DNA from: an uncultured Bacteroidales bacterium
Lineage (GTDB): Bacteria; Bacteroidota; Bacteroidia; Bacteroidales; P3
Direction of reading: 5' to 3'
DNA: 64,000 nucleotides
Assembly (NCBI GenBank): GCA_900315935.1
Contig: ONBB01000002.1
Span: forward strand, 62,001 to 126,000
A program made the position numbers and the translations under genes. The notes beneath the pieces were generated by a model. That model searched no databases. It saw only the letters and a list, made by a program, of their open reading frames with translations, and was not told where the DNA came from. Each line of letters opens with the position of its first letter. Position 1 is the stretch's first letter. Shown here piece by piece: positions 1 to 64,000 of the stretch.

Positions 1-3
1 CAT

Positions 4-1356
4 TCATTCTCCATGCCGCGGGCGCACCAGCTGCGGGGCGTAGCGCCATACCAGCCAGGCACAGAGCAGCAGGGTGAGCACCTCGGCCACGTTGACCGCC
101 CACCAGATGCCGTCAGCTCCCCACAGCAGGGGCAGCAGCCAGACGCAGCCCAGTTCGAACACCATCGAGCGCGCAAAAGCCGCCACGGCACTCACCACAC
201 CGTTCTGCAGCCCCGTGAAGAGCGCCGAGGCAAACATGCTCCAGCCGCAAATGAGGAAACAAAGCATATAGATACGTATCGCCTTGGTGGTCAAGGCGGT
301 GAGGTCGGCATCGTAGCCCACGAAGACATGCGCCAGCGGAGCGCTGAAGAGTTCGGCTACGAGCGTCATTGCAACCCCGGCCACACCTATCACAACCAGC
401 GACTTACGCAGCAGCGACCGCTGTTCGCCCACGTCGCGGGCGCCATAGTGGTAGCCGACGATGGGCGTCAGTGCCAGGTTGTAGCCGATGAAGATGGCCG
501 CGTAGACAAAGGCGATGTACATCAGAATGCCGTAGGCCGCCACGCCGTCCTCGCCGTAGAGGTGCATCAGCTGCAGGTTGTAGCAGATGCTGACGATGCT
601 CATCGAAATACTGCTGACATACTCCGACAGCCCGTTGCTGCAAGCCTTGCCGACATAGGGCCACAGCATCTTCGTGCCCGGCACAAGGCTGAGGGTGCCA
701 CGGTTCAGCCGGCTGGAACCGAAGTAGATGACCGGGAACAACCCGCCCACCACCTGCGACAGCATGGTGGCCCATGCCGCGCCCGCCACACCCCAGCCCA
801 AACCCCATACAAAGAGCGCATCCAGCGCGATATTCACCACACCGCACAACACACTCATCATCGTCCCCAGCTGCGGCCGCTCGGCTGCCATGTAGAACGA
901 CTGGAAGGCCATCTGCATCGCGAAGAAAGGCATGCCGGCCATACAGATGCGGCTGTAGACCACGCACTCGTGCATCATCGGCCCGTCGGCACCCAGCCAG
1001 CGGGCAATGGTCGGGGCGAACACCCCGAAGAGGGCTCCGCTGAGGAACCCCACCACCGCCGTGAAACGCACCAGCATGGTAAACACGCGGTTGGCCTTGC
1101 CCACATACCCCTCGCCCTTGATTTTGGCCACCAGCGCCGCGCCGCCGCTTCCCACCATCAAACCCAGCGCGGCCAGCAGCATGATGGCCGGCCACATCAG
1201 GTTGATGGCCGCCAGGCCCGTCTTGCCCGTAAAACGCGACACAAAAAAGCCGTCCACCATGCTGTAAATCGACGTGATAAGCACCATGGCGACGCTCGGC
1301 AAGGCCGACTTCAGCAGCCGGCGGTAGCCGTAATGTCCTGACAATGCGATTTCCAT
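4..1356 (-). CDS. MATE family efflux transporter
   Basis: A 450-residue polytopic inner-membrane protein of the MATE (multidrug and toxic compound extrusion) family, expected to export organic cations or metabolites by Na+ or H+ antiport. About twelve hydrophobic segments are visible, arranged as two homologous halves. The length is normal for the family. The start at 1356 lies just below a -7 box on the same strand (1385-1392). The stop TGA at 4-6 is followed at once by an ATG at 1-3 on the minus strand, so another gene may begin at the window edge. The substrate cannot be told from sequence. This protein is only distantly like the second MATE protein at 23687-25051. Confidence 0.9.
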   Translation of the reverse strand: MEIALSGHYGYRRLLKSALPSVAMVLITSIYSMVDGFFVSRFTGKTGLAAINLMWPAIMLLAALGLMVGSGGAALVAKIKGEGYVGKANRVFTMLVRFTAVVGFLSGALFGVFAPTIARWLGADGPMMHECVVYSRICMAGMPFFAMQMAFQSFYMAAERPQLGTMMSVLCGVVNIALDALFVWGLGWGVAGAAWATMLSQVVGGLFPVIYFGSSRLNRGTLSLVPGTKMLWPYVGKACSNGLSEYVSSISMSIVSICYNLQLMHLYGEDGVAAYGILMYIAFVYAAIFIGYNLALTPIVGYHYGARDVGEQRSLLRKSLVVIGVAGVAMTLVAELFSAPLAHVFVGYDADLTALTTKAIRIYMLCFLICGWSMFASALFTGLQNGVVSAVAAFARSMVFELGCVWLLPLLWGADGIWWAVNVAEVLTLLLCAWLVWRYAPQLVRPRHGE

Positions 1357-1384
1357 ACCTTTTCCGTGGCAGAAATTCCGAGTG

Positions 1385-1415
1385 CAAAGATACTAAAAAA
1401 TCCGGAGACCGCAAC
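1385..1415 (-). promoter_or_regulatory. Bacteroidota-type promoter of the MATE gene
   Basis: On the minus strand TATCTTTG (1385-1392) matches the Bacteroidota -7 box TAnnTTTG. GTTG lies 19 bases upstream (1412-1415) as a fair -33 element. The box is about 30 bases before the start codon. Confidence 0.6.
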
Positions 1416-1440
1416 CCAATCCCACCCCACCCCCCTCCCA

Positions 1441-1529
1441 TGGCCCTTGAGAGGATTAAGAGAGGCAAAACCTATAACTTACTCACCTCTGATTTCCAGC
1501 TAATTGCACACCAACAAAAACAGGCCGTT
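1441..1529 (+). repeat. Conserved upstream element, copy A
   Basis: This stretch carries GGCAAAACCTATAACTTAC and, about 20 bases later, CAGCTAATTGCAC. Related copies occur at 10331-10410, 20913-21010 and, on the other strand, 31090-31185. Each lies upstream of a gene and points toward it; here the gene is guaB. The function is unknown. It could be a regulatory site or a decayed interspersed repeat. Confidence 0.5.
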
Positions 1530-1643
1530 TTCCAAGAAATTTTCAAAAAACCATGCACCTGCTCGCTGATATTTTTTCTTGCTGATTATCAGCGATTAGG
1601 GACCGATGTTGATAATTTTCCTCGCCATGTCGGAAAAAAGTTG

Positions 1644-1651
1644 TATTTTTG
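1644..1651 (+). promoter_or_regulatory. -7 box of guaB
   Basis: TATTTTTG followed by C matches the Bacteroidota -7 consensus TAnnTTTG. It lies about 33 bases before the guaB start. No clear TTTG -33 box is seen at the usual distance. Confidence 0.6.
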
Positions 1652-1683
1652 CAAATTAATTCACTTGTAAAAACAGCGCTAAT

Positions 1684-3156
1684 ATGTATACAGACACCAC
1701 CAAATTCATCGGCGAAGGCCTCACGTATGACGACGTGCTGCTCGTGCCCGCCTATTCCGAAATCCTGCCCCGCGAGGTTACCGTAGCCTCCCGTTTTTCC
1801 AAGAACATCGCCCTGAACACCCCGCTGGTGTCGGCCGCCATGGACACCGTAACCGAGGCCGCCATGGCCATCGGCATGGCGCAGGAAGGCGGCATCGGTG
1901 TGCTGCACAAGAACATGCCCGTCGAGCGCCAGGCCAACGAGGTGCGCAAGGTGAAGCGTGCCGAGAACGGCATGATCATCGACCCCATCACCCTCTCGAA
2001 AGAGGCCAAGGTGAAGGATGCCATGCAGCTCATGGCCGAGTACGGCATCGGCGGCATACCCATCGTCGACGGCAAGAAAAAGCTCATCGGCATGGTTACC
2101 AACCGCGACCTCCGCTTCGAGCGCAACATGGAGCGCCCGCTGAGTGAGATCATGATCACCGACCTCATCACCACCCGCGAGGGAACCACCTTCGCCGAGG
2201 CCACCGAGATACTGCAGCAGCACAAGATCGAGAAACTGCCCGTGGTCAACGCCAAAGGCCAGTTCGTGGGTCTGATTACCTATCGCGACATCATCAAGAC
2301 CAAGGAACGCCCCGACGCCTGCAAGGACCAGAACGGCCGCCTCCGCGTGGCCGCCGGCGTGGGCATCACGCCCGACATGATGGAGCGTGTCGCCGCACTG
2401 GTCAAGGCCGGCGCCGACGCCATCGTCATCGACACCGCCCACGGCCACTCCATCCGCGTGGTCGAGGCCCTGAAACAGGTCAAGGCCAAGTTCAAGAACA
2501 TCGACGTGGTGGTAGGCAACATCGCCACCGGCGAGGCCGCCCTGATGCTGGCCGAGGCCGGCGCCGACGCCATCAAGGTGGGCATCGGCCCGGGCTCCAT
2601 CTGCTCCACACGCATCGTGGCCGGCATCGGCGTGCCCCAGCTCACCGCCATCTGCGAAGTCTGCGGCGCCCTCAAGCAGAACGGCTACGATGTGCCCGTC
2701 ATCGCCGACGGCGGCGTGCGCTACAGCGGCGACATCGTCAAGGCCCTGGCCGCCGGCGCCAGCTCGGTCATGGTCGGCTCGCTCGTGGCCGGCGTCGAAG
2801 AGGCTCCCGGCGAGACCATCATCTTCGAAGGCCGCAAATTCAAATCCTACCGCGGCATGGGCTCGCTCGAAGCCATGCAGAGCGGCTCCAAGGACCGCTA
2901 CTTCCAGGACAAGGAAACCGACGTCAAGAAGCTCGTCCCCGAAGGCGTCGTCGGACGCGTGCCCTACAAAGGCACCCTCGCCGAGGTGCTCTACCAGATG
3001 GTGGGCGGCCTGAAGGCCGGCATGGGCTACACCGGCTCCCGCACCATCGGCGACCTGCAGAAGGCCAAGTTCATCCGCATCACCGATGCCGGCCGCACCG
3101 AAAGCCATCCCCACGACATCGCCATCACCCGCGAAGCACCCAACTATAGCAGATAA
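1684..3156 (+). CDS. guaB: Inosine-5'-monophosphate dehydrogenase
   Basis: Catalyses the NAD-dependent oxidation of IMP to XMP, the rate-limiting step of guanine nucleotide synthesis, in the cytosol. The 490 residues are the standard length. The TIM barrel is interrupted by a pair of CBS domains (about residues 95-210), which in this family sense adenine and guanine nucleotides. The active-site loop GPGSICSTR carries the catalytic cysteine (Cys307), and the K+/IMP loop region and the mobile flap after it are intact. The gene has its own promoter (1644) and stands apart from its neighbours, as is usual for a housekeeping gene. Confidence 0.97.
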
Positions 3157-3170
3157 GTTTCCTGCACCCA

Positions 3171-3216
3171 GTAGTCAAGTAGTCAGTAGTTAAGTAGTCA
3201 GTAGTTAAGTAGTTAA
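3171..3216 (+). repeat. Short tandem repeat (GTAGTTAA/GTAGTCA)
   Basis: Six head-to-tail units of 7 or 8 bases alternate GTAGTCA(A) and GTAGTTAA. They fill the gap between guaB and the folding-factor operon, directly before the start of the next gene. No promoter is evident inside the array. Confidence 0.8.
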
Positions 3217-3230
3217 GCAGAAACGGCACC

Positions 3231-5324
3231 ATGAAATCCAAGAAAACACTCCTGGCGGCAGCCATATTTTCACTCTTCACTTTCCACACCTCGTCTCTCC
3301 GCGCCCAGGCAGACCCCGTCATAATCCGCGTGGCCGGCCAGGAGGTGCGCCAGGCCGAGTTCATGCAGAACTTCATGCAGTCGGTCGGCGACAAGCTTGC
3401 CGCCAAACCCAACGCCACCGAACAGGAGAAGCGCCAGGCCCTCGACGAGTATGTGGAGCTCTACGCCAACTTCCGCGCCAAGGTAATCGACGCCAAGTCG
3501 ATGGGACTCGACACCTCGGCCGACCTGCGCAAGGAGCTGGCGCGCTACCGCAAGGAGCTGGCCGCCCCCTACCTGATTGACTCGGCCATGCTCATGGGCA
3601 TCCTCCGCGAAGCCTACGAACGCAACCGCTACGCCCTGCACGCAGCCCACATTCTGGTCAAAGTCAGCCCCAACGCCGCGCCCGAAGACACCCTGCAAGC
3701 CTATGGCCGCGCCATGTACCTCTACCGCCACGCCATTGCCGGCGAGAACTTCTTCGCCCTGGCCCACGACCAGGTGCTGCGCGAAAATCCCAATGCCAAG
3801 CCCAACCCCTATGAGGGCGAGCTCTCCTACTTCTCCTCGTTCAACATGGTCTACCCCTTCGAGTGCGCAGCCTACGCCCTCCAGGTGGGCGAAATCAGCA
3901 AGCCCGTCCGCTCGCGCTACGGCTACCACGTCATCAAGCTCATCGACAAGGTGGAGTACTACGGCAAAGCCACCTTCCAGCATATCTGGAAGCGCAACAC
4001 CGAGAACCCGAACGAAATCGCCCTGATTTACGAGCGCCTTCAAAACGGCACCTCCTTCGACATGGTGGCCCGCGAGAGCGACGACCACACCACCTCTATG
4101 TCCGGCGGCTACATCAACGACGCCCCGCTCAACCAGCTTCCGCACGAATACATCAAGACCCTCAGCAACCTCCGCGAGGGCGAGATTTCCAAGCCCTTCC
4201 TCACGCGCTACGGCTGGCATATCATACGCCTCGTCAAGAAGGACACCCTCCCCGACTTCCAATCCATGATTCCCTACTACAAACAACGCCTCTCCCGCGA
4301 CCCGCGCGGCGAAGAATCGCGCAAGTCCTTCGTCCAGAGCGCCCGCAAGAAGTACGGCATCATCGACTACACCGTTACCCCCGTGCCCCAACCGGCCAAG
4401 AAGGGCCGCAAAAAACAGCAGCCGGTGCAGATGCAGGCTTCGCTCGACGAGATGGTGTCGCTCATGAACGACTCCATCTTCCGCGACCTCTGGCGCTTCA
4501 GAGTCGACCAAATCCACGACCTCCGTCCACTCGTGCACACTCCTTCCCAAGACTACAACAACCTCGACTTCGCACGCTTTATCCGCCGCAACCAACGCCC
4601 CACACGCCACGAACCCTATGCCGACGCGGTGCGCCGATACTATGAGCAGTTCATCGACAGCGTTACCATCGCCTATGCCGACACCCAGATCGAGATTGAG
4701 AACCCCGATTTCGCCGACCTGGTGGAGGACTACCGCAACGGCCTCATGATTTTCAACTACAACGACAAGATGATCTGGTCCAAGGCCATCTACGACACGG
4801 TGGGTTTCGCCGACTTCTATGCCCGCGAGAGCCGCACCAAGCGCATGGACCTGCCCGAAGACTCCATTTATTTTTGGCGTACACGTGCGCGCGTATTGTC
4901 GTTCCATGTGGCCTCCTCCGACTGCCTCCGCTCCGACAAGGCCGTCAAGCTGGTCCGCAAGCTCGCTAAGAAAAACAAATCCTCCCGCGAAATCAAGGAG
5001 GCCCTGCTGGCCAAGGTGGACAACAAGGCTTGTACCGGCCAGGAGCCCGTCAGCCACACGCTCGACGTGGTGGAGCAGACCCGACAGGAGCTGCTCACCG
5101 ACGACCAGTGGGCTCAAGGCGTCTACTGTGTGCCCGAGGGCAAAGGCTACCGCGTGATGGTGGTCGAGGAGGTGCTGCCTCCCATGCTCAAGGAGCAGAT
5201 GGAAGCCCGCGGCTACTACCTCAACGCCTGGCAGAACGAGGTGGAGCAGAAACTGATGAAAGAGCTCCGCAGCAAATACAACGTCTCTATCAACTACGAT
5301 GCCGTCCGCAAGATTAGCTACTAG
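3231..5324 (+). CDS. Periplasmic peptidyl-prolyl isomerase, PpiC/SurA type
   Basis: A 697-residue exported protein with an N-terminal signal peptide ending near LRAQ. It has a SurA-like helical N-terminal part and two parvulin (PpiC) rotamase domains at about residues 135-240 and 245-345. Each domain carries the typical sequence ending in RYGxHxIxL. The long C-terminal third (about 350-697) has no domain I recognise. The family assists folding and chaperoning of outer-membrane proteins in the periplasm. It is the first of three folding-factor genes in a row; its last 26 bases overlap the next gene in another frame, so translation of the two is probably coupled. Confidence 0.88.
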   Translation: MKSKKTLLAAAIFSLFTFHTSSLRAQADPVIIRVAGQEVRQAEFMQNFMQSVGDKLAAKPNATEQEKRQALDEYVELYANFRAKVIDAKSMGLDTSADLRKELARYRKELAAPYLIDSAMLMGILREAYERNRYALHAAHILVKVSPNAAPEDTLQAYGRAMYLYRHAIAGENFFALAHDQVLRENPNAKPNPYEGELSYFSSFNMVYPFECAAYALQVGEISKPVRSRYGYHVIKLIDKVEYYGKATFQHIWKRNTENPNEIALIYERLQNGTSFDMVARESDDHTTSMSGGYINDAPLNQLPHEYIKTLSNLREGEISKPFLTRYGWHIIRLVKKDTLPDFQSMIPYYKQRLSRDPRGEESRKSFVQSARKKYGIIDYTVTPVPQPAKKGRKKQQPVQMQASLDEMVSLMNDSIFRDLWRFRVDQIHDLRPLVHTPSQDYNNLDFARFIRRNQRPTRHEPYADAVRRYYEQFIDSVTIAYADTQIEIENPDFADLVEDYRNGLMIFNYNDKMIWSKAIYDTVGFADFYARESRTKRMDLPEDSIYFWRTRARVLSFHVASSDCLRSDKAVKLVRKLAKKNKSSREIKEALLAKVDNKACTGQEPVSHTLDVVEQTRQELLTDDQWAQGVYCVPEGKGYRVMVVEEVLPPMLKEQMEARGYYLNAWQNEVEQKLMKELRSKYNVSINYDAVRKISY

Positions 5325-6144
5325 CCTGCTGCTTCTGCTCGCGTTCGGTTCCTGCTCGCGCCAGCCGGAGGCGTCGCCCGTGGTGGCCAGCGTCTACGGC
5401 CGCGAGTTGCACATGTCCGACCTCAAGGGGCTTGTGCCCGAGGGGATGGCTCCCGAGGACAGCGCCCTGGTGGTGGCCAACTACGTCGACCAGTGGGTGC
5501 GACAGGCCGTCCTGCTGACCAAGGCCGAGAAGAATGTCGAGGCCGACTTCACCCGCGAGCTGCAGGACTACCGCAACAGCCTGCTGACCTACGCCTACGA
5601 GCGCCAGATTGTGGACCAGCTGCTGGACACCCATGTTACCGCCGCCCAGATCCGCCAGTACTACGACGACCACCGCTCCGACTTCCGACTGAAGGCCAGC
5701 ATCGTCAAGGCGGTCTACGTTACAGTGCCCCGCAAGTCGCCCGCCCTGGCCAAGGTGCGCTCCATCGTCTCGCGGCCGGCCTTTGCCGAGCGCGACGTGG
5801 TGGAGCTCGAGGAGACCGCCTCGCACCACGGCCTGAAGGGCTACTACGACGCCACCGTCTGGCTGCCCTTCTACGCCCTGCAGAGCGCCGTGCCCATCAC
5901 CACCTACAACGAGCAGCTCTTCCTACGCCAGAACCGCACCGTCAACCTCACCGACGACTCGCTGGCCTACTGCGTCCGCATCCTCGACTACAAGGTAAGC
6001 GACGACGAGTCGCCCCTCGAGCTGCAGAAGGACAACATTCGCTCCATTCTCCTCAACCGCCGCAAGAACGAAATCATCGACCGGCTCCATGCCGACCTCT
6101 TGGCCGAGGCCGAGCGTGGCGGCCATGTAAAAAAGAACATCTAA
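5299..6144 (+). CDS. SurA N-terminal-like lipoprotein
   Basis: A 281-residue protein whose start lies inside the end of the preceding PPIase gene (26-base overlap). It begins with a short hydrophobic stretch ending LAFGSC, a plausible lipobox, so it is probably a lipoprotein. It is predicted largely helical and resembles the N-terminal chaperone part of SurA/PpiC proteins, but no parvulin domain with the usual motifs is seen. I therefore infer a chaperone or partner subunit rather than an isomerase. It lies 12 bases before the next SurA-like gene, so all three are likely co-transcribed. Confidence 0.7.
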   Translation: MPSARLATSLLLLLAFGSCSRQPEASPVVASVYGRELHMSDLKGLVPEGMAPEDSALVVANYVDQWVRQAVLLTKAEKNVEADFTRELQDYRNSLLTYAYERQIVDQLLDTHVTAAQIRQYYDDHRSDFRLKASIVKAVYVTVPRKSPALAKVRSIVSRPAFAERDVVELEETASHHGLKGYYDATVWLPFYALQSAVPITTYNEQLFLRQNRTVNLTDDSLAYCVRILDYKVSDDESPLELQKDNIRSILLNRRKNEIIDRLHADLLAEAERGGHVKKNI

Positions 6145-6156
6145 CATAACACTGAT

Positions 6157-7491
6157 ATGAAGAAAACCATCCTCGCCCTCCTCCTGCTCGCCGCCAGCGC
6201 CGGCGCCAGCGCCCAGAACGGCACCCTCGTCGACGGTGTCGCCGCCGTGGTGGGGCGCAACATCATCAAGTATTCCGACATCGACCGCTCCGTAGCCCAG
6301 ATGCGTCTCAAGCAGAGCGTCGGCAACGAGGCCGAGACCCGCTGCGCCATCCTCGAGAACCTGGTGCTCGCCCAGCTGATGATCCACAAGGGCGAGGTGG
6401 ACAGTGTCGAGGTGTCGGACGACGACGTGAAGCAGTACGTCGACTACTACCTCAAGAACGACCTCCGCCAGTACGGCTCCAAGGAGGCCCTGCGCGAGGC
6501 CACGGGCTTCGCCTACGACGAGCTCAAGGAGCAGTACGAGCGCATGATACGCAACAACCTCCTCAGCCGCCGCGTGGAATACCAACTCACCGAAGGTGTG
6601 AAGGTTACGCCGGCCGAGGTTACCGAGTTCTTCCACTCGCTGCCCGCCGACAGCCTGCCCATGATGCCCGAGCGCTACGAGCTCTCCGAGATTGTCATCG
6701 AGCCTGCTATCACCGAGGCCGAGCGCGACCGCGTGCGCGCCGAGCTCGCCTCCCTGCGCGAGCGCGTCGTCAAGGGCGAGAAATTCTCCATGCTGGCCAC
6801 CCTCTACTCGCAGGACCCCGGCTCCGCCAAGCAAGGCGGCGAGCTGGGCTTCTTCTCGCGTGGCGAGATGGTGGGCGAGTTCGAGGCCGCCGCCTTCGCG
6901 CTCAAGCCCGGCGAGGTGTCGCCCATCGTCGAGACCAAGTTCGGCTTCCACATCATCCAGCTCATCGAGCGCCGCGGCAACATGCTCAACGCGCGCCACA
7001 TACTGCTGGTACCCAAGGTGTCGTCCGACGACCTGCTGCGCGCCCGCGTCAAGCTCGACAGCCTCGCGGCCGAAATCCGCAACGGCAGCATCTCCTTCGA
7101 GGAGGCCGCACGACTCCACAGCACCGCCGCCAACGCCAAGCAGGGCGGCACCGTCACCAACCCCAACGACGGCAGCGGCCGCCTCGACAAGACCCTCATC
7201 GACGAGCTCTACTACAATGTCGGCATCGCCGGCATGGACGAGGGGCGCATCAGCAACGCCGTGCCCGCCAAGACCGACGAGAACCGCGACGCCTACCGCA
7301 TCGTGCGCCTCAACAAAAAGCATCCCGCCCACAAGGCCAACCTCACCGACGACTACGACAACATCATGAACGCCGCCCTCGCCGCCGCCAAGCAGCGACA
7401 CCTCCAGAAGTGGGCCAAGCGCCAGCTCTCGAACACCTACATCCACCTCGCCGACCCATACAAAGACTGCGTCTTCAAAAACATCCAGTAA
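6157..7491 (+). CDS. surA: SurA-like periplasmic chaperone and peptidyl-prolyl isomerase
   Basis: A 444-residue protein with a clear signal peptide (cut after GASAQ). It has a SurA N-terminal domain (about 25-165) and two parvulin domains (about 170-275 and 280-390). The first has the conserved GGELGFFSRGEM stretch and GFHIIQLIER; the second has KQGGTV. Domain order and length match SurA, which escorts unfolded outer-membrane proteins to the BAM complex. The second parvulin domain looks less conserved and may serve in binding only. The stop codon directly abuts the ATG of moxR. Confidence 0.9.
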   Translation: MKKTILALLLLAASAGASAQNGTLVDGVAAVVGRNIIKYSDIDRSVAQMRLKQSVGNEAETRCAILENLVLAQLMIHKGEVDSVEVSDDDVKQYVDYYLKNDLRQYGSKEALREATGFAYDELKEQYERMIRNNLLSRRVEYQLTEGVKVTPAEVTEFFHSLPADSLPMMPERYELSEIVIEPAITEAERDRVRAELASLRERVVKGEKFSMLATLYSQDPGSAKQGGELGFFSRGEMVGEFEAAAFALKPGEVSPIVETKFGFHIIQLIERRGNMLNARHILLVPKVSSDDLLRARVKLDSLAAEIRNGSISFEEAARLHSTAANAKQGGTVTNPNDGSGRLDKTLIDELYYNVGIAGMDEGRISNAVPAKTDENRDAYRIVRLNKKHPAHKANLTDDYDNIMNAALAAAKQRHLQKWAKRQLSNTYIHLADPYKDCVFKNIQ

Positions 7492-8478
<987 letters not shown>

Positions 8479-8496
8479 AAACAACGCATATTCGCC

Positions 8497-9369
8497 ATGA
8501 AGCTCTTTCTCAGGGATTCTCTGCTGGTGCTGGCCTCTGCTATACTGCTGTGGCTGCTCCTGCCCTCGCCGCCGCCATACTTCGAGAACAAGTCCTACAA
8601 GTGCCACTACCTTGAAACCCACGCCTCCGACATCAAGACGCTCTTTCTTGGCAACTCGGTCTTCGAAAGCGGTGTAGACCCCAATGTGCTTGGCGACAGC
8701 CTCTTTCTGGCAGCTTCGGGCGGTCGGATCATTTGGTACGACATCAAGATGGCCGAGCGATACATCCCCAGGATGCCCAACCTCAAGACCGTTTTCTATC
8801 CGCTTCTGCATTGCATCTCCGACCTCGGAAGACTCGACGGAAACCGCTCGCTCACAGAAAGTTTCGCCCTCGAATACTATATCACCACCCAACTACCCCC
8901 TCCGCCTCAAGCGGCCGCCTCCATGACCTTGCCGGGCACAACCCTGCCTCGTATCGGACGCTATGTGGTCGATGTTACCGTCGACTCGCTCGGCTTCCTC
9001 CCGCTCGACGGCCATCCCGAAGGCATCCTGATGATTCCCAACTACGAGCAAAAACACGCCGACTCCGTCGCCTCGCAACTGGCCCAACTCGCAACCATCT
9101 GCCGCGACAACGGCATCCGCTTCATTGTGCTCACCACACCCTACAGCAGCGAATTCATTTCCAACATGCCACCGGCCAGCCATGACAGCCTTCACGCCGT
9201 CATTACCAAAGCACAGGCGCTCCTGAACGGAAGTTATTCAATTGAATACTACGACTATATCGACCATCCCGATTTCCGCGACGACAGCCTTTACTACAAC
9301 TGGAACCACCTCAATCGCCAGGGGGCGCACCTGTTCGCCCTGCGGCTGAAAGAGGATTTCGGGCTCTAG
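8497..9369 (+). CDS. Membrane-anchored SGNH-like hydrolase fold protein
   Basis: A 290-residue protein with one N-terminal membrane segment (LLVLASAILLWLLLP) and an exported body. The block LFLGNSVFESGVDP resembles the first block of SGNH/GDSL-like proteins, with the Ser in GNS as possible nucleophile. A late YYNWNHLNRQGAHLF resembles the block V Asp/His region (NHLN.xGA). Such proteins often act on acyl groups of surface glycans, but the substrate here is unknown. Its last 59 bases overlap the end of the opposite-strand DUF6266 gene. Confidence 0.6.
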   Translation: MKLFLRDSLLVLASAILLWLLLPSPPPYFENKSYKCHYLETHASDIKTLFLGNSVFESGVDPNVLGDSLFLAASGGRIIWYDIKMAERYIPRMPNLKTVFYPLLHCISDLGRLDGNRSLTESFALEYYITTQLPPPPQAAASMTLPGTTLPRIGRYVVDVTVDSLGFLPLDGHPEGILMIPNYEQKHADSVASQLAQLATICRDNGIRFIVLTTPYSSEFISNMPPASHDSLHAVITKAQALLNGSYSIEYYDYIDHPDFRDDSLYYNWNHLNRQGAHLFALRLKEDFGL

Positions 9370-10063
9370 CCGAAGCCTCCAGCATCCCCGTTTCTGCCAT
9401 CCCAGCCGGGGACTGCCCTGCATCGACACCGTCCCGCCATGCCATGGAAGCGTGTTTTGCATAGGCCGTCTCCGACACCTCGCCATTCGCCCCCTCGGCG
9501 AGGGCCCACAGGTGCAGGTCGGCACTGACAAAGTCCTGTGGCAAAAGCGCTTGCAATCCGTGCCGTCCGCGCTCGCCCTGCAGGGCGATACCTGTCATGG
9601 CCGCCGGGCAGTATATATAAATATGTATGCGGTCCGTGAGCCGCCCCCCCCTGGCCGACCACCGCACCGTCAATGCACCGCCCTCGTCCACAGCATATTG
9701 CAGCGCCGCAGGCGCTGCCAGCGACCCCCGCGAGAACTGCAGGCTGGGATAGTCAATGGCTCTAGAATTTCTAGATTCTCTAGGAAAACACTCCTTGTTG
9801 ATTTTCAAGAAAACATTCCCTTCGGTAATCTGCCAGTCGGCGGCCACCCTGCGCAGCCCCACGCGCAGCACCGGCGTGGCCGGCGAGGCGAACTGTATCA
9901 TCGCCTTGAAGCGCGACCGCTGCTCCAGCTGCGCCGCTGATTTTCTGTCCTTTATATGCGGCTGATAGGCACGCACGAACCAGGCCCCGCGCCGGTGATA
10001 CCCCACCACGGTGCCCACGCGGCCGCTGAAGCCGCCCAGTATGCCCATATCCAATTTCGCCAT
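9311..10063 (-). CDS. DUF6266 family protein
   Basis: A 250-residue protein recognised by its start, MAKLDMGILGGFSGRVGTVVG, typical of DUF6266, a family common in Bacteroidales with no assigned role. It appears to be a beta-rich cytosolic or surface protein with no signal peptide. A 27-base, three-unit array (9760-9786) sits in frame and encodes PRESRNSRA in the middle of the protein. The 3' end runs 59 bases into the SGNH-like gene on the other strand, so the C-terminus may have been extended by loss of an earlier stop. Confidence 0.75.
   Translation of the reverse strand: MAKLDMGILGGFSGRVGTVVGYHRRGAWFVRAYQPHIKDRKSAAQLEQRSRFKAMIQFASPATPVLRVGLRRVAADWQITEGNVFLKINKECFPRESRNSRAIDYPSLQFSRGSLAAPAALQYAVDEGGALTVRWSARGGRLTDRIHIYIYCPAAMTGIALQGERGRHGLQALLPQDFVSADLHLWALAEGANGEVSETAYAKHASMAWRDGVDAGQSPAGMAETGMLEASARARNPLSAAGRTGAPPGD
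9760..9786 (-). repeat. Period-9 tandem array inside the DUF6266 gene
   Basis: Three 9-base units built round CTAG (CTCTAGAAT, TTCTAGATT, CTCTAGGAA on the plus strand). The total of 27 bases keeps the host frame. Relatives are found at 22819-22854 (same core) and 59234-59278 (CCGG in place of CTAG). Confidence 0.85.
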
Positions 10064-10083
10064 CTTACTGCTTATTTTTTCTG

Positions 10084-10264
10084 TCGGCGAATTAAACGAA
10101 TTATGCGAATTATGTTGATTTACTGCGCATTAAATTATTTCGCTTAATTAGCAAAATTCGCCGAACTGCTTATTTTCTTTCTGTCGGCGAATTATGCGAA
10201 TTTTACGAATTTACTTGATTTACTGCGCATTAAATTAATTCGCCTAATTAGCAAAATTCGCCGA
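10084..10264. repeat. Two-copy 100-bp direct repeat with inverted ends
   Basis: Two similar units start at 10084 and 10184, exactly 100 bases apart. Each begins TCGGCGAATT and ends AATTCGCCGA (10155-10164, 10255-10264), so each is an 81-base element with perfect 10-base inverted ends and an AT-rich middle. A lone end, TTCGCCGACC, follows near 10280. No coding sequence is present. The form suggests a small non-autonomous mobile element or a structured RNA/DNA hairpin. Confidence 0.85.
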
Positions 10265-10330
10265 CCTACCCAGTCTTAATTCGCCGACCTAAAGAGATAA
10301 CGCCGACCCCGGCAGATTATTGCACGCGTT

Positions 10331-10410
10331 CCCCTAGGAAGTATTAAGAGGGGCAAAACCTATAGCCTACCGTTCGCTGGAAATCAGCCGTTTATGTAGC
10401 AACAAAAAGT
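10331..10410 (+). repeat. Conserved upstream element, copy B
   Basis: Carries GGGGCAAAACCTATAGCCTAC followed 20 bases after CCTATA by CAGC, in the same order and spacing as copy A (1441). It lies about 35 bases upstream of the -7 box of the next gene. Confidence 0.5.
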
Positions 10411-10444
10411 GTCATTTTTTTTTCGCGGAGTCAGTTTTTTTGTT

Positions 10445-10452
10445 TACTTTTG
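10445..10452 (+). promoter_or_regulatory. -7 box of the unknown secreted-protein gene
   Basis: TACTTTTG followed by C fits TAnnTTTG. It lies 26 bases before the ATG at 10478 and argues against the longer reading that would begin at 10409, upstream of the promoter. Confidence 0.6.
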
Positions 10453-10477
10453 CATTTTAATTGTGGTACCTGTATAT

Positions 10478-11773
10478 ATGTATAGTATACTGTGCAATAG
10501 AGTGAGTGTCAGCGCGCTGCGGCGTGCAGCCGCGGTGTTGGCGCTGCTGTTGGCCGCTGCAATCGGCCTGCGGGCCCAGTCGGGGCTGTACATTCCGAGC
10601 GCCAAACCCGTCAAAAACCTGCAGAAAGCCCTCGTCAATCCCGAGCGTTTCTGCCTGCTGCTCACCTACGACGGCGACGAAACCACCTACCGCGAGGCCG
10701 ACCTCGACCTGCTGGACTCGGCCTATCGCATCGCCTTCGACCTCGAAAACCCGCGCTACTACACGATGCTCGTCGAGAGCTATGCCGGCGACGACGAGCA
10801 GCAGGGCCGCCAGCGCGCCGATGCCGTGCTGAAGTACTTCTCCAGCCGCTGCCGCGCCCCCTTCCCCATCCGCTACGCCCGCAACCCGATCCACTGCTCG
10901 TGCCACGGCGACACCACCGAGGTGCTGCGCTACGAGGTTCCCGTGGCCACCGAGGTCTACGACTGCGCCCAGCTGCCCGAGGCGCGCCAGCTGCTCAACA
11001 AAAGCATCCCCCTGCGCAACACCGTCCTCGTAACCTTCCGCCACGACCCCGACGAGTGCCTCGGCACCGCCCGCGGATGCTTCACCCCCTCGGAGGACAG
11101 CCTGGTGCGCGGCTACTACGCCCAGCTCTTCCTCGCCCGCGGCTCGGTCTACACCCTCGAAGGCACCAAGGACACCTGCCCGGAGGACATCCGAGTGAAA
11201 ATCGACGACCACCTCGGCTACCGCGAAATCGTGGAGCAATACCGCCTCATACCCCACGCCAAGCAGGTGCTGGTCAACGCCGGATACATCGTCATCACCA
11301 GCAACTTCTCGCGCCAGCCCGGCGAGTGCGAGGTCGACCAAAAGGACTCCATCTACGTCCGCGTCCCCGCCACACAGGAGATGATCGACGCCAAGCTGCG
11401 CTTCTTCGCCAAGGTGAAGACCTCGCGCGGCATCGAATACAAGGCACTGCCCACCCGCAAGATGCCCGGCAAAGGCGCCCTCATGCTGCAGGCGCCCCTC
11501 AACGTGTCGCAGCTCGACACCATCTACCTCGGCAAGCGCATCCAGGAGGACGAGCTGAAGAAATACTTCTACCCCACCGACAGCCCCACCGAGGCATCGG
11601 CCTTCACCGTGGGCAAGCGCCACTACGTGCCCTACCGTGTCGACAAACGTGGCGACTACGAGCTGAAGAAACCCTTCCGCGCCCTCTTCCGCATCGCCCC
11701 CGAACAGGAGGAGGACTTCACGCCCGCCACCGAGGGGCGCCGGCCGGAAAACCCCGACGAGATTATAGATTAA
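10478..11773 (+). CDS. Secreted protein of unknown function
   Basis: About 431 residues. I chose the ATG at 10478 because the promoter box at 10445 lies within the longer possible reading. The N-terminus is a good signal peptide (hydrophobic core AVLALLLAAAIGLRAQ, cut after RAQ). The body is mixed alpha/beta with several cysteines (HCSCH near the middle, PGECE later) and no membrane segment. I do not recognise a family. It lies just before panB but shares no evident function with it. Confidence 0.7.
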   Translation: MYSILCNRVSVSALRRAAAVLALLLAAAIGLRAQSGLYIPSAKPVKNLQKALVNPERFCLLLTYDGDETTYREADLDLLDSAYRIAFDLENPRYYTMLVESYAGDDEQQGRQRADAVLKYFSSRCRAPFPIRYARNPIHCSCHGDTTEVLRYEVPVATEVYDCAQLPEARQLLNKSIPLRNTVLVTFRHDPDECLGTARGCFTPSEDSLVRGYYAQLFLARGSVYTLEGTKDTCPEDIRVKIDDHLGYREIVEQYRLIPHAKQVLVNAGYIVITSNFSRQPGECEVDQKDSIYVRVPATQEMIDAKLRFFAKVKTSRGIEYKALPTRKMPGKGALMLQAPLNVSQLDTIYLGKRIQEDELKKYFYPTDSPTEASAFTVGKRHYVPYRVDKRGDYELKKPFRALFRIAPEQEEDFTPATEGRRPENPDEIID

Positions 11774-11777
11774 GTTA

Positions 11778-11812
11778 CAAGTTTCAATTTCCAACTCTCA
11801 ATTTTCAATTTC
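11778..11812 (+). repeat. Period-7 tandem array before panB
   Basis: Five 7-base units of the CAATTTT type (CAAGTTT, CAATTTC, CAACTCT, CAATTTT, CAATTTC) end three bases before the panB ATG. They replace any normal leader sequence. Confidence 0.85.
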
Positions 11813-11815
11813 CCA

Positions 11816-12634
11816 ATGGGATACTTACAGACCGACGTAACGAAAGTTACCACCAAAGTGCTGCAGAACATGAAGGTGCATGACAAGAAGATTGCCATGA
11901 TCACCGCCTACGACTACTCGATGGCCTCGCTGGTCGAAGCAGCCAAAATCGACGTCATCCTGGTCGGCGACTCCGCCGCCAACGTCATGCAGGGCCACAA
12001 AACCACCCTCCCCATCACCCTCGACGAGATTATCATCTACGCCACCTCGGTGGTGCGTGCCGTCAGCCGCGCGCTGGTGGTGGTCGACATGCCCTTCGGC
12101 ACCTACCAGGGCAACTCCAAGCAGGCCCTCGCCTCTGCCATACGTATCATGAAAGAGACCGGCGCCGACGCCATCAAGATGGAAGGCGGCGAGGAAATCC
12201 TCGAGTCCGTCCAGCGCATCCTCTCCGCCGGCATACCCGTCATGGGGCACCTCGGACTCACCCCGCAGAGCATCAACAAGTTCGGCACCTACGCCGTCCG
12301 CGCCACCGAAGACGAGGAGGCCGAGCGCCTCCAGCGCGACGCCCTCATCCTGCAGGAGGCCGGATGCTTCGCCATCGTCATCGAGAAGATACCCGCCGCA
12401 CTGGCCGCCCAGGTTACCGACACCCTCAAAATCCCCACCATCGGCATCGGCGCCGGCCCCCACACCGACGGGCAGGTGCTCGTCCTCCAGGACATGCTCG
12501 GCATCACCCAGCAGTTCAAGCCCCGCTACCTGCGCACCTACGGCACCTTCGGCGAGGACATCTCCAACGCCATCCGCCACTACATCTCCGACGTAAAGTC
12601 CGGCGACTTCCCCAACGAGAAGGAGCAATACTGA
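11816..12634 (+). CDS. panB: 3-methyl-2-oxobutanoate hydroxymethyltransferase
   Basis: First committed enzyme of pantothenate (coenzyme A) synthesis. It transfers a hydroxymethyl group from methylene-tetrahydrofolate to alpha-ketoisovalerate in the cytosol. The 272 residues match the family. Conserved blocks [22 protein letters not shown] (Mg2+ and substrate site), MPFGTY and [15 protein letters not shown] are all present. No other pan gene is in the window. The ATG directly follows a period-7 repeat, and a strong hairpin follows the stop. Confidence 0.97.
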
Positions 12635-12650
12635 CCCTATCCGCAACAAA

Positions 12651-12687
12651 CAGGAGGGTCCCCCCGATGCATTGGGGGGACCCTCTG
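12651..12687. terminator. Hairpin terminator between panB and the acyl-CoA synthetase
   Basis: A long stem pairs CAGGAGGGTCCCCCC with GGGGGGACCCTCTG (one mismatch) round a short loop. It lies between two converging genes and probably serves both, though no long T-run follows. Confidence 0.75.
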
Positions 12688-12710
12688 TTGTAGATTATCC
12701 TGCCGGAGCG

Positions 12711-14783
12711 CTACTTCTCCAGACGGATACGGGCATCGACGGCGGTAACGTAGCGCGGGTTGCCGAGCAGCGGGTTGAGGTCCATCTCGGCAATCTCGGG
12801 CGCAGCCTGCACCAAGGCGCTGACGCGGGCCACCTGGTCGGCATAGAGGTCGAGGTTGACACCCTCCTGGCCACGCACGCCTTCCAGTATCTTGTAACCC
12901 TTGAGCTGCATGAGCATCTCCTTGGCTTCGGCAGCGGTGATGGGAGCCAGGGCGCTCTGCACATCCTTCAGCACCTCGATAAAGATACCGCCCAGGCCGA
13001 AGAATATCTGGTGGCCGAACTTCTCGTCGCGGATGGCGCCGATGTATACGTCGATACCGTCCAGCATGGGGTACATCTCCACGGCATAGGTCTCAGGGAT
13101 GACGATGAGGCGGTCGAACTCCTTGGCCACGGTGTCGAGGTCCTTCACGCCGAGGGTTACGCCGCCCACGTCGCTCTTGTGCAGCGGGCCTACCACCTTC
13201 ATCACGAGGGGCACATCCTTCGAGCAGCCCACCTCCTTGGCGAAGGCCAGGGCATCCTCCTTCTTGCTCACCTCGACACTCTTCTTGCGGCTGATGCCGG
13301 CGGCGTCGAGCAGCTCGTTGTAGTCGCTGATCTCCATGTAGCCGTCTTTGCAGCGGTCGATGGTCTTGCGGATGCGGGCCACGTCGATGGCGGGCTGCTC
13401 CACCTTCTCAGGCTGCGGCTTGGGGGTGTGGTACACCTTGCAGATGGCGTTGCCGAGCACGCACTCCTCGGGGAAGTTGATGCGGCCCTTGGCGATGAAC
13501 TCCTCGATTTCTTCCTTGACGTTGATGATGCTGGGCAGCACGGGGAAGATGGGTTTCTTGCAGGTCTTCATCTTCTGGTCCAGCAGGTCGTAGACCTCCT
13601 TGTTGGAGAAGAGGCCGGGCGAGCCGAAGATGACCACCGAGAAGTCGATGTCGTCATACTCGTTCTCGACGGTGTCGATGATATATCCGAGCTGCTCGGC
13701 TGTGCCGGTGGCGAGGAAGTCGATGGGGTTGCCCACGGAGCTGCCGCCGAAGAGCTTCTCCAGCAGGGCGGGGCTGGCGGGATGGTCCTTCAGGCTGGGC
13801 ACCTCCATGCCGCCGTTGGAGAGCACGTCGGTGAGCATCACGGCGGGGCCGCCGGCATGGGTGATGACGGCGCAACGCTTGCCCTTCAGCTCGGGGTGCA
13901 TGAATACGGCGCAGACGGTGGTCAGCTCCTGGCGGTTCTGGCAGCGCACGATGCCGGCCTTGCGGAAGAGGGCGTCGACAGCGGCGTCGTTGGTGGCCAG
14001 GGCGCCGGTGTGGCTGCTGGCGGCGCGGCTGCCGGCGGCACTTCCACCGCTCTTGATGGCGGCGATATGGCAGCCCTTGTTGATGAGGCTGCGGCTGTGC
14101 TTGAGCAGGCGCTGCGGGTCGCCCACCTTCTCCATATAGAGCATGATGACATGCGAGGAGGTCTCGGGGTTGAAGGTCTCGTCGAGGTGCTCCAGCACGT
14201 CCTCGATACCCAGCTGTGCGCTGTTACCCACGGCCCACACGCTGTTGAACTTCAGACCGTTGGTCATGCCGTACTCCTTGATGAACACGGCGGTGGCGCC
14301 GCTGCCGGTGATAAAGTCCACACCCTTGGGGTCGAGGGCAGGGATGGGGGCGTCGAAGCAGCCGGCATAGTTGGTGTTGAGGAAGCCGGTGCAGTTGGGG
14401 CCGATGAGCGAGCCGCCCACCGAGTTGATGGTCTCCACAATGTGCTTCTCGATTTCGGCACCTTCGTGGTTCTCCTCCGAGAAGCCTGCACTGACGATAA
14501 TGAAGCCCTTGCAGCCTTTTTCCTTGGCCAGCACGTCGACCGTCTGGGCGCAGAATTTGGCGGCGATGCAAAGGATGGCGCAGTCGACCTGCGGCAGGTC
14601 CTCGACCTTGGCGTAGCACTTCACGCCCTGCACCTCGGTTTCTTTGGGGTTGACGGCGTAGACCTCGCCCTTGAAGGGGCTGTCGAGCAGGTTCTTCAGC
14701 GACTTGCCGCCGGGCTTGTGAATGTCGGACGAAGCACCGCAAATGACGATGCTGCGGGGATTGAGTAGTTCTTTAGCTATCAT
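12711..14783 (-). CDS. Acetate/acyl-CoA ligase (ADP-forming), fused alpha and beta parts
   Basis: A 690-residue ADP-forming acyl-CoA synthetase (ACD family). It interconverts acyl-CoA, ADP and phosphate with free acid, CoA and ATP, so in a fermenter it makes ATP from acetyl-CoA or other acyl-CoA. The order is a CoA-binding Rossmann domain (about 1-125; PRSIVICGAS), two CoA-ligase domains with SHTGALA carrying the likely phospho-His (about 130-450), and a C-terminal ATP-grasp domain (about 475-690). The length is that of the fused single-chain form. Which acid is used cannot be read from sequence. Confidence 0.93.
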   Translation of the reverse strand: MIAKELLNPRSIVICGASSDIHKPGGKSLKNLLDSPFKGEVYAVNPKETEVQGVKCYAKVEDLPQVDCAILCIAAKFCAQTVDVLAKEKGCKGFIIVSAGFSEENHEGAEIEKHIVETINSVGGSLIGPNCTGFLNTNYAGCFDAPIPALDPKGVDFITGSGATAVFIKEYGMTNGLKFNSVWAVGNSAQLGIEDVLEHLDETFNPETSSHVIMLYMEKVGDPQRLLKHSRSLINKGCHIAAIKSGGSAAGSRAASSHTGALATNDAAVDALFRKAGIVRCQNRQELTTVCAVFMHPELKGKRCAVITHAGGPAVMLTDVLSNGGMEVPSLKDHPASPALLEKLFGGSSVGNPIDFLATGTAEQLGYIIDTVENEYDDIDFSVVIFGSPGLFSNKEVYDLLDQKMKTCKKPIFPVLPSIINVKEEIEEFIAKGRINFPEECVLGNAICKVYHTPKPQPEKVEQPAIDVARIRKTIDRCKDGYMEISDYNELLDAAGISRKKSVEVSKKEDALAFAKEVGCSKDVPLVMKVVGPLHKSDVGGVTLGVKDLDTVAKEFDRLIVIPETYAVEMYPMLDGIDVYIGAIRDEKFGHQIFFGLGGIFIEVLKDVQSALAPITAAEAKEMLMQLKGYKILEGVRGQEGVNLDLYADQVARVSALVQAAPEIAEMDLNPLLGNPRYVTAVDARIRLEK

Positions 14784-14831
14784 ATTGTGTTTTCGTTTAT
14801 TATTGTTTTACATTATATGCTATTCTCTCTT

Positions 14832-16328
14832 TTATTCTTTGACAGAAATACCACACCACTCCAGAAAATCACGTTCGCATCTGCAGAGCACAACTTCCCT
14901 GTTCTCCAAAAATTCCTTATATTTTCTCTCATTAAATAATTGAACAAGGTAACTATTCAGACAATATCTCTCAAGTGCGACCTCCTCTTCTCTCTTTAGC
15001 GCTCTTCTCAATGTATTGAAATCACCCTCATTAATTAACGGTGCTACTCCCGCAGGACTGCCGGTAACCATGGTATAGTTACCTTCGTATCGCTCATTAC
15101 AGCAATGTGTATTGCCTAATCTATGGTGTATCTGACTTATTAACAAAAAGTTTGGTTTAGCGTTTCCCGTTGCAAATGCGAAATCAAGCTTTGGAGGAGC
15201 AACGGGTTGGTAATCATCCCAAGCAGTAGAGTTGGCTCCTTCCGAAAACTTATCAACCCTATCAAATATCAGACGCAGATTGGTCAGAGATCCACTGAGT
15301 TGCTGTGTATAGATCATGTAGAAAATCCATCGAATCAATTCCTTCTTTTTCTCCGCCGATGGATTGGGATTGAGTTTAAAGAAATAACAAATCGGCACCA
15401 CCTGCTTGGCATACGGGAGCAATATTTTGGAAAGTATCCGGCAATCATCATGCAAGAAGCGGGCAGCATAGCCCAAATCCCGTTTCACATCCTCCAGATA
15501 CGGCTTGATATCAATACCTTCCAAATCTTTTAGTTTTTCCATATACCGCTTTCCTGCATATCGGTAGCAGCAGTTGAGGATTTCATCCTCTTTTATTTCT
15601 TGGAAGCCGTATGGCTCCAAAGACAATCTAATCTCGTTCAACAACTCACCCAATACCTGATCATCCTCATTTTTGAACGACCGTGCCTGCAGCATTTCCC
15701 AGTCCGATATTGGCGTACCTTTGGAATTGAGCCTAGTAAATGCCATTCTGGCCTCCTCTAAAGTACCATCATTCATAATAATCTCACCCACCACATACTG
15801 CTGTAGGATTGAATTAAGCTTTCTGGCTCTTTCGATATACAGTTGGGTATCATCCATCTCAACCATTGCCTGGCCTCTCTTCAACAGGCTGAGTGTATCA
15901 TAAATATCACTGACCGGCCATTGCCACAACTTGGGGGTCGCATGAAGGTAGACAAAACTTTCCTTTTCCAAATCATAATACAATCTAAAGTCCTCGCGCT
16001 TTTTCTCGTTTTGCGAAACACACCCATAAAATGTTGTCAAGCGTTGCCTTCCGTCTAAAATGTAATACTCCACCTTCGACCCCTCTGCCGGCCTGTCCGT
16101 CAAAATATCCTTGTAGCGGTATGGCTCGTCCGTTGGTGGCTTCCATAGCAAGATGGTTCCGATAGGATACCCCTTTACTATACTGTCAAAGAAATCCAAT
16201 ATCTGCCGTTGATCCCAGACAAAGTCGCGTTGAAAGACCGGGACAGCGTACCTTCTCGCCGAAACTTTTTCGACAATCTCCCGGAAATATTCCCTGTCTG
16301 GCTTGATGTTTATACCACCATTTCCCAT
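14832..16328 (-). CDS. DUF262 domain protein
   Basis: A 498-residue protein with an N-terminal DUF262 domain. PVFQRDFVWDQRQ (30-42), the stretch YPIGTILLW, and the motif DGRQRLTTF (92-100) match the ParB/Srx-like fold used for NTP hydrolysis in GmrS, SspE and BrxU. The C-terminal half (IHHRLGNTHCCN near 395-406) only faintly recalls the DUF1524 nuclease partner and lacks a clear HNH motif. It is the last gene of a three-gene minus-strand cassette, 3 bases after the TOPRIM-like gene. Base composition is far more AT-rich than the neighbours, which suggests transfer. Confidence 0.85.
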   Translation of the reverse strand: MGNGGINIKPDREYFREIVEKVSARRYAVPVFQRDFVWDQRQILDFFDSIVKGYPIGTILLWKPPTDEPYRYKDILTDRPAEGSKVEYYILDGRQRLTTFYGCVSQNEKKREDFRLYYDLEKESFVYLHATPKLWQWPVSDIYDTLSLLKRGQAMVEMDDTQLYIERARKLNSILQQYVVGEIIMNDGTLEEARMAFTRLNSKGTPISDWEMLQARSFKNEDDQVLGELLNEIRLSLEPYGFQEIKEDEILNCCYRYAGKRYMEKLKDLEGIDIKPYLEDVKRDLGYAARFLHDDCRILSKILLPYAKQVVPICYFFKLNPNPSAEKKKELIRWIFYMIYTQQLSGSLTNLRLIFDRVDKFSEGANSTAWDDYQPVAPPKLDFAFATGNAKPNFLLISQIHHRLGNTHCCNERYEGNYTMVTGSPAGVAPLINEGDFNTLRRALKREEEVALERYCLNSYLVQLFNERKYKEFLENREVVLCRCERDFLEWCGISVKE

Positions 16329-16331
16329 TTG

Positions 16332-17249
16332 TCAAATAATTTTGGTTATTTTCAACAACAACAACTGAAATTCGGACATTCTACGTCTCTCTCCTTCTAT
16401 ATTAACATCAAACTTCGCCAAATAGCGTTCAAAGTCATCCCGTTTCATCCCCTTCGAGATTTTTGCTATCATACCCTTGCTGTAGCCCATCAACACATCT
16501 GACATTTTGCAATAGTCTCTTTCTTGTTGTTGTTCGGGAACCTGCGTCGTATCCACGCCCAATGCGTTATACCTGTCGTTTGTGAAGTAATTCTCTATCG
16601 CCCGCTTGTACCACACATGCCATCGGTACGGTTGCTGGTCTAACGCATAGACCTCCTGTGGATTCACGCGGTCGTACTTCTTTCCACATAGTTTCAACAA
16701 CAACGTATTCTGTTCCTGGCTGTATTTATTGAAGCCATCTGTATCTCTGTCAAAAATAACGACATGTTTTTTCTCAAACACACCATCCCTATAGCATTCC
16801 CTCTCTTCAAGTTCAATCAAGGCCGGATAGACAGACACGCCTCCTGCGTGCAGACAGTGCAAGTCGTGCCTCTTGACCGCTTTGTCAACCATGGCGAAAA
16901 CATTTCCATACACTGGATCTTTCGTGTATGCCTCCGCTATCGTCTTGTACACATTCCACTCGTATGGGCCATTCTCTATCAATAGGCGGGCCCTTTCTTT
17001 GGCCAGCGACACCAATTGCTTGTACCGATAATCCTTCGTCTTGATTATTGTCAAAAACATTCGTTGTTCATCTGTTATTGAGAATGGCTGCGGCTTTTTT
17101 GCTTGCTCTCCCAACAAATCCACTATTTTCCCACGCACATCCTTTCCACAATCAACAAAATGATTGTGTATAAGAATTTCTCGGATCAATATGGTTTTCT
17201 CCATATCACTCCACCCATCAAAAGTCTTATCGTCAAGAACAAAAATCAT
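16332..17249 (-). CDS. TOPRIM/DUF4435-like protein of a defence-type cassette
   Basis: A 305-residue soluble protein without a sure family. The block GGVSVYPAL (136-144), then KHVVIFDRDTDG (161-172) with its acidic DxD-type residues, then RAIENYF (216-222) follow the order of TOPRIM-like domains in OLD and DUF4435 proteins. The expected leading glutamate motif (VEGxxD) is not evident, so this is a tentative reading. It lies between an ATPase gene (8 bases upstream) and a DUF262 gene (3 bases downstream). A nuclease or RNase role is an inference from this context. Confidence 0.55.
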   Translation of the reverse strand: MIFVLDDKTFDGWSDMEKTILIREILIHNHFVDCGKDVRGKIVDLLGEQAKKPQPFSITDEQRMFLTIIKTKDYRYKQLVSLAKERARLLIENGPYEWNVYKTIAEAYTKDPVYGNVFAMVDKAVKRHDLHCLHAGGVSVYPALIELEERECYRDGVFEKKHVVIFDRDTDGFNKYSQEQNTLLLKLCGKKYDRVNPQEVYALDQQPYRWHVWYKRAIENYFTNDRYNALGVDTTQVPEQQQERDYCKMSDVLMGYSKGMIAKISKGMKRDDFERYLAKFDVNIEGERRRMSEFQLLLLKITKII

Positions 17250-17257
17250 CCGTCTCC

Positions 17258-18373
17258 TTACCCTAAAATATCATTCAACAAATCGTATGCTTCGCTAAAA
17301 ACCCCTGTCGGCCACCACGGCAATGTACCGTCGGACTTCACTTCAATAGGTTTAACACTGGCAATACCTGTTTCCTCGTCCATATCCACATAAACTATCG
17401 AAACATCATCTTGAGACAATTCCTTACGTGACACCATACGACGGACAGCCAACACCATGTTCTCTGAGTGCGTTTCAACGACATAACAACAATTCCTCTC
17501 TTTTGCAGTCCTTGCCATGCGCTCCATAACAGGAATCTGGGCAGACGGATGAAGATGAAGTTCGGGCTCTTCTATGATGGCAACACGCTCACTCTCTTGT
17601 ACATAGGTCTGAACGATGATTGGCAACACCTGGGAGATGCCCTGTCCAACCTCTTGAATTCGCACCTTGGATCTCCCTCGTTCTATAACAAAACGGTAGT
17701 CATCTATGGATTTCTCTATTTCGAGGCGCTGCCCGTCCAAATACTTCGCCATCCAATCCGAAACCTTGCGAAACAGTTGGCTATCCGTTCCCAGATAAGA
17801 ATCCAATAGCATTTGATAAGCACTTGCTCCGTCGCTGCTCACGGAAAGGCCACCCTTGGCGTCCGAGGAATAATAGACATCTTTGGCCACAGTTCTCAAT
17901 GGGCAAATATAATCCACCTCAAACTTCAACTTGGAGATGTCCACAGACAATCTTTTTATCATTTCCTGATTCAAGAAGGCACTTGTATCGACTTTTAAAG
18001 CATCCAAATCACTCATCTTGTCATGCACCTCTCCCACCCTTACACAACGTCCTGACACCTTCATCTTCGTATCTTTATCAATATAATATTCAGTCTCCAC
18101 TTCGATACCATCTCCAAAACTTGCGCCTATCATCAAATCCGTAAGATAGTGCCCAAATATAATATCTGTATTTTGATACGCCAACCTAACTTGCGGCAAA
18201 ACCAACGATGGCCACTCATTCACTTTCATGGCTTCTGATATAAGTTGCACCAGACGACACAGGGATGACTTGCCGCTGCTATTGCGCCCCAAAAGCAACG
18301 TAATAGGTCTTAATGGAAGTTCCCCCTGTTCTCTAAATGCCCTATAATTTTTAAAATACACAGACCTTATCAT
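17258..18373 (-). CDS. AAA/ABC-type ATPase (OLD/DUF3696-like)
   Basis: A 371-residue ATPase of the SMC/OLD-like ABC group. Walker A is GRNSSGKSS (29-37), a signature-like GQGISQVLPII lies before Walker B, and IIEEPELHLHP (about 265-275) is the Walker B with catalytic Glu and the typical HLHP. It has the short AAA_15/AAA_21 plan, with no coiled coil of size and no fused nuclease domain. In OLD, Gabija and PARIS defence systems such an ATPase acts with a TOPRIM partner. Here a TOPRIM-like gene follows 8 bases downstream. It is first in the cassette, with a promoter at 18429. Confidence 0.85.
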   Translation of the reverse strand: MIRSVYFKNYRAFREQGELPLRPITLLLGRNSSGKSSLCRLVQLISEAMKVNEWPSLVLPQVRLAYQNTDIIFGHYLTDLMIGASFGDGIEVETEYYIDKDTKMKVSGRCVRVGEVHDKMSDLDALKVDTSAFLNQEMIKRLSVDISKLKFEVDYICPLRTVAKDVYYSSDAKGGLSVSSDGASAYQMLLDSYLGTDSQLFRKVSDWMAKYLDGQRLEIEKSIDDYRFVIERGRSKVRIQEVGQGISQVLPIIVQTYVQESERVAIIEEPELHLHPSAQIPVMERMARTAKERNCCYVVETHSENMVLAVRRMVSRKELSQDDVSIVYVDMDEETGIASVKPIEVKSDGTLPWWPTGVFSEAYDLLNDILG

Positions 18374-18428
18374 GACATCATCTTCGTTTTTAATACTTTA
18401 TCAAGAAAAATCAAATATAATACTTTTG

Positions 18429-18436
18429 CAAATATA
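18429..18436 (-). promoter_or_regulatory. -7 box of the ATPase cassette
   Basis: TATATTTG on the minus strand fits TAnnTTTG and lies 56 bases before the ATPase start. No clear -33 box is seen. Downstream, the leader is very AT-rich. Confidence 0.5.
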
Positions 18437-18472
18437 CATAAAAAAAACAAACTGGCCGAAATATTCTTTCAA

Positions 18473-19501
18473 TCAAACAACAGTTTTTCGGTAATCGCCC
18501 CGTTCGGTGGGCACCTCCATTCCGATGGCGGCCATGCGGGCGCGGATGTCGGCGGCGCTCTCGGCGGCCTCGCTGCCGGTGGCGAGTTTGTTGTTGTATA
18601 TGCTGTAGAGGGCGCGGGTGTCGCGCGGCGAGAGGTTGGGCATCACCACGTTGGCTCCGGCGCCGATGGCGCGCTCGCGCCCCTGGGGGTGCATGGTGCC
18701 GAGGGCCGAGGTGGCCGGCAGCAGCACGTGGGGGTGCATCACACGGATGATGGCCAGCAGGCGGAGCGTCAGCTCGACGCTGCCGGCGGGCTCATGCCCG
18801 AAGGGAGTGCCGTCGGCCGGTATAAAGGGGCCTATGCCCACCATCTCGGGGCGGAACTCATCGATAAAAGCCAGGTCCTTCTTCAACGTCTCGATACTCT
18901 GCCCGGGCGACCCCACCATAAATCCGCAGCCCACCTGGAAGCCCAGGTCGCGCAAATCCTGCAGACACTGCATGCGGTGCTCAAAGCGCATCTCCGCGGG
19001 GTGCAGCAGGGCGTAGTGCGCGGCGTCGGCCGTCTCGTGGCGCAGCAGGTAGCGGTCGGCGCCGGCCTCTTTGAGGCGCGCGAAACTCTCGCGGCCGCGC
19101 TCGCCGAGCGAGAGGGTGATGGCGCAGTCGGGGAACTCCTGTTTCACCGAGCGCACGATGTCGCACACCCTCTCGTCGGTCATCCAGGCATCCTCGCCGC
19201 CCTGCATCACAAAGGTACGGAAGCCCAGCTCATAGCCCGTGCGGCAGCAGTCGAGTATCTGCTCCTTCGAAAGGCGGTAGCGCGCGCAACGCATATCGCG
19301 CCGCAGGCCGCAGTAGAGGCAGTTGTTGCGGCAGTGGCTGGTTACCTCTATCAGGCCACGCATGAACACCTTGCGGCCATAGACCTCGTCGCGTGCACGA
19401 CATGCCTCGGCGAAGAGGTCGTCGATGGCCACGGGGTCGCTGGTGGTGAGCAGGTGCTCTATGTTATTTGATGACAAATTCATATATAGAATCTCTTGCA
19501 A
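18473..19501 (-). CDS. hydE: [FeFe] hydrogenase maturase HydE (radical SAM)
   Basis: A 342-residue radical SAM enzyme of the biotin-synthase-like group. The cluster motif CRNNCLYC (Cys57, Cys61, Cys64) binds the catalytic 4Fe-4S and S-adenosylmethionine. MQGGED, LRHETADAAHYALLHP and GFMVGSPGQ fit HydE, which helps build the diiron site of [FeFe] hydrogenase. The alternative, PylB or BioB, is less likely: length and RHET favour HydE. It begins within the last codons of the GH20-like gene, with a second possible start at 19483. hydF, hydG and the hydrogenase are not in this window. Confidence 0.85.
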   Translation of the reverse strand: MQEILYMNLSSNNIEHLLTTSDPVAIDDLFAEACRARDEVYGRKVFMRGLIEVTSHCRNNCLYCGLRRDMRCARYRLSKEQILDCCRTGYELGFRTFVMQGGEDAWMTDERVCDIVRSVKQEFPDCAITLSLGERGRESFARLKEAGADRYLLRHETADAAHYALLHPAEMRFEHRMQCLQDLRDLGFQVGCGFMVGSPGQSIETLKKDLAFIDEFRPEMVGIGPFIPADGTPFGHEPAGSVELTLRLLAIIRVMHPHVLLPATSALGTMHPQGRERAIGAGANVVMPNLSPRDTRALYSIYNNKLATGSEAAESAADIRARMAAIGMEVPTERGDYRKTVV

Positions 19502-20825
19502 TGTCCTTGTACACAGGCAGTATCTTGATGTGCGTTCCGCGCTGCAGGTTGATGGGGCCGAGGTAGATGTTGCTGTAGCGTGTCGGCGCCAGGCTGTCGA
19601 GCGAATAGAATATATAGGTATTGGGCACCTCGGTCTCGATGGAGATATTCATCGTCTGGTCGTCGACCCGCGTGGCCTTGAACAGCGGGGTGAACGAGCC
19701 CTCGCAATAGTTGTACCCCTTGGTGTGCAGGCGCTCCTTTTGTAGTTCCACCTTCTTGCGGAAGTTGGGCCAACTGAGTTTGTCGGCCGTCGACCACAGG
19801 CACTCGGCCACCGCCAGCATGCGCGGCAGGAGCATGTACTCGGTCTGCCCAAGGTCGACCACACAGTCGGTCAGCAGGCGGCACTGCCCCCCCACGACGT
19901 TGGCCGCCGTGTGGCGGTTGGTCCCCACGGGAGCCGGGTCGAAACGGTAGGCACGGCGCAGCGTGATGACACCCTCATGGGCCTGGGGCTGGTAGCGCGG
20001 GTCGGCCTGGTAGCACGAAAAGTCCCAGTGCTCCACCGGCTCCATCACCACCTCGTCGCCCTTCAGGGCCAGGGCGAGGCCCTCCTTCAGGTCGTAGGCC
20101 AGCCGTGGCAGCGAATCCCACAGCACGGCCACGCCCAGGTCGGCGGCATAGGCCGTCAACTCCTCGGCTTCGGCCGGGCTGTAGACCGCCAGCGAATCCA
20201 CCTCCCACCGCAGGCTGTCCTCGTTCCAGCGGCTGCCGTCGATGCAAAGGCGGTTGAGCTTGTAGGCCAGCATGGCGTCGACCACGCGCTTGAGCGACTT
20301 GACAGGCATCGGCGAGCCGCTGACGTTCACATGCAGCCCGCGCCACGCAAAGCGCGGTCGGTCCAGCACCGTGCACTCCGGCAGCACCACCGTCTTGTAA
20401 GTGGTGTGCAGCACATCGGTCGGCAGCATCTGAATCAGCGTCTGGTAGGCGTAGAGGAGCCCCACCTCGCTGTTGGCCGACATGGTAACGCCGTCGCTGC
20501 GCACCTCGAGCAGGTAGCCCTCGTCGCCCAGTTCGGGGTTGAGCGTATCGTTGAGGCGCAGCAGGATGTCGCTCTCTTCGCTCAGCGCCACCAGCGACGG
20601 GCGCATGTGGGCGTGGCGCAGCGACTTCATGATAAACTTCACCGTGGGCGAGTTCTGCCCCACCCCGCTGACGGCAATCGCCACCTGGCGCTCCAAGGCA
20701 TACGAACCCTCCTTCTGCACCATGAACATCGGTTCGGGCACAATGGCGGGCTCCGTAACCGCCGCCGTTCGCCAGCAGCCCGTCAGCGTAAGCATCGCCA
20801 CCGCAGCCAGTATCAGTCGTTTCAT
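19464..20825 (-). CDS. GH20-like lipoprotein lacking the catalytic pair
   Basis: About 453 residues starting at the Met before a lipoprotein signal (AMLTLTGC). The N-terminal beta domain (GH20b) and the first barrel strand (RFAWRGLHVNVSG) are those of glycoside hydrolase family 20 beta-hexosaminidases. So is the later YRFDP region with a C-terminal chitobiase-like fold. However, HLHLTDDQGWR is replaced by RLCIDGSRW, and the segment with the catalytic Asp-Glu pair is missing, so the chain is about 150 residues short. It is probably catalytically dead, perhaps a glycan-binding or structural protein. It overlaps hydE by a few codons. Confidence 0.75.
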   Translation of the reverse strand: MKRLILAAVAMLTLTGCWRTAAVTEPAIVPEPMFMVQKEGSYALERQVAIAVSGVGQNSPTVKFIMKSLRHAHMRPSLVALSEESDILLRLNDTLNPELGDEGYLLEVRSDGVTMSANSEVGLLYAYQTLIQMLPTDVLHTTYKTVVLPECTVLDRPRFAWRGLHVNVSGSPMPVKSLKRVVDAMLAYKLNRLCIDGSRWNEDSLRWEVDSLAVYSPAEAEELTAYAADLGVAVLWDSLPRLAYDLKEGLALALKGDEVVMEPVEHWDFSCYQADPRYQPQAHEGVITLRRAYRFDPAPVGTNRHTAANVVGGQCRLLTDCVVDLGQTEYMLLPRMLAVAECLWSTADKLSWPNFRKKVELQKERLHTKGYNYCEGSFTPLFKATRVDDQTMNISIETEVPNTYIFYSLDSLAPTRYSNIYLGPINLQRGTHIKILPVYKDIARDSIYEFVIK

Positions 20826-20853
20826 ATAATTCGTCTTTCTCATTTTACGGCTG

Positions 20854-20884
20854 CAAAGATACTACAATTCCCCGACACGGCAAA
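20854..20884 (-). promoter_or_regulatory. Promoter of the GH20-like/hydE pair
   Basis: On the minus strand TTTG (20881-20884), 19 bases, then TATCTTTG (20854-20861). This matches the Bacteroidota consensus exactly in both boxes and spacing, 29 bases before the start at 20825. Confidence 0.8.
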
Positions 20885-20912
20885 ATTATTTTTTCCCCAC
20901 CGGCATACCATT

Positions 20913-21010
20913 CCCCAAAGGAGTAAAAAGAGGGTACGAAGAGGGGAAGAAGAGGAGAAAAAGGGGAAGCCTACAAAGTACTTATTACCAGCAAATTGCA
21001 AATTGACAAT
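20913..21010 (+). repeat. Conserved upstream element, copy D (diverged)
   Basis: GGAGTAAAAAGAGGG, a purine-rich run, GGGGAAGCCTACAAAG, then CAGCAAATTGC. The parts recall copies A, B and C (1441, 10331, 31090) but spacing differs by several bases and an extra purine-rich repeat is present. It ends in two CAAATTG 7-mers. It lies about 115 bases upstream of the promoter at 21124. Confidence 0.35.
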
Positions 21011-21123
21011 TTCGAGGCATTTTTCGGACTTCTTGCGTCTTTTTTGCCAATTATGCAGCAAGCTGGCAGACAGACACTTGCACTATATTTGCACTTTTTT
21101 CCCTTGGAACCGATTAAAATTCG

Positions 21124-21131
21124 TATTTTTG
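21124..21131 (+). promoter_or_regulatory. -7 box of the DUF6029 gene
   Basis: TATTTTTG followed by C, 22 bases before the ATG at 21154. CTTG lies 17 bases upstream as a poor -33 box. Confidence 0.6.
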
Positions 21132-21153
21132 CACCCTGAAATTTGATAACCCT

Positions 21154-22818
21154 ATGACAAGAAAAACACTCACTCTCACCCTCGCCCTCGCGCTGGCCGC
21201 CACGGCCTCGGCGCAGGGAATCCTGGGCGGCCACGTAACAGGCAACGTTCAATTGGACGGCCAGATGAGCCGTGCCGACAGCGTCATCGGCGCCGAGGAC
21301 GTACCCGAGCGCCTGCTGCTCAATGCACGTGCCGACGTGCTCTACACCAATGGCGACTTCAGCGCCGGCCTGCGCCTCGAAATGTACCAGAACCCCCTCC
21401 TCGGCTTCGACGCCCAATGGAAGGGTCAGGGCGTGGCCAACTACTTCGTCAAGTACAGCGGCGAGCGCCTCACCGTTACCGCGGGCCACTTCTACGAGCA
21501 GTTCGGCTCGGGCATGATACTGCGCACCTACGAGGACCGCTACCTGGGCATCGACAACGCCCTCTTCGGTGTGAGCGCCCAATACCGTCCCACCGACGGC
21601 ATCACCCTCAAGGCCCTGGCCGGCAAACAGCGCCACTTCTGGGACTACGGCCCCGGACTGGTGCGCGGCGTGGATGCCGAAGTGGGGCTCAACAGCGTCA
21701 TCAAGTCCCTGGCCGACAGCAAGCTGCGCGCCACGCTGGGTGCGGGTTTCGTCAGCAAATATGAGGACGACCAGGTGATTGCCTCGTCGACCAACCCCGA
21801 GCACCGCCTCAACCTGCCGCTCAACGTCGGCGCCGCCTCCCTCCGTGCCGACCTGGGCTACGGCGGATGGAGCCTGCAGGCCGAATACGCCCGCAAAGGA
21901 CAGGACCCCAATGCCATCAACGGCTACATCTACCGCCCGGGCAACGCCCTGATGCTCAACCTCGGATACTCCACCCGTGGCTTCTCGGCAGGCATCCAGG
22001 CCAAGCGCATCGACAACATGGGATACAAGTCCATGCGCTCGCTCAGCGGCGAGATGCTCTATATCAACTACCTGCCCGCCATCACCAAGAACCACACCTA
22101 CGCCTTCCTGGCCATGTACCCCTACGCCACGCAAGTGAACGGCGAGCAGGGCATGCAGGCCGATGTGATGTACAAAATAAAGAAAGGCACCCTATTAGGC
22201 GGCAAGTACGGCACCGACGTGCACCTCAACTCGTCGGTCGTTACCGCGCTGGACACCACCTTCATCGGCCTCGCCGGCACCGAGGGCTACACCGCCGAGA
22301 CCTTCTCGAAGGGCGACTTCCTCTACGGCGACATCTCGCTCGAGGTGGGCAAGAAGCTCTCCAAGTCCGTCAAACTCACCGCCACTTACGCCTACCAGGT
22401 CTTCAACCCCGTGGTGGAAGGCCACACGCCCGACCTCTACCACAACCACATCGTGGTGGCCGACCTCTCGTGGAAGGTCAGCAAGAAGCACGCCCTGCGC
22501 TTCGAGGCCGAGTGGATGGGCAGCGACAGCCACTACGACCCCGCCGCCGGCCACGACGACCGCCGCGCCGGCGACTGGGTGATGGGGCTGGTGGAGTGGA
22601 ACATCGGCACCCACTGGTTCCTCTCGCTCAGCGACCAGTACGCCTACAACGACGGCACCGGCAACTACTACAACCTCTCCTGCGGCTACACCCGCGGCGC
22701 CACGCGCTTCCAGCTGGGCTACGGCAAGCAGCGCGAGGGTCTGCTCTGCATCGGCGGCGTATGCCGCCAGGTGCCTGCCAGCAACGGATTGACATTTAGT
22801 TTAACAACAAGTTTCTAA
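21154..22818 (+). CDS. DUF6029 outer-membrane beta-barrel protein
   Basis: A 554-residue exported protein with a signal peptide cut after TASA or SAQ. The rest is a run of amphipathic beta strands, ending in FSLTTSF with a terminal Phe, the usual BAM signal of outer-membrane barrels. The sequence GHFYEQFGSGMILRTYEDRYLG is typical of DUF6029, a Bacteroidales family of unknown role. It precedes an Omp28-like lipoprotein gene by about 50 bases, and the two are often neighbours in this order, so they may work together at the outer membrane. The ligand is unknown. Confidence 0.8.
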   Translation: MTRKTLTLTLALALAATASAQGILGGHVTGNVQLDGQMSRADSVIGAEDVPERLLLNARADVLYTNGDFSAGLRLEMYQNPLLGFDAQWKGQGVANYFVKYSGERLTVTAGHFYEQFGSGMILRTYEDRYLGIDNALFGVSAQYRPTDGITLKALAGKQRHFWDYGPGLVRGVDAEVGLNSVIKSLADSKLRATLGAGFVSKYEDDQVIASSTNPEHRLNLPLNVGAASLRADLGYGGWSLQAEYARKGQDPNAINGYIYRPGNALMLNLGYSTRGFSAGIQAKRIDNMGYKSMRSLSGEMLYINYLPAITKNHTYAFLAMYPYATQVNGEQGMQADVMYKIKKGTLLGGKYGTDVHLNSSVVTALDTTFIGLAGTEGYTAETFSKGDFLYGDISLEVGKKLSKSVKLTATYAYQVFNPVVEGHTPDLYHNHIVVADLSWKVSKKHALRFEAEWMGSDSHYDPAAGHDDRRAGDWVMGLVEWNIGTHWFLSLSDQYAYNDGTGNYYNLSCGYTRGATRFQLGYGKQREGLLCIGGVCRQVPASNGLTFSLTTSF

Positions 22819-22854
22819 ATCTAGAAAATCTAGAGATTCTAGAAAATCTAGAAA
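22819..22854 (+). repeat. Period-9 tandem array (ATCTAGAAA)
   Basis: Four 9-base units, ATCTAGAAA or close variants, fill the gap between the DUF6029 and Omp28-like genes. Each unit has the palindrome TCTAGA at its heart, like the array inside the DUF6266 gene at 9760. Confidence 0.9.
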
Positions 22855-22870
22855 AAGACAGCATTCGACA

Positions 22871-23680
22871 ATGAAAAAGACAGCATTCCTTTTCGCAGCA
22901 GCGTTCCTTACGCTGGCCGCCTGCGACACGATAGACAGCGACGAATATACCGTATATGACGGTGCCCAGGTGAGTTGGAGCGCCGCGCCGCAAGCCCCCG
23001 AGGCCGTACAGCGCGCCTACGTCGAGAAATACACCGGCCCCCGCTGCAACAACTGCCCGGGTGCCGACCGCACACTCGACGAGGCCCACCACCAATATGG
23101 CGACCGCCTGGTGGTAGTCTCCATCAACCATCCCACCGGACAGGGCATCCCCTACCCCGGCAGTCCCGATATGCGCACCGACGGCGGTACGGCGTGGGAC
23201 CACCATTTCGGCATCACCTACCTCCCCTCCGCCCACCTCAACCGCACGGAACTTTACACGGGCGACATCTCCAACGTCGTTCCCGTCATCGGCCAGACCC
23301 TGACCGCCGCGCCCCAGGCCGCCATCAGCGTGCAGGCCACTGCCGAAGGCTCTTCCGTGAACATCACCGCCGACATACAGCTCTTGCAAAATGCCGCCTC
23401 GCCCCTCACCCTCACCGCCGCAATCATAGAGGACTCGCTCGTCTACCGCCAGTTGGACGGTACCGCGGCCATCGATGACTATGCACACAACCACATGCTG
23501 CGCAAAGTCATCACCTCCTACTGGGGCGCCGACCTGCCCACAGGCCAGACCCTGCTGCGCGGCACATTCAGTTTCACTCCGGCCGACGACATCGTGCTCG
23601 AGAACAGCCACATCGTGGTATTCCTCTCCGACAAGAACTCGCGCCGCGTGCTCAACTGCGCCAGCTGCAAGATACAGTAA
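22871..23680 (+). CDS. Omp28-related lipoprotein with a thioredoxin-like motif
   Basis: A 269-residue lipoprotein: short signal, lipobox LAAC with the acylated Cys near residue 18. The block VEKYTGPRCNNCPGA contains CxxC (CNNC) in the position found in Omp28-like proteins, which have a thioredoxin-type fold. A later domain is beta-rich. It is probably at the outer membrane, working with the preceding barrel, but no enzyme activity is established for the family. Next gene starts 6 bases downstream. Confidence 0.8.
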   Translation: MKKTAFLFAAAFLTLAACDTIDSDEYTVYDGAQVSWSAAPQAPEAVQRAYVEKYTGPRCNNCPGADRTLDEAHHQYGDRLVVVSINHPTGQGIPYPGSPDMRTDGGTAWDHHFGITYLPSAHLNRTELYTGDISNVVPVIGQTLTAAPQAAISVQATAEGSSVNITADIQLLQNAASPLTLTAAIIEDSLVYRQLDGTAAIDDYAHNHMLRKVITSYWGADLPTGQTLLRGTFSFTPADDIVLENSHIVVFLSDKNSRRVLNCASCKIQ

Positions 23681-23686
23681 CGCCCG

Positions 23687-25051
23687 ATGAACAAGCGCAT
23701 CCTGGGGCTGGCCCTGCCCAACATCGTTACCAACATCACCGTGCCCTTGCTGGGCATGGTGGACATGGCCATTGTGGGGCACCTCTCGGCTGCGCACATC
23801 GGCGCCATCACCATCGGCGCCTCCATCTTCAATCTCATCTACTGGAACTTCGGTTTCCTGCGCATGGGCACCAGCGGCTTCACCGCCCAAGCCTACGGTG
23901 CGCAGCGGTGGGACGAGGCACTGAACACCCTCATCCGCGCCTGCGCCATCGCGCTGGCCATCGCCTTGGCGCTCATTGCCTTGCAGTGGCCCATCTCGCT
24001 GCTTGTGCCCGTCATTTTCGAGAGCGGGAGCGAGGTGATGCAGATGGCGCTGACCTACTTCTTCATCCGCATCTGGGCCGCGCCGGCCACCCTGGGGCTC
24101 TACGCCATAAAAGGGTGGTTCATAGGCATGCAGGACTCCAAGACACCGATGTGGATTGCCATCGCGCTGAACTGTGTCAACATCCTGGCCTCGCTGCTCT
24201 TCGTGCTGGTGCTCCACTGGGACATCGCCGGCGTGGCCCTCGGCACCGTCATCGCCCAGTACTCCGGCCTCGCCCTCGGCATTTTCTTCCTGCACTGTAA
24301 AATGAGAAACGACCGAAATCTCTCAATTTTCAATTTTCAATTTTCAATTATAAAAGAGGCTCTCCGCTGGCAGGACATGCGCCGCTTTTTCAAGGTGAAC
24401 ACGGACATCTTCCTGCGCACCGTCTGCCTCTCGGCCGTCTTCACCTTCATCACCGCCGCCAGCGGCCGCATTAGCGACGAGGTGCTGGCCGTCGACGCAC
24501 TGCTGCTGCAGTTCTTCACCCTCTTCAGCTACATCATGGACGGCTTCGCCTACGCCGGCGAGAGCCTGGTGGGACGCTACATCGGCGCCCGCGACCCGCG
24601 CAACCTGCGCCTCTCGGTGCGCCTGCTGCTCCTCTGGGGGTTCGCGCTGACCGCCCTCTTCACCCTCCTCTACGCCCTCTTCGGCGACGCCTTCCTCCAC
24701 CTCTTCACCGACAACCAGGCCATCATCGACGCCACCGGCCGCTACCTCTTCTGGGTGCTGGTCATACCGGTGTGCGGCTTCGCGGCTTTCCTCTTCGACG
24801 GCATCTTCATAGGCGCCACCGCCAGCCGCACCATGCGCAACGCCATGTTCATCGCCACCGCAGCCTTCTTCACACTCTACTTCGGACTCAAAGCCCTTTT
24901 AATCTTCAATTCTCAACTTTCAACCTCCAACTGGAACCACACCCTCTGGACCGCCTTCATGGCCTACCTCCTCCTCCGCGGCCTCCTGCAAGGGCTGCGG
25001 GTGAGAAAAGACATCTATGGCCAAACCATGTGTAACGATTTGGAACAATAA
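23687..25051 (+). CDS. MATE family efflux transporter (DinF-like)
   Basis: A 454-residue, twelve-helix membrane protein of the MATE superfamily, closer to the DinF/NorM-like branch than the gene at 4-1356. GNFGFLRMGTSGFTAQA-type residues near 60 (WNFGFLRMGTSG) and FDGIFIGATAS near 375 are characteristic. Two period-7 repeats lie in frame. One (24324-24350) encodes SIFNFQFSI in a cytoplasmic or periplasmic loop near residue 215. The other (24907-24934) encodes FNSQLSTSNW in a loop near residue 410. Neither breaks the frame. The substrate is unknown. Confidence 0.9.
   Translation: MNKRILGLALPNIVTNITVPLLGMVDMAIVGHLSAAHIGAITIGASIFNLIYWNFGFLRMGTSGFTAQAYGAQRWDEALNTLIRACAIALAIALALIALQWPISLLVPVIFESGSEVMQMALTYFFIRIWAAPATLGLYAIKGWFIGMQDSKTPMWIAIALNCVNILASLLFVLVLHWDIAGVALGTVIAQYSGLALGIFFLHCKMRNDRNLSIFNFQFSIIKEALRWQDMRRFFKVNTDIFLRTVCLSAVFTFITAASGRISDEVLAVDALLLQFFTLFSYIMDGFAYAGESLVGRYIGARDPRNLRLSVRLLLLWGFALTALFTLLYALFGDAFLHLFTDNQAIIDATGRYLFWVLVIPVCGFAAFLFDGIFIGATASRTMRNAMFIATAAFFTLYFGLKALLIFNSQLSTSNWNHTLWTAFMAYLLLRGLLQGLRVRKDIYGQTMCNDLEQ
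24324..24350 (+). repeat. Period-7 tandem array inside a MATE gene (first)
   Basis: Three CAATTTT units and a partial fourth, in frame in the loop between the two halves of the transporter. The local base composition is starkly AT-rich against the GC-rich gene. Confidence 0.85.
24907..24934 (+). repeat. Period-7 tandem array inside a MATE gene (second, diverged)
   Basis: Four units (CAATTCT, CAACTTT, CAACCTC, CAACTGG) at 7-base spacing, in frame near the C-terminal end. The mismatches suggest an older copy than the one at 24324. Confidence 0.6.
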
Positions 25052-25081
25052 CCTACCACAAGCTACCAGAGTCGAACTATT

Positions 25082-25114
25082 CCCCTAGAGATCCCCTACC
25101 ATTCCCCTAGAAAA
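25082..25114 (+). repeat. Period-11 tandem array (CCCCTAnnnnn)
   Basis: Three 11-base units, CCCCTAGAGAT, CCCCTACCATT and CCCCTAGAAAA, lie just before the patatin gene. Relatives occur at 46711, 54490 and 60665, always between genes. Confidence 0.85.
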
Positions 25115-25140
25115 CCCACACGAAAATCGACCCATCCGAT

Positions 25141-26103
25141 ATGAAAAAGACACTCCTCCTCCTCACCGCCCTCATGATGGCCGGCAGCATCGGCGCCCAA
25201 AGCCACCAGCGACCCAAAGTGGCCGTCGTACTCTCCGGCGGCGGCGCCAAGGGTGCCGCCCACATCGGCGCCCTCAAAGTCATCGAAGAGGCCGGCATAC
25301 CCATCGACATCGTCTGCGGCACCTCCATGGGCTCGCTGGTCGGCGCCCTCTACTCCATCGGCTGGACCCCGCAGGAAATGGACTCCATCATGCGGGCGCA
25401 GGACTGGCTTACCCTGCTGACCGATCGCGTGGACCCCAATGTGCTCGACATCGACTACCGCCGCCTGCAGAACACCTATGCCCTCTGGCACGCCCTCTCC
25501 ACCAAAGATGAAGGCGGCGGCTTCGTGCGCGGCATCAACCTCGACCGCCTCTTCACGCAGCTCCTCTACGGCTACCTCGACTCCATCTCGTTCTACTCCC
25601 TCCCCATCCCCTTCGCCTGCGTGGCCACCAACATCATCGACAACACCGAGATTGACTTCCACCACGGCTACCTCAAACAGGCCATGCGCGCCTCGATGTC
25701 CATCCCGGGCGTATTCGCTCCGGTGCGCATGGGCGACAAACTGCTGGTCGACGGCGGCCTGCGCAACAACTACCCTGCCGACGTGGCCCGCGAGATGGGT
25801 GCCGACATCATCATCGGTGTCTCCGTGCAGGGCGAGGGATTCACCGCCGACGAGATAACCCACACGGCCACCGTCCTGGAGCAGGTCGTCGACATCAACT
25901 GCCGCAACAAGTACCAGTACAACGTCAACCACACCGACCTGCTGCTGCGGGTCGACGTGCGCGGCTACAGCGCCGCCAGCTTCACCGCCGACGCCATCAG
26001 CACCCTCATATCGCCCTGCGCCGCAAACACGGCATCGACTCCACGGCCCGTCCCGCCACCCTCCGGCGCCCCATACCGCCCGTCGAGAAGCACCGCCGCA
26101 TGA
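25141..26103 (+). CDS. Patatin-like phospholipase, N-terminal part of a broken gene
   Basis: A 320-residue reading with a signal peptide (cut near GAQS) and a full patatin domain. The oxyanion loop GGGAKG, the nucleophile elbow GTSMG (Ser at about 62) and the catalytic DGG (VDGGLRNNY) are intact. Patatins of this kind hydrolyse lipids and in Bacteroidota are fused to a POTRA and an outer-membrane barrel. The frame turns to nonsense after about 26008. The expected continuation (IALRRKHGID...) is found in another frame, leading into the barrel at 26100. The last 30 residues are therefore spurious. Confidence 0.8.
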   Translation: MKKTLLLLTALMMAGSIGAQSHQRPKVAVVLSGGGAKGAAHIGALKVIEEAGIPIDIVCGTSMGSLVGALYSIGWTPQEMDSIMRAQDWLTLLTDRVDPNVLDIDYRRLQNTYALWHALSTKDEGGGFVRGINLDRLFTQLLYGYLDSISFYSLPIPFACVATNIIDNTEIDFHHGYLKQAMRASMSIPGVFAPVRMGDKLLVDGGLRNNYPADVAREMGADIIIGVSVQGEGFTADEITHTATVLEQVVDINCRNKYQYNVNHTDLLLRVDVRGYSAASFTADAISTLISPCAANTASTPRPVPPPSGAPYRPSRSTAA

Positions 26104-27113
26104 CTGGCACCCCGCTCACCAACGAGCGCCTCATCGGTGCCGCCCTGCGCTTCGACAACGAGGAGAACGGCGCCCTGCAGTTCGGCGTCCAGCTGCCCTT
26201 CCACTGGCACATGCCCATGGACTTCAGCGCCAGCATACGCCTCGGCAATCGCCTCAAAGTGCATGCCGCCCATACCATCTTCCCCAACGGCATCACCAGC
26301 CCCACGCTCTCCTACACCTTCCTGCGCGACAACATCGACTACTACCGCCAGGGGCTCCGCATGGTCAACACACGCTACAACCACCACCGCGTCGACCTGC
26401 TGCCCATCAACTCGCACTTCCGCCGCTACCTGCTCCACGCCGGCCTCCGCTGGGAATACTACCAACACGACAAGCAGACCCTCATCCGCCCAGGCATGAA
26501 CCTCGGCGAGCTGCCCGACGGACACTTCTTCAGCCTCCACGCCGAGGCCGCCCATAACAGCGAGAACCACTGGTACTTCCCCTCCACCGGCACCCTTATC
26601 CAGGCTAACTACGCCTACATCACCGACAACCTCTTTACCTACGACGGCGGCCCTGGCATGCACGACATCAAAGCACTCTGGCGCGTCAACCTGCCGCTTG
26701 CCCGCCGCCTCACCTTCCAGCCCATGGCATACGGCCGCCTCTTCATCGGCGACCACCAGCCCGTACCCTTCGCCACCCTCCTCGGCGCCGAATGGTTCGC
26801 CATGTGCACCGACCACCAGTTGCCCTTCGACGGCGTTACCAACCTCGAGTATGTCGACCGCAACCTCGTGGCACTGCGCCTCCAACTGCAGTACCGCCTC
26901 CTCAAGAGCCACTACATACAGCTACGCTTCACCATGGCCTCCTCGTTCAGCCACTTCGACGACTTCGAGCAGCCCGAGGACCTCGTCAACCTCTTCGGCA
27001 CCTCGGCCGCCTACTTCTTCGACTCCTTCCTCGGCCCGCTTGGCTTCAATATCGGTTACTCCAACCTCCTCGACAAGCCCACCTTCTACCTCACCCTCGG
27101 ACACAAATTCTAA
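26100..27113 (+). CDS. Outer-membrane barrel part of the split patatin gene
   Basis: A 337-residue reading without a signal peptide of its own, rich in amphipathic strands and ending YLTLGHKF with the C-terminal Phe of BAM substrates. In related Bacteroidota proteins this Omp85-like barrel follows the patatin domain and a POTRA domain in a single chain. Here homologous-looking sequence in this frame runs back to about 26010, where the patatin frame ends. The POTRA segment seems missing. The fragment is probably not made as an independent protein, unless the frameshift is a sequencing error. Confidence 0.6.
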   Translation: MTGTPLTNERLIGAALRFDNEENGALQFGVQLPFHWHMPMDFSASIRLGNRLKVHAAHTIFPNGITSPTLSYTFLRDNIDYYRQGLRMVNTRYNHHRVDLLPINSHFRRYLLHAGLRWEYYQHDKQTLIRPGMNLGELPDGHFFSLHAEAAHNSENHWYFPSTGTLIQANYAYITDNLFTYDGGPGMHDIKALWRVNLPLARRLTFQPMAYGRLFIGDHQPVPFATLLGAEWFAMCTDHQLPFDGVTNLEYVDRNLVALRLQLQYRLLKSHYIQLRFTMASSFSHFDDFEQPEDLVNLFGTSAAYFFDSFLGPLGFNIGYSNLLDKPTFYLTLGHKF

Positions 27114-27121
27114 AAATATAG

Positions 27122-27129
27122 TATCTTTG
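27122..27129 (+). promoter_or_regulatory. -7 box just before the DUF4254 gene
   Basis: TATCTTTG followed by C, only 4 bases before the first possible ATG (27134). If used, transcription would begin near 27136 and translation at the ATG of 27143 or 27149, giving an almost leaderless message. No -33 box is seen. Confidence 0.45.
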
Positions 27130-27133
27130 CATC

Positions 27134-27727
27134 ATGAAAGCAATGGAAATGTACGACTTGTTCCACAGACAAGTCATTGAATACCATAAGACTGACTCGG
27201 TAGATGCCGAGCAGAACAACCCCTATAGCGCTGGAACATTCGAGGCGTTGCTATGGGAAAAGTCATGGGTCGACACCGTGCAATGGCACCTTGAAGACCT
27301 GATTCGTCCCGACGACGTGGAGCCCGCCTACGCCCTCACCCTCAAACGCCGCATCGACCGCTCCAACCAGCACCGCACCGACCTCGTGGAACGCATCGAC
27401 GACCACTACTACGCCCAATTTAAAGACATCGTTCCACAGCCCGACGTCCGCCTCAATACCGAGACACCCGCCTGGGCCGTCGACCGCCTCTCCATCCTGG
27501 CGCTGAAGGTATACCACTTCGACATCGAGGCCCACCGCGGCGACGACGAGCACCGCGCCAAGTGCCAGGCCAAGCTCGACACCCTGCTCACCCAGCGCGC
27601 CGACCTCACCACCGCCATCGACCAGCTGCTGGACGACCTCGGAGCCGGCCGCCGCATGATGCGCCTCTACCGCCAGATGAAGATGTACAACGACCCCAGC
27701 CTCAACCCCTCGTTGTACAAAAAGTGA
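27134..27727 (+). CDS. DUF4254 domain protein
   Basis: A 197-residue, wholly helical cytosolic protein matching DUF4254 (NNPYSAGTFEALLWEKSWVDTVQWHLED near the start). The family has no established role; it is commonly found beside a GT9 glycosyltransferase gene in Bacteroidota. Here the GTG start of that gene overlaps this stop (GTGA), so translation is coupled and a role in lipopolysaccharide or glycan assembly is inferred. The start might be 27143 or 27149 because of the nearby promoter box. Confidence 0.85.
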   Translation: MKAMEMYDLFHRQVIEYHKTDSVDAEQNNPYSAGTFEALLWEKSWVDTVQWHLEDLIRPDDVEPAYALTLKRRIDRSNQHRTDLVERIDDHYYAQFKDIVPQPDVRLNTETPAWAVDRLSILALKVYHFDIEAHRGDDEHRAKCQAKLDTLLTQRADLTTAIDQLLDDLGAGRRMMRLYRQMKMYNDPSLNPSLYKK

Positions 27728-28695
27728 AGCACCTGCTGGTCATACGCCTGTCTGCCCTGGGCGACGTGGCCATCCTCGTCCCGGTGTTGCGTGCCGCAGC
27801 CGCAGCCAACCCCGACGTGCAGTTCACGGTGGCCGCTCCTCCCCTGCTCGAACCCCTATTCGAGGCTATGCCCAACGTGGCCTTCCTCGGCGTGAAAAAG
27901 AAGCAGAGCGCAGTGGCCATCTATCGCCAACTGAAGAGTGTCGGTGCCGACGCCATCGCCGACCTGCACCAAATCAACCGCGTAGGGCGCGCCCTGGCGC
28001 TGCTACGCCTGGACGCACTGCTGCACCTGCATCCCCTGAAAGTGCGCCGCATCCACAAGGGACGTCTCTCGCGATGGCTCATGCTGCGCCACTGGCGCAC
28101 CACACCCCGCCGCCCGCAATGGCAGCGTTACGCCGATGTATTTAGAAAACTGGGTATTCTCAACACCACCCCCATCCCAACCCCTGAACGCCGAACCCCA
28201 AACACCGACCTCCCCATCGGCATCGCCCCCTTCGCGCAGCACGAGGGCAAGATATGGCCATGGGAGAATACCGCCAAACTGGCCCTGATGCTTGCCGAAA
28301 GTGGACGCCAGGTGCTGCTGTTCGGCAGCAAGGAGGAAGCACAGCAGTTGGAAAGCCTGGCCGCACAGCACAAGAACATAGTGTCGCTGGCGGGCCGGCA
28401 CACTTTCCGCGAGGAGCTCGACATCATACGCTCGCTTTCCGTCATGGTCTCCATGGACAGCGCCAACATGCACTTCGCCAGCGTATTGGGAACACCGGTA
28501 ATAAGCATCTGGGGAGCCACGCATCCCGACTTCGGTTTCTATGGCTATGGACAAGACCGCGCCAACGCCCTCTGCGCCGACCTCAAGTGCCAGCCCTGCT
28601 CCGCTTTTGGACAGAAGCGCTGCCGCTATGGCGACTACCGCTGCCTGCGGGCAATAACACCCCAACAGGTGGTGGAGAAACTGCTACGCCCCTGA
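27724..28695 (+). CDS. Glycosyltransferase family 9 (heptosyltransferase-like)
   Basis: About 324 residues from a GTG start overlapping the DUF4254 stop. The N-terminus (HLLVIRLSALGDVA) is the classic GT9 start, and SMDSANMHFASVLGTPVISIWGATHPDFGFYGY near residue 245 is the sugar-nucleotide site. GT9 enzymes add heptose or a related sugar to the lipopolysaccharide core at the inner face of the membrane. A Pro/Thr-rich stretch at about residues 144-163 (TPIPTPERRTPN) is coded by a diverged period-7 array (28179-28213) and is longer than expected for the linker between the two Rossmann domains. The C-terminus has a Cys-rich CQPCSAFGQKRC segment. Confidence 0.85.
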   Translation: MKHLLVIRLSALGDVAILVPVLRAAAAANPDVQFTVAAPPLLEPLFEAMPNVAFLGVKKKQSAVAIYRQLKSVGADAIADLHQINRVGRALALLRLDALLHLHPLKVRRIHKGRLSRWLMLRHWRTTPRRPQWQRYADVFRKLGILNTTPIPTPERRTPNTDLPIGIAPFAQHEGKIWPWENTAKLALMLAESGRQVLLFGSKEEAQQLESLAAQHKNIVSLAGRHTFREELDIIRSLSVMVSMDSANMHFASVLGTPVISIWGATHPDFGFYGYGQDRANALCADLKCQPCSAFGQKRCRYGDYRCLRAITPQQVVEKLLRP

Positions 28696-28699
28696 CCCG

Positions 28700-29869
28700 C
28701 TATGCCCCTTTACGGCTCACCAACAGCCGTCCCAGCGGCAGGGCAAGGATGATGATAATAAGCAGCACCGCGGGAGCCAATCCGCACACGACCACCCACA
28801 CAGCGGCCGCGACGAAGCATGCCAGCTGCAGCCACAACGCCCAGCGCGGGCTACGTTCCATGCGGATGGCAACCAGTATGAGCAGCGGCGACGCCCAAAG
28901 GATGTTGAGGTTCCACTTGGTGCAATAGTGGTCGGTGCCGAACCACATGAAGCATAGGAAGAGCCCTATCAAACCTGCCACCACAAAGAGCACACGGTTG
29001 ACAATGCGGAGCGCCGTGCCGACACCCTGCGACCTACGGCTGACGGCAGTCAGTAGCGACAATACGGCAAGCAGCATGCCGAAGGCGGCCTCCGGCGGGA
29101 AGCTGCGGCCAATGGGGGCGCGGCTGTCAGCCAGCAGCAGCTGTGGCTCATCCACCAAGCCGTGGCCTGCCCAGATGCCGGACACACCGGTCGCGGCGTA
29201 CTCGGCCATCAGCTCCATCGGCAGGAACATACGCTCGGGAGCCGTGCAGCGGTGGTCGGCAGGCAGGCCGAAAAGGAGGTCGATGCCGAGGCGCCACCAC
29301 TCGAGGGTGTCCCTCAAGTTGTCGGCCACCAGACGGCGATAGCTGCGCATGGGCGCCTGGCGCTGGAGCAGGGTGTCCATGGCCCAGGCGCTGTATATCA
29401 CATCGCGGGGACGGGTGGCGCAGTTGTCGCGGAAGAAATCATACTTGTAATAGCGGTACTCGGGCAGCAGATTGGTCTCCAAGAGGATGTAGAGGTTCTG
29501 CAGCTGGCCGTACTCGAAACAGAGCGGCTGCTCCCATACGGCACGCCCCTCGAACCGGTATTCCTCAATAAAACGCTCGAAGGAGGTGCGGGCCAGCTTG
29601 TAATCCAACTGGCCGCGCATGAACTTCCAGTAGAAGTTGGGGGTGTTGAAGTCGAAGGTGCCGTAGTTGTAGACGTAGTCGATGCCTAGTTCGGGGTCGG
29701 TGATGCGGATGGCGGTGTGGCCGAAGGTGGTGTAGAAATCGTTGCCCGGCCCGCAGGTGAGGACGCTGGCCGTGGCGGAGACGGAGAGTTCCTGCTGCGC
29801 CGCGGCGGCAGGGCTGAAGGCATACATAAAGAAGCCGACAATCAGGCAGGCAAAGGCTCGTGTGCGCAT
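28700..29869 (-). CDS. lnb: DUF4105 / Lnb-type lipoprotein N-acyltransferase
   Basis: A 389-residue protein with a signal peptide, a periplasmic DUF4105 domain (about 25-250) and five membrane helices at the C-terminus. The domain shows FGHTAIR (His) and FFRDNCATRPRD (Cys), the residues expected for a papain-like thiol acyltransferase. The family was identified in Bacteroides as the lipoprotein N-acyltransferase Lnb, which replaces Lnt. That fits a bacterium with many lipoproteins. It faces the GT9 gene tail to tail with a 4-base gap. Confidence 0.8.
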   Translation of the reverse strand: MRTRAFACLIVGFFMYAFSPAAAAQQELSVSATASVLTCGPGNDFYTTFGHTAIRITDPELGIDYVYNYGTFDFNTPNFYWKFMRGQLDYKLARTSFERFIEEYRFEGRAVWEQPLCFEYGQLQNLYILLETNLLPEYRYYKYDFFRDNCATRPRDVIYSAWAMDTLLQRQAPMRSYRRLVADNLRDTLEWWRLGIDLLFGLPADHRCTAPERMFLPMELMAEYAATGVSGIWAGHGLVDEPQLLLADSRAPIGRSFPPEAAFGMLLAVLSLLTAVSRRSQGVGTALRIVNRVLFVVAGLIGLFLCFMWFGTDHYCTKWNLNILWASPLLILVAIRMERSPRWALWLQLACFVAAAVWVVVCGLAPAVLLIIIILALPLGRLLVSRKGA

Positions 29870-29887
29870 GTTACGTGAATTCAGGTT

Positions 29888-30976
29888 TTAGTTTCCCGTG
29901 CCGAGGTGCTCGTTTTCGGAGGTGGGCAGGTGCTGGTGGTCGGTGCGCAGCGCCATGTGGGCGCGGTCGGAGTCGATGCGGTTGTGGACCGTAACCTGCG
30001 GGAACGGTATCTCGACGCCGGCGTTGTTGAAGGCGATGTAGATGTCCTCGCGGATGGACTTCCATACGGTCCAGTAGTCCTCCACGGTGGTCCAGAGCCA
30101 GAGCGTGAGGTCGACCGACGAGGAGTTGAGTTCGCTGACGGCGATGACGGGTTCCTTGTAGTCCCACTTGATGAGCGGCTCGGCCTTGACCACCTCCCAC
30201 AGCACGGCCTTGGCCTTGGCCAGGTCGGTGCCATAGGCCACCGAGGCCACGATGTCGAGGCGTATCTGCGGCTCCTTGGTGTGGTTGATGAGGCTCTTGG
30301 TGGCCAGCTCGCTGTTGGGGATGATGACCGTGCGGCCGTTGAAGGGGCGCATGATGGTGTGGAAGATGCGGATCTCCTTGATATAGCCTTTATATTCGCC
30401 GCACTCGATGTAGTCGTCCACCTTGAACGGCTTCATCAGCAGGATGATGACGCCGCCGGCGAAGTTTTGTAACGTGCCCTGCAGCGCCATGCCTATGGCC
30501 AGGCCCATGGCACCCAGCAGGGCGATGAACGAGGTGGCCTTGATGCCGATGACGTCCATGGCCATTATGATGACCATCGCCTTGAAGAGCACATCGATCA
30601 GCGAACCGAGGAAGGTGGTGAGCGAGGGCTCGGCGTTCTTTTTCTCAAGCGCCTTGATGATGAGGCGTTTGAGCATCTTGACCAAACGCATGCCGAGCCA
30701 CAATATGACGATGGCGATAAGCAGTTTGGGCAGGAAGGCCACGGTGAGCTCCATCAGTTCGTGGAGGGCGTCGCGGATGAAGGTGTTCTCGCCGGTAACC
30801 ACCGCCTTGAGGTCGGAGGCGGACATATTCTTGAGGCTGTCGCCCAGGGCGCGGGTGATGCTGTCGGTGGCCTGCAGGTCTGCGGGCACGGGCGCCGCCG
30901 CCACGGGGTCGTTGGCAGCCGCTGCGGCTATGAGGGCGGGGGCTTTCTCGTCTAGAAGTATCATATTGCAATTCAT
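29888..30976 (-). CDS. MscS-type mechanosensitive channel
   Basis: About 362 residues from the ATG at 30976 (a longer reading to 31078 begins in Cys-rich, unlikely sequence). A signal-like or amphipathic N-terminus is followed by three membrane segments. The pore helix GAMGLAIGMALQGTLQNFAGGVIILLMKPF is the MscS TM3 with its Gly/Ala pattern. The beta domain (VDDYIECGEYKGYI) and a C-terminal alpha/beta domain follow. It releases solutes under hypo-osmotic stress. An upstream conserved element (copy C, 31090-31185) points at it. Confidence 0.9.
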   Translation of the reverse strand: MNCNMILLDEKAPALIAAAAANDPVAAAPVPADLQATDSITRALGDSLKNMSASDLKAVVTGENTFIRDALHELMELTVAFLPKLLIAIVILWLGMRLVKMLKRLIIKALEKKNAEPSLTTFLGSLIDVLFKAMVIIMAMDVIGIKATSFIALLGAMGLAIGMALQGTLQNFAGGVIILLMKPFKVDDYIECGEYKGYIKEIRIFHTIMRPFNGRTVIIPNSELATKSLINHTKEPQIRLDIVASVAYGTDLAKAKAVLWEVVKAEPLIKWDYKEPVIAVSELNSSSVDLTLWLWTTVEDYWTVWKSIREDIYIAFNNAGVEIPFPQVTVHNRIDSDRAHMALRTDHQHLPTSENEHLGTGN

Positions 30977-31089
30977 GTTTGCTCCACAAAACGCGCGGAC
31001 GCCCGTTTTAGTATGTGCACAAACAAAAAAACATACGCCCCGGAACCGCTCGGTTCCGCATGCATTTTTTTCGAACAAAAACTGAAAAA

Positions 31090-31185
31090 CGGGCGAAAAT
31101 CAGCCGTATGCAACAAGCTGGTTGACAGTACGCTATAAGCTATAGGTTTTGCTCCTCTTTTTACTCTCTTAGGCATCCCTTGGGC
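31090..31185 (-). repeat. Conserved upstream element, copy C
   Basis: Read on the minus strand: GAGAGTAAAAAGAGGAGC, AAAACCTATAGCTTA and, 20 bases after CCTATA, CAGCTTGTTGCATAC. Order and spacing match copies A (1441) and B (10331). It points toward the MscS gene. Confidence 0.5.
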
Positions 31186-31196
31186 AATAAAAAAAC

Positions 31197-31215
31197 ACCC
31201 CCTGCGTTAGGGGGT
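31197..31215 (-). terminator. Minus-strand hairpin terminator in front of the AlkZ-related gene
   Basis: ACCCCCT and AGGGGGT pair round the loop GCGTT. On the minus strand the stem is followed by a run of T (TGTTTTTTTATT), the form of an intrinsic terminator. It would stop minus-strand transcripts coming from the transposase-like gene before they reach mscS. The right arm also lies 4 bases before the ATG at 31219. Confidence 0.65.
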
Positions 31216-31218
31216 ATT

Positions 31219-31884
31219 ATGAAGATTGAGATACATGATTGCTCGGAGCTGATGGACGCCGTGGAGCGCCTGGGGCTGCTGCCGCTGCTGGCGGGCTCGG
31301 TGCCGGGTTACTCGGCCGACGAGCTGGTGGCACCCGACTGCCGCTACCGCCTGCTCGACGACGGCAGCTGGGACTGGCCGCTGTGGGACTGGAAGGGGCC
31401 GGCCGTTACTGAGGGGCGCTTCGCCTACGGCAAGTTCTTCGGCGGCAAGGCCGGGTTTGTCTCCATGGAGTGGTGGCCCGACCTCTGCAACTACCGACGC
31501 AGCCGCCATCCACTGCCCGACGAGGAGAGTATCGAGGGCATCATATTGGAAATCCTACAGACCAACGGTAGCATGATAACCAGGGAGTTGCGCGCCGCCT
31601 GCGGCTTCGACGGGGCGAAGATGCGCAGCCGTTTCGACGGCTACATCACGCGCCTTCAATCGGCCTGCCGCGTGGTGACGGAGGACTTCGTCTACCCTAC
31701 CGACCGCCACGGCAACCGCTACGGCTGGGGCTGGGCCCTGCTCACCACACCCGAGCAACGCTTCGGCCGCGACGCCTGCCGCTGCGACCGCACGCCCGAA
31801 GAGAGCTACGCCCGCCTGCTGGCCCACCTACGCTCCCTGCTGCCCGAGGCATCCGACAAGCAACTCGGCAAGCTGCTGGGCTGA
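31219..31884 (+). CDS. AlkZ-related protein
   Basis: About 221 residues. The ATG at 31219 is preferred because the reading from 31180 runs through a terminator hairpin. The pattern matches the AlkZ-related (YcaQ-like) proteins: LPLLAGSVPGYSADEL, WDWPLWDWK, KFFGGKAGFVSMEWWPDL, and later a winged-helix-like segment (GSMITRELRAACGF) and GWGWALLTTPEQRFG. The AlkZ family opens DNA interstrand crosslinks as a glycosylase, but the activity of this short relative is not established. It is flanked by minus-strand genes. Confidence 0.65.
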   Translation: MKIEIHDCSELMDAVERLGLLPLLAGSVPGYSADELVAPDCRYRLLDDGSWDWPLWDWKGPAVTEGRFAYGKFFGGKAGFVSMEWWPDLCNYRRSRHPLPDEESIEGIILEILQTNGSMITRELRAACGFDGAKMRSRFDGYITRLQSACRVVTEDFVYPTDRHGNRYGWGWALLTTPEQRFGRDACRCDRTPEESYARLLAHLRSLLPEASDKQLGKLLG

Positions 31885-31888
31885 CGGC

Positions 31889-33304
31889 TCATCGGGACAA
31901 CCGGCGTGCCATTTCGTTGAGGGCCACGAAGCGGTAGCGCGAGGCCGTCGTCGGGATGGGCTCATAGGCGCGACGGCGGGCCTCCGCCTTTCTGCGCAGC
32001 GTCTCCTCCACCGCGGCCTGTATGGCGGCATCGTGGAACGCCTGTTCCGTGGGCTCCAATAGCAGCAGCTGCCCCTTCGAACAAGCCTCGAAATAGACGC
32101 CGCCGGGTTTGTAGAAATGCTCATGCCGGGAGCCCTCCGCGGGGAAGCCGTCGTTGAGCAGCACCACCAGCGGATAGCCCTGCTCGCGCAAAGTGCGGGC
32201 GATGAGCTTCTCGCCTTTGCTGATGGCGGCGGTATAGGTGATGGCTCCGTTGTGCGCCGCCGCCAGCACCTGCTGCAGCCGCTCCTGTATCTGCCCGTCG
32301 GTGGCGCTGCGCGACATCTCCACCATCTGCCGGTCGGGCCATTCGAGGAGGAAATGGTTGCCCAGCGAGGTGAACTGCAGGCCGCCGACGTCGGTCCTGC
32401 GATGCAGCCGGAAAAGGTCGGGGTTGTGTCTTTTGAGCCAGAGGCGGCGCGGGTTGTCCTTGACATAGTCTATCATCCGGCGCAACTGCCCGGGCGCATG
32501 GAGGATACGCTCGTGGTAGTAGGCCGGGTCCTGTTGCCAGATGCTCCCCCTGGCCGCAAAAATGCGGCCAAACTGCACAAGAGCCTCCGCCTCTCCCCCA
32601 TGCGCCCCGCCGTCCATGCCCCCATGCACCCCAGCCCCTGCGCCTTCTCCGCGCCCTCCAGCCCCAAAGCCCCCGTGCACCCCGCTCCCCGCTTCTCCTC
32701 CGCGCCCCCCAGGCCCCGCGCCTTCTCCGTGCACCTCGGCCCCAAAGCCTCCGTGCACCCCGGCGGCGTTCTCGCCGCCGCCAATCCAACCGCCGCCCAA
32801 GCCCCCGTACACCCCAGGCCCCGCGCCTTCTCCGTGCACCCCGCCTTCCAATCCTCCGCGCCCCCCGGCCCCAAAGCCTCCGTGCACCCCGGCGGCGTTC
32901 TCGCCGCCGCCAAGGAACTCCCGCCTATAAACCATAGTGCACCCGCTCTTAAAGCCCCGCACCACCGCCCCGATGCTCCGGGGCAGCGGCTCCAGCACCT
33001 GGATCACCAGGTGCACATGGTCGGGCATCACCTTCTGCGCCAGCACCTTCAGCGCGAACCCCTTCCCTGCATAGAACTGCGCCAGCCCACTCAGCATCCT
33101 GTACACGCGGTAGCCGAAGGGGTTCAGCCTGACGAATGCCGTCTCGGCACTGTCGCCCGCCAGCGTCCCGAACAGAGGGTAACGCCCCTCCACCACAAGG
33201 GTGAAGTGGTAGATGGCGCGGCCGCGGTAGTCCCATCCGTTCTCGCGGTGGTGCCGCGTGGGGTCGACTGGCCGCCATTTCCTTTTATCATTTTCCGAAG
33301 CCAT
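31889..33304 (-). CDS. REP-associated/IS200-like (Y1) transposase-type protein with Gly-rich insert
   Basis: A 471-residue protein. The N-terminal half has the Y1 transposase fold, with the HUH motif PDHVHLVI (94-101), and the later IWQQDPAYYHERIL carrying the probable catalytic Tyr. Between these, residues about 132-240 form an insert of Gly-rich repeats (GGGENAAGVHGGFGA twice). The C-terminal domain (about 300-471) has a DprA/Rossmann-like look (AAISKGEKLIARTLREQG...) found fused to such proteins in Bacteroidales. No inverted ends flank the gene, so it is a domesticated, REP-associated type (RAYT) rather than an insertion sequence. Own promoter at 33326. Confidence 0.75.
   Translation of the reverse strand: MASENDKRKWRPVDPTRHHRENGWDYRGRAIYHFTLVVEGRYPLFGTLAGDSAETAFVRLNPFGYRVYRMLSGLAQFYAGKGFALKVLAQKVMPDHVHLVIQVLEPLPRSIGAVVRGFKSGCTMVYRREFLGGGENAAGVHGGFGAGGRGGLEGGVHGEGAGPGVYGGLGGGWIGGGENAAGVHGGFGAEVHGEGAGPGGRGGEAGSGVHGGFGAGGRGEGAGAGVHGGMDGGAHGGEAEALVQFGRIFAARGSIWQQDPAYYHERILHAPGQLRRMIDYVKDNPRRLWLKRHNPDLFRLHRRTDVGGLQFTSLGNHFLLEWPDRQMVEMSRSATDGQIQERLQQVLAAAHNGAITYTAAISKGEKLIARTLREQGYPLVVLLNDGFPAEGSRHEHFYKPGGVYFEACSKGQLLLLEPTEQAFHDAAIQAAVEETLRRKAEARRRAYEPIPTTASRYRFVALNEMARRLSR
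32560..32930 (-). repeat. Imperfect GC-rich tandem repeats in the transposase-like gene
   Basis: A low-complexity block with two long near-identical segments (around 32748-32783 and 32877-32912) and many shorter GCACCCC-type repeats. It codes for the Gly/His/Ala-rich insert. All six frames stay largely open here. Confidence 0.85.
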
Positions 33305-33325
33305 ACATCACATATTTTCCGACTG

Positions 33326-33356
33326 CAAAGATACACTTTTCTTACAAGCTGGCAAA
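33326..33356 (-). promoter_or_regulatory. Promoter of the transposase-like gene
   Basis: Minus strand TTTG (33353-33356), 19 bases, TATCTTTG (33326-33333): a perfect match to the Bacteroidota promoter, 22 bases before the start codon. Confidence 0.8.
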
Positions 33357-33363
33357 GAAAAAT

Positions 33364-33394
33364 TTTGCCGTATGGATTTTTCTTCGTAATTTTG
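33364..33394 (+). promoter_or_regulatory. Promoter of the methyltransferase-helicase operon
   Basis: TTTG (33364-33367), 19 bases, TAATTTTG (33387-33394). Both boxes and spacing match the consensus. The next gene starts at 33684, so the message would have a leader of about 280 bases. Confidence 0.75.
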
Positions 33395-33683
33395 CACTCG
33401 CTTTCGAGAGAGAAAGCAATAAACAAGAAAAGCATTGCGATATTGTCCTTTGATAGGAATTCGCCAAATTTCACGAGGAGGGATTGAGCATTTATGCTTT
33501 CGCTTGATTGCATATGCTAAACCTGTAGCATATCGTCAGGCGTGAGATATGTTCCACGAGACCCCGTTTCCTCAAAGGTGTTTGGCGATACCTCTATCAA
33601 GACGGACATGAGCACATAACCTCATGCCTTTTCTATTTTTATGATTAACACTCCGTTGGAGGGTCGGACATAATAACAGATGA
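33395..33683 (+). promoter_or_regulatory. Long structured leader of the operon
   Basis: Non-coding stretch of about 290 bases. It holds a perfect 8-bp stem (ATATGCTA 33512-33519 with TAGCATAT 33526-33533), a second small stem (CATGAG/CTCATG) further on, and a possible eight-codon peptide starting at 33494 that ends within the first stem. No known riboswitch was recognised. It may be an attenuator or hold a small RNA. Confidence 0.4.
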
Positions 33684-34490
33684 ATGGAAACATATGTCAC
33701 ATTGCCCAAGTGGCTTGATGATTATATCTTCGGAGAACTGGGAGCCAAATACTGCCGGTCTAATGCTGATATGACTGTCATAGATTGGGACAAGAGCGAT
33801 GTTCTCAATTATCTTGGCACATATTTCCCGCGGAGTTATGCTGAGGCAAGCTGCATAATGGGCGATTATCTTTATGGAAGCAAATCAACTCTTTTGGAGA
33901 AAGAATGTTTGTCCTTTTTGGATTTTGGATGTGGAACTGGCGGCGAAATAGTGGGATTAATCTCACAATTAAAGAAATATAACGAAAAACTTAAAAGCGT
34001 TTCTGTATACGCCTTGGATGGAAATTTCCACGCGCTCAGATTGTGTGAGGCTGTGCTGAAGAAGTTCTCGGAACAGAGTAGTATTAACGTAAAAGTAAAG
34101 CCAATTCCGGTAGTAGTACAAGATTTATATGATATGTCTGTGATTGACAATGTTCTTACTACTGATTTCGATATGGTTATTTCATTCAAGGCTATCTGCG
34201 AATTTGTCACCAAGGAGCGATTTGAGAAAGACAATGCCTACGGGCAGGTTGTCAAGACATTGATGCCAAAACTAAAGCAAGACGGCATATTGTTGTTGGT
34301 GGATGTTACAAGCTACAATGATGTTTCAAACGAGTGGTTGCCTCGCATGATGGATGCAGGTATTCATGCCGTCCCTTGCCGTTTGATTCATCAAAATGAA
34401 GGATATAGTCAACCTATTCATATAACACATAGCCATAAGCTTAACGATGTCAGCAAAGTGGCTTGGAAAATGATAACCCCTAAAAACTAA
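33684..34490 (+). CDS. Class I SAM-dependent methyltransferase
   Basis: A 268-residue cytosolic protein. FLDFGCGTGGE (78-88) is motif I for S-adenosylmethionine; VYALDGNFHALRLCE is the motif II region. The target cannot be read: no NPPY or PCQ motif of adenine or C5-cytosine DNA methyltransferases is seen, so DNA modification is not supported. It is the first gene of an AT-rich operon; the helicase gene follows after 6 bases. Codon use is unlike the GC-rich flanks, which suggests transfer. Confidence 0.75.
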   Translation: METYVTLPKWLDDYIFGELGAKYCRSNADMTVIDWDKSDVLNYLGTYFPRSYAEASCIMGDYLYGSKSTLLEKECLSFLDFGCGTGGEIVGLISQLKKYNEKLKSVSVYALDGNFHALRLCEAVLKKFSEQSSINVKVKPIPVVVQDLYDMSVIDNVLTTDFDMVISFKAICEFVTKERFEKDNAYGQVVKTLMPKLKQDGILLLVDVTSYNDVSNEWLPRMMDAGIHAVPCRLIHQNEGYSQPIHITHSHKLNDVSKVAWKMITPKN

Positions 34491-34496
34491 AATAAT

Positions 34497-35540
34497 ATGT
34501 CCAAGAAAGATTGGATGGTAAAGGAATCGGATTTGGATGATGATCAGTTGCATGTATTCAATGCAATTTTAGATAAATCATGTATTGTAACAGGATGTGC
34601 TGGTAGTGGGAAATCGGTGTTAGCACTCATCAAAGCACAACGTATCCAAAAGGAGAAAGGTAACAATTACCAAATTATCGTGTATACGAAAACATTATGT
34701 AGGTATATGAGTTCGGGAAGAGAATTATTAGGATTAAACAACAATTTTATCTATTATTGGTGGTGGAAAAACCGACTGGATATGCCGTCTGCAGATTATA
34801 CAATCGTGGATGAGATACAAGATTTTACTAACGACGAAATAAAAGAGTTCATCGATTCAACAAATAAGCATTTCTTTTTCTTTGGAGATTCTGCTCAGTC
34901 AATATATAAAGATTTTAAAGATACGATGCGAGTGGAGGATATCTTATATGCATTTCCACACAAAAGAGAAACAACAAAGACATTTGAGTTATATAGAAAT
35001 TACAGGCTGCCTCTTGCCGTGGCTAAAATTTCGCAGTATATTGGAGCAAACCTTCCTCCATTTGTACCTTCAATTTACCAGAGTAAGGAACCCCAGCTGC
35101 CCTATTTGTTGCAATACAGTAATGAAGACAAACAAATAGAAGCAATTGTAAGAATAATAAAAGACAGGAATTTTACAGATGTGGGAATCTTTATGCCGGA
35201 TGGTGAATCAGTAGAACGGCTTGCAAAACTATTTGAACAAAACAATATAAATGTAGAGAAAAGATACAATAATAACAGTGGGTCTATAGATACACTAAAT
35301 TTCAATACTACACTACCTAAACTAATGACATATCATAGTGCTAAGGGTTTGCAATTTGAGACTGTTTTTGTGCCCATGCTTCCTCCTGTGATTCAACATC
35401 GTTCAGCACTATATGTAGCGATGACACGAACCTATCATTATCTTTATTTGATGTATAGTGGCAGTATGCCAGATCTATTTGCTAATGCTCCAAGGGAGGA
35501 TTATCTCACATCAACAGATATTATTGTCGAAGAAAAATAA
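34497..35540 (+). CDS. Compact UvrD/Rep-like (SF1) helicase
   Basis: A 347-residue SF1 ATPase: Walker A GCAGSGKS (33-40), Walker B VDEIQDF (about 98-104), motif III GDSAQSIY, motif IV-like YRNYRLP, motif V TYHSAKGLQFETVFVP and motif VI YVAMTR. It has all core motifs but lacks the 1B/2B inserts of UvrD, being about half its size. Such small helicases are common in defence and mobile cassettes. It is 6 bases after the methyltransferase gene and 8 before the 687-residue gene, so the products probably act together. Confidence 0.85.
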   Translation: MSKKDWMVKESDLDDDQLHVFNAILDKSCIVTGCAGSGKSVLALIKAQRIQKEKGNNYQIIVYTKTLCRYMSSGRELLGLNNNFIYYWWWKNRLDMPSADYTIVDEIQDFTNDEIKEFIDSTNKHFFFFGDSAQSIYKDFKDTMRVEDILYAFPHKRETTKTFELYRNYRLPLAVAKISQYIGANLPPFVPSIYQSKEPQLPYLLQYSNEDKQIEAIVRIIKDRNFTDVGIFMPDGESVERLAKLFEQNNINVEKRYNNNSGSIDTLNFNTTLPKLMTYHSAKGLQFETVFVPMLPPVIQHRSALYVAMTRTYHYLYLMYSGSMPDLFANAPREDYLTSTDIIVEEK

Positions 35541-35548
35541 GCTCCGCC

Positions 35549-37612
35549 ATGGAAAAGAAATTCTATATACCAACATCATCTTTGAATTACAATAACGTAG
35601 TATCCTCGGAAAGCATATCACCTGCGTATTGTTATTCTAAACGGGGTTTTGGGCTGAAAAGATTTGTTGACATATTCGATGGCCCAAAAAGTGATAGAGT
35701 CATTTTGTCTGATCAGTTATTGGGGTTCACACGTCCAGCATCTGACATTGAGGACCACCCAATGCTAATAGAAGTATGCCTGGATGACCTTGAACTCATT
35801 CCTATGGGCACTGGCTTTTATGCTACTCCCCGAACGATATTCATAACTCCATACACGTGTAGGTTTATATTTTTTACGGAGCAAGACAGGCTAGTGACTG
35901 AATCGTTGTCGGATCATAGTTTAGATGTAAAACTATCATCCTTATATATTCCCAGAATGTGTATAGAAAAACCTATTGGCAAATATGATTTTTCTGCAAT
36001 CCAATATGATGGGGCTAAAATACAACCTGTCGACAATATATTGTTCGACGAAAGGTCGAATCGCTTAAAAGGCTTGCTTTTCGGCTACTACATAGGAGCA
36101 ATGCTTTCTACAAATGAGATTGAGGTAGAGAAACTAAAAATACTGCAAGCGGTGTTGAACGAATTCTCCGGTATTATTTCGAGCGGAGAAAAATTCCTTT
36201 CTTCATCCAAAGAAAACACCTTGCGTGAGTTATCAACCAAGTGGAGCCATCTAACACCACTTTATGTAGACTTGGCAGATGCGCAAATCAATGTTCAAAA
36301 ACTCTCGCAAATATTGTCGAAGCATGGAGTTCGGCTCCCAATAGGCAATCTTAGACTTAACACATATCTTCCGTACCTCATAAGTCCTCATAACCAAGGA
36401 GAATCAAACCCTGCAATTGAGTGGATTGAGAATGAAATAGAAAAGCTCTGCAATTCAATGAGGCGAAATGGGAAGAAGCTGAGGCCTGAAGACTGTGAGG
36501 TAGTTACCGACGGGAGCAACGTTGTAAACATTCAAGTCCAGGATCATCCGGAATTAGTTAGGCACTGGCTGAATACACTAATGTTGGATTATACCTGCAC
36601 GCCTCTGGGAGAATACAGCAAAATGGAACTGGCCGATAGAATAACGGATTCAGCAATAGAATTTCTTGGAGAGGCGTGGAAAGAAAGTCAAGAGAGGGTG
36701 TTCTTGAACAAGCTACGAAGACATATCGCTGGAGAAGCCTTTGATGTGAAGTGGGACAATGGAGCATTGTGTTCTGTTGCAGCTGTAGTGCTTCGTGGTG
36801 AAGAATGGGACGCGTTGCTCAATTTTATGCAGCGTAAGGGTATGAGTGATTATCGTCTGGCCTTTGCGATGTATGGTGCATTGACAGGATATGCTAATAT
36901 GACGCGCGATTTCGTTGATATTTTATTTGAAGACAAGGTCTATGGAATGCAGGTGTATATAGAGTTTTATGGGCAGCTGTTCGGGAAAGATTTGAACATA
37001 GAGGCAGTTGCACCAAACAATGATAATTTAACGTCCCCCTATCCGCCAACTGATATATGTGGACCAGAAAAAGATGTCAATCCTGTTGTTGATAGTATTA
37101 TTCAAAAAATTACCTCGTCAGATAAATTCGATAGAAAAAAACATGACAGGTATATTGGGGAAATAAGAGATAGAAATATCGTAGATTGGGATATGGTAAA
37201 AGAATTGAGCGGGAGAAGCAGAGACGGCTGGAAAAGTCTCATCGATGATATCACTAAGCCTTCAAAGAAGAAAAACAGAATGATTCAAGGATCGATCAAC
37301 TTCATTCCCGACAACAATAACATATTCAAATATGACCGAGGTGCTTGGCTTAAAATAGAAGACATTATACAGAATGAAGGTTGGGTTAATTCAAAAGGGA
37401 GAAGTCGTAAGCAGTTAATCATTGAAGATTTGCAATGGTTTCAGGGCAGCGATATGTCGATTGGAGACAATAAGAAAGATATTGAACGCTTTTGCGACAA
37501 ATTCAAGACCCAACCAGACAGAAATGGCAATCAACAAGGTCTATATTATACGCCACAAATACGCCAAGCAATAAAACAACGTCTCCTTTCGTTATATTGC
37601 AACAATGACTGA
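35549..37612 (+). CDS. Large protein of unknown function in the methyltransferase-helicase operon
   Basis: A 687-residue soluble protein with no signal peptide or membrane segment. I do not recognise a domain. The N-terminal 160 residues are beta-rich; the middle (about 170-500) is mostly helical with GLLFGYYIGAMLS and LAFAMYGALTGYANMTRDF as the most hydrophobic stretches; the last 190 residues are charged, with Lys/Asp-rich linkers. Its place between a helicase and a DUF1848 gene (8-base overlap with the latter) makes it the likely core or sensor component of the operon, by inference only. Confidence 0.6.
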   Translation: MEKKFYIPTSSLNYNNVVSSESISPAYCYSKRGFGLKRFVDIFDGPKSDRVILSDQLLGFTRPASDIEDHPMLIEVCLDDLELIPMGTGFYATPRTIFITPYTCRFIFFTEQDRLVTESLSDHSLDVKLSSLYIPRMCIEKPIGKYDFSAIQYDGAKIQPVDNILFDERSNRLKGLLFGYYIGAMLSTNEIEVEKLKILQAVLNEFSGIISSGEKFLSSSKENTLRELSTKWSHLTPLYVDLADAQINVQKLSQILSKHGVRLPIGNLRLNTYLPYLISPHNQGESNPAIEWIENEIEKLCNSMRRNGKKLRPEDCEVVTDGSNVVNIQVQDHPELVRHWLNTLMLDYTCTPLGEYSKMELADRITDSAIEFLGEAWKESQERVFLNKLRRHIAGEAFDVKWDNGALCSVAAVVLRGEEWDALLNFMQRKGMSDYRLAFAMYGALTGYANMTRDFVDILFEDKVYGMQVYIEFYGQLFGKDLNIEAVAPNNDNLTSPYPPTDICGPEKDVNPVVDSIIQKITSSDKFDRKKHDRYIGEIRDRNIVDWDMVKELSGRSRDGWKSLIDDITKPSKKKNRMIQGSINFIPDNNNIFKYDRGAWLKIEDIIQNEGWVNSKGRSRKQLIIEDLQWFQGSDMSIGDNKKDIERFCDKFKTQPDRNGNQQGLYYTPQIRQAIKQRLLSLYCNND

Positions 37613-38666
37613 CGTAGTATCTATAACCCTCGACAACGGCAACACGGTCGAAACCGCGATGCAACCTGTTATTGTGTCGGCCAGTCGGTCAACAGATATT
37701 CCTGCCTTTTATGCAGATTGGTTTATTAATCGCTTGAGAAAGGGATATGTGATATGGAAAAATCCGTTTAATCAGAAGCCAATGTATATCTCGTTCAAGA
37801 CTGTCAGGGTGATTGTGTTTTGGACTAAGAACCCCAAACCATTAATTCCATATCTTCATGAATTGGACGAGTTGGGAATTCATTATTATTTTCAGTTTAC
37901 GTTGAATGATTATGATAAAGAAGGATTTGAGCCATTTGTGCCGAGTGTGGAGCAGCGTGTTGAAACATTCCATCGATTATCAGAATTAATTGGCAAGGAA
38001 CGTGTGATTTGGCGTTTTGACCCATTGATCATTACCCCAAAGTTGTCTCCTCACGAATTACTAAAAAAAGTGTGGAATGTGGGTAATAAATTGAAGGGTT
38101 CAACAGATAAGTTGGTTTTTAGTTTCGTTGATATCAATGGTTATCGAAAGGTTCAGAACAATCTTGTGAAAGAAACGAATCAATTCACCAGGGAAACAAT
38201 TTGCCAATCCGAGTTAACACAGTATCAAATGAACGAGATTGCCGAAGGTCTTTCAAAATGCCGTGATAAATGGGCGACTGAAGGTTGGAAAGTTGAACTT
38301 GCCACATGTGGTGAGCAAGTAGACCTTATCCGTTATGGTATTGCGCATAATCGTTGTATTGATGGCGAATTGATGAAAAAACTATGGCCAGAAGATCAAG
38401 ACTTGCTATACTATCTCTGTTATGGAGAAATGCCAAGTCCAATGTTTGGTATAGATTTTACACAACCAGCATTGAGCCCTGAAAAATTAAAAGATAAAGG
38501 GCAACGTAAAGCGTGTGGTTGCATGATTAGTAAAGATATTGGTATGTATAATTCATGCCTTCACCAATGCGTATATTGTTATGCAAATACAAGTAGGGAG
38601 GTGGTAAAAAGGAATTGGATAAAACACAGTGAAAATCCTCTGGGAGAAATGATTGTTGATGGATAA
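37605..38666 (+). CDS. DUF1848 protein with C-terminal CxxxCxxC cluster motif
   Basis: A 353-residue DUF1848 protein. The N-terminal part (PVIVSASRSTDIPAFYADWF) and FWTKNPKP are family hallmarks and suit a TIM-barrel. Near the C-terminus are KACGC (Cys304, Cys306) and CLHQCVYCYAN (Cys318, Cys322, Cys325). The CxxxCxxC arrangement is that of radical SAM enzymes and looks like spore photoproduct lyase-like members, but sits at the wrong end of the chain, as in a circular permutation. No activity is established for the family. It overlaps the preceding gene by 8 bases. Confidence 0.85.
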   Translation: MTDVVSITLDNGNTVETAMQPVIVSASRSTDIPAFYADWFINRLRKGYVIWKNPFNQKPMYISFKTVRVIVFWTKNPKPLIPYLHELDELGIHYYFQFTLNDYDKEGFEPFVPSVEQRVETFHRLSELIGKERVIWRFDPLIITPKLSPHELLKKVWNVGNKLKGSTDKLVFSFVDINGYRKVQNNLVKETNQFTRETICQSELTQYQMNEIAEGLSKCRDKWATEGWKVELATCGEQVDLIRYGIAHNRCIDGELMKKLWPEDQDLLYYLCYGEMPSPMFGIDFTQPALSPEKLKDKGQRKACGCMISKDIGMYNSCLHQCVYCYANTSREVVKRNWIKHSENPLGEMIVDG

Positions 38667-38690
38667 ACTGAAATAATACGTAAATCTATA

Positions 38691-39542
38691 ATGAAAAAAA
38701 TAGTAATCTTATTATTTGGCATATTGCTTTTTTTTGCTTGCTATACCCCGAAAAAGATTACCCAAGAAAGTAAAAATACCAGATGGCCGGAGTTCTTGCA
38801 GGAATGGGCAGCAGATTATGAGATTGACGATGCACAACACTTGGTTATCATTGGCCAGATTGATACGTTATATAGGCTCGTTGAAGACAGTACATTGGAT
38901 AGTGAACTGCTCTGCTCAAAGTTGTGTCAGCTACAGAACACCATCAGTGATGCCATCGTGTATGACTCCTCGTTGGTGTTTCACCTGATGATGCGGGCTA
39001 CGGCACGCAATCTTTACGGTATTATTTACAACAACCCATGGTTCATTGAATTAGGCTGCAAATGTGAGGTGTTGGAATACCTTTTGATAGACTCAAAATG
39101 GCACACATCTAGTAGAGAGAACTTTGATTTGATGTACACCACGATTATGGGGCTTTCCTGGCAGGCACCAGACCGTTTTGCCAATCTGATGCTCACCAAA
39201 GAAGATGGCAACGAACTTTCAACGGCAATCCTGATTGTGTACAATTACGCCGATACCTCCATCGACAATCTTCAAATATCGTTCACCGACAGCGAGGGTG
39301 CCATCATTGAGCAGCTGACAGAGAAAGACACGTATGCGGAAGTGCCCGATGCCGGCGTAAAGAGAATGATGTTGCCGCCATATCTGGTGATGAATGCATT
39401 GGCAATTGGCGGGACGATTACAATATCGTACGACACCCCCCAAAGCACGTTGGAAATGAAAGGATACCCTCAAATCCATTTCAAGGAACAGATAGAGAAC
39501 TGCCCTCGTTTAAAAGAGGTATTAATCCAAGCGCTGAAATAG
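38691..39542 (+). CDS. Lipoprotein of unknown function
   Basis: A 283-residue protein with a lipoprotein signal (hydrophobic stretch, then LFFAC). The first half is helical, the second half beta-rich with DTSIDNLQISFTDSEG resembling an Ig-like or Big-type strand pattern. No family recognised. It starts 24 bases after the DUF1848 gene, in the same AT-rich island, and is followed by a strong terminator at 39564. It may be a passenger rather than a part of the operon's function. Confidence 0.6.
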   Translation: MKKIVILLFGILLFFACYTPKKITQESKNTRWPEFLQEWAADYEIDDAQHLVIIGQIDTLYRLVEDSTLDSELLCSKLCQLQNTISDAIVYDSSLVFHLMMRATARNLYGIIYNNPWFIELGCKCEVLEYLLIDSKWHTSSRENFDLMYTTIMGLSWQAPDRFANLMLTKEDGNELSTAILIVYNYADTSIDNLQISFTDSEGAIIEQLTEKDTYAEVPDAGVKRMMLPPYLVMNALAIGGTITISYDTPQSTLEMKGYPQIHFKEQIENCPRLKEVLIQALK

Positions 39543-39563
39543 AATAGTTGGGCAAAAGAATAC

Positions 39564-39600
39564 ACCATGCTCACGGTTCACCCTCAACCATGAGCATGGT
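39564..39600 (+). terminator. Intrinsic terminator after the lipoprotein gene
   Basis: ACCATGCTCA (39564-39573) pairs perfectly with TGAGCATGGT (39591-39600), followed by TTTTTC. It ends the island's transcription. Confidence 0.8.
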
Positions 39601-39720
39601 TTTTCATTTGCAACCGCGGGAATCCTGCACCAAGGCAAGAGGAACTGCAACCATCCCCTAACAGAGGAAGAAGAGAGGAAGAAGAGGGTACCCCTAAAAC
39701 ACTGACAATGAATAAATAAA

Positions 39721-39753
39721 AAACCTGCCAAATCAGGTGATTTCGGCAGGTTT
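39721..39753. terminator. Bidirectional terminator between the island and proS
   Basis: AAACCTGCC (39721-39729) pairs with GGCAGGTTT (39745-39753). T-runs follow the stem on both strands, so it would stop proS transcripts from the right and any read-through from the left. Confidence 0.85.
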
Positions 39754-39782
39754 TTTCAAAAAAAATCGCTCCTAAATCCGGC

Positions 39783-41255
39783 CTAGTAACTGCGGGCGAA
39801 GACGACGCGGCGGCTGGAGGGCTTGCCGCTGTAGATGCAGGTGCCGGGCTCTTCCTCGGCATCGAAGGGGATGCAGCGGATGGTGGCCTTGGTCTCCTCC
39901 TTGATGCGGGCCTCGGTCTCGGCGGTGCCGTCCCAGTGGCAGAGCAGGAAGCCGTTCTTCTCGATTTCGGTCTTGAAGTCGTCCCAGGTGTCCACCTTGC
40001 GGGTCATGCTGGCGCGGAAGTCGGCGGCCTTCTTGTAGAGGTTGGCCTGGATTTGCTCCATCAGGCCAGCCACGTGGTCGGCGATACCCTCAATCGAGAC
40101 ATTGGCCTTCTCGAGCGTGTCGCGGCGACATACCTCGCAGGTACCCTGCTCAAGGTCGCGCGGCCCGATGGCGAGGCGCACGGGGACACCCTTGAACTCG
40201 TACTCGTTGAACTTCCAGCCCGGCTTGTACTCGGGGCGGTTGTCGTACTTGACGGTCAGACCCTTGGCCTCCAACGCCTTGACAATCGGTGCGATATGCT
40301 CGTCGAGCTGGCGCTGCTGCTCGTCGCTCTTGCAGATGGGGACGATGGCCACATGGATGGGTGCCAGGTGCGGCGGCAGGACGAGGCCGTTGTCATCGCT
40401 GTGGGTCATGATAAGGGCGCCCATCAGACGGGTGCTGACACCCCATGAGGTGGCCCAGACGTACTCGAGGGTGTTCTGGTTGTTGAGGAACTGCACGTCG
40501 AAAGCCTTGGCGAAGTTCTGGCCGAGGAAGTGGCTGGTGCCGGCCTGGAGGGCCTTGCCGTCCTGCATCATGGCCTCGATGCAGAGGGTGTCCAGGGCGC
40601 CGGCGAAGCGCTCGTTGGGACTCTTGTGCCCCTTGAGGACGGGCATGGCCATGTACTTCTCGGCAAACTCGGCGTAGACCTCTAGCATGCGACGGGTCTC
40701 CTCCTCGGCCTCCTCACGGGTGGCATGGGCGGTATGGCCCTCCTGCCATAGGAACTCGGCCGTGCGGAGGAACATGCGGGTGCGCATCTCCCACCGCACC
40801 ACATTGGCCCACTGGTTGCAGAGGATAGGCAGGTCGCGGTAGGACTTGATCCAATTCTTGTAGGTGCTCCAGATAATGGTCTCGGAGGTGGGACGCACGA
40901 TGAGCTCTTCCTCCAGCTTGGCGTTGGGATCGACCACCACACCGCCGCCGTTGGGGTCGTTCATAAGGCGGTGATGGGTTACCACGGCGCATTCCTTGGC
41001 AAAGCCCTCCACGTGCTCGGCCTCGCGGCTGAGGAACGACTTGGGGATGAAGAGGGGGAAGTAGGCGTTCTGGTGGCCGGTGGCCTTGAACATGAGGTCC
41101 AGCTGGTGCTGCATCTTCTCCCAGATGGCATAGCCATAGGGCTTGATGACCATGCAGCCGCGGACGGCCGACTGCTCGGCGAGGTCGGCTCGGACGACCA
41201 GCTCGTTGTACCATTCGGAGTAGTTTTCGCTACGTTTTACAAAATCTTTTGCCAT
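39783..41255 (-). CDS. proS: Prolyl-tRNA synthetase (archaeal/eukaryotic type)
   Basis: Charges tRNA-Pro with proline. About 490 residues from the Met of MAKDFVKR (41255); a longer reading adds seven residues upstream. It has the class II catalytic core with [10 protein letters not shown] (motif 2 region) and [14 protein letters not shown], the anticodon-binding domain after about 290, and the short C-terminal Zn-type domain ending in RSY. It lacks the editing insertion of the standard bacterial ProS. This archaeal-like type is the one normally found in Bacteroidota. Confidence 0.96.
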
Positions 41256-41312
41256 ATATTTTATTAGTTTATACAATAAAAAGGGTCATTTGTCGTTTGG
41301 GCAGACAAAATG

Positions 41313-41320
41313 CAAAAATA
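41313..41320 (-). promoter_or_regulatory. -7 box of proS
   Basis: TATTTTTG on the minus strand, 57 bases before the start codon. No convincing -33 box. Confidence 0.5.
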
Positions 41321-41371
41321 CACAAAAAATCTCACATGGCGATTTTTTTGTTAAAAAGAGCAGCAAATAGT

Positions 41372-42193
41372 ATGACACGGAAGATACTGACAGCACTGCT
41401 GGCACTGACGCTGGCAGATGCCGCTTCGTCCCAGGTGAAACTGACCGTCGACACCCTGCAGTGCCACATTGTGGGCTTTTCGGCCGGCATCCAGGCACCC
41501 CTGGGCGGCAGCAACAGCCTCGGCCTCGAGGGTGGCAACATGAAAGACCTCTACAGCGGCCCCTACCTCAACTTTGGCCTGGAGTGGGACTACCTGTTCC
41601 GCAACGGGTGGATGCTCAGCCTGGTCGGCGACCTCTGGTTCGGCTACAACAGCGACAACCTCAAACTGCGCATCGAACGCATGGGCGACATATACAACAG
41701 CCAAGGCTCTGCCATGAGCTGGGGCGGCACCGACGGCGTGGTAACGGCCTACAACCGCAGCCTTGCCGTGCGCCCCGGTGTGGCCAAAGTGTTCCACATC
41801 CTGCCCAAAGACCCCAACTCGGGCCTGCTGCTCAAACTCAGCGGCGGCTGGTGGATGCAGAAGACCGTCTTCAGCCAGGACATGAACGAAAGCGAGGTGC
41901 CGCAACTCACCGGCCAATACCAATACCTCTACGACCACCTGCGCCACGGTGTTATCCTCACCGAAAGCATCGGATTCACCTACATGAGCAACCTCAACAC
42001 CTATATCAACATCAAAGTTACGTTCGACATCAGCCAGTGCTGGAGCTGGGCCTCGCGCCCCTACACCATAGACAACGTCATGGGACTCAACGGCAAAGAC
42101 GAAAGCCGCTACTTCGACATCATGTTCGGAATCAAGCTCTCGTGGCTCTTCCCCATCACAGGGCGTACATCCTACGACTACTACTATTATTGA
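41372..42193 (+). CDS. Probable outer-membrane beta-barrel protein
   Basis: About 273 residues from the ATG at 41372, which gives a good signal peptide (LTALLALTLADAASSQ); a longer reading from 41249 begins inside the proS promoter region and is rejected. The mature chain is all amphipathic strands, with a wide Asp/Asn/Tyr content and a tail of Tyr residues (SYDYYYY). It has the look of small outer-membrane porin-like proteins of Bacteroidales. No family recognised. Four bases separate it from waaA, suggesting one operon through the EamA gene at 46708. Confidence 0.65.
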   Translation: MTRKILTALLALTLADAASSQVKLTVDTLQCHIVGFSAGIQAPLGGSNSLGLEGGNMKDLYSGPYLNFGLEWDYLFRNGWMLSLVGDLWFGYNSDNLKLRIERMGDIYNSQGSAMSWGGTDGVVTAYNRSLAVRPGVAKVFHILPKDPNSGLLLKLSGGWWMQKTVFSQDMNESEVPQLTGQYQYLYDHLRHGVILTESIGFTYMSNLNTYINIKVTFDISQCWSWASRPYTIDNVMGLNGKDESRYFDIMFGIKLSWLFPITGRTSYDYYYY

Positions 42194-42197
42194 ACCC

Positions 42198-43436
42198 ATG
42201 CGCCTCATCTACACACTAGGGATATACCTCTACACCCTCGGTATCCGCGCAGCCGCCCTCTGCGGCCACCGCAACGCACGACTGATGGTACAGGGATGGC
42301 CTCGCGGAGAGCGGAAAGTGGAAGAGGGTGAGTGGGTATGGTTCCATGTGGCCAGCCTGGGTGAGTTCGAGCAGGCGCGCCCCGTACTCGAAGCCTACCG
42401 CCAACGGCATCCCGACCGGCATGTGCTGCTCTCCTTCTTCTCGCCCTCGGGCTACGAGGTACGCAAGAACTACCCCCTGGCCGACCGCGTCATCTACCTG
42501 CCTATGGACACCCCTCGCAACGCCCGCCAGCTACTCGACACCTACCATCCCACCGTCGCCTTCTTCGTCAAATATGAATTCTGGTACAACTACCTCGGCC
42601 AGTTGCGCGACCGGGGCATCCCCACCTACCTCTTTTCCTCCATTTTCCGCAAGGAGCAGTACTTTTTCCGCCAGTCCTGCCGCTGGTTCCTCCGGCAACT
42701 CGGCACCTGCTTCACCCACCTCTTCGTGCAGAACGAGGCAAGCCTGCAGCTGCTGACGCAGCACGGGATACAACATGTCTCCATCGCCGGCGACACCCGC
42801 TTCGACCGCGTACACCAGATAGTGCTCGCCGACGAAAGCGTCCCCCTGGTCGAACAATGGCTGGCCACCGATGCCGAGAGCAAGGTGGTCGTGGCCGGCA
42901 GCAGCTGGGAGCCCGATGAAGCATTGCTGGAACAATACCTACAGGACCACCGGAAGCAACTGCGCCTCATCCTTGCACCGCACGTTGTCAGCCCCGAACA
43001 CATTTCCCACATCGAACAGACCTTCCAGTGCCCAACGGTACGGTACAGCCAGCTGGTAGCCGGTCGGCAACCCGAACCTGCCGACCGCGTGCTGATTATC
43101 GACAGCATCGGCATGCTTTCCAAACTCTACCGCTATGCCGACGTGGCATATATCGGTGGCGGTTTCGGCGTCGGCATACACAACACGTTGGAGGCCGTGG
43201 CCTTCGGCAAACCCGTTCTCTTCGGTCCCAACTACCGCAAATTCCAGGAAGCGATCGACCTGCTGGCCATCGGTGCCGCATGGAGCCACAGCGACTACCC
43301 CACCCTCGCCGACCACCTCTCACCGCTCCTCACCTCAACCCAACGACTCAACTCCGCCAGCCAAGCCTGCCTGCAATACATGCAGCGAAACCTCGGCAGC
43401 ACGAACAAGATACTCGACACCATTGAGAACTCATAA
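42198..43436 (+). CDS. waaA: 3-deoxy-D-manno-octulosonic acid (Kdo) transferase
   Basis: Adds Kdo to lipid A precursor at the inner membrane, a required step of lipopolysaccharide synthesis. 412 residues, standard size. A single N-terminal membrane anchor is followed by WVWFHVASLGEFEQARPVL (the acceptor-side Glu of the GT30 family), VKYEFWYN, and IAGDTRFDRV, then IGGGFGVGIHNTLEAVAFGKPVLFGPNY as the donor site. The BamA-like gene begins within the last codons of waaA in another frame. Confidence 0.95.
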   Translation: MRLIYTLGIYLYTLGIRAAALCGHRNARLMVQGWPRGERKVEEGEWVWFHVASLGEFEQARPVLEAYRQRHPDRHVLLSFFSPSGYEVRKNYPLADRVIYLPMDTPRNARQLLDTYHPTVAFFVKYEFWYNYLGQLRDRGIPTYLFSSIFRKEQYFFRQSCRWFLRQLGTCFTHLFVQNEASLQLLTQHGIQHVSIAGDTRFDRVHQIVLADESVPLVEQWLATDAESKVVVAGSSWEPDEALLEQYLQDHRKQLRLILAPHVVSPEHISHIEQTFQCPTVRYSQLVAGRQPEPADRVLIIDSIGMLSKLYRYADVAYIGGGFGVGIHNTLEAVAFGKPVLFGPNYRKFQEAIDLLAIGAAWSHSDYPTLADHLSPLLTSTQRLNSASQACLQYMQRNLGSTNKILDTIENS

Positions 43437-45789
43437 GGCACATATCCTCCTGGCCCTCGTCGCACTGCTGCTCACGGGATGCTACACCAACCGCTATATT
43501 CCCGACGGCAGCCATCGCCTGTACAACACGGAGCAGACCGTGGTGATGGCCGACAGTTCCGAAGTAACGCCGCTGGTCAAGGAGGCCCTCAAGAAGTCGA
43601 ACAACTACTACCTGCAGCGCCGCAACTCGCGTGTGCTGGGCATCAAATGGCTACCCGTCGGTATGCGCATCTACAGCATCGCCTCGCCCAAAGACAGCAC
43701 CTTCTGGGGCAAATACTGGCGCCGCCTGGGACAGGCTCCTGTTGTCTATGACGAGGACAAGGCCCGCCGCACCGCACAACAGCTGCAAGGGCTCCTCAAC
43801 GCCAAGGGCTGCTTCAACTCCACCGTTACCTTCGACACCCTCGAGCTACGCAACAAGAAGATTACCATCGGCTACCACATCACCGCCACCCATCGCTACA
43901 CCATCGACGAAGTGGGCTACCACACCGAGAGCGACACCGTGCGCCGGCTGCTCGACCAGTGGCGAGAACAGTCCCTGCTGCGCACCGGCGACCCCTATGA
44001 CCAGGACAACATCGCCGCCGAGCGGGCCCGCCTCGTGGCCAACCTGCGAGACCAAGGATTCTACCGCGCCACCGCCGACCATATCACCTTCCTGGTCGAC
44101 ACCACCTACCACAACCAGCGCCTCTCCATCGACGTATATGTCGACAGCCGAAACCTGCGCATATACCATATCAACAACATCTTCGTCTACCCCAACTCCA
44201 CCGCCGGCCTGCGGTCGGGCGAGTCCACCTTCGACACACTCATCTACAACTACGCCGGCCTTTCGCGCCATTTCGACTACCAGTTCATCTACGACAAACC
44301 CATGACCCTGCGACCCAGAACCATTTCGCGCGCCGTTATGCTCTTCCCCGGTATGACGTACCGTCCCCGCCACGTACAGAACACCTACAACTCACTCCTC
44401 AACCTGCGCAACTTCAAATACATCAACGTCGAATTCAACGAATCCCCCTCCTCGTCCGACAGCCTGCCGCTGGTCGACGCCCATGTGCGCCTCATCAACG
44501 CCACCCAGCAGCGCCTTTCGCTCTCGTTCGAGCTCACCAACGCCTCGCCCCTAGGCACACAGGACTCCGCCGGTTCCTTCCTCTCGGGCGGCAACTTGGG
44601 GTTGGAGACCTCGCTCGAGTACCAGCACAAGAACCTCTTCGGCGGCGCCGAGCTGCTGCGAGTGAAAAGTTCGCTGCTTCTCGAACTGCCCAAGCTGATA
44701 TTCCAAGGGTCGGGCGGCGGATTCTACAACAACTTCAACGCCTTCGAACTCTCACTTGACGCCTCGCTCGACATACCCGCCTTCCTGCTGCCCTATTCCA
44801 CCGACCTGCGCTGGCAGCGCACCCGTCCCCACACCCTCATCTCCCTCGGCGGCAGCTACCAGTACCGCTATTCTTTCGAGCGCATCCTGGCCAACACCTC
44901 CTTCGGCTACACCTGGAGCCAGAACCGTCGCGCCCAGCACCAGCTGCTGCCCATCGAGCTGACCTACGTCCGCATGGTCAGCCTCGACCCCGATTTTGCC
45001 GCACGCCTCAACTCGCTCAACGACCTGCGACTCAAATACCAATACTCCAGCCACTTCATCCTCAACGCCCGATACGACTACTCCTATTCCAACCAGCAGT
45101 TCGGCACGCGCAACAACTTTTCCATCCTGCGCCTCTCGATCGAGAGCGCGGGCAACATGCTGCGTGCCGCCTCCAACCTGGCCAGCCTGCCGGCCGACAG
45201 CAACGGCATCCTGCAAATCTTCGGCGTTCCCTTTGCACAATATGTGCGATTCGACGGAGCCCTGACGCGCTACCACTACGTCGGGTCGCGCTCCACCTTT
45301 GTCAGCCGTCTCCTGCTCGGCATTGGCCTGCCCTACGGAAACTCGCTCTCCATGCCCTACGAGAAGAGTTTCTTCGGCGGCGGTCCCACTACCATGCGCG
45401 CATGGCAGCTGCGGCGCCTCGGCCCCGGCTCCTACGCCGCCGAGCAGGGAGCACTCGAGCGTGTCGGCGACCTGCAACTGGTGCTCAACCTCGAACACCG
45501 TTTCCCCATCGTATCCATTCTCGAAGGAGCCCTCTTCGCCGACCTGGGCAATGTGTGGCTCCTCAACCCCTCCGACCAATACCCTGGCGGCGAGCTCCGC
45601 TGGGGCGACGTGCTGAAGGAAATTGCCGTCGGCATCGGACTCGGACTCCGCCTCAACGTCTCCGTGGCCACCCTCCGGGTCGACTTCGCCATCCCCCTCC
45701 ACGACCCGGGCGCACAGCATCCCTGGAGGCTCCCCCACTGGCGTTTCAACCAAATTGTTACCAATTTCGGTATCAACTATCCATTCTAA
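43423..45789 (+). CDS. BamA/TamA-like outer-membrane assembly protein (lipid-modified)
   Basis: About 789 residues from a TTG start (43423) inside the waaA end; no ATG gives the signal sequence. The signal HILLALVALLLTGC has a lipobox. Soluble POTRA-like repeats follow (about 100-400), then a C-terminal Omp85 barrel (about 410-789) with SFFGGGPTTMRAWQLRRLGPGSY, the typical VRGF/Y-type loop region, and a final Phe (NYPF). In Bacteroidota such lipoprotein Omp85 proteins accompany the main BamA and may help insert barrels or export lipoproteins. It forms part of the waaA operon. Confidence 0.85.
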   Translation: MRTHKAHILLALVALLLTGCYTNRYIPDGSHRLYNTEQTVVMADSSEVTPLVKEALKKSNNYYLQRRNSRVLGIKWLPVGMRIYSIASPKDSTFWGKYWRRLGQAPVVYDEDKARRTAQQLQGLLNAKGCFNSTVTFDTLELRNKKITIGYHITATHRYTIDEVGYHTESDTVRRLLDQWREQSLLRTGDPYDQDNIAAERARLVANLRDQGFYRATADHITFLVDTTYHNQRLSIDVYVDSRNLRIYHINNIFVYPNSTAGLRSGESTFDTLIYNYAGLSRHFDYQFIYDKPMTLRPRTISRAVMLFPGMTYRPRHVQNTYNSLLNLRNFKYINVEFNESPSSSDSLPLVDAHVRLINATQQRLSLSFELTNASPLGTQDSAGSFLSGGNLGLETSLEYQHKNLFGGAELLRVKSSLLLELPKLIFQGSGGGFYNNFNAFELSLDASLDIPAFLLPYSTDLRWQRTRPHTLISLGGSYQYRYSFERILANTSFGYTWSQNRRAQHQLLPIELTYVRMVSLDPDFAARLNSLNDLRLKYQYSSHFILNARYDYSYSNQQFGTRNNFSILRLSIESAGNMLRAASNLASLPADSNGILQIFGVPFAQYVRFDGALTRYHYVGSRSTFVSRLLLGIGLPYGNSLSMPYEKSFFGGGPTTMRAWQLRRLGPGSYAAEQGALERVGDLQLVLNLEHRFPIVSILEGALFADLGNVWLLNPSDQYPGGELRWGDVLKEIAVGIGLGLRLNVSVATLRVDFAIPLHDPGAQHPWRLPHWRFNQIVTNFGINYPF

Positions 45790-45799
45790 CCCACAAAAC

Positions 45800-46708
45800 A
45801 TGACACCGCTTAAGCACTCGCGCACCTTCACCTACCTCCTGCTCACCCTCTCGGTCATCTTCTGGGGCGTGAGTTTTATCTTCACCAAGGAACTCTTCTT
45901 GACGGAGGAGCACCTCTCCGTAACGTTGCTCATCTTCCTCCGGCTGGCCATCGCCACCATCGTCATGGTACCCATGCTGACGGCCATGCGAAAACTGCCG
46001 CGCCTGCGGAAGGGGGACCTGAAATGGTTCCTCCTCCTCTCCCTGTGCGAACCCTTTATCTACCACCTGTGCGAGACCACCGGCGTGCAACTCGTCAGCG
46101 GCTCGCTGGCCTCGGTGGTCATCGCCACCATCCCCCTCTTCGTCCCCTTCGGCATGTGGCTTGGCTACCGCGAACGCATCCATCCCCTCATGCTCCTGGG
46201 CGTGGCACTGTCGCTCATCGGCGTGGGACTCACACTGCTCGGCGGCGAGGGGCTAGCAGGCAACGCCATGGGGATGCTCTTTCTGGCCGGCGCAGTGGCC
46301 ATCGCGGTGGTCTACACCCTGGTGCTGGTCAAAGTGGTGGACCACTACAACCCTCTGGCCATCACCACCTACCAGAACATCATCGGACTGGTCTACTTTC
46401 TGCCGCTGGTGCTGACATTCGACCTCGGCAACTTGGCGCAAATCTCCTTCTCGCCCAAGACACTGGCCCTGCTGCTCACCCTCGGCATCTGCTGCTCCAC
46501 CCTCGCCTACTCCTTCTACAACCATGGAGTGAGGCACCTCGGCGCCTCGCAGGCCTGCATCTTCAACAACGCCATCCCCGTCTTCTCCCTCATTGCCGCC
46601 GTCATTCTCGGCCAGGAACACTTCACCTGGACCAAAGCCGCCGGCATCGCCGTGGTCATTGCCGGCGTCCTCATCGCCCAAATGGCTCCCTCCGGTCCAA
46701 AAAAGTAG
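45800..46708 (+). CDS. EamA family (DMT) transporter
   Basis: About 302 residues with ten membrane helices in two EamA repeats (about 12-145 and 160-295). The signature SVIFWGVSFIFTKELF near the N-terminus and HLGASQACIFNNAIPVFSLIAAVILGQE in the second repeat are typical. It exports amino acids or nucleotide-type metabolites in known members; the substrate here is not known. It begins 10 bases after the BamA-like gene and probably shares its transcript. A period-11 repeat follows its stop. Confidence 0.9.
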   Translation: MTPLKHSRTFTYLLLTLSVIFWGVSFIFTKELFLTEEHLSVTLLIFLRLAIATIVMVPMLTAMRKLPRLRKGDLKWFLLLSLCEPFIYHLCETTGVQLVSGSLASVVIATIPLFVPFGMWLGYRERIHPLMLLGVALSLIGVGLTLLGGEGLAGNAMGMLFLAGAVAIAVVYTLVLVKVVDHYNPLAITTYQNIIGLVYFLPLVLTFDLGNLAQISFSPKTLALLLTLGICCSTLAYSFYNHGVRHLGASQACIFNNAIPVFSLIAAVILGQEHFTWTKAAGIAVVIAGVLIAQMAPSGPKK

Positions 46709-46710
46709 AA

Positions 46711-46751
46711 GTTCTCTAGGGCCTTTCTAGGGGAATACTAGGGGAATTGTT
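46711..46751 (-). repeat. Period-11 tandem array after the EamA gene
   Basis: On the minus strand the units are CCCCTAGTATT, CCCCTAGAAAG and GCCCTAGAGAA at 11-base spacing. The rest of the gap to tsaD (46752-46955) is AT-rich with no gene seen. Confidence 0.8.
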
Positions 46752-46955
46752 CGACATTCGATAAAAATCAAAACCACAATTTACTGTATTCCAAAGAGAT
46801 GAATACAAATAAAAATCTAACTATTACTTTCAAAATCTCTCGAAACGCAGAATATATCAGCAAATAATCACAACGGTATTTTTTGCGCGTTTATCAATAA
46901 AAGTCCCCTGCAACATCCCAATTCAAAACCACAGTGGTTCGGTTGGAAAAAAATA

Positions 46956-46987
46956 TTTGGCCATGTCGGGCGAAATGTGTAATTTTG
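46956..46987 (+). promoter_or_regulatory. Promoter of tsaD
   Basis: TTTG (46956-46959), 20 bases, TAATTTTG (46980-46987), then only 11 bases to the ATG, giving a very short leader. Confidence 0.7.
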
Positions 46988-46998
46988 CACTCTGAAAT

Positions 46999-48087
46999 AT
47001 GGTAACTATATTAGCTATAGAATCGAGCTGCGACGACACGTCGGCGGCTGTACTTCGCGACAACGTATTGTTGAGCAATGTGATAGCCAGCCAGAAGGTG
47101 CACGAGCAGTATGGTGGCGTGGTGCCCGAACTGGCCAGCCGCGCCCACCAGCAGAACATCATACCCGTGGTGGACGCCGCCATCCGCGAGGCCGGCATCG
47201 GGAAAGAGGACATCGACGCCGTGGCTTTCACGCGCGGCCCCGGTCTGATGGGAAGCCTCATGGTCGGCGTGAGTTTCGCCAAGAGTTTCGCACAGGCCCT
47301 GGGCAAGCCCCTGATTGAGGTGAACCACCTGCAGGCGCATGTGCTGAGCCACTTCATTGTCAGTGAGGAAGGAGGAAGGAGGAAGGAGGCGTTGACCGAC
47401 GCGGCAGCCCTCTCTGCCATTCCCACCCCTCATTCCACACTCCTCACTCCTCACTCTCCCCCACTCCCCACCTTCCCCTTCCTCTGCCTCCTGGTTTCCG
47501 GCGGGCACACGCAGATATTGCTGCTGCGCGACCATTTCGACATGGAGGTGCTGGGGCAGACCATCGACGACGCGGCCGGCGAGGCCATCGACAAGGCGGC
47601 CAAAATCATGGACCTCGGCTACCCGGGCGGCCCGATTATCGACCGACTGGCCAAGGAGGGAGACGCCGAGGCGTACAAGTTCGCCACTCCGCAAATCGCG
47701 GGCTACGACTATTCCTTCAGCGGCATCAAGACCTCGTTCCTCTACTTCCTGCGCGACCAGCTGAAGGTCGACCCGGACTTCATTGAAAACCATAAGGCCG
47801 ACCTCTGCGCCAGCATCCAGAAGACCATCGTCAGCTTCCTGCTCAAGAAGGTGGAGCGCGCCGCGCTGGACCACAAGGTGCGGCAGGTGGCCATCGCCGG
47901 CGGCGTGAGCGCCAACTCGCTGCTGCGCAGCGAGCTGCAGCGCATTTGCGACAAGCACCGCTGGACAGCCTTCATCCCGCCCTTCAAATTCTGCACCGAC
48001 AACGCGGCCATGGTTGGCATCGCCGGCTACTACAAATACCTCCGCGGCGAGTTCGCCGACATCAGCCTGCCGCCCTACACCAGATAA
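46999..48087 (+). CDS. tsaD: tRNA N6-threonylcarbamoyladenosine synthase subunit TsaD
   Basis: Transfers the threonylcarbamoyl group to A37 of ANN-decoding tRNAs, with TsaB and TsaE. 362 residues, about 20-30 longer than usual. IESSCDDTS, FTRGPGLMGSL, the metal-binding HLQAHVLSH (His residues near 112 and 116) and LVSGGHTQ are intact. The excess lies between HVLSHF and FPFLCLLVSGGHTQ. There two period-7 arrays (47366-47389, 47418-47458) encode a low-complexity stretch rich in Gly/Arg/Lys, then Pro/His/Thr. The protein should still fold, since this is a surface loop in the family. Confidence 0.95.
   Translation: MVTILAIESSCDDTSAAVLRDNVLLSNVIASQKVHEQYGGVVPELASRAHQQNIIPVVDAAIREAGIGKEDIDAVAFTRGPGLMGSLMVGVSFAKSFAQALGKPLIEVNHLQAHVLSHFIVSEEGGRRKEALTDAAALSAIPTPHSTLLTPHSPPLPTFPFLCLLVSGGHTQILLLRDHFDMEVLGQTIDDAAGEAIDKAAKIMDLGYPGGPIIDRLAKEGDAEAYKFATPQIAGYDYSFSGIKTSFLYFLRDQLKVDPDFIENHKADLCASIQKTIVSFLLKKVERAALDHKVRQVAIAGGVSANSLLRSELQRICDKHRWTAFIPPFKFCTDNAAMVGIAGYYKYLRGEFADISLPPYTR
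47366..47458 (+). repeat. Two period-7 arrays inside tsaD
   Basis: AGGAAGG repeated three times (47366-47386) and a CAYTCCY-type 7-mer repeated about five times (47418-47458), with a short non-repeat spacer between. Together they add roughly 30 residues in frame. Confidence 0.85.
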
Positions 48088-48088
48088 C

Positions 48089-48227
48089 AGCCTCACCCCC
48101 AGCCCCTCTCCTTTCAAGAGAGGGGAGTAGATAGATGGATGATAAACAAAAAAAACATAAAACTACTGCTGCTCCTGGTGGCAATCCACTCCCCTCTCTT
48201 GAAAGGAGAGGGGCTGGGGGTGAGGCT
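48089..48227. repeat. 40-bp inverted repeat pair around the start of the PorP/SprF gene
   Basis: Left arm 48089-48128 and right arm 48188-48227 are exact reverse complements (40 of 40). The 59-base loop holds the start codon at 48139 and the first 16 codons. Each arm is itself partly palindromic (CCCCTCTC/GAGAGGGG), like a REP element. The right arm is coding and adds SPLLKGEGLGVR to the signal peptide. Confidence 0.95.
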
Positions 48228-49149
48228 CCATGCCCAGGACATCCACTTCTCGATGCTCGACCTCGACCCTTTGCTCTTCAACCCGGCCTACAGCGGCTTC
48301 TTCGAGGGGCAGGGGCGCTTCGGCGTCATCTACCGCAACCAGTGGGCGTCGGTCTCCACGCCCTTCCAGACCATCAGCGCCACCGCTGAATGGAACCTGG
48401 CGCGCAGCCGCCGCAACCACAACGGGTGGAACCTCGGCCTGTGGGTCAGCAACGACCGCGCCGGCACACTCAACTACGGCTCCACCTCGGCCAGCGCCAT
48501 CCTCTCCTACTTCCAGCGCGTGGCGAACAACGACAACCTGATTTCCGTGGCCGCCGAAGTGGGCGTCGGACAGTCGGGCTTCAACCCCGAGAACATCGAC
48601 CTGCAGGACGGCACAGAAACCTTCGTCCGCGAGAAAGCCCTCTACCCCACCCTGGGTGCGGGCGTGGCCTGGTTCCATCAGGTGAACGACAACCTGTACA
48701 CCAAACTCGGCGCCGCGGTGCGCAACATCAACGAGCCCGACATCTCCTACCTCGGCATGGAGGACACACGCCTCAGCCGCCGCTACAACCTCTACGGCCG
48801 TGCCGAGTGGCGCGGATGGCCCGAGGTGAGCCTGCTGCCCGTGGTGGGATTCCAGTACCAGAAGGGGTTCTCCGAACTGGTGTATGGGTGCGATGTGAAG
48901 TGGTACCTCAACGAGACGCCGCGCAAGTACCTGGCCATGAGTGCCGGAGTGCTGGGGCGCCACGGCGATGCGGCGGCGGTAAACCTAGCGGTCGAGTGGA
49001 CGGCCTGGATATTCGCCTTCAGCTACGACGCCAACCTCTCGCGCCTGGCCGAGGCCAGCCGCACGCTCGGTGCCTTCGAGATAGGCATCATCTACAAACT
49101 AGTGAAACACGACCGGCGGCACAAGGCGCTGCCGTGCCCGATTATATAA
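48139..49149 (+). CDS. PorP/SprF family type IX secretion protein
   Basis: A 336-residue outer-membrane beta-barrel protein. LDPLLFNPAYSGFFEG and YRNQWASVSTPFQTISATAEW are the hallmarks of PorP/SprF, which work with the type IX secretion system or with PorP-PG-binding partners of gliding motility. The N-terminus is odd. The hydrophobic stretch (KLLLLLVAI) is followed by HSPLLKGEGLGVR, coded by the palindromic repeat, before the likely signal cut after HAQ. The start codon and first codons lie in the loop of a potential 40-bp hairpin, which could hinder translation. A PD40/OmpA-like gene follows. Confidence 0.9.
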   Translation: MINKKNIKLLLLLVAIHSPLLKGEGLGVRLHAQDIHFSMLDLDPLLFNPAYSGFFEGQGRFGVIYRNQWASVSTPFQTISATAEWNLARSRRNHNGWNLGLWVSNDRAGTLNYGSTSASAILSYFQRVANNDNLISVAAEVGVGQSGFNPENIDLQDGTETFVREKALYPTLGAGVAWFHQVNDNLYTKLGAAVRNINEPDISYLGMEDTRLSRRYNLYGRAEWRGWPEVSLLPVVGFQYQKGFSELVYGCDVKWYLNETPRKYLAMSAGVLGRHGDAAAVNLAVEWTAWIFAFSYDANLSRLAEASRTLGAFEIGIIYKLVKHDRRHKALPCPII

Positions 49150-49150
49150 G

Positions 49151-49310
49151 AGCCTCACCCCCAGCCCCTCTCCTGGGAGGAGAGGGGAGTAGATAGAGAA
49201 TGAATGAAGAACAACAAGTTCATAAAAACAATACTGCTACTGCTAGCACTCCACTCCCCTCTCTTGAAAGGAGAGGGGCTGGGGGTGAGGCTCGGGCTGG
49301 GGGTGAGGCT
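49151..49310. repeat. Second inverted pair of the same 40-bp element around the next start codon
   Basis: Left arm 49151-49190 and right arm 49253-49292 pair except for a few central bases. The start codon at 49204 lies between them. The last 18 bases of the right arm are duplicated at 49293-49310, adding GLGVRL a second time. The right arm here is identical to that at 48188. Confidence 0.92.
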
Positions 49311-50799
49311 TTTCGCGCAATACAAGGTAGTGCACCTGGAGAAACCCTTCAACACGCCTGGCAGCGAGACCGGCGCGCTGGTGGTGGGCGACACGGTGCT
49401 GGCCTACGCCTCGATGCAGCAGCCCGAAGGACGCAACAAGCACTTCGACATGGGCGGCGGCGTGATGCAGGTCTACCAGGCGCGCATCGCCAAGAACGGC
49501 AAAATCAGCCGTCCGCGCCTCGACCGCTGGGGCGTCAACTCCAAGCGCGACCACACCGGCAACCTGGCTCTCGACCCGCTGACGCAGGACCTCTACTTCA
49601 CCCGCGGCGATGTGGAAAGCCTGCGCAGCGAGATATATGTGGCCAAGAAGAAAAAACGCCGCAGCTGGGAGAAGCCCGTCAAGCTGAAAGGTCCCGTCAA
49701 CCAACCCACCTATACCGCCACCCACCCCACCGTGGGGCGGCTGGCCGACAGCACGGTGATACTCTACTTCGTCAGCGACCGCCCCGGCGGCCTCGGCGGC
49801 ATGGACATCTGGTACACCCTCATCAAGAACGGCAAGGCCGGCGAATGCGTCAACCTGGGTCCGCAGGTCAACTCGCCCGCCGACGAGTACACCCCCTTCT
49901 ACGACCAGCGCAACGGCGTGCTCTATTTCAGCAGCGACCGCGAGGGTGGCCTCGGTGGCTTCGACATCTACTGCGCCCAGGGGCAGCGCAACACATGGCA
50001 GAAGGCCGAACCCGTCTGCGGATGCCTCAACAGCGAGCAGAACGACCTCTACTTCACCATCACCCAATACGACAGCCTCACCACCATACCGGTGGCGGGC
50101 TACCTCTCCTCCAACCGCTCGGACAGCTACTTCCTCACCGACTCCACCTGTTGCAACGACCTCTACCGCTGGGGCATCGACTCGCTGATGCTGCAACAGG
50201 TGGTAACCATCGACACCGTGGAAACCAACATCGACACCATCGTGCACCGTGTCCAGCGCTTCATGTTCCCCCTCTTCCTCTACTTCCACAACGACGAGCC
50301 CGACCCGAAGAGCCGCGAGGTGGTAACAGAGACCACCTACCCCGACTGCCAGCGACGATACGCCGCCCTGCGCAACGAATACATAGCCCGCCAGCAAAAC
50401 GCCGACGACTCTGCCATGATGGCGCTCTTCTTCGACACCTGCGTAGTGGGCAACTACGAGCGCGTGGAGCAGCTGTTCGAGTATGTGGAAAGCCTACTGG
50501 ATGCCGGCCACAGCATCACCATCACCATCGCTGGCTACGCATCGCCCATCTACCGCAGCGACTACAACCAGAACCTCTCGCGCCGCCGCATCGGCTCCTT
50601 TATTAATATGATACGCGCGTGGCGCAACGGCGTATTCCAGGATGCGCTGACCGACGGCAAGCTCTTCATCGCACAGAAACCCCACGGCGCGGTGGAACCC
50701 ACCACCGAAAGCCGCTCGAAAGATCCAGTCTACGGCCTGCCGGCCGCGTTGGCGCGCAGAATTGAAATACTCTCATGCGAAATCAGACAAAAACAATGA
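49204..50799 (+). CDS. PD40/OmpA-like protein linked to type IX secretion
   Basis: A 531-residue exported protein. The signal peptide (ILLLLALH) is extended by SPLLKGEGLGVRLGLGVR, coded by the palindromic element, before a likely cut after FAQ. The middle (about 100-300) has PD40/WD40-like propeller repeats such as LYFVSDRPGGLGGMDIWY and LYFSSDREGGLGGFDIY. The C-terminus (about 440-510; ITIAGYASPIYRSDYNQNLSRRRIGS) resembles an OmpA peptidoglycan-binding domain. This layout follows PorE-type or SprF-partner proteins that tie the secretion machine to peptidoglycan. It overlaps the next gene by 25 bases. Confidence 0.8.
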   Translation: MKNNKFIKTILLLLALHSPLLKGEGLGVRLGLGVRLFAQYKVVHLEKPFNTPGSETGALVVGDTVLAYASMQQPEGRNKHFDMGGGVMQVYQARIAKNGKISRPRLDRWGVNSKRDHTGNLALDPLTQDLYFTRGDVESLRSEIYVAKKKKRRSWEKPVKLKGPVNQPTYTATHPTVGRLADSTVILYFVSDRPGGLGGMDIWYTLIKNGKAGECVNLGPQVNSPADEYTPFYDQRNGVLYFSSDREGGLGGFDIYCAQGQRNTWQKAEPVCGCLNSEQNDLYFTITQYDSLTTIPVAGYLSSNRSDSYFLTDSTCCNDLYRWGIDSLMLQQVVTIDTVETNIDTIVHRVQRFMFPLFLYFHNDEPDPKSREVVTETTYPDCQRRYAALRNEYIARQQNADDSAMMALFFDTCVVGNYERVEQLFEYVESLLDAGHSITITIAGYASPIYRSDYNQNLSRRRIGSFINMIRAWRNGVFQDALTDGKLFIAQKPHGAVEPTTESRSKDPVYGLPAALARRIEILSCEIRQKQ

Positions 50800-52031
50800 C
50801 CCACATCAAACATCTCCTCCACACCTACCGGTTGCCCCTGCTGCTGTTGGCGGCACTGGTGCCGACCCTCTTCGCCGTGATAGACTACGGCTACAGCTGC
50901 AACAACGGAAGCATGGGCACCAGCGCCTACTACTTCGTGGGCTACGAGACCGGCTTCGGCGGCCGCAAACTGCTGGGCACCCTCTACGGGCTGCTGCTGC
51001 CCGACTTCGTCCGATGGACCCACCTGCGCCCCTTCATCATCGGCATCAACATGCTGATGCTGCTCCTCTTCGCCGGCTTTGCCATCCAAACCCTTCGCCG
51101 CCTGCAGGACGACCGGATGGCGGTGCCGCTGATGGCCGTCTACCTGGCCACGCCCTTCTCCATCCTGGGCTGGGTGCACAGCACCATGTCGCTCTATTTC
51201 ACCGAGACCTACACACTGGCACTCACGCTGGCGTGGCTGATGCTCTACGTGGCCTGCCCGAGGCGCTGGTGGTACTACCTGCTGACGGCCGCCATCGCCG
51301 TTACCGCCTGCCTCATCCACCACACCTTCTGCTGCACCTTCTTCCCGCTGATGGCGGCGCTGATGCTGCACGACAGTATGCCCGAGGGGCGCATCGACTG
51401 GCGGCGCGCCCTGCCCTACGGCCTCATCTGCGCGGCTCTGGCAGTGCTGCTGGGCGCCATCTGGATGTTCAGCCACATGAACATCGACTACGAGACGCTG
51501 CATCAGAGCGTGCTCGACCGCACCACCGAGGATGCCTACGGCCGCGGAAGCCTGATGTACGACTACTTCTACAAGTCGAACAGCGAGAACAGCCGCGTGG
51601 GTTTCATCACATGGGAGAAACGCCTGCCGATGGAATTCGCATTGACGCTGCTGATGCTGATGCCGGCGCTGGCGGTGCTGGCGTGGCCGTGGGTGGCGGC
51701 GGCACGGATAGCCCCACAGCTCAAATGGCGCTACTGGGGCGTGCTGGCGGCGGATGTGCTGATGACGCTGCCGATGTTCGTAATGGCCACCGACTACGGC
51801 CGCTGGTGGACAGCGCTCTGCTTCACCCTCTTTGCCCTCCCGCTGGCCGCGGCCGCACGGGGCGACCAGCCGTTGCGCGAGGCACTGGCTGCGATGTACG
51901 ACTTCTTCCGCCGCCACCTGCTGCTGGCCGTGGTGCTCATCGTCTACCTGCTCCAGCTGGCTCCCCACCCCCAATTCCCCTATTTCGGAATGCAACAGGC
52001 CATGCGCCTGCGGGAACTGATGGGATTTTAG
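50775..52031 (+). CDS. Polytopic membrane protein of unknown function
   Basis: A 418-residue inner-membrane protein with about ten hydrophobic segments. Its start overlaps the end of the PD40/OmpA-like gene by 25 bases; a second Met at 50796 is possible. No family is recognised. The plan (many helices with a periplasmic loop after the first, GYSCNNGSMGTSAYYFVGYETGFGGRK) recalls GT-C-type or EpsG-like glycan proteins, but no catalytic motif is clear. Coupling to the secretion genes upstream suggests a role at the envelope. Confidence 0.65.
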   Translation: MRNQTKTMTHIKHLLHTYRLPLLLLAALVPTLFAVIDYGYSCNNGSMGTSAYYFVGYETGFGGRKLLGTLYGLLLPDFVRWTHLRPFIIGINMLMLLLFAGFAIQTLRRLQDDRMAVPLMAVYLATPFSILGWVHSTMSLYFTETYTLALTLAWLMLYVACPRRWWYYLLTAAIAVTACLIHHTFCCTFFPLMAALMLHDSMPEGRIDWRRALPYGLICAALAVLLGAIWMFSHMNIDYETLHQSVLDRTTEDAYGRGSLMYDYFYKSNSENSRVGFITWEKRLPMEFALTLLMLMPALAVLAWPWVAAARIAPQLKWRYWGVLAADVLMTLPMFVMATDYGRWWTALCFTLFALPLAAAARGDQPLREALAAMYDFFRRHLLLAVVLIVYLLQLAPHPQFPYFGMQQAMRLRELMGF

Positions 52032-52094
52032 AAAAAAGTTTGTAAGATTTTGAGGGCTTTTGCGTCATAGATATGTAAGACATCCGAGAACGAC

Positions 52095-52574
52095 ATGACC
52101 CAAAAGCACTACCTCGACCTCCTGCTGCCCCTGCAGCCACAGATGCAACTCGTAGCCGAAAGGCTGCTGGGCGGCAGCATGGAGGCCGAGGATGCGGTGC
52201 AGGAGGTGTTTCTCAACCTGTGGCAACGGCGCAGCGACCTGGAACGTGCCACCAATCCCGGAGGCTACGCCATGCAGATGCTGAAGAACCACTGCGTCAG
52301 CCAGCTGCGCAAGCGCAGGCCGACAGTGGACATCGACACCCTGGCAGAAATGCCCGACGAAGATATTGCCCACGAAGCACAACTCATCGAAGAGCGCGCC
52401 GCACGGCTGGATAGCATGATGGCGCAACTGCCCGAACCGCAACGGCGCGCCGTGGAAATGAAATACCTCGAAGAGGCCAGCCACCAGGAGATGCAACGAC
52501 GGCTGGGCATGTCGAGCGCCAACGTATACACCACCCTCTCGCGAGCCATGGCAAACCTTAAACGAATGATATAA
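52095..52574 (+). CDS. ECF-type RNA polymerase sigma factor
   Basis: A 159-residue sigma-70 family factor with region 2 (AEDAVQEVFLNLWQRR) and region 4 (LPEPQRRAVEMKYLEEASHQEMQRRLGMS, helix-turn-helix near the C-terminus), and no regions 1 or 3: the ECF plan. It directs RNA polymerase to a small set of envelope-type promoters. It is 2 bases from a membrane protein gene that is probably its anti-sigma factor, and a GIN-domain gene follows, a cluster typical of Bacteroidales. Confidence 0.92.
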   Translation: MTQKHYLDLLLPLQPQMQLVAERLLGGSMEAEDAVQEVFLNLWQRRSDLERATNPGGYAMQMLKNHCVSQLRKRRPTVDIDTLAEMPDEDIAHEAQLIEERAARLDSMMAQLPEPQRRAVEMKYLEEASHQEMQRRLGMSSANVYTTLSRAMANLKRMI

Positions 52575-52576
52575 TT

Positions 52577-53188
52577 ATGGAAGACAAAGAATTGAAACAA
52601 CTGATAGACGCCAAGCGCGCCACCGAGGCCAACCGCCGGCGGCAGGAGCAGCTGGCGCGGATGATTGAGGCCGAGGGCGCGCCGAAGAGCCGCCGCCTGT
52701 GGCCGATATGGGCCGGGGGCATAGCCGCCAGCATCGTTCTGGGACTGATAACACTGCCCGTGCTGATGCGCAGCGAGGCCACGGAGCCCACACTGATAGC
52801 ACAGACTGAAGTGCCCGCCGTGGCGGAGGAGGATCCGGTGATTGAGGAACCCGCCCCTGCCCCACAGTCCAAACCGGGCACCGCCACACGCACACGCCGT
52901 GCAGCGACAGCAAAGCCCATCGCCCTAAAGGAAGAGGCGGAAGAAAGCGAGTCCACGTCGGAAATGTTGCCAGAAAGCACACCCACCGTAATCGAGGAAA
53001 CTGTCAGCGCACCGGCCGAAGCCCCCACACCGGCCGCACCATCGAAGCCACGCATCCACCGCCGCACCAGCACCCGCATGGTCAGCGTGCAGGAGGCGCG
53101 GCGCAAGGAGGGCGGCACGGCGAGCCAAATGCTGGCGGACATATTCGGTCCGGAAGAGAGCGCTCCGCTCACACTGAAACTGACATAG
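52577..53188 (+). CDS. Single-pass membrane protein, probable anti-sigma factor
   Basis: A 203-residue protein with a short charged cytosolic N-terminus (about 45 residues), one membrane helix (LWPIWAGGIAASIVLGLITLPVLM) and a Pro/Glu/Thr-rich periplasmic part of low complexity. No classical ZAS or FecR domain can be recognised. The assignment as anti-sigma rests on its position 2 bases after the ECF sigma gene and on its topology. Confidence 0.6.
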   Translation: MEDKELKQLIDAKRATEANRRRQEQLARMIEAEGAPKSRRLWPIWAGGIAASIVLGLITLPVLMRSEATEPTLIAQTEVPAVAEEDPVIEEPAPAPQSKPGTATRTRRAATAKPIALKEEAEESESTSEMLPESTPTVIEETVSAPAEAPTPAAPSKPRIHRRTSTRMVSVQEARRKEGGTASQMLADIFGPEESAPLTLKLT

Positions 53189-53211
53189 CATAATTAATAA
53201 AACAGCATATC

Positions 53212-54456
53212 ATGAAACACATCGTAAGTATCGTGAGCATCGCCCTGCTCCTAACCCTCACCAGCACCACCGCCCAGGCACAGGACCTGTACCAAATCAG
53301 ACAGACACTTGCCCACACCTTCTCGGTCAACGAAATTGAAATCAACAGCGGCTGGGATGTGCGCCTCATCCAAAGCCCCAAAGAGAGTCCCACCCTGCTG
53401 ATGATTACCACCCCATGCGCCGAATTTTTCAAGGAAGGCGCGGAGCCCTCACTGATGGTGGTGGAAAAGTACAAGCGAGGCGGCGGATGGTATAAACTGA
53501 AACCCAACCAATGGATGCCGCGCACCACGCTGGTGGAAATCTACACCTCGGAGCCTATCGACCGTATCGAGCTCCACAAAGGAGCCCGCCTCACCATCCA
53601 ACGCTTCGACTTCGACTCCACCAAACTCGACATCACCATCGACAGCGGCGCCACGCTCATCATTGACACACTCGACAATCGCGGCACCACCTGTATCGAT
53701 GTGTACAACGGCACCCTCGACCTGCGCCGTATCCGTGGCCGGGAGCTCAACATTCTGACCTACGGCACATGCAATGTTACGGAAGGCGACGTACAGACCA
53801 CAATTCCCCACACGAAAGAGCCAGGCAAAGAATGGAAGTTCAGAAGCATCTTCTTAAACCTGGGGATGGACCTGTCCATGCCACTGTGGAACGGCAGCAG
53901 CCACTATGGCTCACCCTACAACACCGACATCGCCTTTAGCACCCACATTAAACTAACTTCCAATGACATGGAAATCCACCGCCGCCTTGCTTGGAACTTC
54001 GGCCTCGACGTCAGCGCCAACATACTGCAACTCGACAACGTGGTGAAGACCGAAAGCAGCCGCCTGGTGCTCGACCCCAGCCACGGCGCCACTCCGCCAC
54101 GCCAATCCCTCTACTACTGGACCGTCGGCATACCCTTCACCCTGAAGTACAACCTTGGCAATTGGGGCAGCCCATATTCAGGCACCCCTATCCGCACCTT
54201 CTATGCCACCCTCACCCCCACCCTTAATTTCAAGCCCCGCCTCGTAACCCAGAGCCTCGACGAAGACAACAGCTGGAGCATCGAACGTGAGCGGGTCGAC
54301 ATCCTCAACCGATTCAACGTCCGCGCCTCCATCGGTTTCGACTGCACCATCGGCGGGCTGCACAGGGTAGAGCTCTTCATAGACCTGCTTCCCACCTTCA
54401 ACGCCGGTGCCGAGGCACCGAAAACGCGCATGATGGGGTTGAGCTACATCTTCTGA
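53212..54456 (+). CDS. GIN-like domain protein with C-terminal barrel
   Basis: A 414-residue exported protein with signal peptide (cut after TTAQAQ). Residues about 30-200 form a right-handed beta-helix-like repeat (LHKGARLTIQRFDFDSTKLDITIDSG...), as in head-GIN/DUF2807 proteins. The C-terminal half (about 210-414) reads as an outer-membrane barrel ending in LSYIF with a terminal Phe. It is the third gene of the ECF sigma cluster and a probable target or sensor of it. Confidence 0.75.
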   Translation: MKHIVSIVSIALLLTLTSTTAQAQDLYQIRQTLAHTFSVNEIEINSGWDVRLIQSPKESPTLLMITTPCAEFFKEGAEPSLMVVEKYKRGGGWYKLKPNQWMPRTTLVEIYTSEPIDRIELHKGARLTIQRFDFDSTKLDITIDSGATLIIDTLDNRGTTCIDVYNGTLDLRRIRGRELNILTYGTCNVTEGDVQTTIPHTKEPGKEWKFRSIFLNLGMDLSMPLWNGSSHYGSPYNTDIAFSTHIKLTSNDMEIHRRLAWNFGLDVSANILQLDNVVKTESSRLVLDPSHGATPPRQSLYYWTVGIPFTLKYNLGNWGSPYSGTPIRTFYATLTPTLNFKPRLVTQSLDEDNSWSIERERVDILNRFNVRASIGFDCTIGGLHRVELFIDLLPTFNAGAEAPKTRMMGLSYIF

Positions 54457-54489
54457 CCACACCAGACCAATTCAAGGCAAATACAAGGA

Positions 54490-54544
54490 CAGCCCTAGGG
54501 GTTCTCTAGGGCTGTTCTTCGTCTGTTCTTCGTCTGTTCTTCGT
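54490..54544 (+). terminator. Hairpin and period-11 repeats after the GIN-like gene
   Basis: CAGCCCTAG (54490-54498) pairs with CTAGGGCTG (54506-54514), a probable terminator. It is followed by three exact copies of CTGTTCTTCGT (54512-54544). The stem is made of two CCCCTA-type period-11 units. Confidence 0.6.
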
Positions 54545-54555
54545 CTTCGACTGCG

Positions 54556-55416
54556 CTAGCGGCTGCCGAAGTGAGACTTCAGGTCGTTGATTTTCTTCTG
54601 TTTGCGGCGGTCCCAGATGGTGGTGATGAGGCGCTTGGTGGAGAGCGGGAAGTCGCTCTTCATCATCCAGTCGTAGTAGGAGGGTTCCTTCTCGAAAACG
54701 GCCTCGACCGATTCGCCTTTATGCTTGCCGAAGTTGAACACCTCGCGGTGCTCCTTGTCGTAGCCGATATGGCCGACGAGGTCGGCCCACTGGCTGTTGG
54801 CCGTGAAGCGGCTGAGGGCGGCAACGTCGTTGACCACGGGCTGGGTGACGCGGCCGGAGCGGTCCTTGTAGTCGACACCCTGGTAGCGGTCGAGCTGCGC
54901 CTTGAGCACCTCGAAGGTGGCCTCGGTGTCGGCGGCGGCGGAGTGGGCGTGCTCGAGCTCCTTGCCGCAGTAGAAGCGGTAGGCGGCCACGAGGGTGCGC
55001 TGCTCCATCTGATGGAAGATATTCTGCACATCGACGCAATGGCGGCACGAGAGGTCGAAGTCGATGCCGGCGCGGAGGAACTCCTCGACCAGCAGCGGCA
55101 CGTCGAACTTGTTGCTGTTGTAGCCCGCAAGGTCGGAGTCGCCGATGTATTCGAGCAAATCCTGTGCCAACTCGGGGAACGAGGGCTTGTCGGCCACATC
55201 GGCATCGGTGATGCCGTGGACGGCGGTGGTCTGCTCGGGGATGTGGACAGTCTGCCCGTTGGCATCCACGGGGCGGATGCGCTCCACGCGGGTGTCGGTC
55301 TGGCCGCCGGGCATCGCCTTGAGGAGGCAGATTTCTACAATGTGGTCGTGTCCGACCTGGACACCTGTGGTCTCAAGGTCGAAGAAAATGAGCGGTTTAG
55401 AAAGATTGAGTTCCAT
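54556..55416 (-). CDS. DnaQ-like 3'-5' exonuclease
   Basis: A 286-residue DEDDh exonuclease related to the epsilon subunit of DNA polymerase III. FFDLETTG (Asp and Glu of motif I), GYNSNKFDVPLL (motif II) and AHSAAADTEATFEVL (His and Asp of motif III) are intact in the first 190 residues. The C-terminal 90 residues contain FGKHKGESVEAVFEKEPSYYDWMM, the form seen in exodeoxyribonuclease X-like C-termini. It degrades single-stranded DNA ends in repair or proofreading. Confidence 0.9.
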   Translation of the reverse strand: MELNLSKPLIFFDLETTGVQVGHDHIVEICLLKAMPGGQTDTRVERIRPVDANGQTVHIPEQTTAVHGITDADVADKPSFPELAQDLLEYIGDSDLAGYNSNKFDVPLLVEEFLRAGIDFDLSCRHCVDVQNIFHQMEQRTLVAAYRFYCGKELEHAHSAAADTEATFEVLKAQLDRYQGVDYKDRSGRVTQPVVNDVAALSRFTANSQWADLVGHIGYDKEHREVFNFGKHKGESVEAVFEKEPSYYDWMMKSDFPLSTKRLITTIWDRRKQKKINDLKSHFGSR

Positions 55417-55421
55417 CTATA

Positions 55422-55895
55422 TCAATAGGCCATCTCGTCGCTGGTGGAGGGGTAGGAGTCGTTGGAGTCGTCATGGCGGCGCTCGTTGGAACGCTGCAGG
55501 GAGATAATGAGGGCGCCGATCATGCGGGTGAGCTCCATGAGGTACTCGCGGGACTGTTCGTAGACCTCGTCGCTGAAGAGGCCGACGGCGTGGGCCACCT
55601 CGGTGAAGACGACGCACTCGCGGATGGCGGTCTTGGACACCTTGAGGTTGTGGTCGAACTGGCTCTTGCTGCGGCTGGAACCCTCGGCAATGTTGAGGGC
55701 GATGTCATAGGCCGAGTGGCAGAAGGAGCCCACCAGGGCGCGGTCGCTCTCGTTGCGGGGATTGGCCAGCTGGTTGCACACCCACGCGGCGTAGTCGGCA
55801 GCCTTGCCATAGACGCGGAGGTCTTCGAAGCGGAAGAAGCTCACGTTGAGTTGCTGTGCAGTGCGGTCGGGGGTCAAGTTGTCGTTTTGTTCCAT
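55422..55895 (-). CDS. Four-helix bundle protein (S23-like)
   Basis: A 157-residue protein matching the four-helix bundle family first found in 23S rRNA intervening sequences: RFEDLRVYGKAADYA, then FCHSAYDIALNIAEGSSRSKSQFDHNLKVSKTAIRECV. The helical core is complete; the C-terminus is a short acidic tail. The family lacks a settled function. It is 5 bases upstream of the exonuclease gene on the same strand. Confidence 0.9.
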   Translation of the reverse strand: MEQNDNLTPDRTAQQLNVSFFRFEDLRVYGKAADYAAWVCNQLANPRNESDRALVGSFCHSAYDIALNIAEGSSRSKSQFDHNLKVSKTAIRECVVFTEVAHAVGLFSDEVYEQSREYLMELTRMIGALIISLQRSNERRHDDSNDSYPSTSDEMAY

Positions 55896-55940
55896 GGTAC
55901 GTAATGGTGTTAATGAATACTATGTTTTTGTGTTTAAGGA

Positions 55941-56924
55941 TTATACTATCTCGGCGAAGTATTTCATAAACTGGGTGCGCATGGCCACCGAAGCCTTCTC
56001 GTTGGGCTGCACGGCCAGTTTGCCGCGGAAGCTGTCGATGCTTTCGTAGCCCTTCTTCTGCATCCACTGCTGGAGGCCGTCGTTGAGCTGGCGCAGGGTG
56101 TCGATGCCGTTGCGGTAGAGGCAGCTGACCACCTGCACCGAGTTGGCGCCGGCCAGGAGCATCTTGACCACATCGTCGGCGGTGTAGACGCCGGTCGAGG
56201 CCGAGATGTCGCAGCGCATCTTCTTGCTGAGTATGGCCACCCAGCGGAGCGTGTTGTATATCTCGTCGGGGTTGCTCAGGTAGGAGGCATTTTTGAGGCT
56301 TTCGGTCTCGATGTCGATATCCATCTGCACACTCTTGTTGAAGAGCGTAACGCCCTGGATGCCCATCCAGCTCAACTGCTGCATCTGCTTGGCCATGTCG
56401 GTGAAGTAGGTGCCCACCTTGATGCTGATGGGGATGGAGATGGACTTCTTGAGGGTGTTGATTACCTGGGCGAAGGTGCGCTCCACATCGTCGGCCGAGA
56501 GCGAGCTCTCGTAGGGCAGGATGGCCATGTTGAGCTCCAGCGCGTCGCAGCCGGCTTCCTGGAACTTGACGGCATAGGTGAGCCAGTTCTCGTAGGAGAA
56601 GCAGTTGATGCTGCCGATGACGGGGATGGTGAGGCGCTGCTTGGCCTCGCGGATGGTCTGGAAATGGCGGTTCAGCGAGTCGTCGGCCACATGCTGGGCG
56701 ATGTACTCATAGCTGTCGCCATAGTTGTCGGTGGGGGCCACAATGTGGGTGTTGCGCTTGATATCGTAGATGATTTGCTCCTCGAAGACGCTCTTGAGCA
56801 CCACAGCGCCGGCGCCGGCGCGCTCCATCTCGACCATCTTGTCCACATCGGCGGTCAGACCGCAGCTTCCCACCATGATGGGACTCTTCATCTCGAGGCC
56901 CAAATATTTAGTTTTTGTGTCCAT
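55941..56924 (-). CDS. Dihydroorotate dehydrogenase-like protein
   Basis: A 327-residue FMN-type TIM barrel resembling PyrD. LEMKSPIMVGSCGLTADVDKM and AGAGAVVLKSVFEEQI match the DHOD-like subgroup. However, the start lacks the usual NPV.LASG, and the catalytic Cys/Ser loop (ELNMAILPYESS) differs from ELNxSCPN of true DHOD. So it is probably not the pyrimidine enzyme; its substrate is unknown. Promoter at 56947. Confidence 0.75.
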   Translation of the reverse strand: MDTKTKYLGLEMKSPIMVGSCGLTADVDKMVEMERAGAGAVVLKSVFEEQIIYDIKRNTHIVAPTDNYGDSYEYIAQHVADDSLNRHFQTIREAKQRLTIPVIGSINCFSYENWLTYAVKFQEAGCDALELNMAILPYESSLSADDVERTFAQVINTLKKSISIPISIKVGTYFTDMAKQMQQLSWMGIQGVTLFNKSVQMDIDIETESLKNASYLSNPDEIYNTLRWVAILSKKMRCDISASTGVYTADDVVKMLLAGANSVQVVSCLYRNGIDTLRQLNDGLQQWMQKKGYESIDSFRGKLAVQPNEKASVAMRTQFMKYFAEIV

Positions 56925-56946
56925 AGCAGTATATTTTTTGACACTG

Positions 56947-56954
56947 CAAAGATA
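56947..56954 (-). promoter_or_regulatory. -7 box of the DHOD-like gene
   Basis: TATCTTTG on the minus strand, 22 bases before the start codon. The -33 position holds only an A/T run. Confidence 0.6.
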
Positions 56955-57113
56955 TGTAAAATATAATTATGAAAAAAAAAAATCTTGCATAGCATGCTCC
57001 CAACAGCACACAAATCACTAATTATCAACAAAAAACATTTTGCATATTTTTTTTCAAACCGCCCTGTGGGAAAATATTTTTCAACTTTCAACCTCTGTTT
57101 TTCATTTTTTTCG

Positions 57114-57121
57114 TACTTTTG
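57114..57121 (+). promoter_or_regulatory. -7 box of the TPR protein gene
   Basis: TACTTTTG followed by C fits TAnnTTTG and lies 48 bases before the start at 57170. The rest of the gap (56955-57113) is AT-rich without a gene. Confidence 0.55.
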
Positions 57122-57169
57122 CATTTCCAATTTCACACCACAACGCAACGAAAAAAACAGCATAAAATA

Positions 57170-57850
57170 ATGGAAAAGCAACTCGAAGAGAAAAACACCG
57201 AAATGGGTAACGTCATTACCCGTACCGAAGAATTCATCCAGAAGAACCAGAAAATCATCATCGGCGTCGCCGTGGCCATCCTGCTTGTGGCGCTGGCCAT
57301 CTTTGGCTACTACAAGTGGTACAAGCAGCCCCGCGAGGCCCGCGCCTCCGCCGAGTTGTTCGCCGCCGAGCAGTACTTCCTGAGCGGCGAGTACCAGAAG
57401 GCCCTCGAGGGCGACGACACCCACCGCGGCCTCCTCTCGGTCATCGACAGCTACGGCTCCACCAAGGCCGGCAACCTGGCCAAATACTATGCCGGCATTG
57501 CCAACCTCCAGCTCGGCAACTACGCCGAGGCCGACAAGTGGCTGGGCAAATACAAAGGCAACGACCTCTTCACCAAAGCCATCGCCGTCATGGGCCAGGC
57601 CGACGCCCTCATGGAGCAGGGCAAGACCGCCGATGCCGCCAAGAAATATGTCGACGCCGCCAAGGCCGGCGACAACGCCGTTACCGCCCCCGCCGCCCTC
57701 TTCAAAGCCGGCGTGGCCTACATCATGCTGGGCGACAACAAGAAAGCAGCCGACTGCCTGAAGCAGATTCGCACCAAGTACCCCGAAAGCACCGAGGCCC
57801 AGAGCCCCGACACCGACAAGATGCTCGCCGTGGCCGAAGCCGCCATGTAA
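57170..57850 (+). CDS. Tetratricopeptide repeat membrane protein (YfgM-like)
   Basis: About 226 residues from the ATG at 57170. A cytosolic start of some 30 residues, one membrane helix (IIIGVAVAILLVALAIFGYY, near 28-47) and a periplasmic domain of helical TPR-like repeats (about 60-220, with AxYY-type and YAGIANLQLGNYAEA repeats). The plan is that of YfgM, which binds the Sec translocon and passes proteins to periplasmic chaperones. A terminator follows. Confidence 0.8.
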   Translation: MEKQLEEKNTEMGNVITRTEEFIQKNQKIIIGVAVAILLVALAIFGYYKWYKQPREARASAELFAAEQYFLSGEYQKALEGDDTHRGLLSVIDSYGSTKAGNLAKYYAGIANLQLGNYAEADKWLGKYKGNDLFTKAIAVMGQADALMEQGKTADAAKKYVDAAKAGDNAVTAPAALFKAGVAYIMLGDNKKAADCLKQIRTKYPESTEAQSPDTDKMLAVAEAAM

Positions 57851-57874
57851 AAGTCTATTATTTTCAACCAATAC

Positions 57875-57904
57875 GGGAAAGACGTCTTTCGGGGCGTCTT
57901 TCCC
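57875..57904 (+). terminator. Intrinsic terminator after the TPR gene
   Basis: GGGAAAGACG (57875-57884) pairs with CGTCTTTCCC (57895-57904), followed by TTTTTT. Confidence 0.9.
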
Positions 57905-57929
57905 TTTTTTAAAGAAGACTCACAATTAT

Positions 57930-57960
57930 TTTGCCATATCAAAAAATATGTGTATTTTTG
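57930..57960 (+). promoter_or_regulatory. Promoter of the antitoxin gene
   Basis: TTTG (57930-57933), 19 bases, TATTTTTG (57953-57960): exact consensus, 21 bases before the ATG. Confidence 0.75.
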
Positions 57961-57981
57961 CAAATTGAAAAAACGAAAAAC

Positions 57982-58236
57982 ATGGAAGGAAGAACAACCG
58001 CGAACGGAAAATCGTCCGAACGTTATTCACAGATAGCGCAGTTAGAGTTGATGAACGCTGCGGCCAACGTTACCTCTCAAGCCGACCTCGATGCTCTACG
58101 GCTCACCCTTTCGCTTTTTTTCGCCGAAAGGGCACAAAAAGCCATCGACAAGATGTGGGATGAAGGTACCTTTGACCAAAGCAAACTGGACGAACTGCGC
58201 GGGCAACACCTACGCACACCCTACAAAACACTCTGA
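57982..58236 (+). CDS. Probable antitoxin of a PIN-type toxin pair
   Basis: An 84-residue protein, start chosen at 57982 below the promoter. The C-terminal half (LFFAERAQKAIDKMWDEGTFDQSKLDELRGQHLRTPY) is typical of small Bacteroidales proteins encoded before a PIN-domain toxin gene. The N-terminal part is helical, possibly a DNA- or partner-binding region. The toxin gene 2 bases downstream is broken, so this antitoxin is an orphan. Confidence 0.75.
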   Translation: MEGRTTANGKSSERYSQIAQLELMNAAANVTSQADLDALRLTLSLFFAERAQKAIDKMWDEGTFDQSKLDELRGQHLRTPYKTL

Positions 58237-58238
58237 CG

Positions 58239-58488
58239 ATGCGCTACGTTGTCCTTGACACCAACTGCCTCATCCAAGCCCTACCCTCTCGCAGCCATTA
58301 TCACCGCATCTGGATTCCACTTGCTCTGCGATACGGACAAAGATGATGACAAGTTCGTCGACTGCGCCATTACGGCAGGCGCCGACTATATTGTAACCGA
58401 GGACTCCCACTTCAATATCCTGAAGCAGATTCCTTTCCCTAGACTCAATGTGCTGACCCTCGACGAATTCAACGCAACACTCCAATAG
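58239..58488 (+). pseudogene. PIN-domain toxin, broken by a deletion and frameshift
   Basis: The ATG at 58239 opens MRYVVLDTNCLIQALPSRS, with the first PIN acid (DTN), but stops after some 36 codons. The end of the domain (DTDKDDDKFVDCAITAGADYIVTEDSHFN, with acidic site residues) is read in another frame from about 58312 to 58488. The middle, about 60 residues in intact relatives, is absent. Both catalytic ends are present but not joined in one frame, so no active RNase is expected. Confidence 0.85.
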
Positions 58489-58490
58489 AA

Positions 58491-58516
58491 AAAGACGCCC
58501 TGCTCAAGGCGTCTTT
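58491..58516 (+). terminator. Terminator after the toxin pseudogene
   Basis: AAAGACGCC (58491-58499) pairs with GGCGTCTTT (58508-58516), then CCTTTT. Confidence 0.8.
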
Positions 58517-58543
58517 CCTTTTGGTGTGCTGCTAGCGGCGGGT

Positions 58544-59227
58544 CTAGCCGAGCATCTGCTCCAGTTCGGCCACCATGTTCTCGGCGCCGGCGAAGATTTC
58601 GCTGATGCGCGAGGCGGCCATGTAGGCCGGCGTGGTGATGACCTTGCAGTTGGGGTCGGTGCATACGTCGGTGGGGCCGCAGGCCTGCACCTGTGCGCCG
58701 AAGCCGCGTGCCACCTCGGAGGCCTGGTTGTCGTCGGGGCCGAGGGTGAGGCGCACCTCGTAGCGGCCCAGCACCTTGGCCAGCACCATGGGGGCGATGC
58801 ACATGGCCACGACGGGTTTCTTGGCGCGGTAGGTCTCGAGGATGGCGTCGGTTACCAGGTCGACCACCTCCATGCGGGGGCCGTCGAAGGCGAAGGTGCT
58901 CAGGTTGCGTGCGGCACCCATGCCGCCCGGCAGGGCCAGGGCGTCGTAGTCCTCGGGGCGGTACTGCTCCAGGGGGAGCAGGTTGCCGCGGGCGATGCGG
59001 GCGCTCTCGACGAAGATGTCGCGCTGCTCGATGTCGACCAGCGTGCCCTCGTCCTCCTCGTCGTCCACGACGTCGACGTGGGGCACCACCTCGAACATCC
59101 CTTCCGGCGCGAAGCACTGGTACTGCCAGCCGCGGCGGTCGATGGCCAGCAGCAGACCGAGGCTCTCCTGCAGCTCGCTGCCGTCGCGGTTGCCGCAACC
59201 GCTCAAAATCACTGCTATCTTTTTCAT
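58544..59227 (-). CDS. elbB: ElbB-type glyoxalase (DJ-1/PfpI-like)
   Basis: A 227-residue protein of the class I glutamine amidotransferase-like (DJ-1/PfpI) fold. AVILSGCGNRDGSE at the start, ALPGGMGAARNLSTFA, and AMCIAPMVLAK with the nucleophile-elbow Cys are typical of ElbB (isoprenoid biosynthesis protein with amidotransferase-like domain). The family has weak glyoxalase activity on methylglyoxal in known members. It lies downstream of the lyase gene's start on the same strand, separated by a period-9 repeat. Confidence 0.9.
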   Translation of the reverse strand: MKKIAVILSGCGNRDGSELQESLGLLLAIDRRGWQYQCFAPEGMFEVVPHVDVVDDEEDEGTLVDIEQRDIFVESARIARGNLLPLEQYRPEDYDALALPGGMGAARNLSTFAFDGPRMEVVDLVTDAILETYRAKKPVVAMCIAPMVLAKVLGRYEVRLTLGPDDNQASEVARGFGAQVQACGPTDVCTDPNCKVITTPAYMAASRISEIFAGAENMVAELEQMLG

Positions 59228-59233
59228 AAAAAT

Positions 59234-59278
59234 ATCCGGAAAATCCGGAATACCCGGACTTCCCGGATATTCCGGATT
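59234..59278 (-). repeat. Period-9 tandem array with CCGG cores
   Basis: Five 9-base units (ATCCGGAAA, ATCCGGAAT, ACCCGGACT, TCCCGGATA, TTCCGGATT on the plus strand) fill the gap between the lyase and elbB. They match the arrays at 9760 and 22819 but have CG where those have TA in the middle. Confidence 0.9.
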
Positions 59279-59286
59279 GTTAATAA

Positions 59287-60492
59287 CTATTTACGGCTCT
59301 CTTCGACAGCCTCCTTGATGAGCTGGAAGGTGGCCTCGATGTCGTTGTCGAGACCCATCGAGAAGCGGATCAGGCCCTCGCTCATGCCCATCTCCTTCTG
59401 GATGTCCTCGGGCACCTCGCTGGAGGTGGACTTGCCGCTGTTGCTGAAGAGGGTCTTGAAGTAGCCCAGCGAGACGGCCAGGTAGCCCACGCCCTTCTGC
59501 TGCATGATTTCCATGATCTTGCTGGCGCTGTCGGCAGTGCCCATGTCGATGCTAATCATGCCGCCGAAGCCGTAGCCCTCGTTCATCATCGAGCAGAAGA
59601 GCTCGTAGTCGGGATGCTCGGGCAGGCCGGGATAATTATATTTGAAGCCCACCTCTTTGAAGCGCTTGGCCAGGTACATGGCGTTCTCGCCGTGCTTCTT
59701 CATGCGGATGTGCAGCGTGTGGAGGTTCTTGTTGATGGAGGCCGAACGCATCGGGTCGAGCACCGGGCCGAGCAGCATGCAGGTGCCGTCGTTGACGTCG
59801 ATGAGGCTGTTGATATATTCGGCGCTGCCGCAGATGGCACCGGCCACGCAGTCGTTGGTGCCGTTGATGTACTTGGTCATCGAGTAGATGGTAACATCGG
59901 CACCCAGGCGGCAGGGGCTGAAAATCATCGGGGTGAAGGTGTTGTCGACCAGCAGCTTGGCACCGGCGGCATGGGCCATCTTGCTCAGCTCGGGGATGTT
60001 GGCGATGCGGAGCAGGGGGTTGTTCATCGTCTCGGTGTAGACCACCTTGGTGTTGGGGTGCTCGGCGAGGGCCTTCTTCACCTCGTCGAGGTTCTGCATG
60101 TTGACGAAGGTAACGCCGACGCCGTAGCGCTTGATCCAGTTGTTGAGGAAAGCGAAAGTGCCGCCGTAGGTGGTCATCGAGGCCACGATATGGTCGCCGC
60201 ACTTCACCTCATGCAGCAGCGCGCTGGTGATGGCGCCCAGACCCGAGCCGGTAACCCAGGCAGCCTCGGTGCCTTCCATGGCGGCCAGGTTCTGGCAGAG
60301 GGCCAGGTTCGAGGGATTCCAGTGGCGGCTGTAGAGGAAGTAGCCCTCGGTCTCGCCGTGGAAAGTGTCGGTCATCAGGTGGGCCTTCGGGAAGGTGAAG
60401 GTAGCGCTGTCGCAGATGGCGGGGTTCACACCGCGGTTGGCATCGCGTCCGTCGACGCGCTGAATTGCAGTTGCAGGGTCAAATTTACTCAT
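59287..60492 (-). CDS. PLP-dependent Cys/Met metabolism lyase (methionine gamma-lyase-like)
   Basis: About 401 residues from the Met of MSKFDPATA at 60492, downstream of the promoter; a longer reading is rejected. It is a fold-type I enzyme of the cystathionine gamma-synthase/lyase group. GSGLGAITSAL binds the phosphate, LVDNTFTP holds the Asp for the pyridine N, and SMTKYINGTND has the Schiff-base Lys. The sequence best fits methionine gamma-lyase or O-acetylhomoserine-type aminocarboxypropyltransferase; the exact reaction is not settled. FTFPKAH near the start and a Cys-containing DCVAGAICG loop are notable. Confidence 0.9.
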   Translation of the reverse strand: MSKFDPATAIQRVDGRDANRGVNPAICDSATFTFPKAHLMTDTFHGETEGYFLYSRHWNPSNLALCQNLAAMEGTEAAWVTGSGLGAITSALLHEVKCGDHIVASMTTYGGTFAFLNNWIKRYGVGVTFVNMQNLDEVKKALAEHPNTKVVYTETMNNPLLRIANIPELSKMAHAAGAKLLVDNTFTPMIFSPCRLGADVTIYSMTKYINGTNDCVAGAICGSAEYINSLIDVNDGTCMLLGPVLDPMRSASINKNLHTLHIRMKKHGENAMYLAKRFKEVGFKYNYPGLPEHPDYELFCSMMNEGYGFGGMISIDMGTADSASKIMEIMQQKGVGYLAVSLGYFKTLFSNSGKSTSSEVPEDIQKEMGMSEGLIRFSMGLDNDIEATFQLIKEAVEESRK

Positions 60493-60538
60493 TGTTATTC
60501 TGTTTTTTAGATTTATTTTTTTTATCTTTTTCAGCCTG

Positions 60539-60569
60539 CAAAAATACAAAACTTGACCGACATGGCCAA
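60539..60569 (-). promoter_or_regulatory. Promoter of the lyase gene
   Basis: Minus strand TTTG (60566-60569), 19 bases, TATTTTTG (60539-60546), the full consensus, 46 bases before the start codon. Confidence 0.8.
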
Positions 60570-60664
60570 ATATTCTTTTCAACAAAACACAACACGCTAA
60601 AACACACATACTTATACACCTCCCTACCACAATATGGTACCATAAGCTTCCATATCCTTCCAGT

Positions 60665-60708
60665 GCCCTAGTATTCCCCTACCGTTCCCCTACCGTCCCC
60701 CTACCCTT
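60665..60708 (+). repeat. Period-11 tandem array (CCCCTAnnnnn), four units
   Basis: GCCCTAGTATT, CCCCTACCGTT, CCCCTACCGTC and CCCCTACCCTT at 11-base spacing, between the lyase promoter and the terminator of the surface-protein gene. The rest of this gap shows nothing coding. Confidence 0.85.
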
Positions 60709-60723
60709 TCGGGGCAAAAAAGT

Positions 60724-60778
60724 GCCCAACCGGCAGCCCGCCGGTGGTCGATGACCACGCGGGCGCTGCCGGTTGGGT
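60724..60778 (-). terminator. Strong terminator of the surface-protein gene
   Basis: GCCCAACCGGCAGC (60724-60737) pairs with GCTGCCGGTTGGGT (60765-60778), with a further inner stem. On the minus strand a run of T follows. Confidence 0.9.
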
Positions 60779-60800
60779 GTTCAGATTTGGTCTACTGGTT

Positions 60801-63800
60801 CTAATTACTTCTGCGCACCGCACGGATGCTCTGTCCAAAGAGGCGGCTGCCGTTGCTGACCCTGCCTGTGGAGTTGTTGAAGTAGGCTATCTCGGCGGTG
60901 GAGGGGGAGTAGGTGCCATAGGAGGCGGTCCAAAAAAGAGCGGTGGTGCCGGCATTTGTTGGATTTATGCCATTCATGTAGCCAGCGTAGGGGAAGAAGA
61001 TGGAGTTACCGTTTTTCTTGCTGGTCAGCCTGCGTCCGGCCACGCCGTTCAAGGTGTCGTTCGTTTGGGTAGTGTTGCTAATCAGTTCGTTCCATTCTGC
61101 AGAGGTGGGTATGTGGGCATCGCTGCCAAGGGTTGTGGTGGCGACGTCGTCCTGGGGCTGCAGGGTGGTGAGGTTGTCGGTGTAGCCGTTGTTTCCGGAG
61201 CTGGCATTATCGCAGTATTTGGTAAGTTTGTTTCCCGCGCCGTTGCAGTGGATGTATGCCGGCCAGGTGTAGGCGCTCTTGGTGGTGATTTCACCCCAGG
61301 CATAGTAGCCTCCGTACTCTTCGGGGCTGTTGGCTCCGATGTTGGCATCGGCCCACAGCATGCGGCTGGGGAGGCCCAGGTCTATCCAGTTGAAGGGGTC
61401 TTCCATGAACTGGGCGGTGTAGGTGGCATTGCCAACTACGGTGACGGTGCGGGGATTTTGGGTGTTGCCGTCGTCCCACTGTTTGAATCGGTAGCCGGGG
61501 GTGGCGGTGGCGCTGATGCTGGCAGCAGTATTGGCCTGGTATACGCCGCCGCCGGAGACGGTGCCCCAAGCGGTGTTGGCGGACTGGACGGCAAGGGTGT
61601 AGCTGCTGGTGTCGTCGCCTATGACGACGAGGGTGTTGCCGGTTACCTTGCCCATGTTTCCGCCGCCGTAGACGTTGCCGCCCACATAGGTGGTGCCGAG
61701 GATGTTGACGTTGGTGTTGCCGGTGATGGTGGCGGAGGTGCCGAAGCCGCCGCCATAAACGGATTTTACGATGCGGCCATTGTAGGTGGTTACACGGAAA
61801 AGACGCCCCGTGGCGTTGTAAGCCCCCATGAAACCGCCGCCGTAGACGTTGCCGTGGATGAGGGGGTTGTTGATATGTGGCGTTCTGGTGTCTTCGCGCC
61901 CAATGATGACGTTGACGTTGCCAGTGACGGAGGTGCCAATGCCGTAGCCGCACCCGAAGACGTTGCCGATGGAGTCGGCACAGCCTGACCTGCCTACGAC
62001 TCCGCCTTCTATGCGGACTGTTATGGGTCCGGCGACGGTGCCGAGGAGGTTGGATCCGCCATGTATACCGCCCACCACCAGACCGTCGCGCATGGTGATG
62101 CTCACCTTTTTGCCTCTCTGCTGGTTGGCTCCGCCGAAGACTTTGCCCTGCACCTTGCCGCCGAGGATCTGTATGGCGGAGGAGTCGCCCATGATGTAGC
62201 CGTAGTTGCCGCCGCCGTAGACGTTGCGCGAGATGTAGGCGCTGTCTGCGACCACGATGTGCGAGTTGTAGATGCGCCCCACAGTGGCATCGTCACCTGT
62301 GGCGCCGCTGTTTCCACTGCCGGCGCCGAAGATGTTGCCTCCCTTGGAGTAGTAAAAGGGGGTGTCGTGTATGGTGTCGTGTTGGAGACGGGCATTGCCG
62401 CCAAAATAGATGTATGAGTTTCCATAGGTTTCGCCCCGGATGGTGAGCAGTCCATTGCATCCGCCAGCTATCCAACAGCTGTGGTCGCCGCCGGTGAAGA
62501 CCATCCTGCGGTTGCCGACGGCATTTGCCTGGGCTGCAGCCCCCCATGCGCCTCGGGTGATGGTGCCGCCTTTGATGTATAGCCGGACCTGGGTGGCGAA
62601 GGTGTCTATGGCAACGTTGATCTTTTCTGTTGGATCAATCCCCCCGGCAATGGTTTCCAGCTGACCGCCCTCCATCAGTATCACACGTGCCCCCATGTAC
62701 CCCCACGAGGTGCTGGCGGTAAGATAGAAGCCGGCATGAGCTGTGGCAGTAGCTCCCGGAGCCACTTGGGCACCGAATCTTCCATATCTGACAGTGCCAC
62801 TTTTCACCACATAATTGAACATTCGGGTGTCTTTGTTCACAGGGTCGAGGAAGTCCACCCTATCGCCGCCATAGGGGGCGCTGACATGCAACTTGCCATT
62901 GTCGCCCAAGCTGCGGTCATAGTCGCTGCCCAGTACCATATCTAAACTTATCTTTCCCCGTATGTTCAGGTGATTGGCGTCAGAGCCCGCCCCTACTGCC
63001 CACATCGACACATTGCTGCCTCGGTATTCCAGGAAGCTGCCACTTTCCAAACGGTATGATATCTGCTTCGGATGCGGGTCGCTGGCCAATGTATCGGCCA
63101 GCGAAATGCCTACAAGGGGGGCTCTGTTCAGGAAGAAGTCGCACGAGTCGTCAGGCAGACACATGCGTCCATATACAATTTTCCCCGCCTTGATGTCCTT
63201 GTTTCCGGTAATTATCGGCTCATTGGCCTCTGCCCGGCAGTATAGGGTATCCAACATAGCATCGGAGGCATGGGCTCTCCAGAGCCTGAAGGGCCACTCC
63301 TTGTACCCGAGCACTTGTGCAACGCTCGCGTCATAGTACTTTCCAGGGTTGTTGGTAGTGAAATTATACGGCCATATCCATACTATTCCCTCCTGATTGG
63401 CGGGTCCGTAATCGCCTCTCAACACGAAAAGATGGTATATCCGCCTGCGATGGGGCGAGAGCTTGATGTATTCAAACTTGGTTTCCGTCCTGTCGAAAAA
63501 CAGCGACTCCCCGGATACATAGCCGGTAAACGTCCCGGTGGTGTCTTTGGTGTACGATTGGGTCCCGTTTCTCCACACCACTCCATCGGAGAATACTTGA
63601 GGGACAGGGACGCCTGTGTTTGTGTTGTTGACACGCACCCTCGTCAGAGAACGTATGGTACAGCCTCCGCCTGGGGTGCCAAACGAGGGCACCTCGGTCA
63701 GCAACACCGGGGAGACACCGTCGGTACCGTCGGGATAGACCGAGGTCATGGTGAAGCCCTTGCCTATGCCTGCACGGTCGCGCTGCCACAGGCAGTTGTC

Positions 63801-64000
63801 GCACGTGTACACCACGAAGTTGCGCTCATAGGCATTCCTGCCGGTGGCATACTGCCCTGTGGGAGACCGGTCGAAGGCAACCAGTGTCGGGTAGACAAAC
63901 GCGCGTGCCCAAATAGCCTCAAACACCACATCCATACCGTATTCGGCAGCGGGGAGGAAATAGACTGTATCCTCGGCATCAAGCATGGCACCCACAGCTA
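60801..64000 (-). CDS. Large repetitive surface protein (partial, 5' end outside window)
   Basis: More than 1,065 residues; the frame is open to the window edge and no signal peptide is seen, so the start lies beyond 64000. The first 450 residues have no recognised domain. Residues about 500-800 are Gly-rich beta-helix-like repeats (NVYGGGNMGKVTGNT, KSVYGGGFGTSATITGNTNV). Next comes an InlB/Flg_new-type B repeat (GTVSGGGVYQ...GYRFKQWDDGNTQNPRTV). The last 190 residues are a FISUMP-like domain (WIDLGLPSRMLWADANIGANSPEEYGG) common on Bacteroidales surface proteins. No T9SS C-terminal sorting domain is evident. It ends in a strong terminator at 60724. Confidence 0.75.
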   Translation of the reverse strand, partial: AVGAMLDAEDTVYFLPAAEYGMDVVFEAIWARAFVYPTLVAFDRSPTGQYATGRNAYERNFVVYTCDNCLWQRDRAGIGKGFTMTSVYPDGTDGVSPVLLTEVPSFGTPGGGCTIRSLTRVRVNNTNTGVPVPQVFSDGVVWRNGTQSYTKDTTGTFTGYVSGESLFFDRTETKFEYIKLSPHRRRIYHLFVLRGDYGPANQEGIVWIWPYNFTTNNPGKYYDASVAQVLGYKEWPFRLWRAHASDAMLDTLYCRAEANEPIITGNKDIKAGKIVYGRMCLPDDSCDFFLNRAPLVGISLADTLASDPHPKQISYRLESGSFLEYRGSNVSMWAVGAGSDANHLNIRGKISLDMVLGSDYDRSLGDNGKLHVSAPYGGDRVDFLDPVNKDTRMFNYVVKSGTVRYGRFGAQVAPGATATAHAGFYLTASTSWGYMGARVILMEGGQLETIAGGIDPTEKINVAIDTFATQVRLYIKGGTITRGAWGAAAQANAVGNRRMVFTGGDHSCWIAGGCNGLLTIRGETYGNSYIYFGGNARLQHDTIHDTPFYYSKGGNIFGAGSGNSGATGDDATVGRIYNSHIVVADSAYISRNVYGGGNYGYIMGDSSAIQILGGKVQGKVFGGANQQRGKKVSITMRDGLVVGGIHGGSNLLGTVAGPITVRIEGGVVGRSGCADSIGNVFGCGYGIGTSVTGNVNVIIGREDTRTPHINNPLIHGNVYGGGFMGAYNATGRLFRVTTYNGRIVKSVYGGGFGTSATITGNTNVNILGTTYVGGNVYGGGNMGKVTGNTLVVIGDDTSSYTLAVQSANTAWGTVSGGGVYQANTAASISATATPGYRFKQWDDGNTQNPRTVTVVGNATYTAQFMEDPFNWIDLGLPSRMLWADANIGANSPEEYGGYYAWGEITTKSAYTWPAYIHCNGAGNKLTKYCDNASSGNNGYTDNLTTLQPQDDVATTTLGSDAHIPTSAEWNELISNTTQTNDTLNGVAGRRLTSKKNGNSIFFPYAGYMNGINPTNAGTTALFWTASYGTYSPSTAEIAYFNNSTGRVSNGSRLFGQSIRAVRRSN

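What the first reader, a model, noticed from the sequence alone, without database searches (positions are those of the whole stretch)
1..64000. Near absence of GTCAC/GTGAC, with GTTAC/GTAAC common
Reading both strands by eye, I found only about ten GTSAC sites in 64 kb (near 7153, 17429, 31675, 33697, 34207, 35892, 54846, 61439, 61923, 62288). More than 100 would be expected at this base composition. Four are in the two AT-rich islands. GTTAC and GTAAC are frequent: Val-Thr is nearly always GTT ACC or GTA ACC although Val is GTC or GTG elsewhere. GTCAC to GTTAC and GTGAC to GTAAC are the changes expected from deamination of a methylated central C. This suggests a resident GTSAC cytosine methyltransferase, or restriction avoidance.
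Basis: partly seen in the sequence, partly recalled or inferred. Interest (0 to 1): 0.85.

Follow-up and report, generated by a model that had tools for sequence, protein, structure and literature searches.

The report
Genome avoids its own restriction site
This gut bacterium has lost most copies of one five-letter DNA word, most likely because it carries a DNA-cutting defence enzyme that targets that word; the effect is well known in bacteria, and here the missing word led to the enzyme's genes.

Summary
The window has exactly 10 GTSAC sites against 59 expected, and the shortage is genome-wide (130 against 508 in 458 kb), in every reading frame. In 42 same-genus relatives without the enzyme GTSAC is normal overall (1116 against 1174). 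The genome, outside the window, carries a Tsp45I-type restriction-modification pair: a full-length PF06300 "Tsp45I" endonuclease (E = 7e-111) beside an amino-methyltransferase. Tsp45I cuts GTSAC (recalled); a GTSAC methylase of Helicobacter pylori is an m6A enzyme of the same class (PMC3936762). The first, a C5 methylase with deamination, is not: transversions at the site rose as much as transitions. Four of six same-genus holders (this one included, a doubtful seventh set aside) are depleted; two are not, which fits recent gain. Against a strict link, GTSAC is also low in other genera of the family without the pair (16 stretches, 72 against 157). The phenomenon is well described (Rusinov 2015); this is a new member of a known kind.

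The parts
7153..7157 (+). residual GTSAC site (GTCAC)
   Evidence: exact count
17428..17432 (+). residual GTSAC site (GTGAC), inside AT-rich island 1
31675..31679 (+). residual GTSAC site (GTGAC)
33696..33700 (+). residual GTSAC site (GTCAC), inside AT-rich island 2
34206..34210 (+). residual GTSAC site (GTCAC), inside AT-rich island 2
35894..35898 (+). residual GTSAC site (GTGAC), inside AT-rich island 2
54845..54849 (+). residual GTSAC site (GTGAC)
61441..61445 (+). residual GTSAC site (GTGAC)
61924..61928 (+). residual GTSAC site (GTGAC)
62292..62296 (+). residual GTSAC site (GTCAC)
14832..18373 (.). AT-rich island 1; pooled with island 2 it has 4 GTSAC against 7.2 expected, the rest of the window 6 against 52.8, as expected of later-arrived DNA (small numbers)
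33601..39600 (.). AT-rich island 2 (see island 1)

Best explanation
The genome carries a resident orthodox Type II restriction-modification pair of the Tsp45I kind, outside the window on contig C14 (methyltransferase 42,195-43,211, endonuclease 43,213-43,992, minus strand). The endonuclease cuts GTSAC where it is unmethylated, and the methyltransferase protects the cell's own sites by methylating, most likely, the adenine (GTS-m6A-C). Protection is sometimes incomplete, so each site costs the cell a little, and over time tolerated changes that destroy a site are kept, whichever base they hit. Shown: the depletion, its presence in all frames, its absence in 42 sampled same-genus relatives without the pair, the full-length endonuclease and adjacent methyltransferase, the short junction in relatives, and the like rise of transitions and transversions. 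Inferred: the enzyme's specificity (from its family), its activity, the m6A mark and the selective cause.
For: Depletion: 10/58.9 in the window, 130/508.5 in 458 kb; every frame 0.08-0.24 of the synonymous-shuffle mean, and 28/79.9 outside the called ORFs. GTSAC is the most species-specific depleted five-mer against 42 same-genus non-holders (own 120/527.9, genus 1116/1166.4, z -13.1, next z -6.4). Enzyme: PF06300 Tsp45I, profile positions 1-260 of 260, E 7.3e-111, 370 bits against a cut-off of 25. One base away lies a 338-aa PF01555 methyltransferase with DPPF before GSGTT, the beta-class order (recalled); M.Hpy99II of H. pylori J99, which methylates GTSAC, is m6A and beta (PMC3936762, passages). 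Association in the genus: 7 of 120 genomes hold PF06300. G000, G109, G158 and G126 show 0.26, 0.24, 0.29 and 0.28, each with GTSAC the lowest five-mer; 0 of 42 non-holders rank it among the lowest four. With G161 set aside, 4 of 6 holders against 0 of 42, Fisher p 8e-5, phylogeny not corrected. G126's endonuclease is 52% identical to ours, so probably a separate gain. The one other-genus holder counted, G022, has 4/11.9, again the lowest. Junction: the crt-hbd gap is 1903 bp here and 1838 in holder G109, but 22-153 bp in 17 of 17 non-holders in which both genes were found; the 18th, G106, had no match. Mechanism: transitions 14/25 against 43/627 and S-to-W transversions 8/25 against 24/627 at GTS|AC of G065.
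Against: Two intact-looking holders are not depleted: G128 80/80, G119 119/107; recent gain is an assumption. Sixteen non-holders from other genera of the family are low, 72/156.9 pooled, several with GTSAC among the lowest five-mers, so depletion also occurs without this pair. Same-genus non-holder G115 is at 11/22 and sister species G065 at 573/731.8 = 0.78. G000 and G109 share the insertion site and may not be independent. No methylation or cleavage data. No characterised Tsp45I sequence was compared directly; the specificity rests on the Pfam family name. Methylase families other than PF00145, PF01555 and PF02086 were not searched.
Confidence: 0.91

Rival explanations
1. A resident C5 methylase marks a C in GTSAC and the sites are lost by deamination (GTCAC to GTTAC, GTGAC to GTAAC), with no need for selection.
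For: Five C5 methylases are in the genome. GTTAC/GTAAC are in excess, 72/45.0 in the window and 631/419 in the sample. The GTT share among GTT+GTA before AC is 0.55, between the deamination prediction (0.62) and plain usage (0.45).
Against: S-to-W transversions rose as much as transitions (8/25 against 24/627). Sites are scarce in frames where the central change alters the protein: GTCAC frame 1 8/48.9, frame 2 2/15.4, GTGAC frame 1 19/111.7, while GTCAT and GTGAT in frame 1 are not clearly raised (21/20.0, 34/28.5). The C20 island with four of the C5 methylases is not clearly depleted itself (11/14.1). The C9 methylase has no close ortholog in 58 relatives (best long match 50% over 212 residues); depleted G126 was among them, depleted G109 and G158 were not.
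Confidence: 0.03
2. Codon-pair or translational bias (Val-Thr) removes the word.
For: The most visible effect is at Val-Thr pairs.
Against: All frames and both orientations are affected, as is DNA outside the called ORFs; 42 same-genus relatives have normal GTSAC overall (1116/1174).
Confidence: 0.01
3. The avoidance was imposed by another GTSAC-cutting system, now lost or not detected, or by restriction in other cells, and the resident Tsp45I-type pair is incidental.
For: Non-holders in other genera of the family are also low in GTSAC (72/157); G128 and G119 hold the pair without avoidance. Traces of lost systems are reported as common (PMC4687349, abstract and passages).
Against: Within the genus strong depletion was seen only in holders (4 of 6 against 0 of 42), one of them with a divergent, 52% identical endonuclease.
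Confidence: 0.05

Closest known systems
Tsp45I restriction-modification (Pfam PF06300)
   Same: Endonuclease matches profile positions 1-260 of 260; adjacent amino-methyltransferase; host is poor in GTSAC.
   Different: A Bacteroidota copy at a crt-hbd gene junction; the Thermus system is plasmid-borne (recalled). Cleavage and methylation not shown here.
M.Hpy99II of Helicobacter pylori J99 (GTSAC, m6A, beta; PMC3936762, passages)
   Same: Methyltransferase class and motif order; J99 has 210 sites in the paper's table.
   Different: No direct sequence comparison was made; m6A is not shown here.
Avoidance of orthodox Type II sites (Rusinov et al. 2015, PMC4687349, abstract and passages)
   Same: Resident pair with its site depleted; about half of cases showing it; holders without depletion read as recent gains; depletion without a system read as traces of lost ones.
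   Different: Nothing of principle; this is one more genome, resolved to frames and substitution directions.

Membership tests
Tsp45I-type R-M (PF06300) | full-length match of the endonuclease to the family profile | tested here: met
   residues 2-259 on profile 1-260 of 260, E 7.3e-111
Tsp45I-type R-M (PF06300) | conserved PD-(D/E)xK-like residues intact | tested here: met
   D174 and E187-A-K189 are invariant in the 13 proteins aligned, of 14 family holders (G020's fragment left out); that they are catalytic is inference
Tsp45I-type R-M (PF06300) | methyltransferase adjacent | tested here: met
   PF01555 gene one base away; the 14 family genomes with a PF06300 match are the same 14 whose best match to this methyltransferase is 63% identical or more
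Tsp45I-type R-M (PF06300) | cleaves GTSAC | not testable with these tools
   inferred from the family name and the depletion
GTSAC m6A methyltransferase (M.Hpy99II kind) | beta-class amino-methyltransferase with DPPF/DPPY motif | tested here: met
   DPPF at residue 33, GSGTT at 290; PF01555 E 1e-36; the reading of motif order as beta class is recalled
GTSAC m6A methyltransferase (M.Hpy99II kind) | methylates A of GTSAC | not testable with these tools
   needs sequencing with modification calls
Orthodox Type II site avoidance | site depleted in holder, not in close non-holders | tested here: met
   exceptions: holders G128 and G119 not depleted, and other-genera non-holders depleted
C5 methylase with deamination at GTSAC | losses are C-to-T only | tested here: not met
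   S-to-W transversions 8/25 against 24/627
C5 methylase with deamination at GTSAC | a C5 methylase specific for GTSAC | not testable with these tools
   five C5 methylases present, specificity unknown

The most novel reading that the evidence does not exclude
The pair has sat at the crt-hbd junction since before this species and G109 split, and was lost in closer relatives such as G065, whose partial depletion (0.78) and longest empty junction (153 bp) would be the trace of that loss. The genus would then hold every stage of gain, depletion, loss and recovery of one site, and would serve as a clock for restriction avoidance.
Probability: 0.25. Interest if true: 0.45.

Novelty: new member of a known kind. 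Interest (0 to 1): 0.33.

Why it matters
It shows that reading a raw window for missing words can point to a specific enzyme gene elsewhere in the genome, and it separates avoidance from methyl-C deamination with a simple substitution test. The genus, with holders that are depleted, holders that are not, and relatives with the short junction, is a good natural series for timing restriction avoidance.

Tried and rejected
C5 methylases first: PF00145 gave five. The C9 one, next to an HNH gene, was sought in 59 genus genomes, own included, and had no close ortholog; the C20 island with four was not clearly depleted. Both were dropped once the Tsp45I pair was found. Val-codon ratios as a deamination test were equivocal after context matching, so I do not lean on them; the raw ratio had looked stronger than it is.

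Cross-phylum check: the best 80 of 385 loci encoding a relative of the endonuclease were fetched from genome contigs. Of the other 76, 60 were 10 kb or longer (16 dropped); GTSAC was the lowest of all five-mers in 24 and among the lowest four in 38. I give this little weight: non-holders of other genera in the family look similar (72/157), and I could not obtain a matched control. G161 was set aside: its 8.9-kb contig with the pair is 97.8% identical over 8,044 bp to G158's and is poor in GTSAC (1/7), unlike its two other contigs counted, so it may be mis-binned. With it kept, depleted holders are 4 of 7. No relative of the endonuclease in the phage collection; two distant full-length ones in plasmids, 42% and 32% identical. 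PDB: none for the endonuclease.

Limits: gene calls are my own (288 ORFs, 339,720 of 438,078 bases; the 'non-coding' remainder, 98,923 bases, will hold some missed genes). The relatives' stretches are 43 of the 50 same-genus relatives listed (one, G119, a holder) and 17 from other genera (one, G022, a holder). Only 48 of 288 own genes had an ortholog in the fetched pieces, 44 in G065. Methylase families other than PF00145, PF01555 and PF02086 were not searched.

Full report
OBSERVATION. The window holds 4 GTCAC and 6 GTGAC, ten sites, against 58.9 expected under a maximal-order Markov model. GTTAC/GTAAC are raised (72 against 45.0). In a wider sample (20 stretches, 394,078 bases, plus the window) GTSAC is 130 against 508.5. 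By observed/expected it is the lowest five-mer in the window and in the sample.

NOT CODON BIAS. In 288 ORFs of my own calling (the C20 stretch L006 left out), synonymous shuffling within genes gave GTCAC 0.24, 0.16 and 0.13 of expectation in the three frames and GTGAC 0.08 and 0.17 in the two frames where it can occur. DNA outside the called ORFs, which will include some missed genes, shows 28 against 79.9. CTCAG/CTGAG is also low in all frames, less strongly.

SPECIES-SPECIFIC. Stretches of up to 20 kb from 43 same-genus relatives, drawn around the prolyl-tRNA synthetase gene found, were counted. The 42 without the enzyme pool to 1116 against 1174, median 0.96, lowest 0.51 (G115), and none has GTSAC among its four lowest five-mers. 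Against them GTSAC is the most specifically depleted five-mer of this genome, z -13.1; the next, GGCCC/GGGCC, is at z -6.4.

THE ENZYME. The genome (2,294,010 bases, 31 contigs) has five C5 methylases, two PF01555 methylases and one strong PF02086 match, Dam-type by NCBIfam. One PF01555 methylase, on contig C14, lies one base from a 259-aa gene that matches Pfam PF06300 'Tsp45I type II restriction enzyme' over its whole length, E 7.3e-111. Tsp45I cuts GTSAC (recalled). The methylase has DPPF at residue 33 and GSGTT at 290, the order of the beta class (recalled). A GTSAC methylase of H. pylori J99, M.Hpy99II, is m6A and beta (PMC3936762, passages).

DISTRIBUTION. PF06300 is in 7 of 120 genus genomes and 14 of 190 in the family. 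In the family, the methylase at 63% identity or more is in the same 14; in one of them, G020, the endonuclease match covers only 46 profile positions. Same-genus holders: G000 125/487, G109 17/70, G158 18/62, G126 8/28, against G128 80/80, G119 119/107 and G161 34/41 (G161's pair-bearing contig may be mis-binned). Sample sizes range from 26 kb (G161) and 30 kb (G126) to 434 kb (G000). The conserved residues of the endonuclease are intact in the depleted and undepleted alike. Recent gain is the reading offered in print for undepleted holders (PMC4687349, abstract and passages).

INSERTION SITE. The pair lies between a 3-hydroxyacyl-CoA dehydrogenase gene and an enoyl-CoA hydratase gene (names from reading the proteins; hbd and crt below). 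The matched spans of the two genes are 1903 bp apart here and 1838 in holder G109, and 22 to 153 bp apart in the 17 non-holders in which both were found; G106 of the 20 searched had neither at the cut-off. G065 is the closest at this locus (100% and 97% identity) and has the longest gap of the non-holders, 153 bp. Junctions of G158, G128, G126 and G119 were not among the 20; in their 20-kb stretches (14.6 kb for G126) neither flank gene was found near the pair at 45% identity or more, so their sites differ.

HOW SITES ARE LOST. With G065 as reference (44 of 288 own genes had a G065 ortholog in the fetched stretches), Val codons GTC or GTG before AC became GTT or GTA by transition in 14 of 25 and by transversion in 8 of 25. 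Before any other dinucleotide the figures are 43 and 24 of 627 (p 7e-10 and 8e-6). Both rise about eightfold. Deamination predicts only the first. Changes from one S to the other were 0 of 25 and 87 of 627. Sites whose other bases had changed were left out (8 and 173). These are pairwise comparisons, not polarised by an outgroup. The ratio of GTT to GTA genome-wide is equivocal.

YOUNG DNA. The two AT-rich islands of the window hold 4 sites against 7.2 expected, the rest 6 against 52.8; the C20 island with four C5 methylases holds 11 against 14.1, but its flanks on that stretch 4 against 4.7 as well. This fits later arrival only loosely, the numbers being small.

AGAINST A SIMPLE STORY. Sixteen non-holders from other genera of the family pool to 72 against 156.9, and in several GTSAC is among the lowest five-mers. 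So depletion also exists without this pair, whether through a lost pair, another GTSAC enzyme or incomplete genomes. For that reason the 60 cross-phylum holder loci (24 with GTSAC lowest) are only suggestive; the matched control was not obtainable.

VERDICT. The best explanation is avoidance of the site of a resident Tsp45I-type pair with an adenine methylase; methylation and cleavage are untested. The kind of phenomenon is well known.

Noticed in passing
genome sample (window plus L007-L025, L146, L147): AGGCCT is the most species-specific depleted six-mer (25/165.8 here, 215/267.7 in 42 genus non-holders), which suggests a second resident or past restriction system with that site. GTTAAC is low too (4/22.4).
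   Followed up: no
L006:1434-15791 (G000:C20): Island with four C5 methylases, a gene read by eye as a Vsr-type mismatch endonuclease, and a McrBC-like pair (labels recalled, not tested).
   Followed up: partly
L007:8361-10642 (G000:C9): A C5 methylase next to an HNH gene (PF13391; weak, far below cut-off match to a phosphorothioate-DNA restriction model); no close ortholog of the methylase in 58 other genus genomes.
   Followed up: partly
same-genus stretches L026-L068: GATC and CTAG are low in most genus members counted, so their depletion here is not special to this species; CTCAG/CTGAG is low here (0.49) and very low in G115 (4/23).
   Followed up: no
window 14832-18373 and 33601-39600: AT-rich islands with genes that look like defence or mobile cargo by eye: a DUF262-like protein and an ATPase in the first, a helicase-like protein in the second (labels recalled).
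   Followed up: no
L137 (G161:C17): 8.9-kb contig 97.8% identical to G158's over 8,044 bp, with few GTSAC unlike the two other G161 contigs counted: possible mis-binning in that genome.
   Followed up: partly
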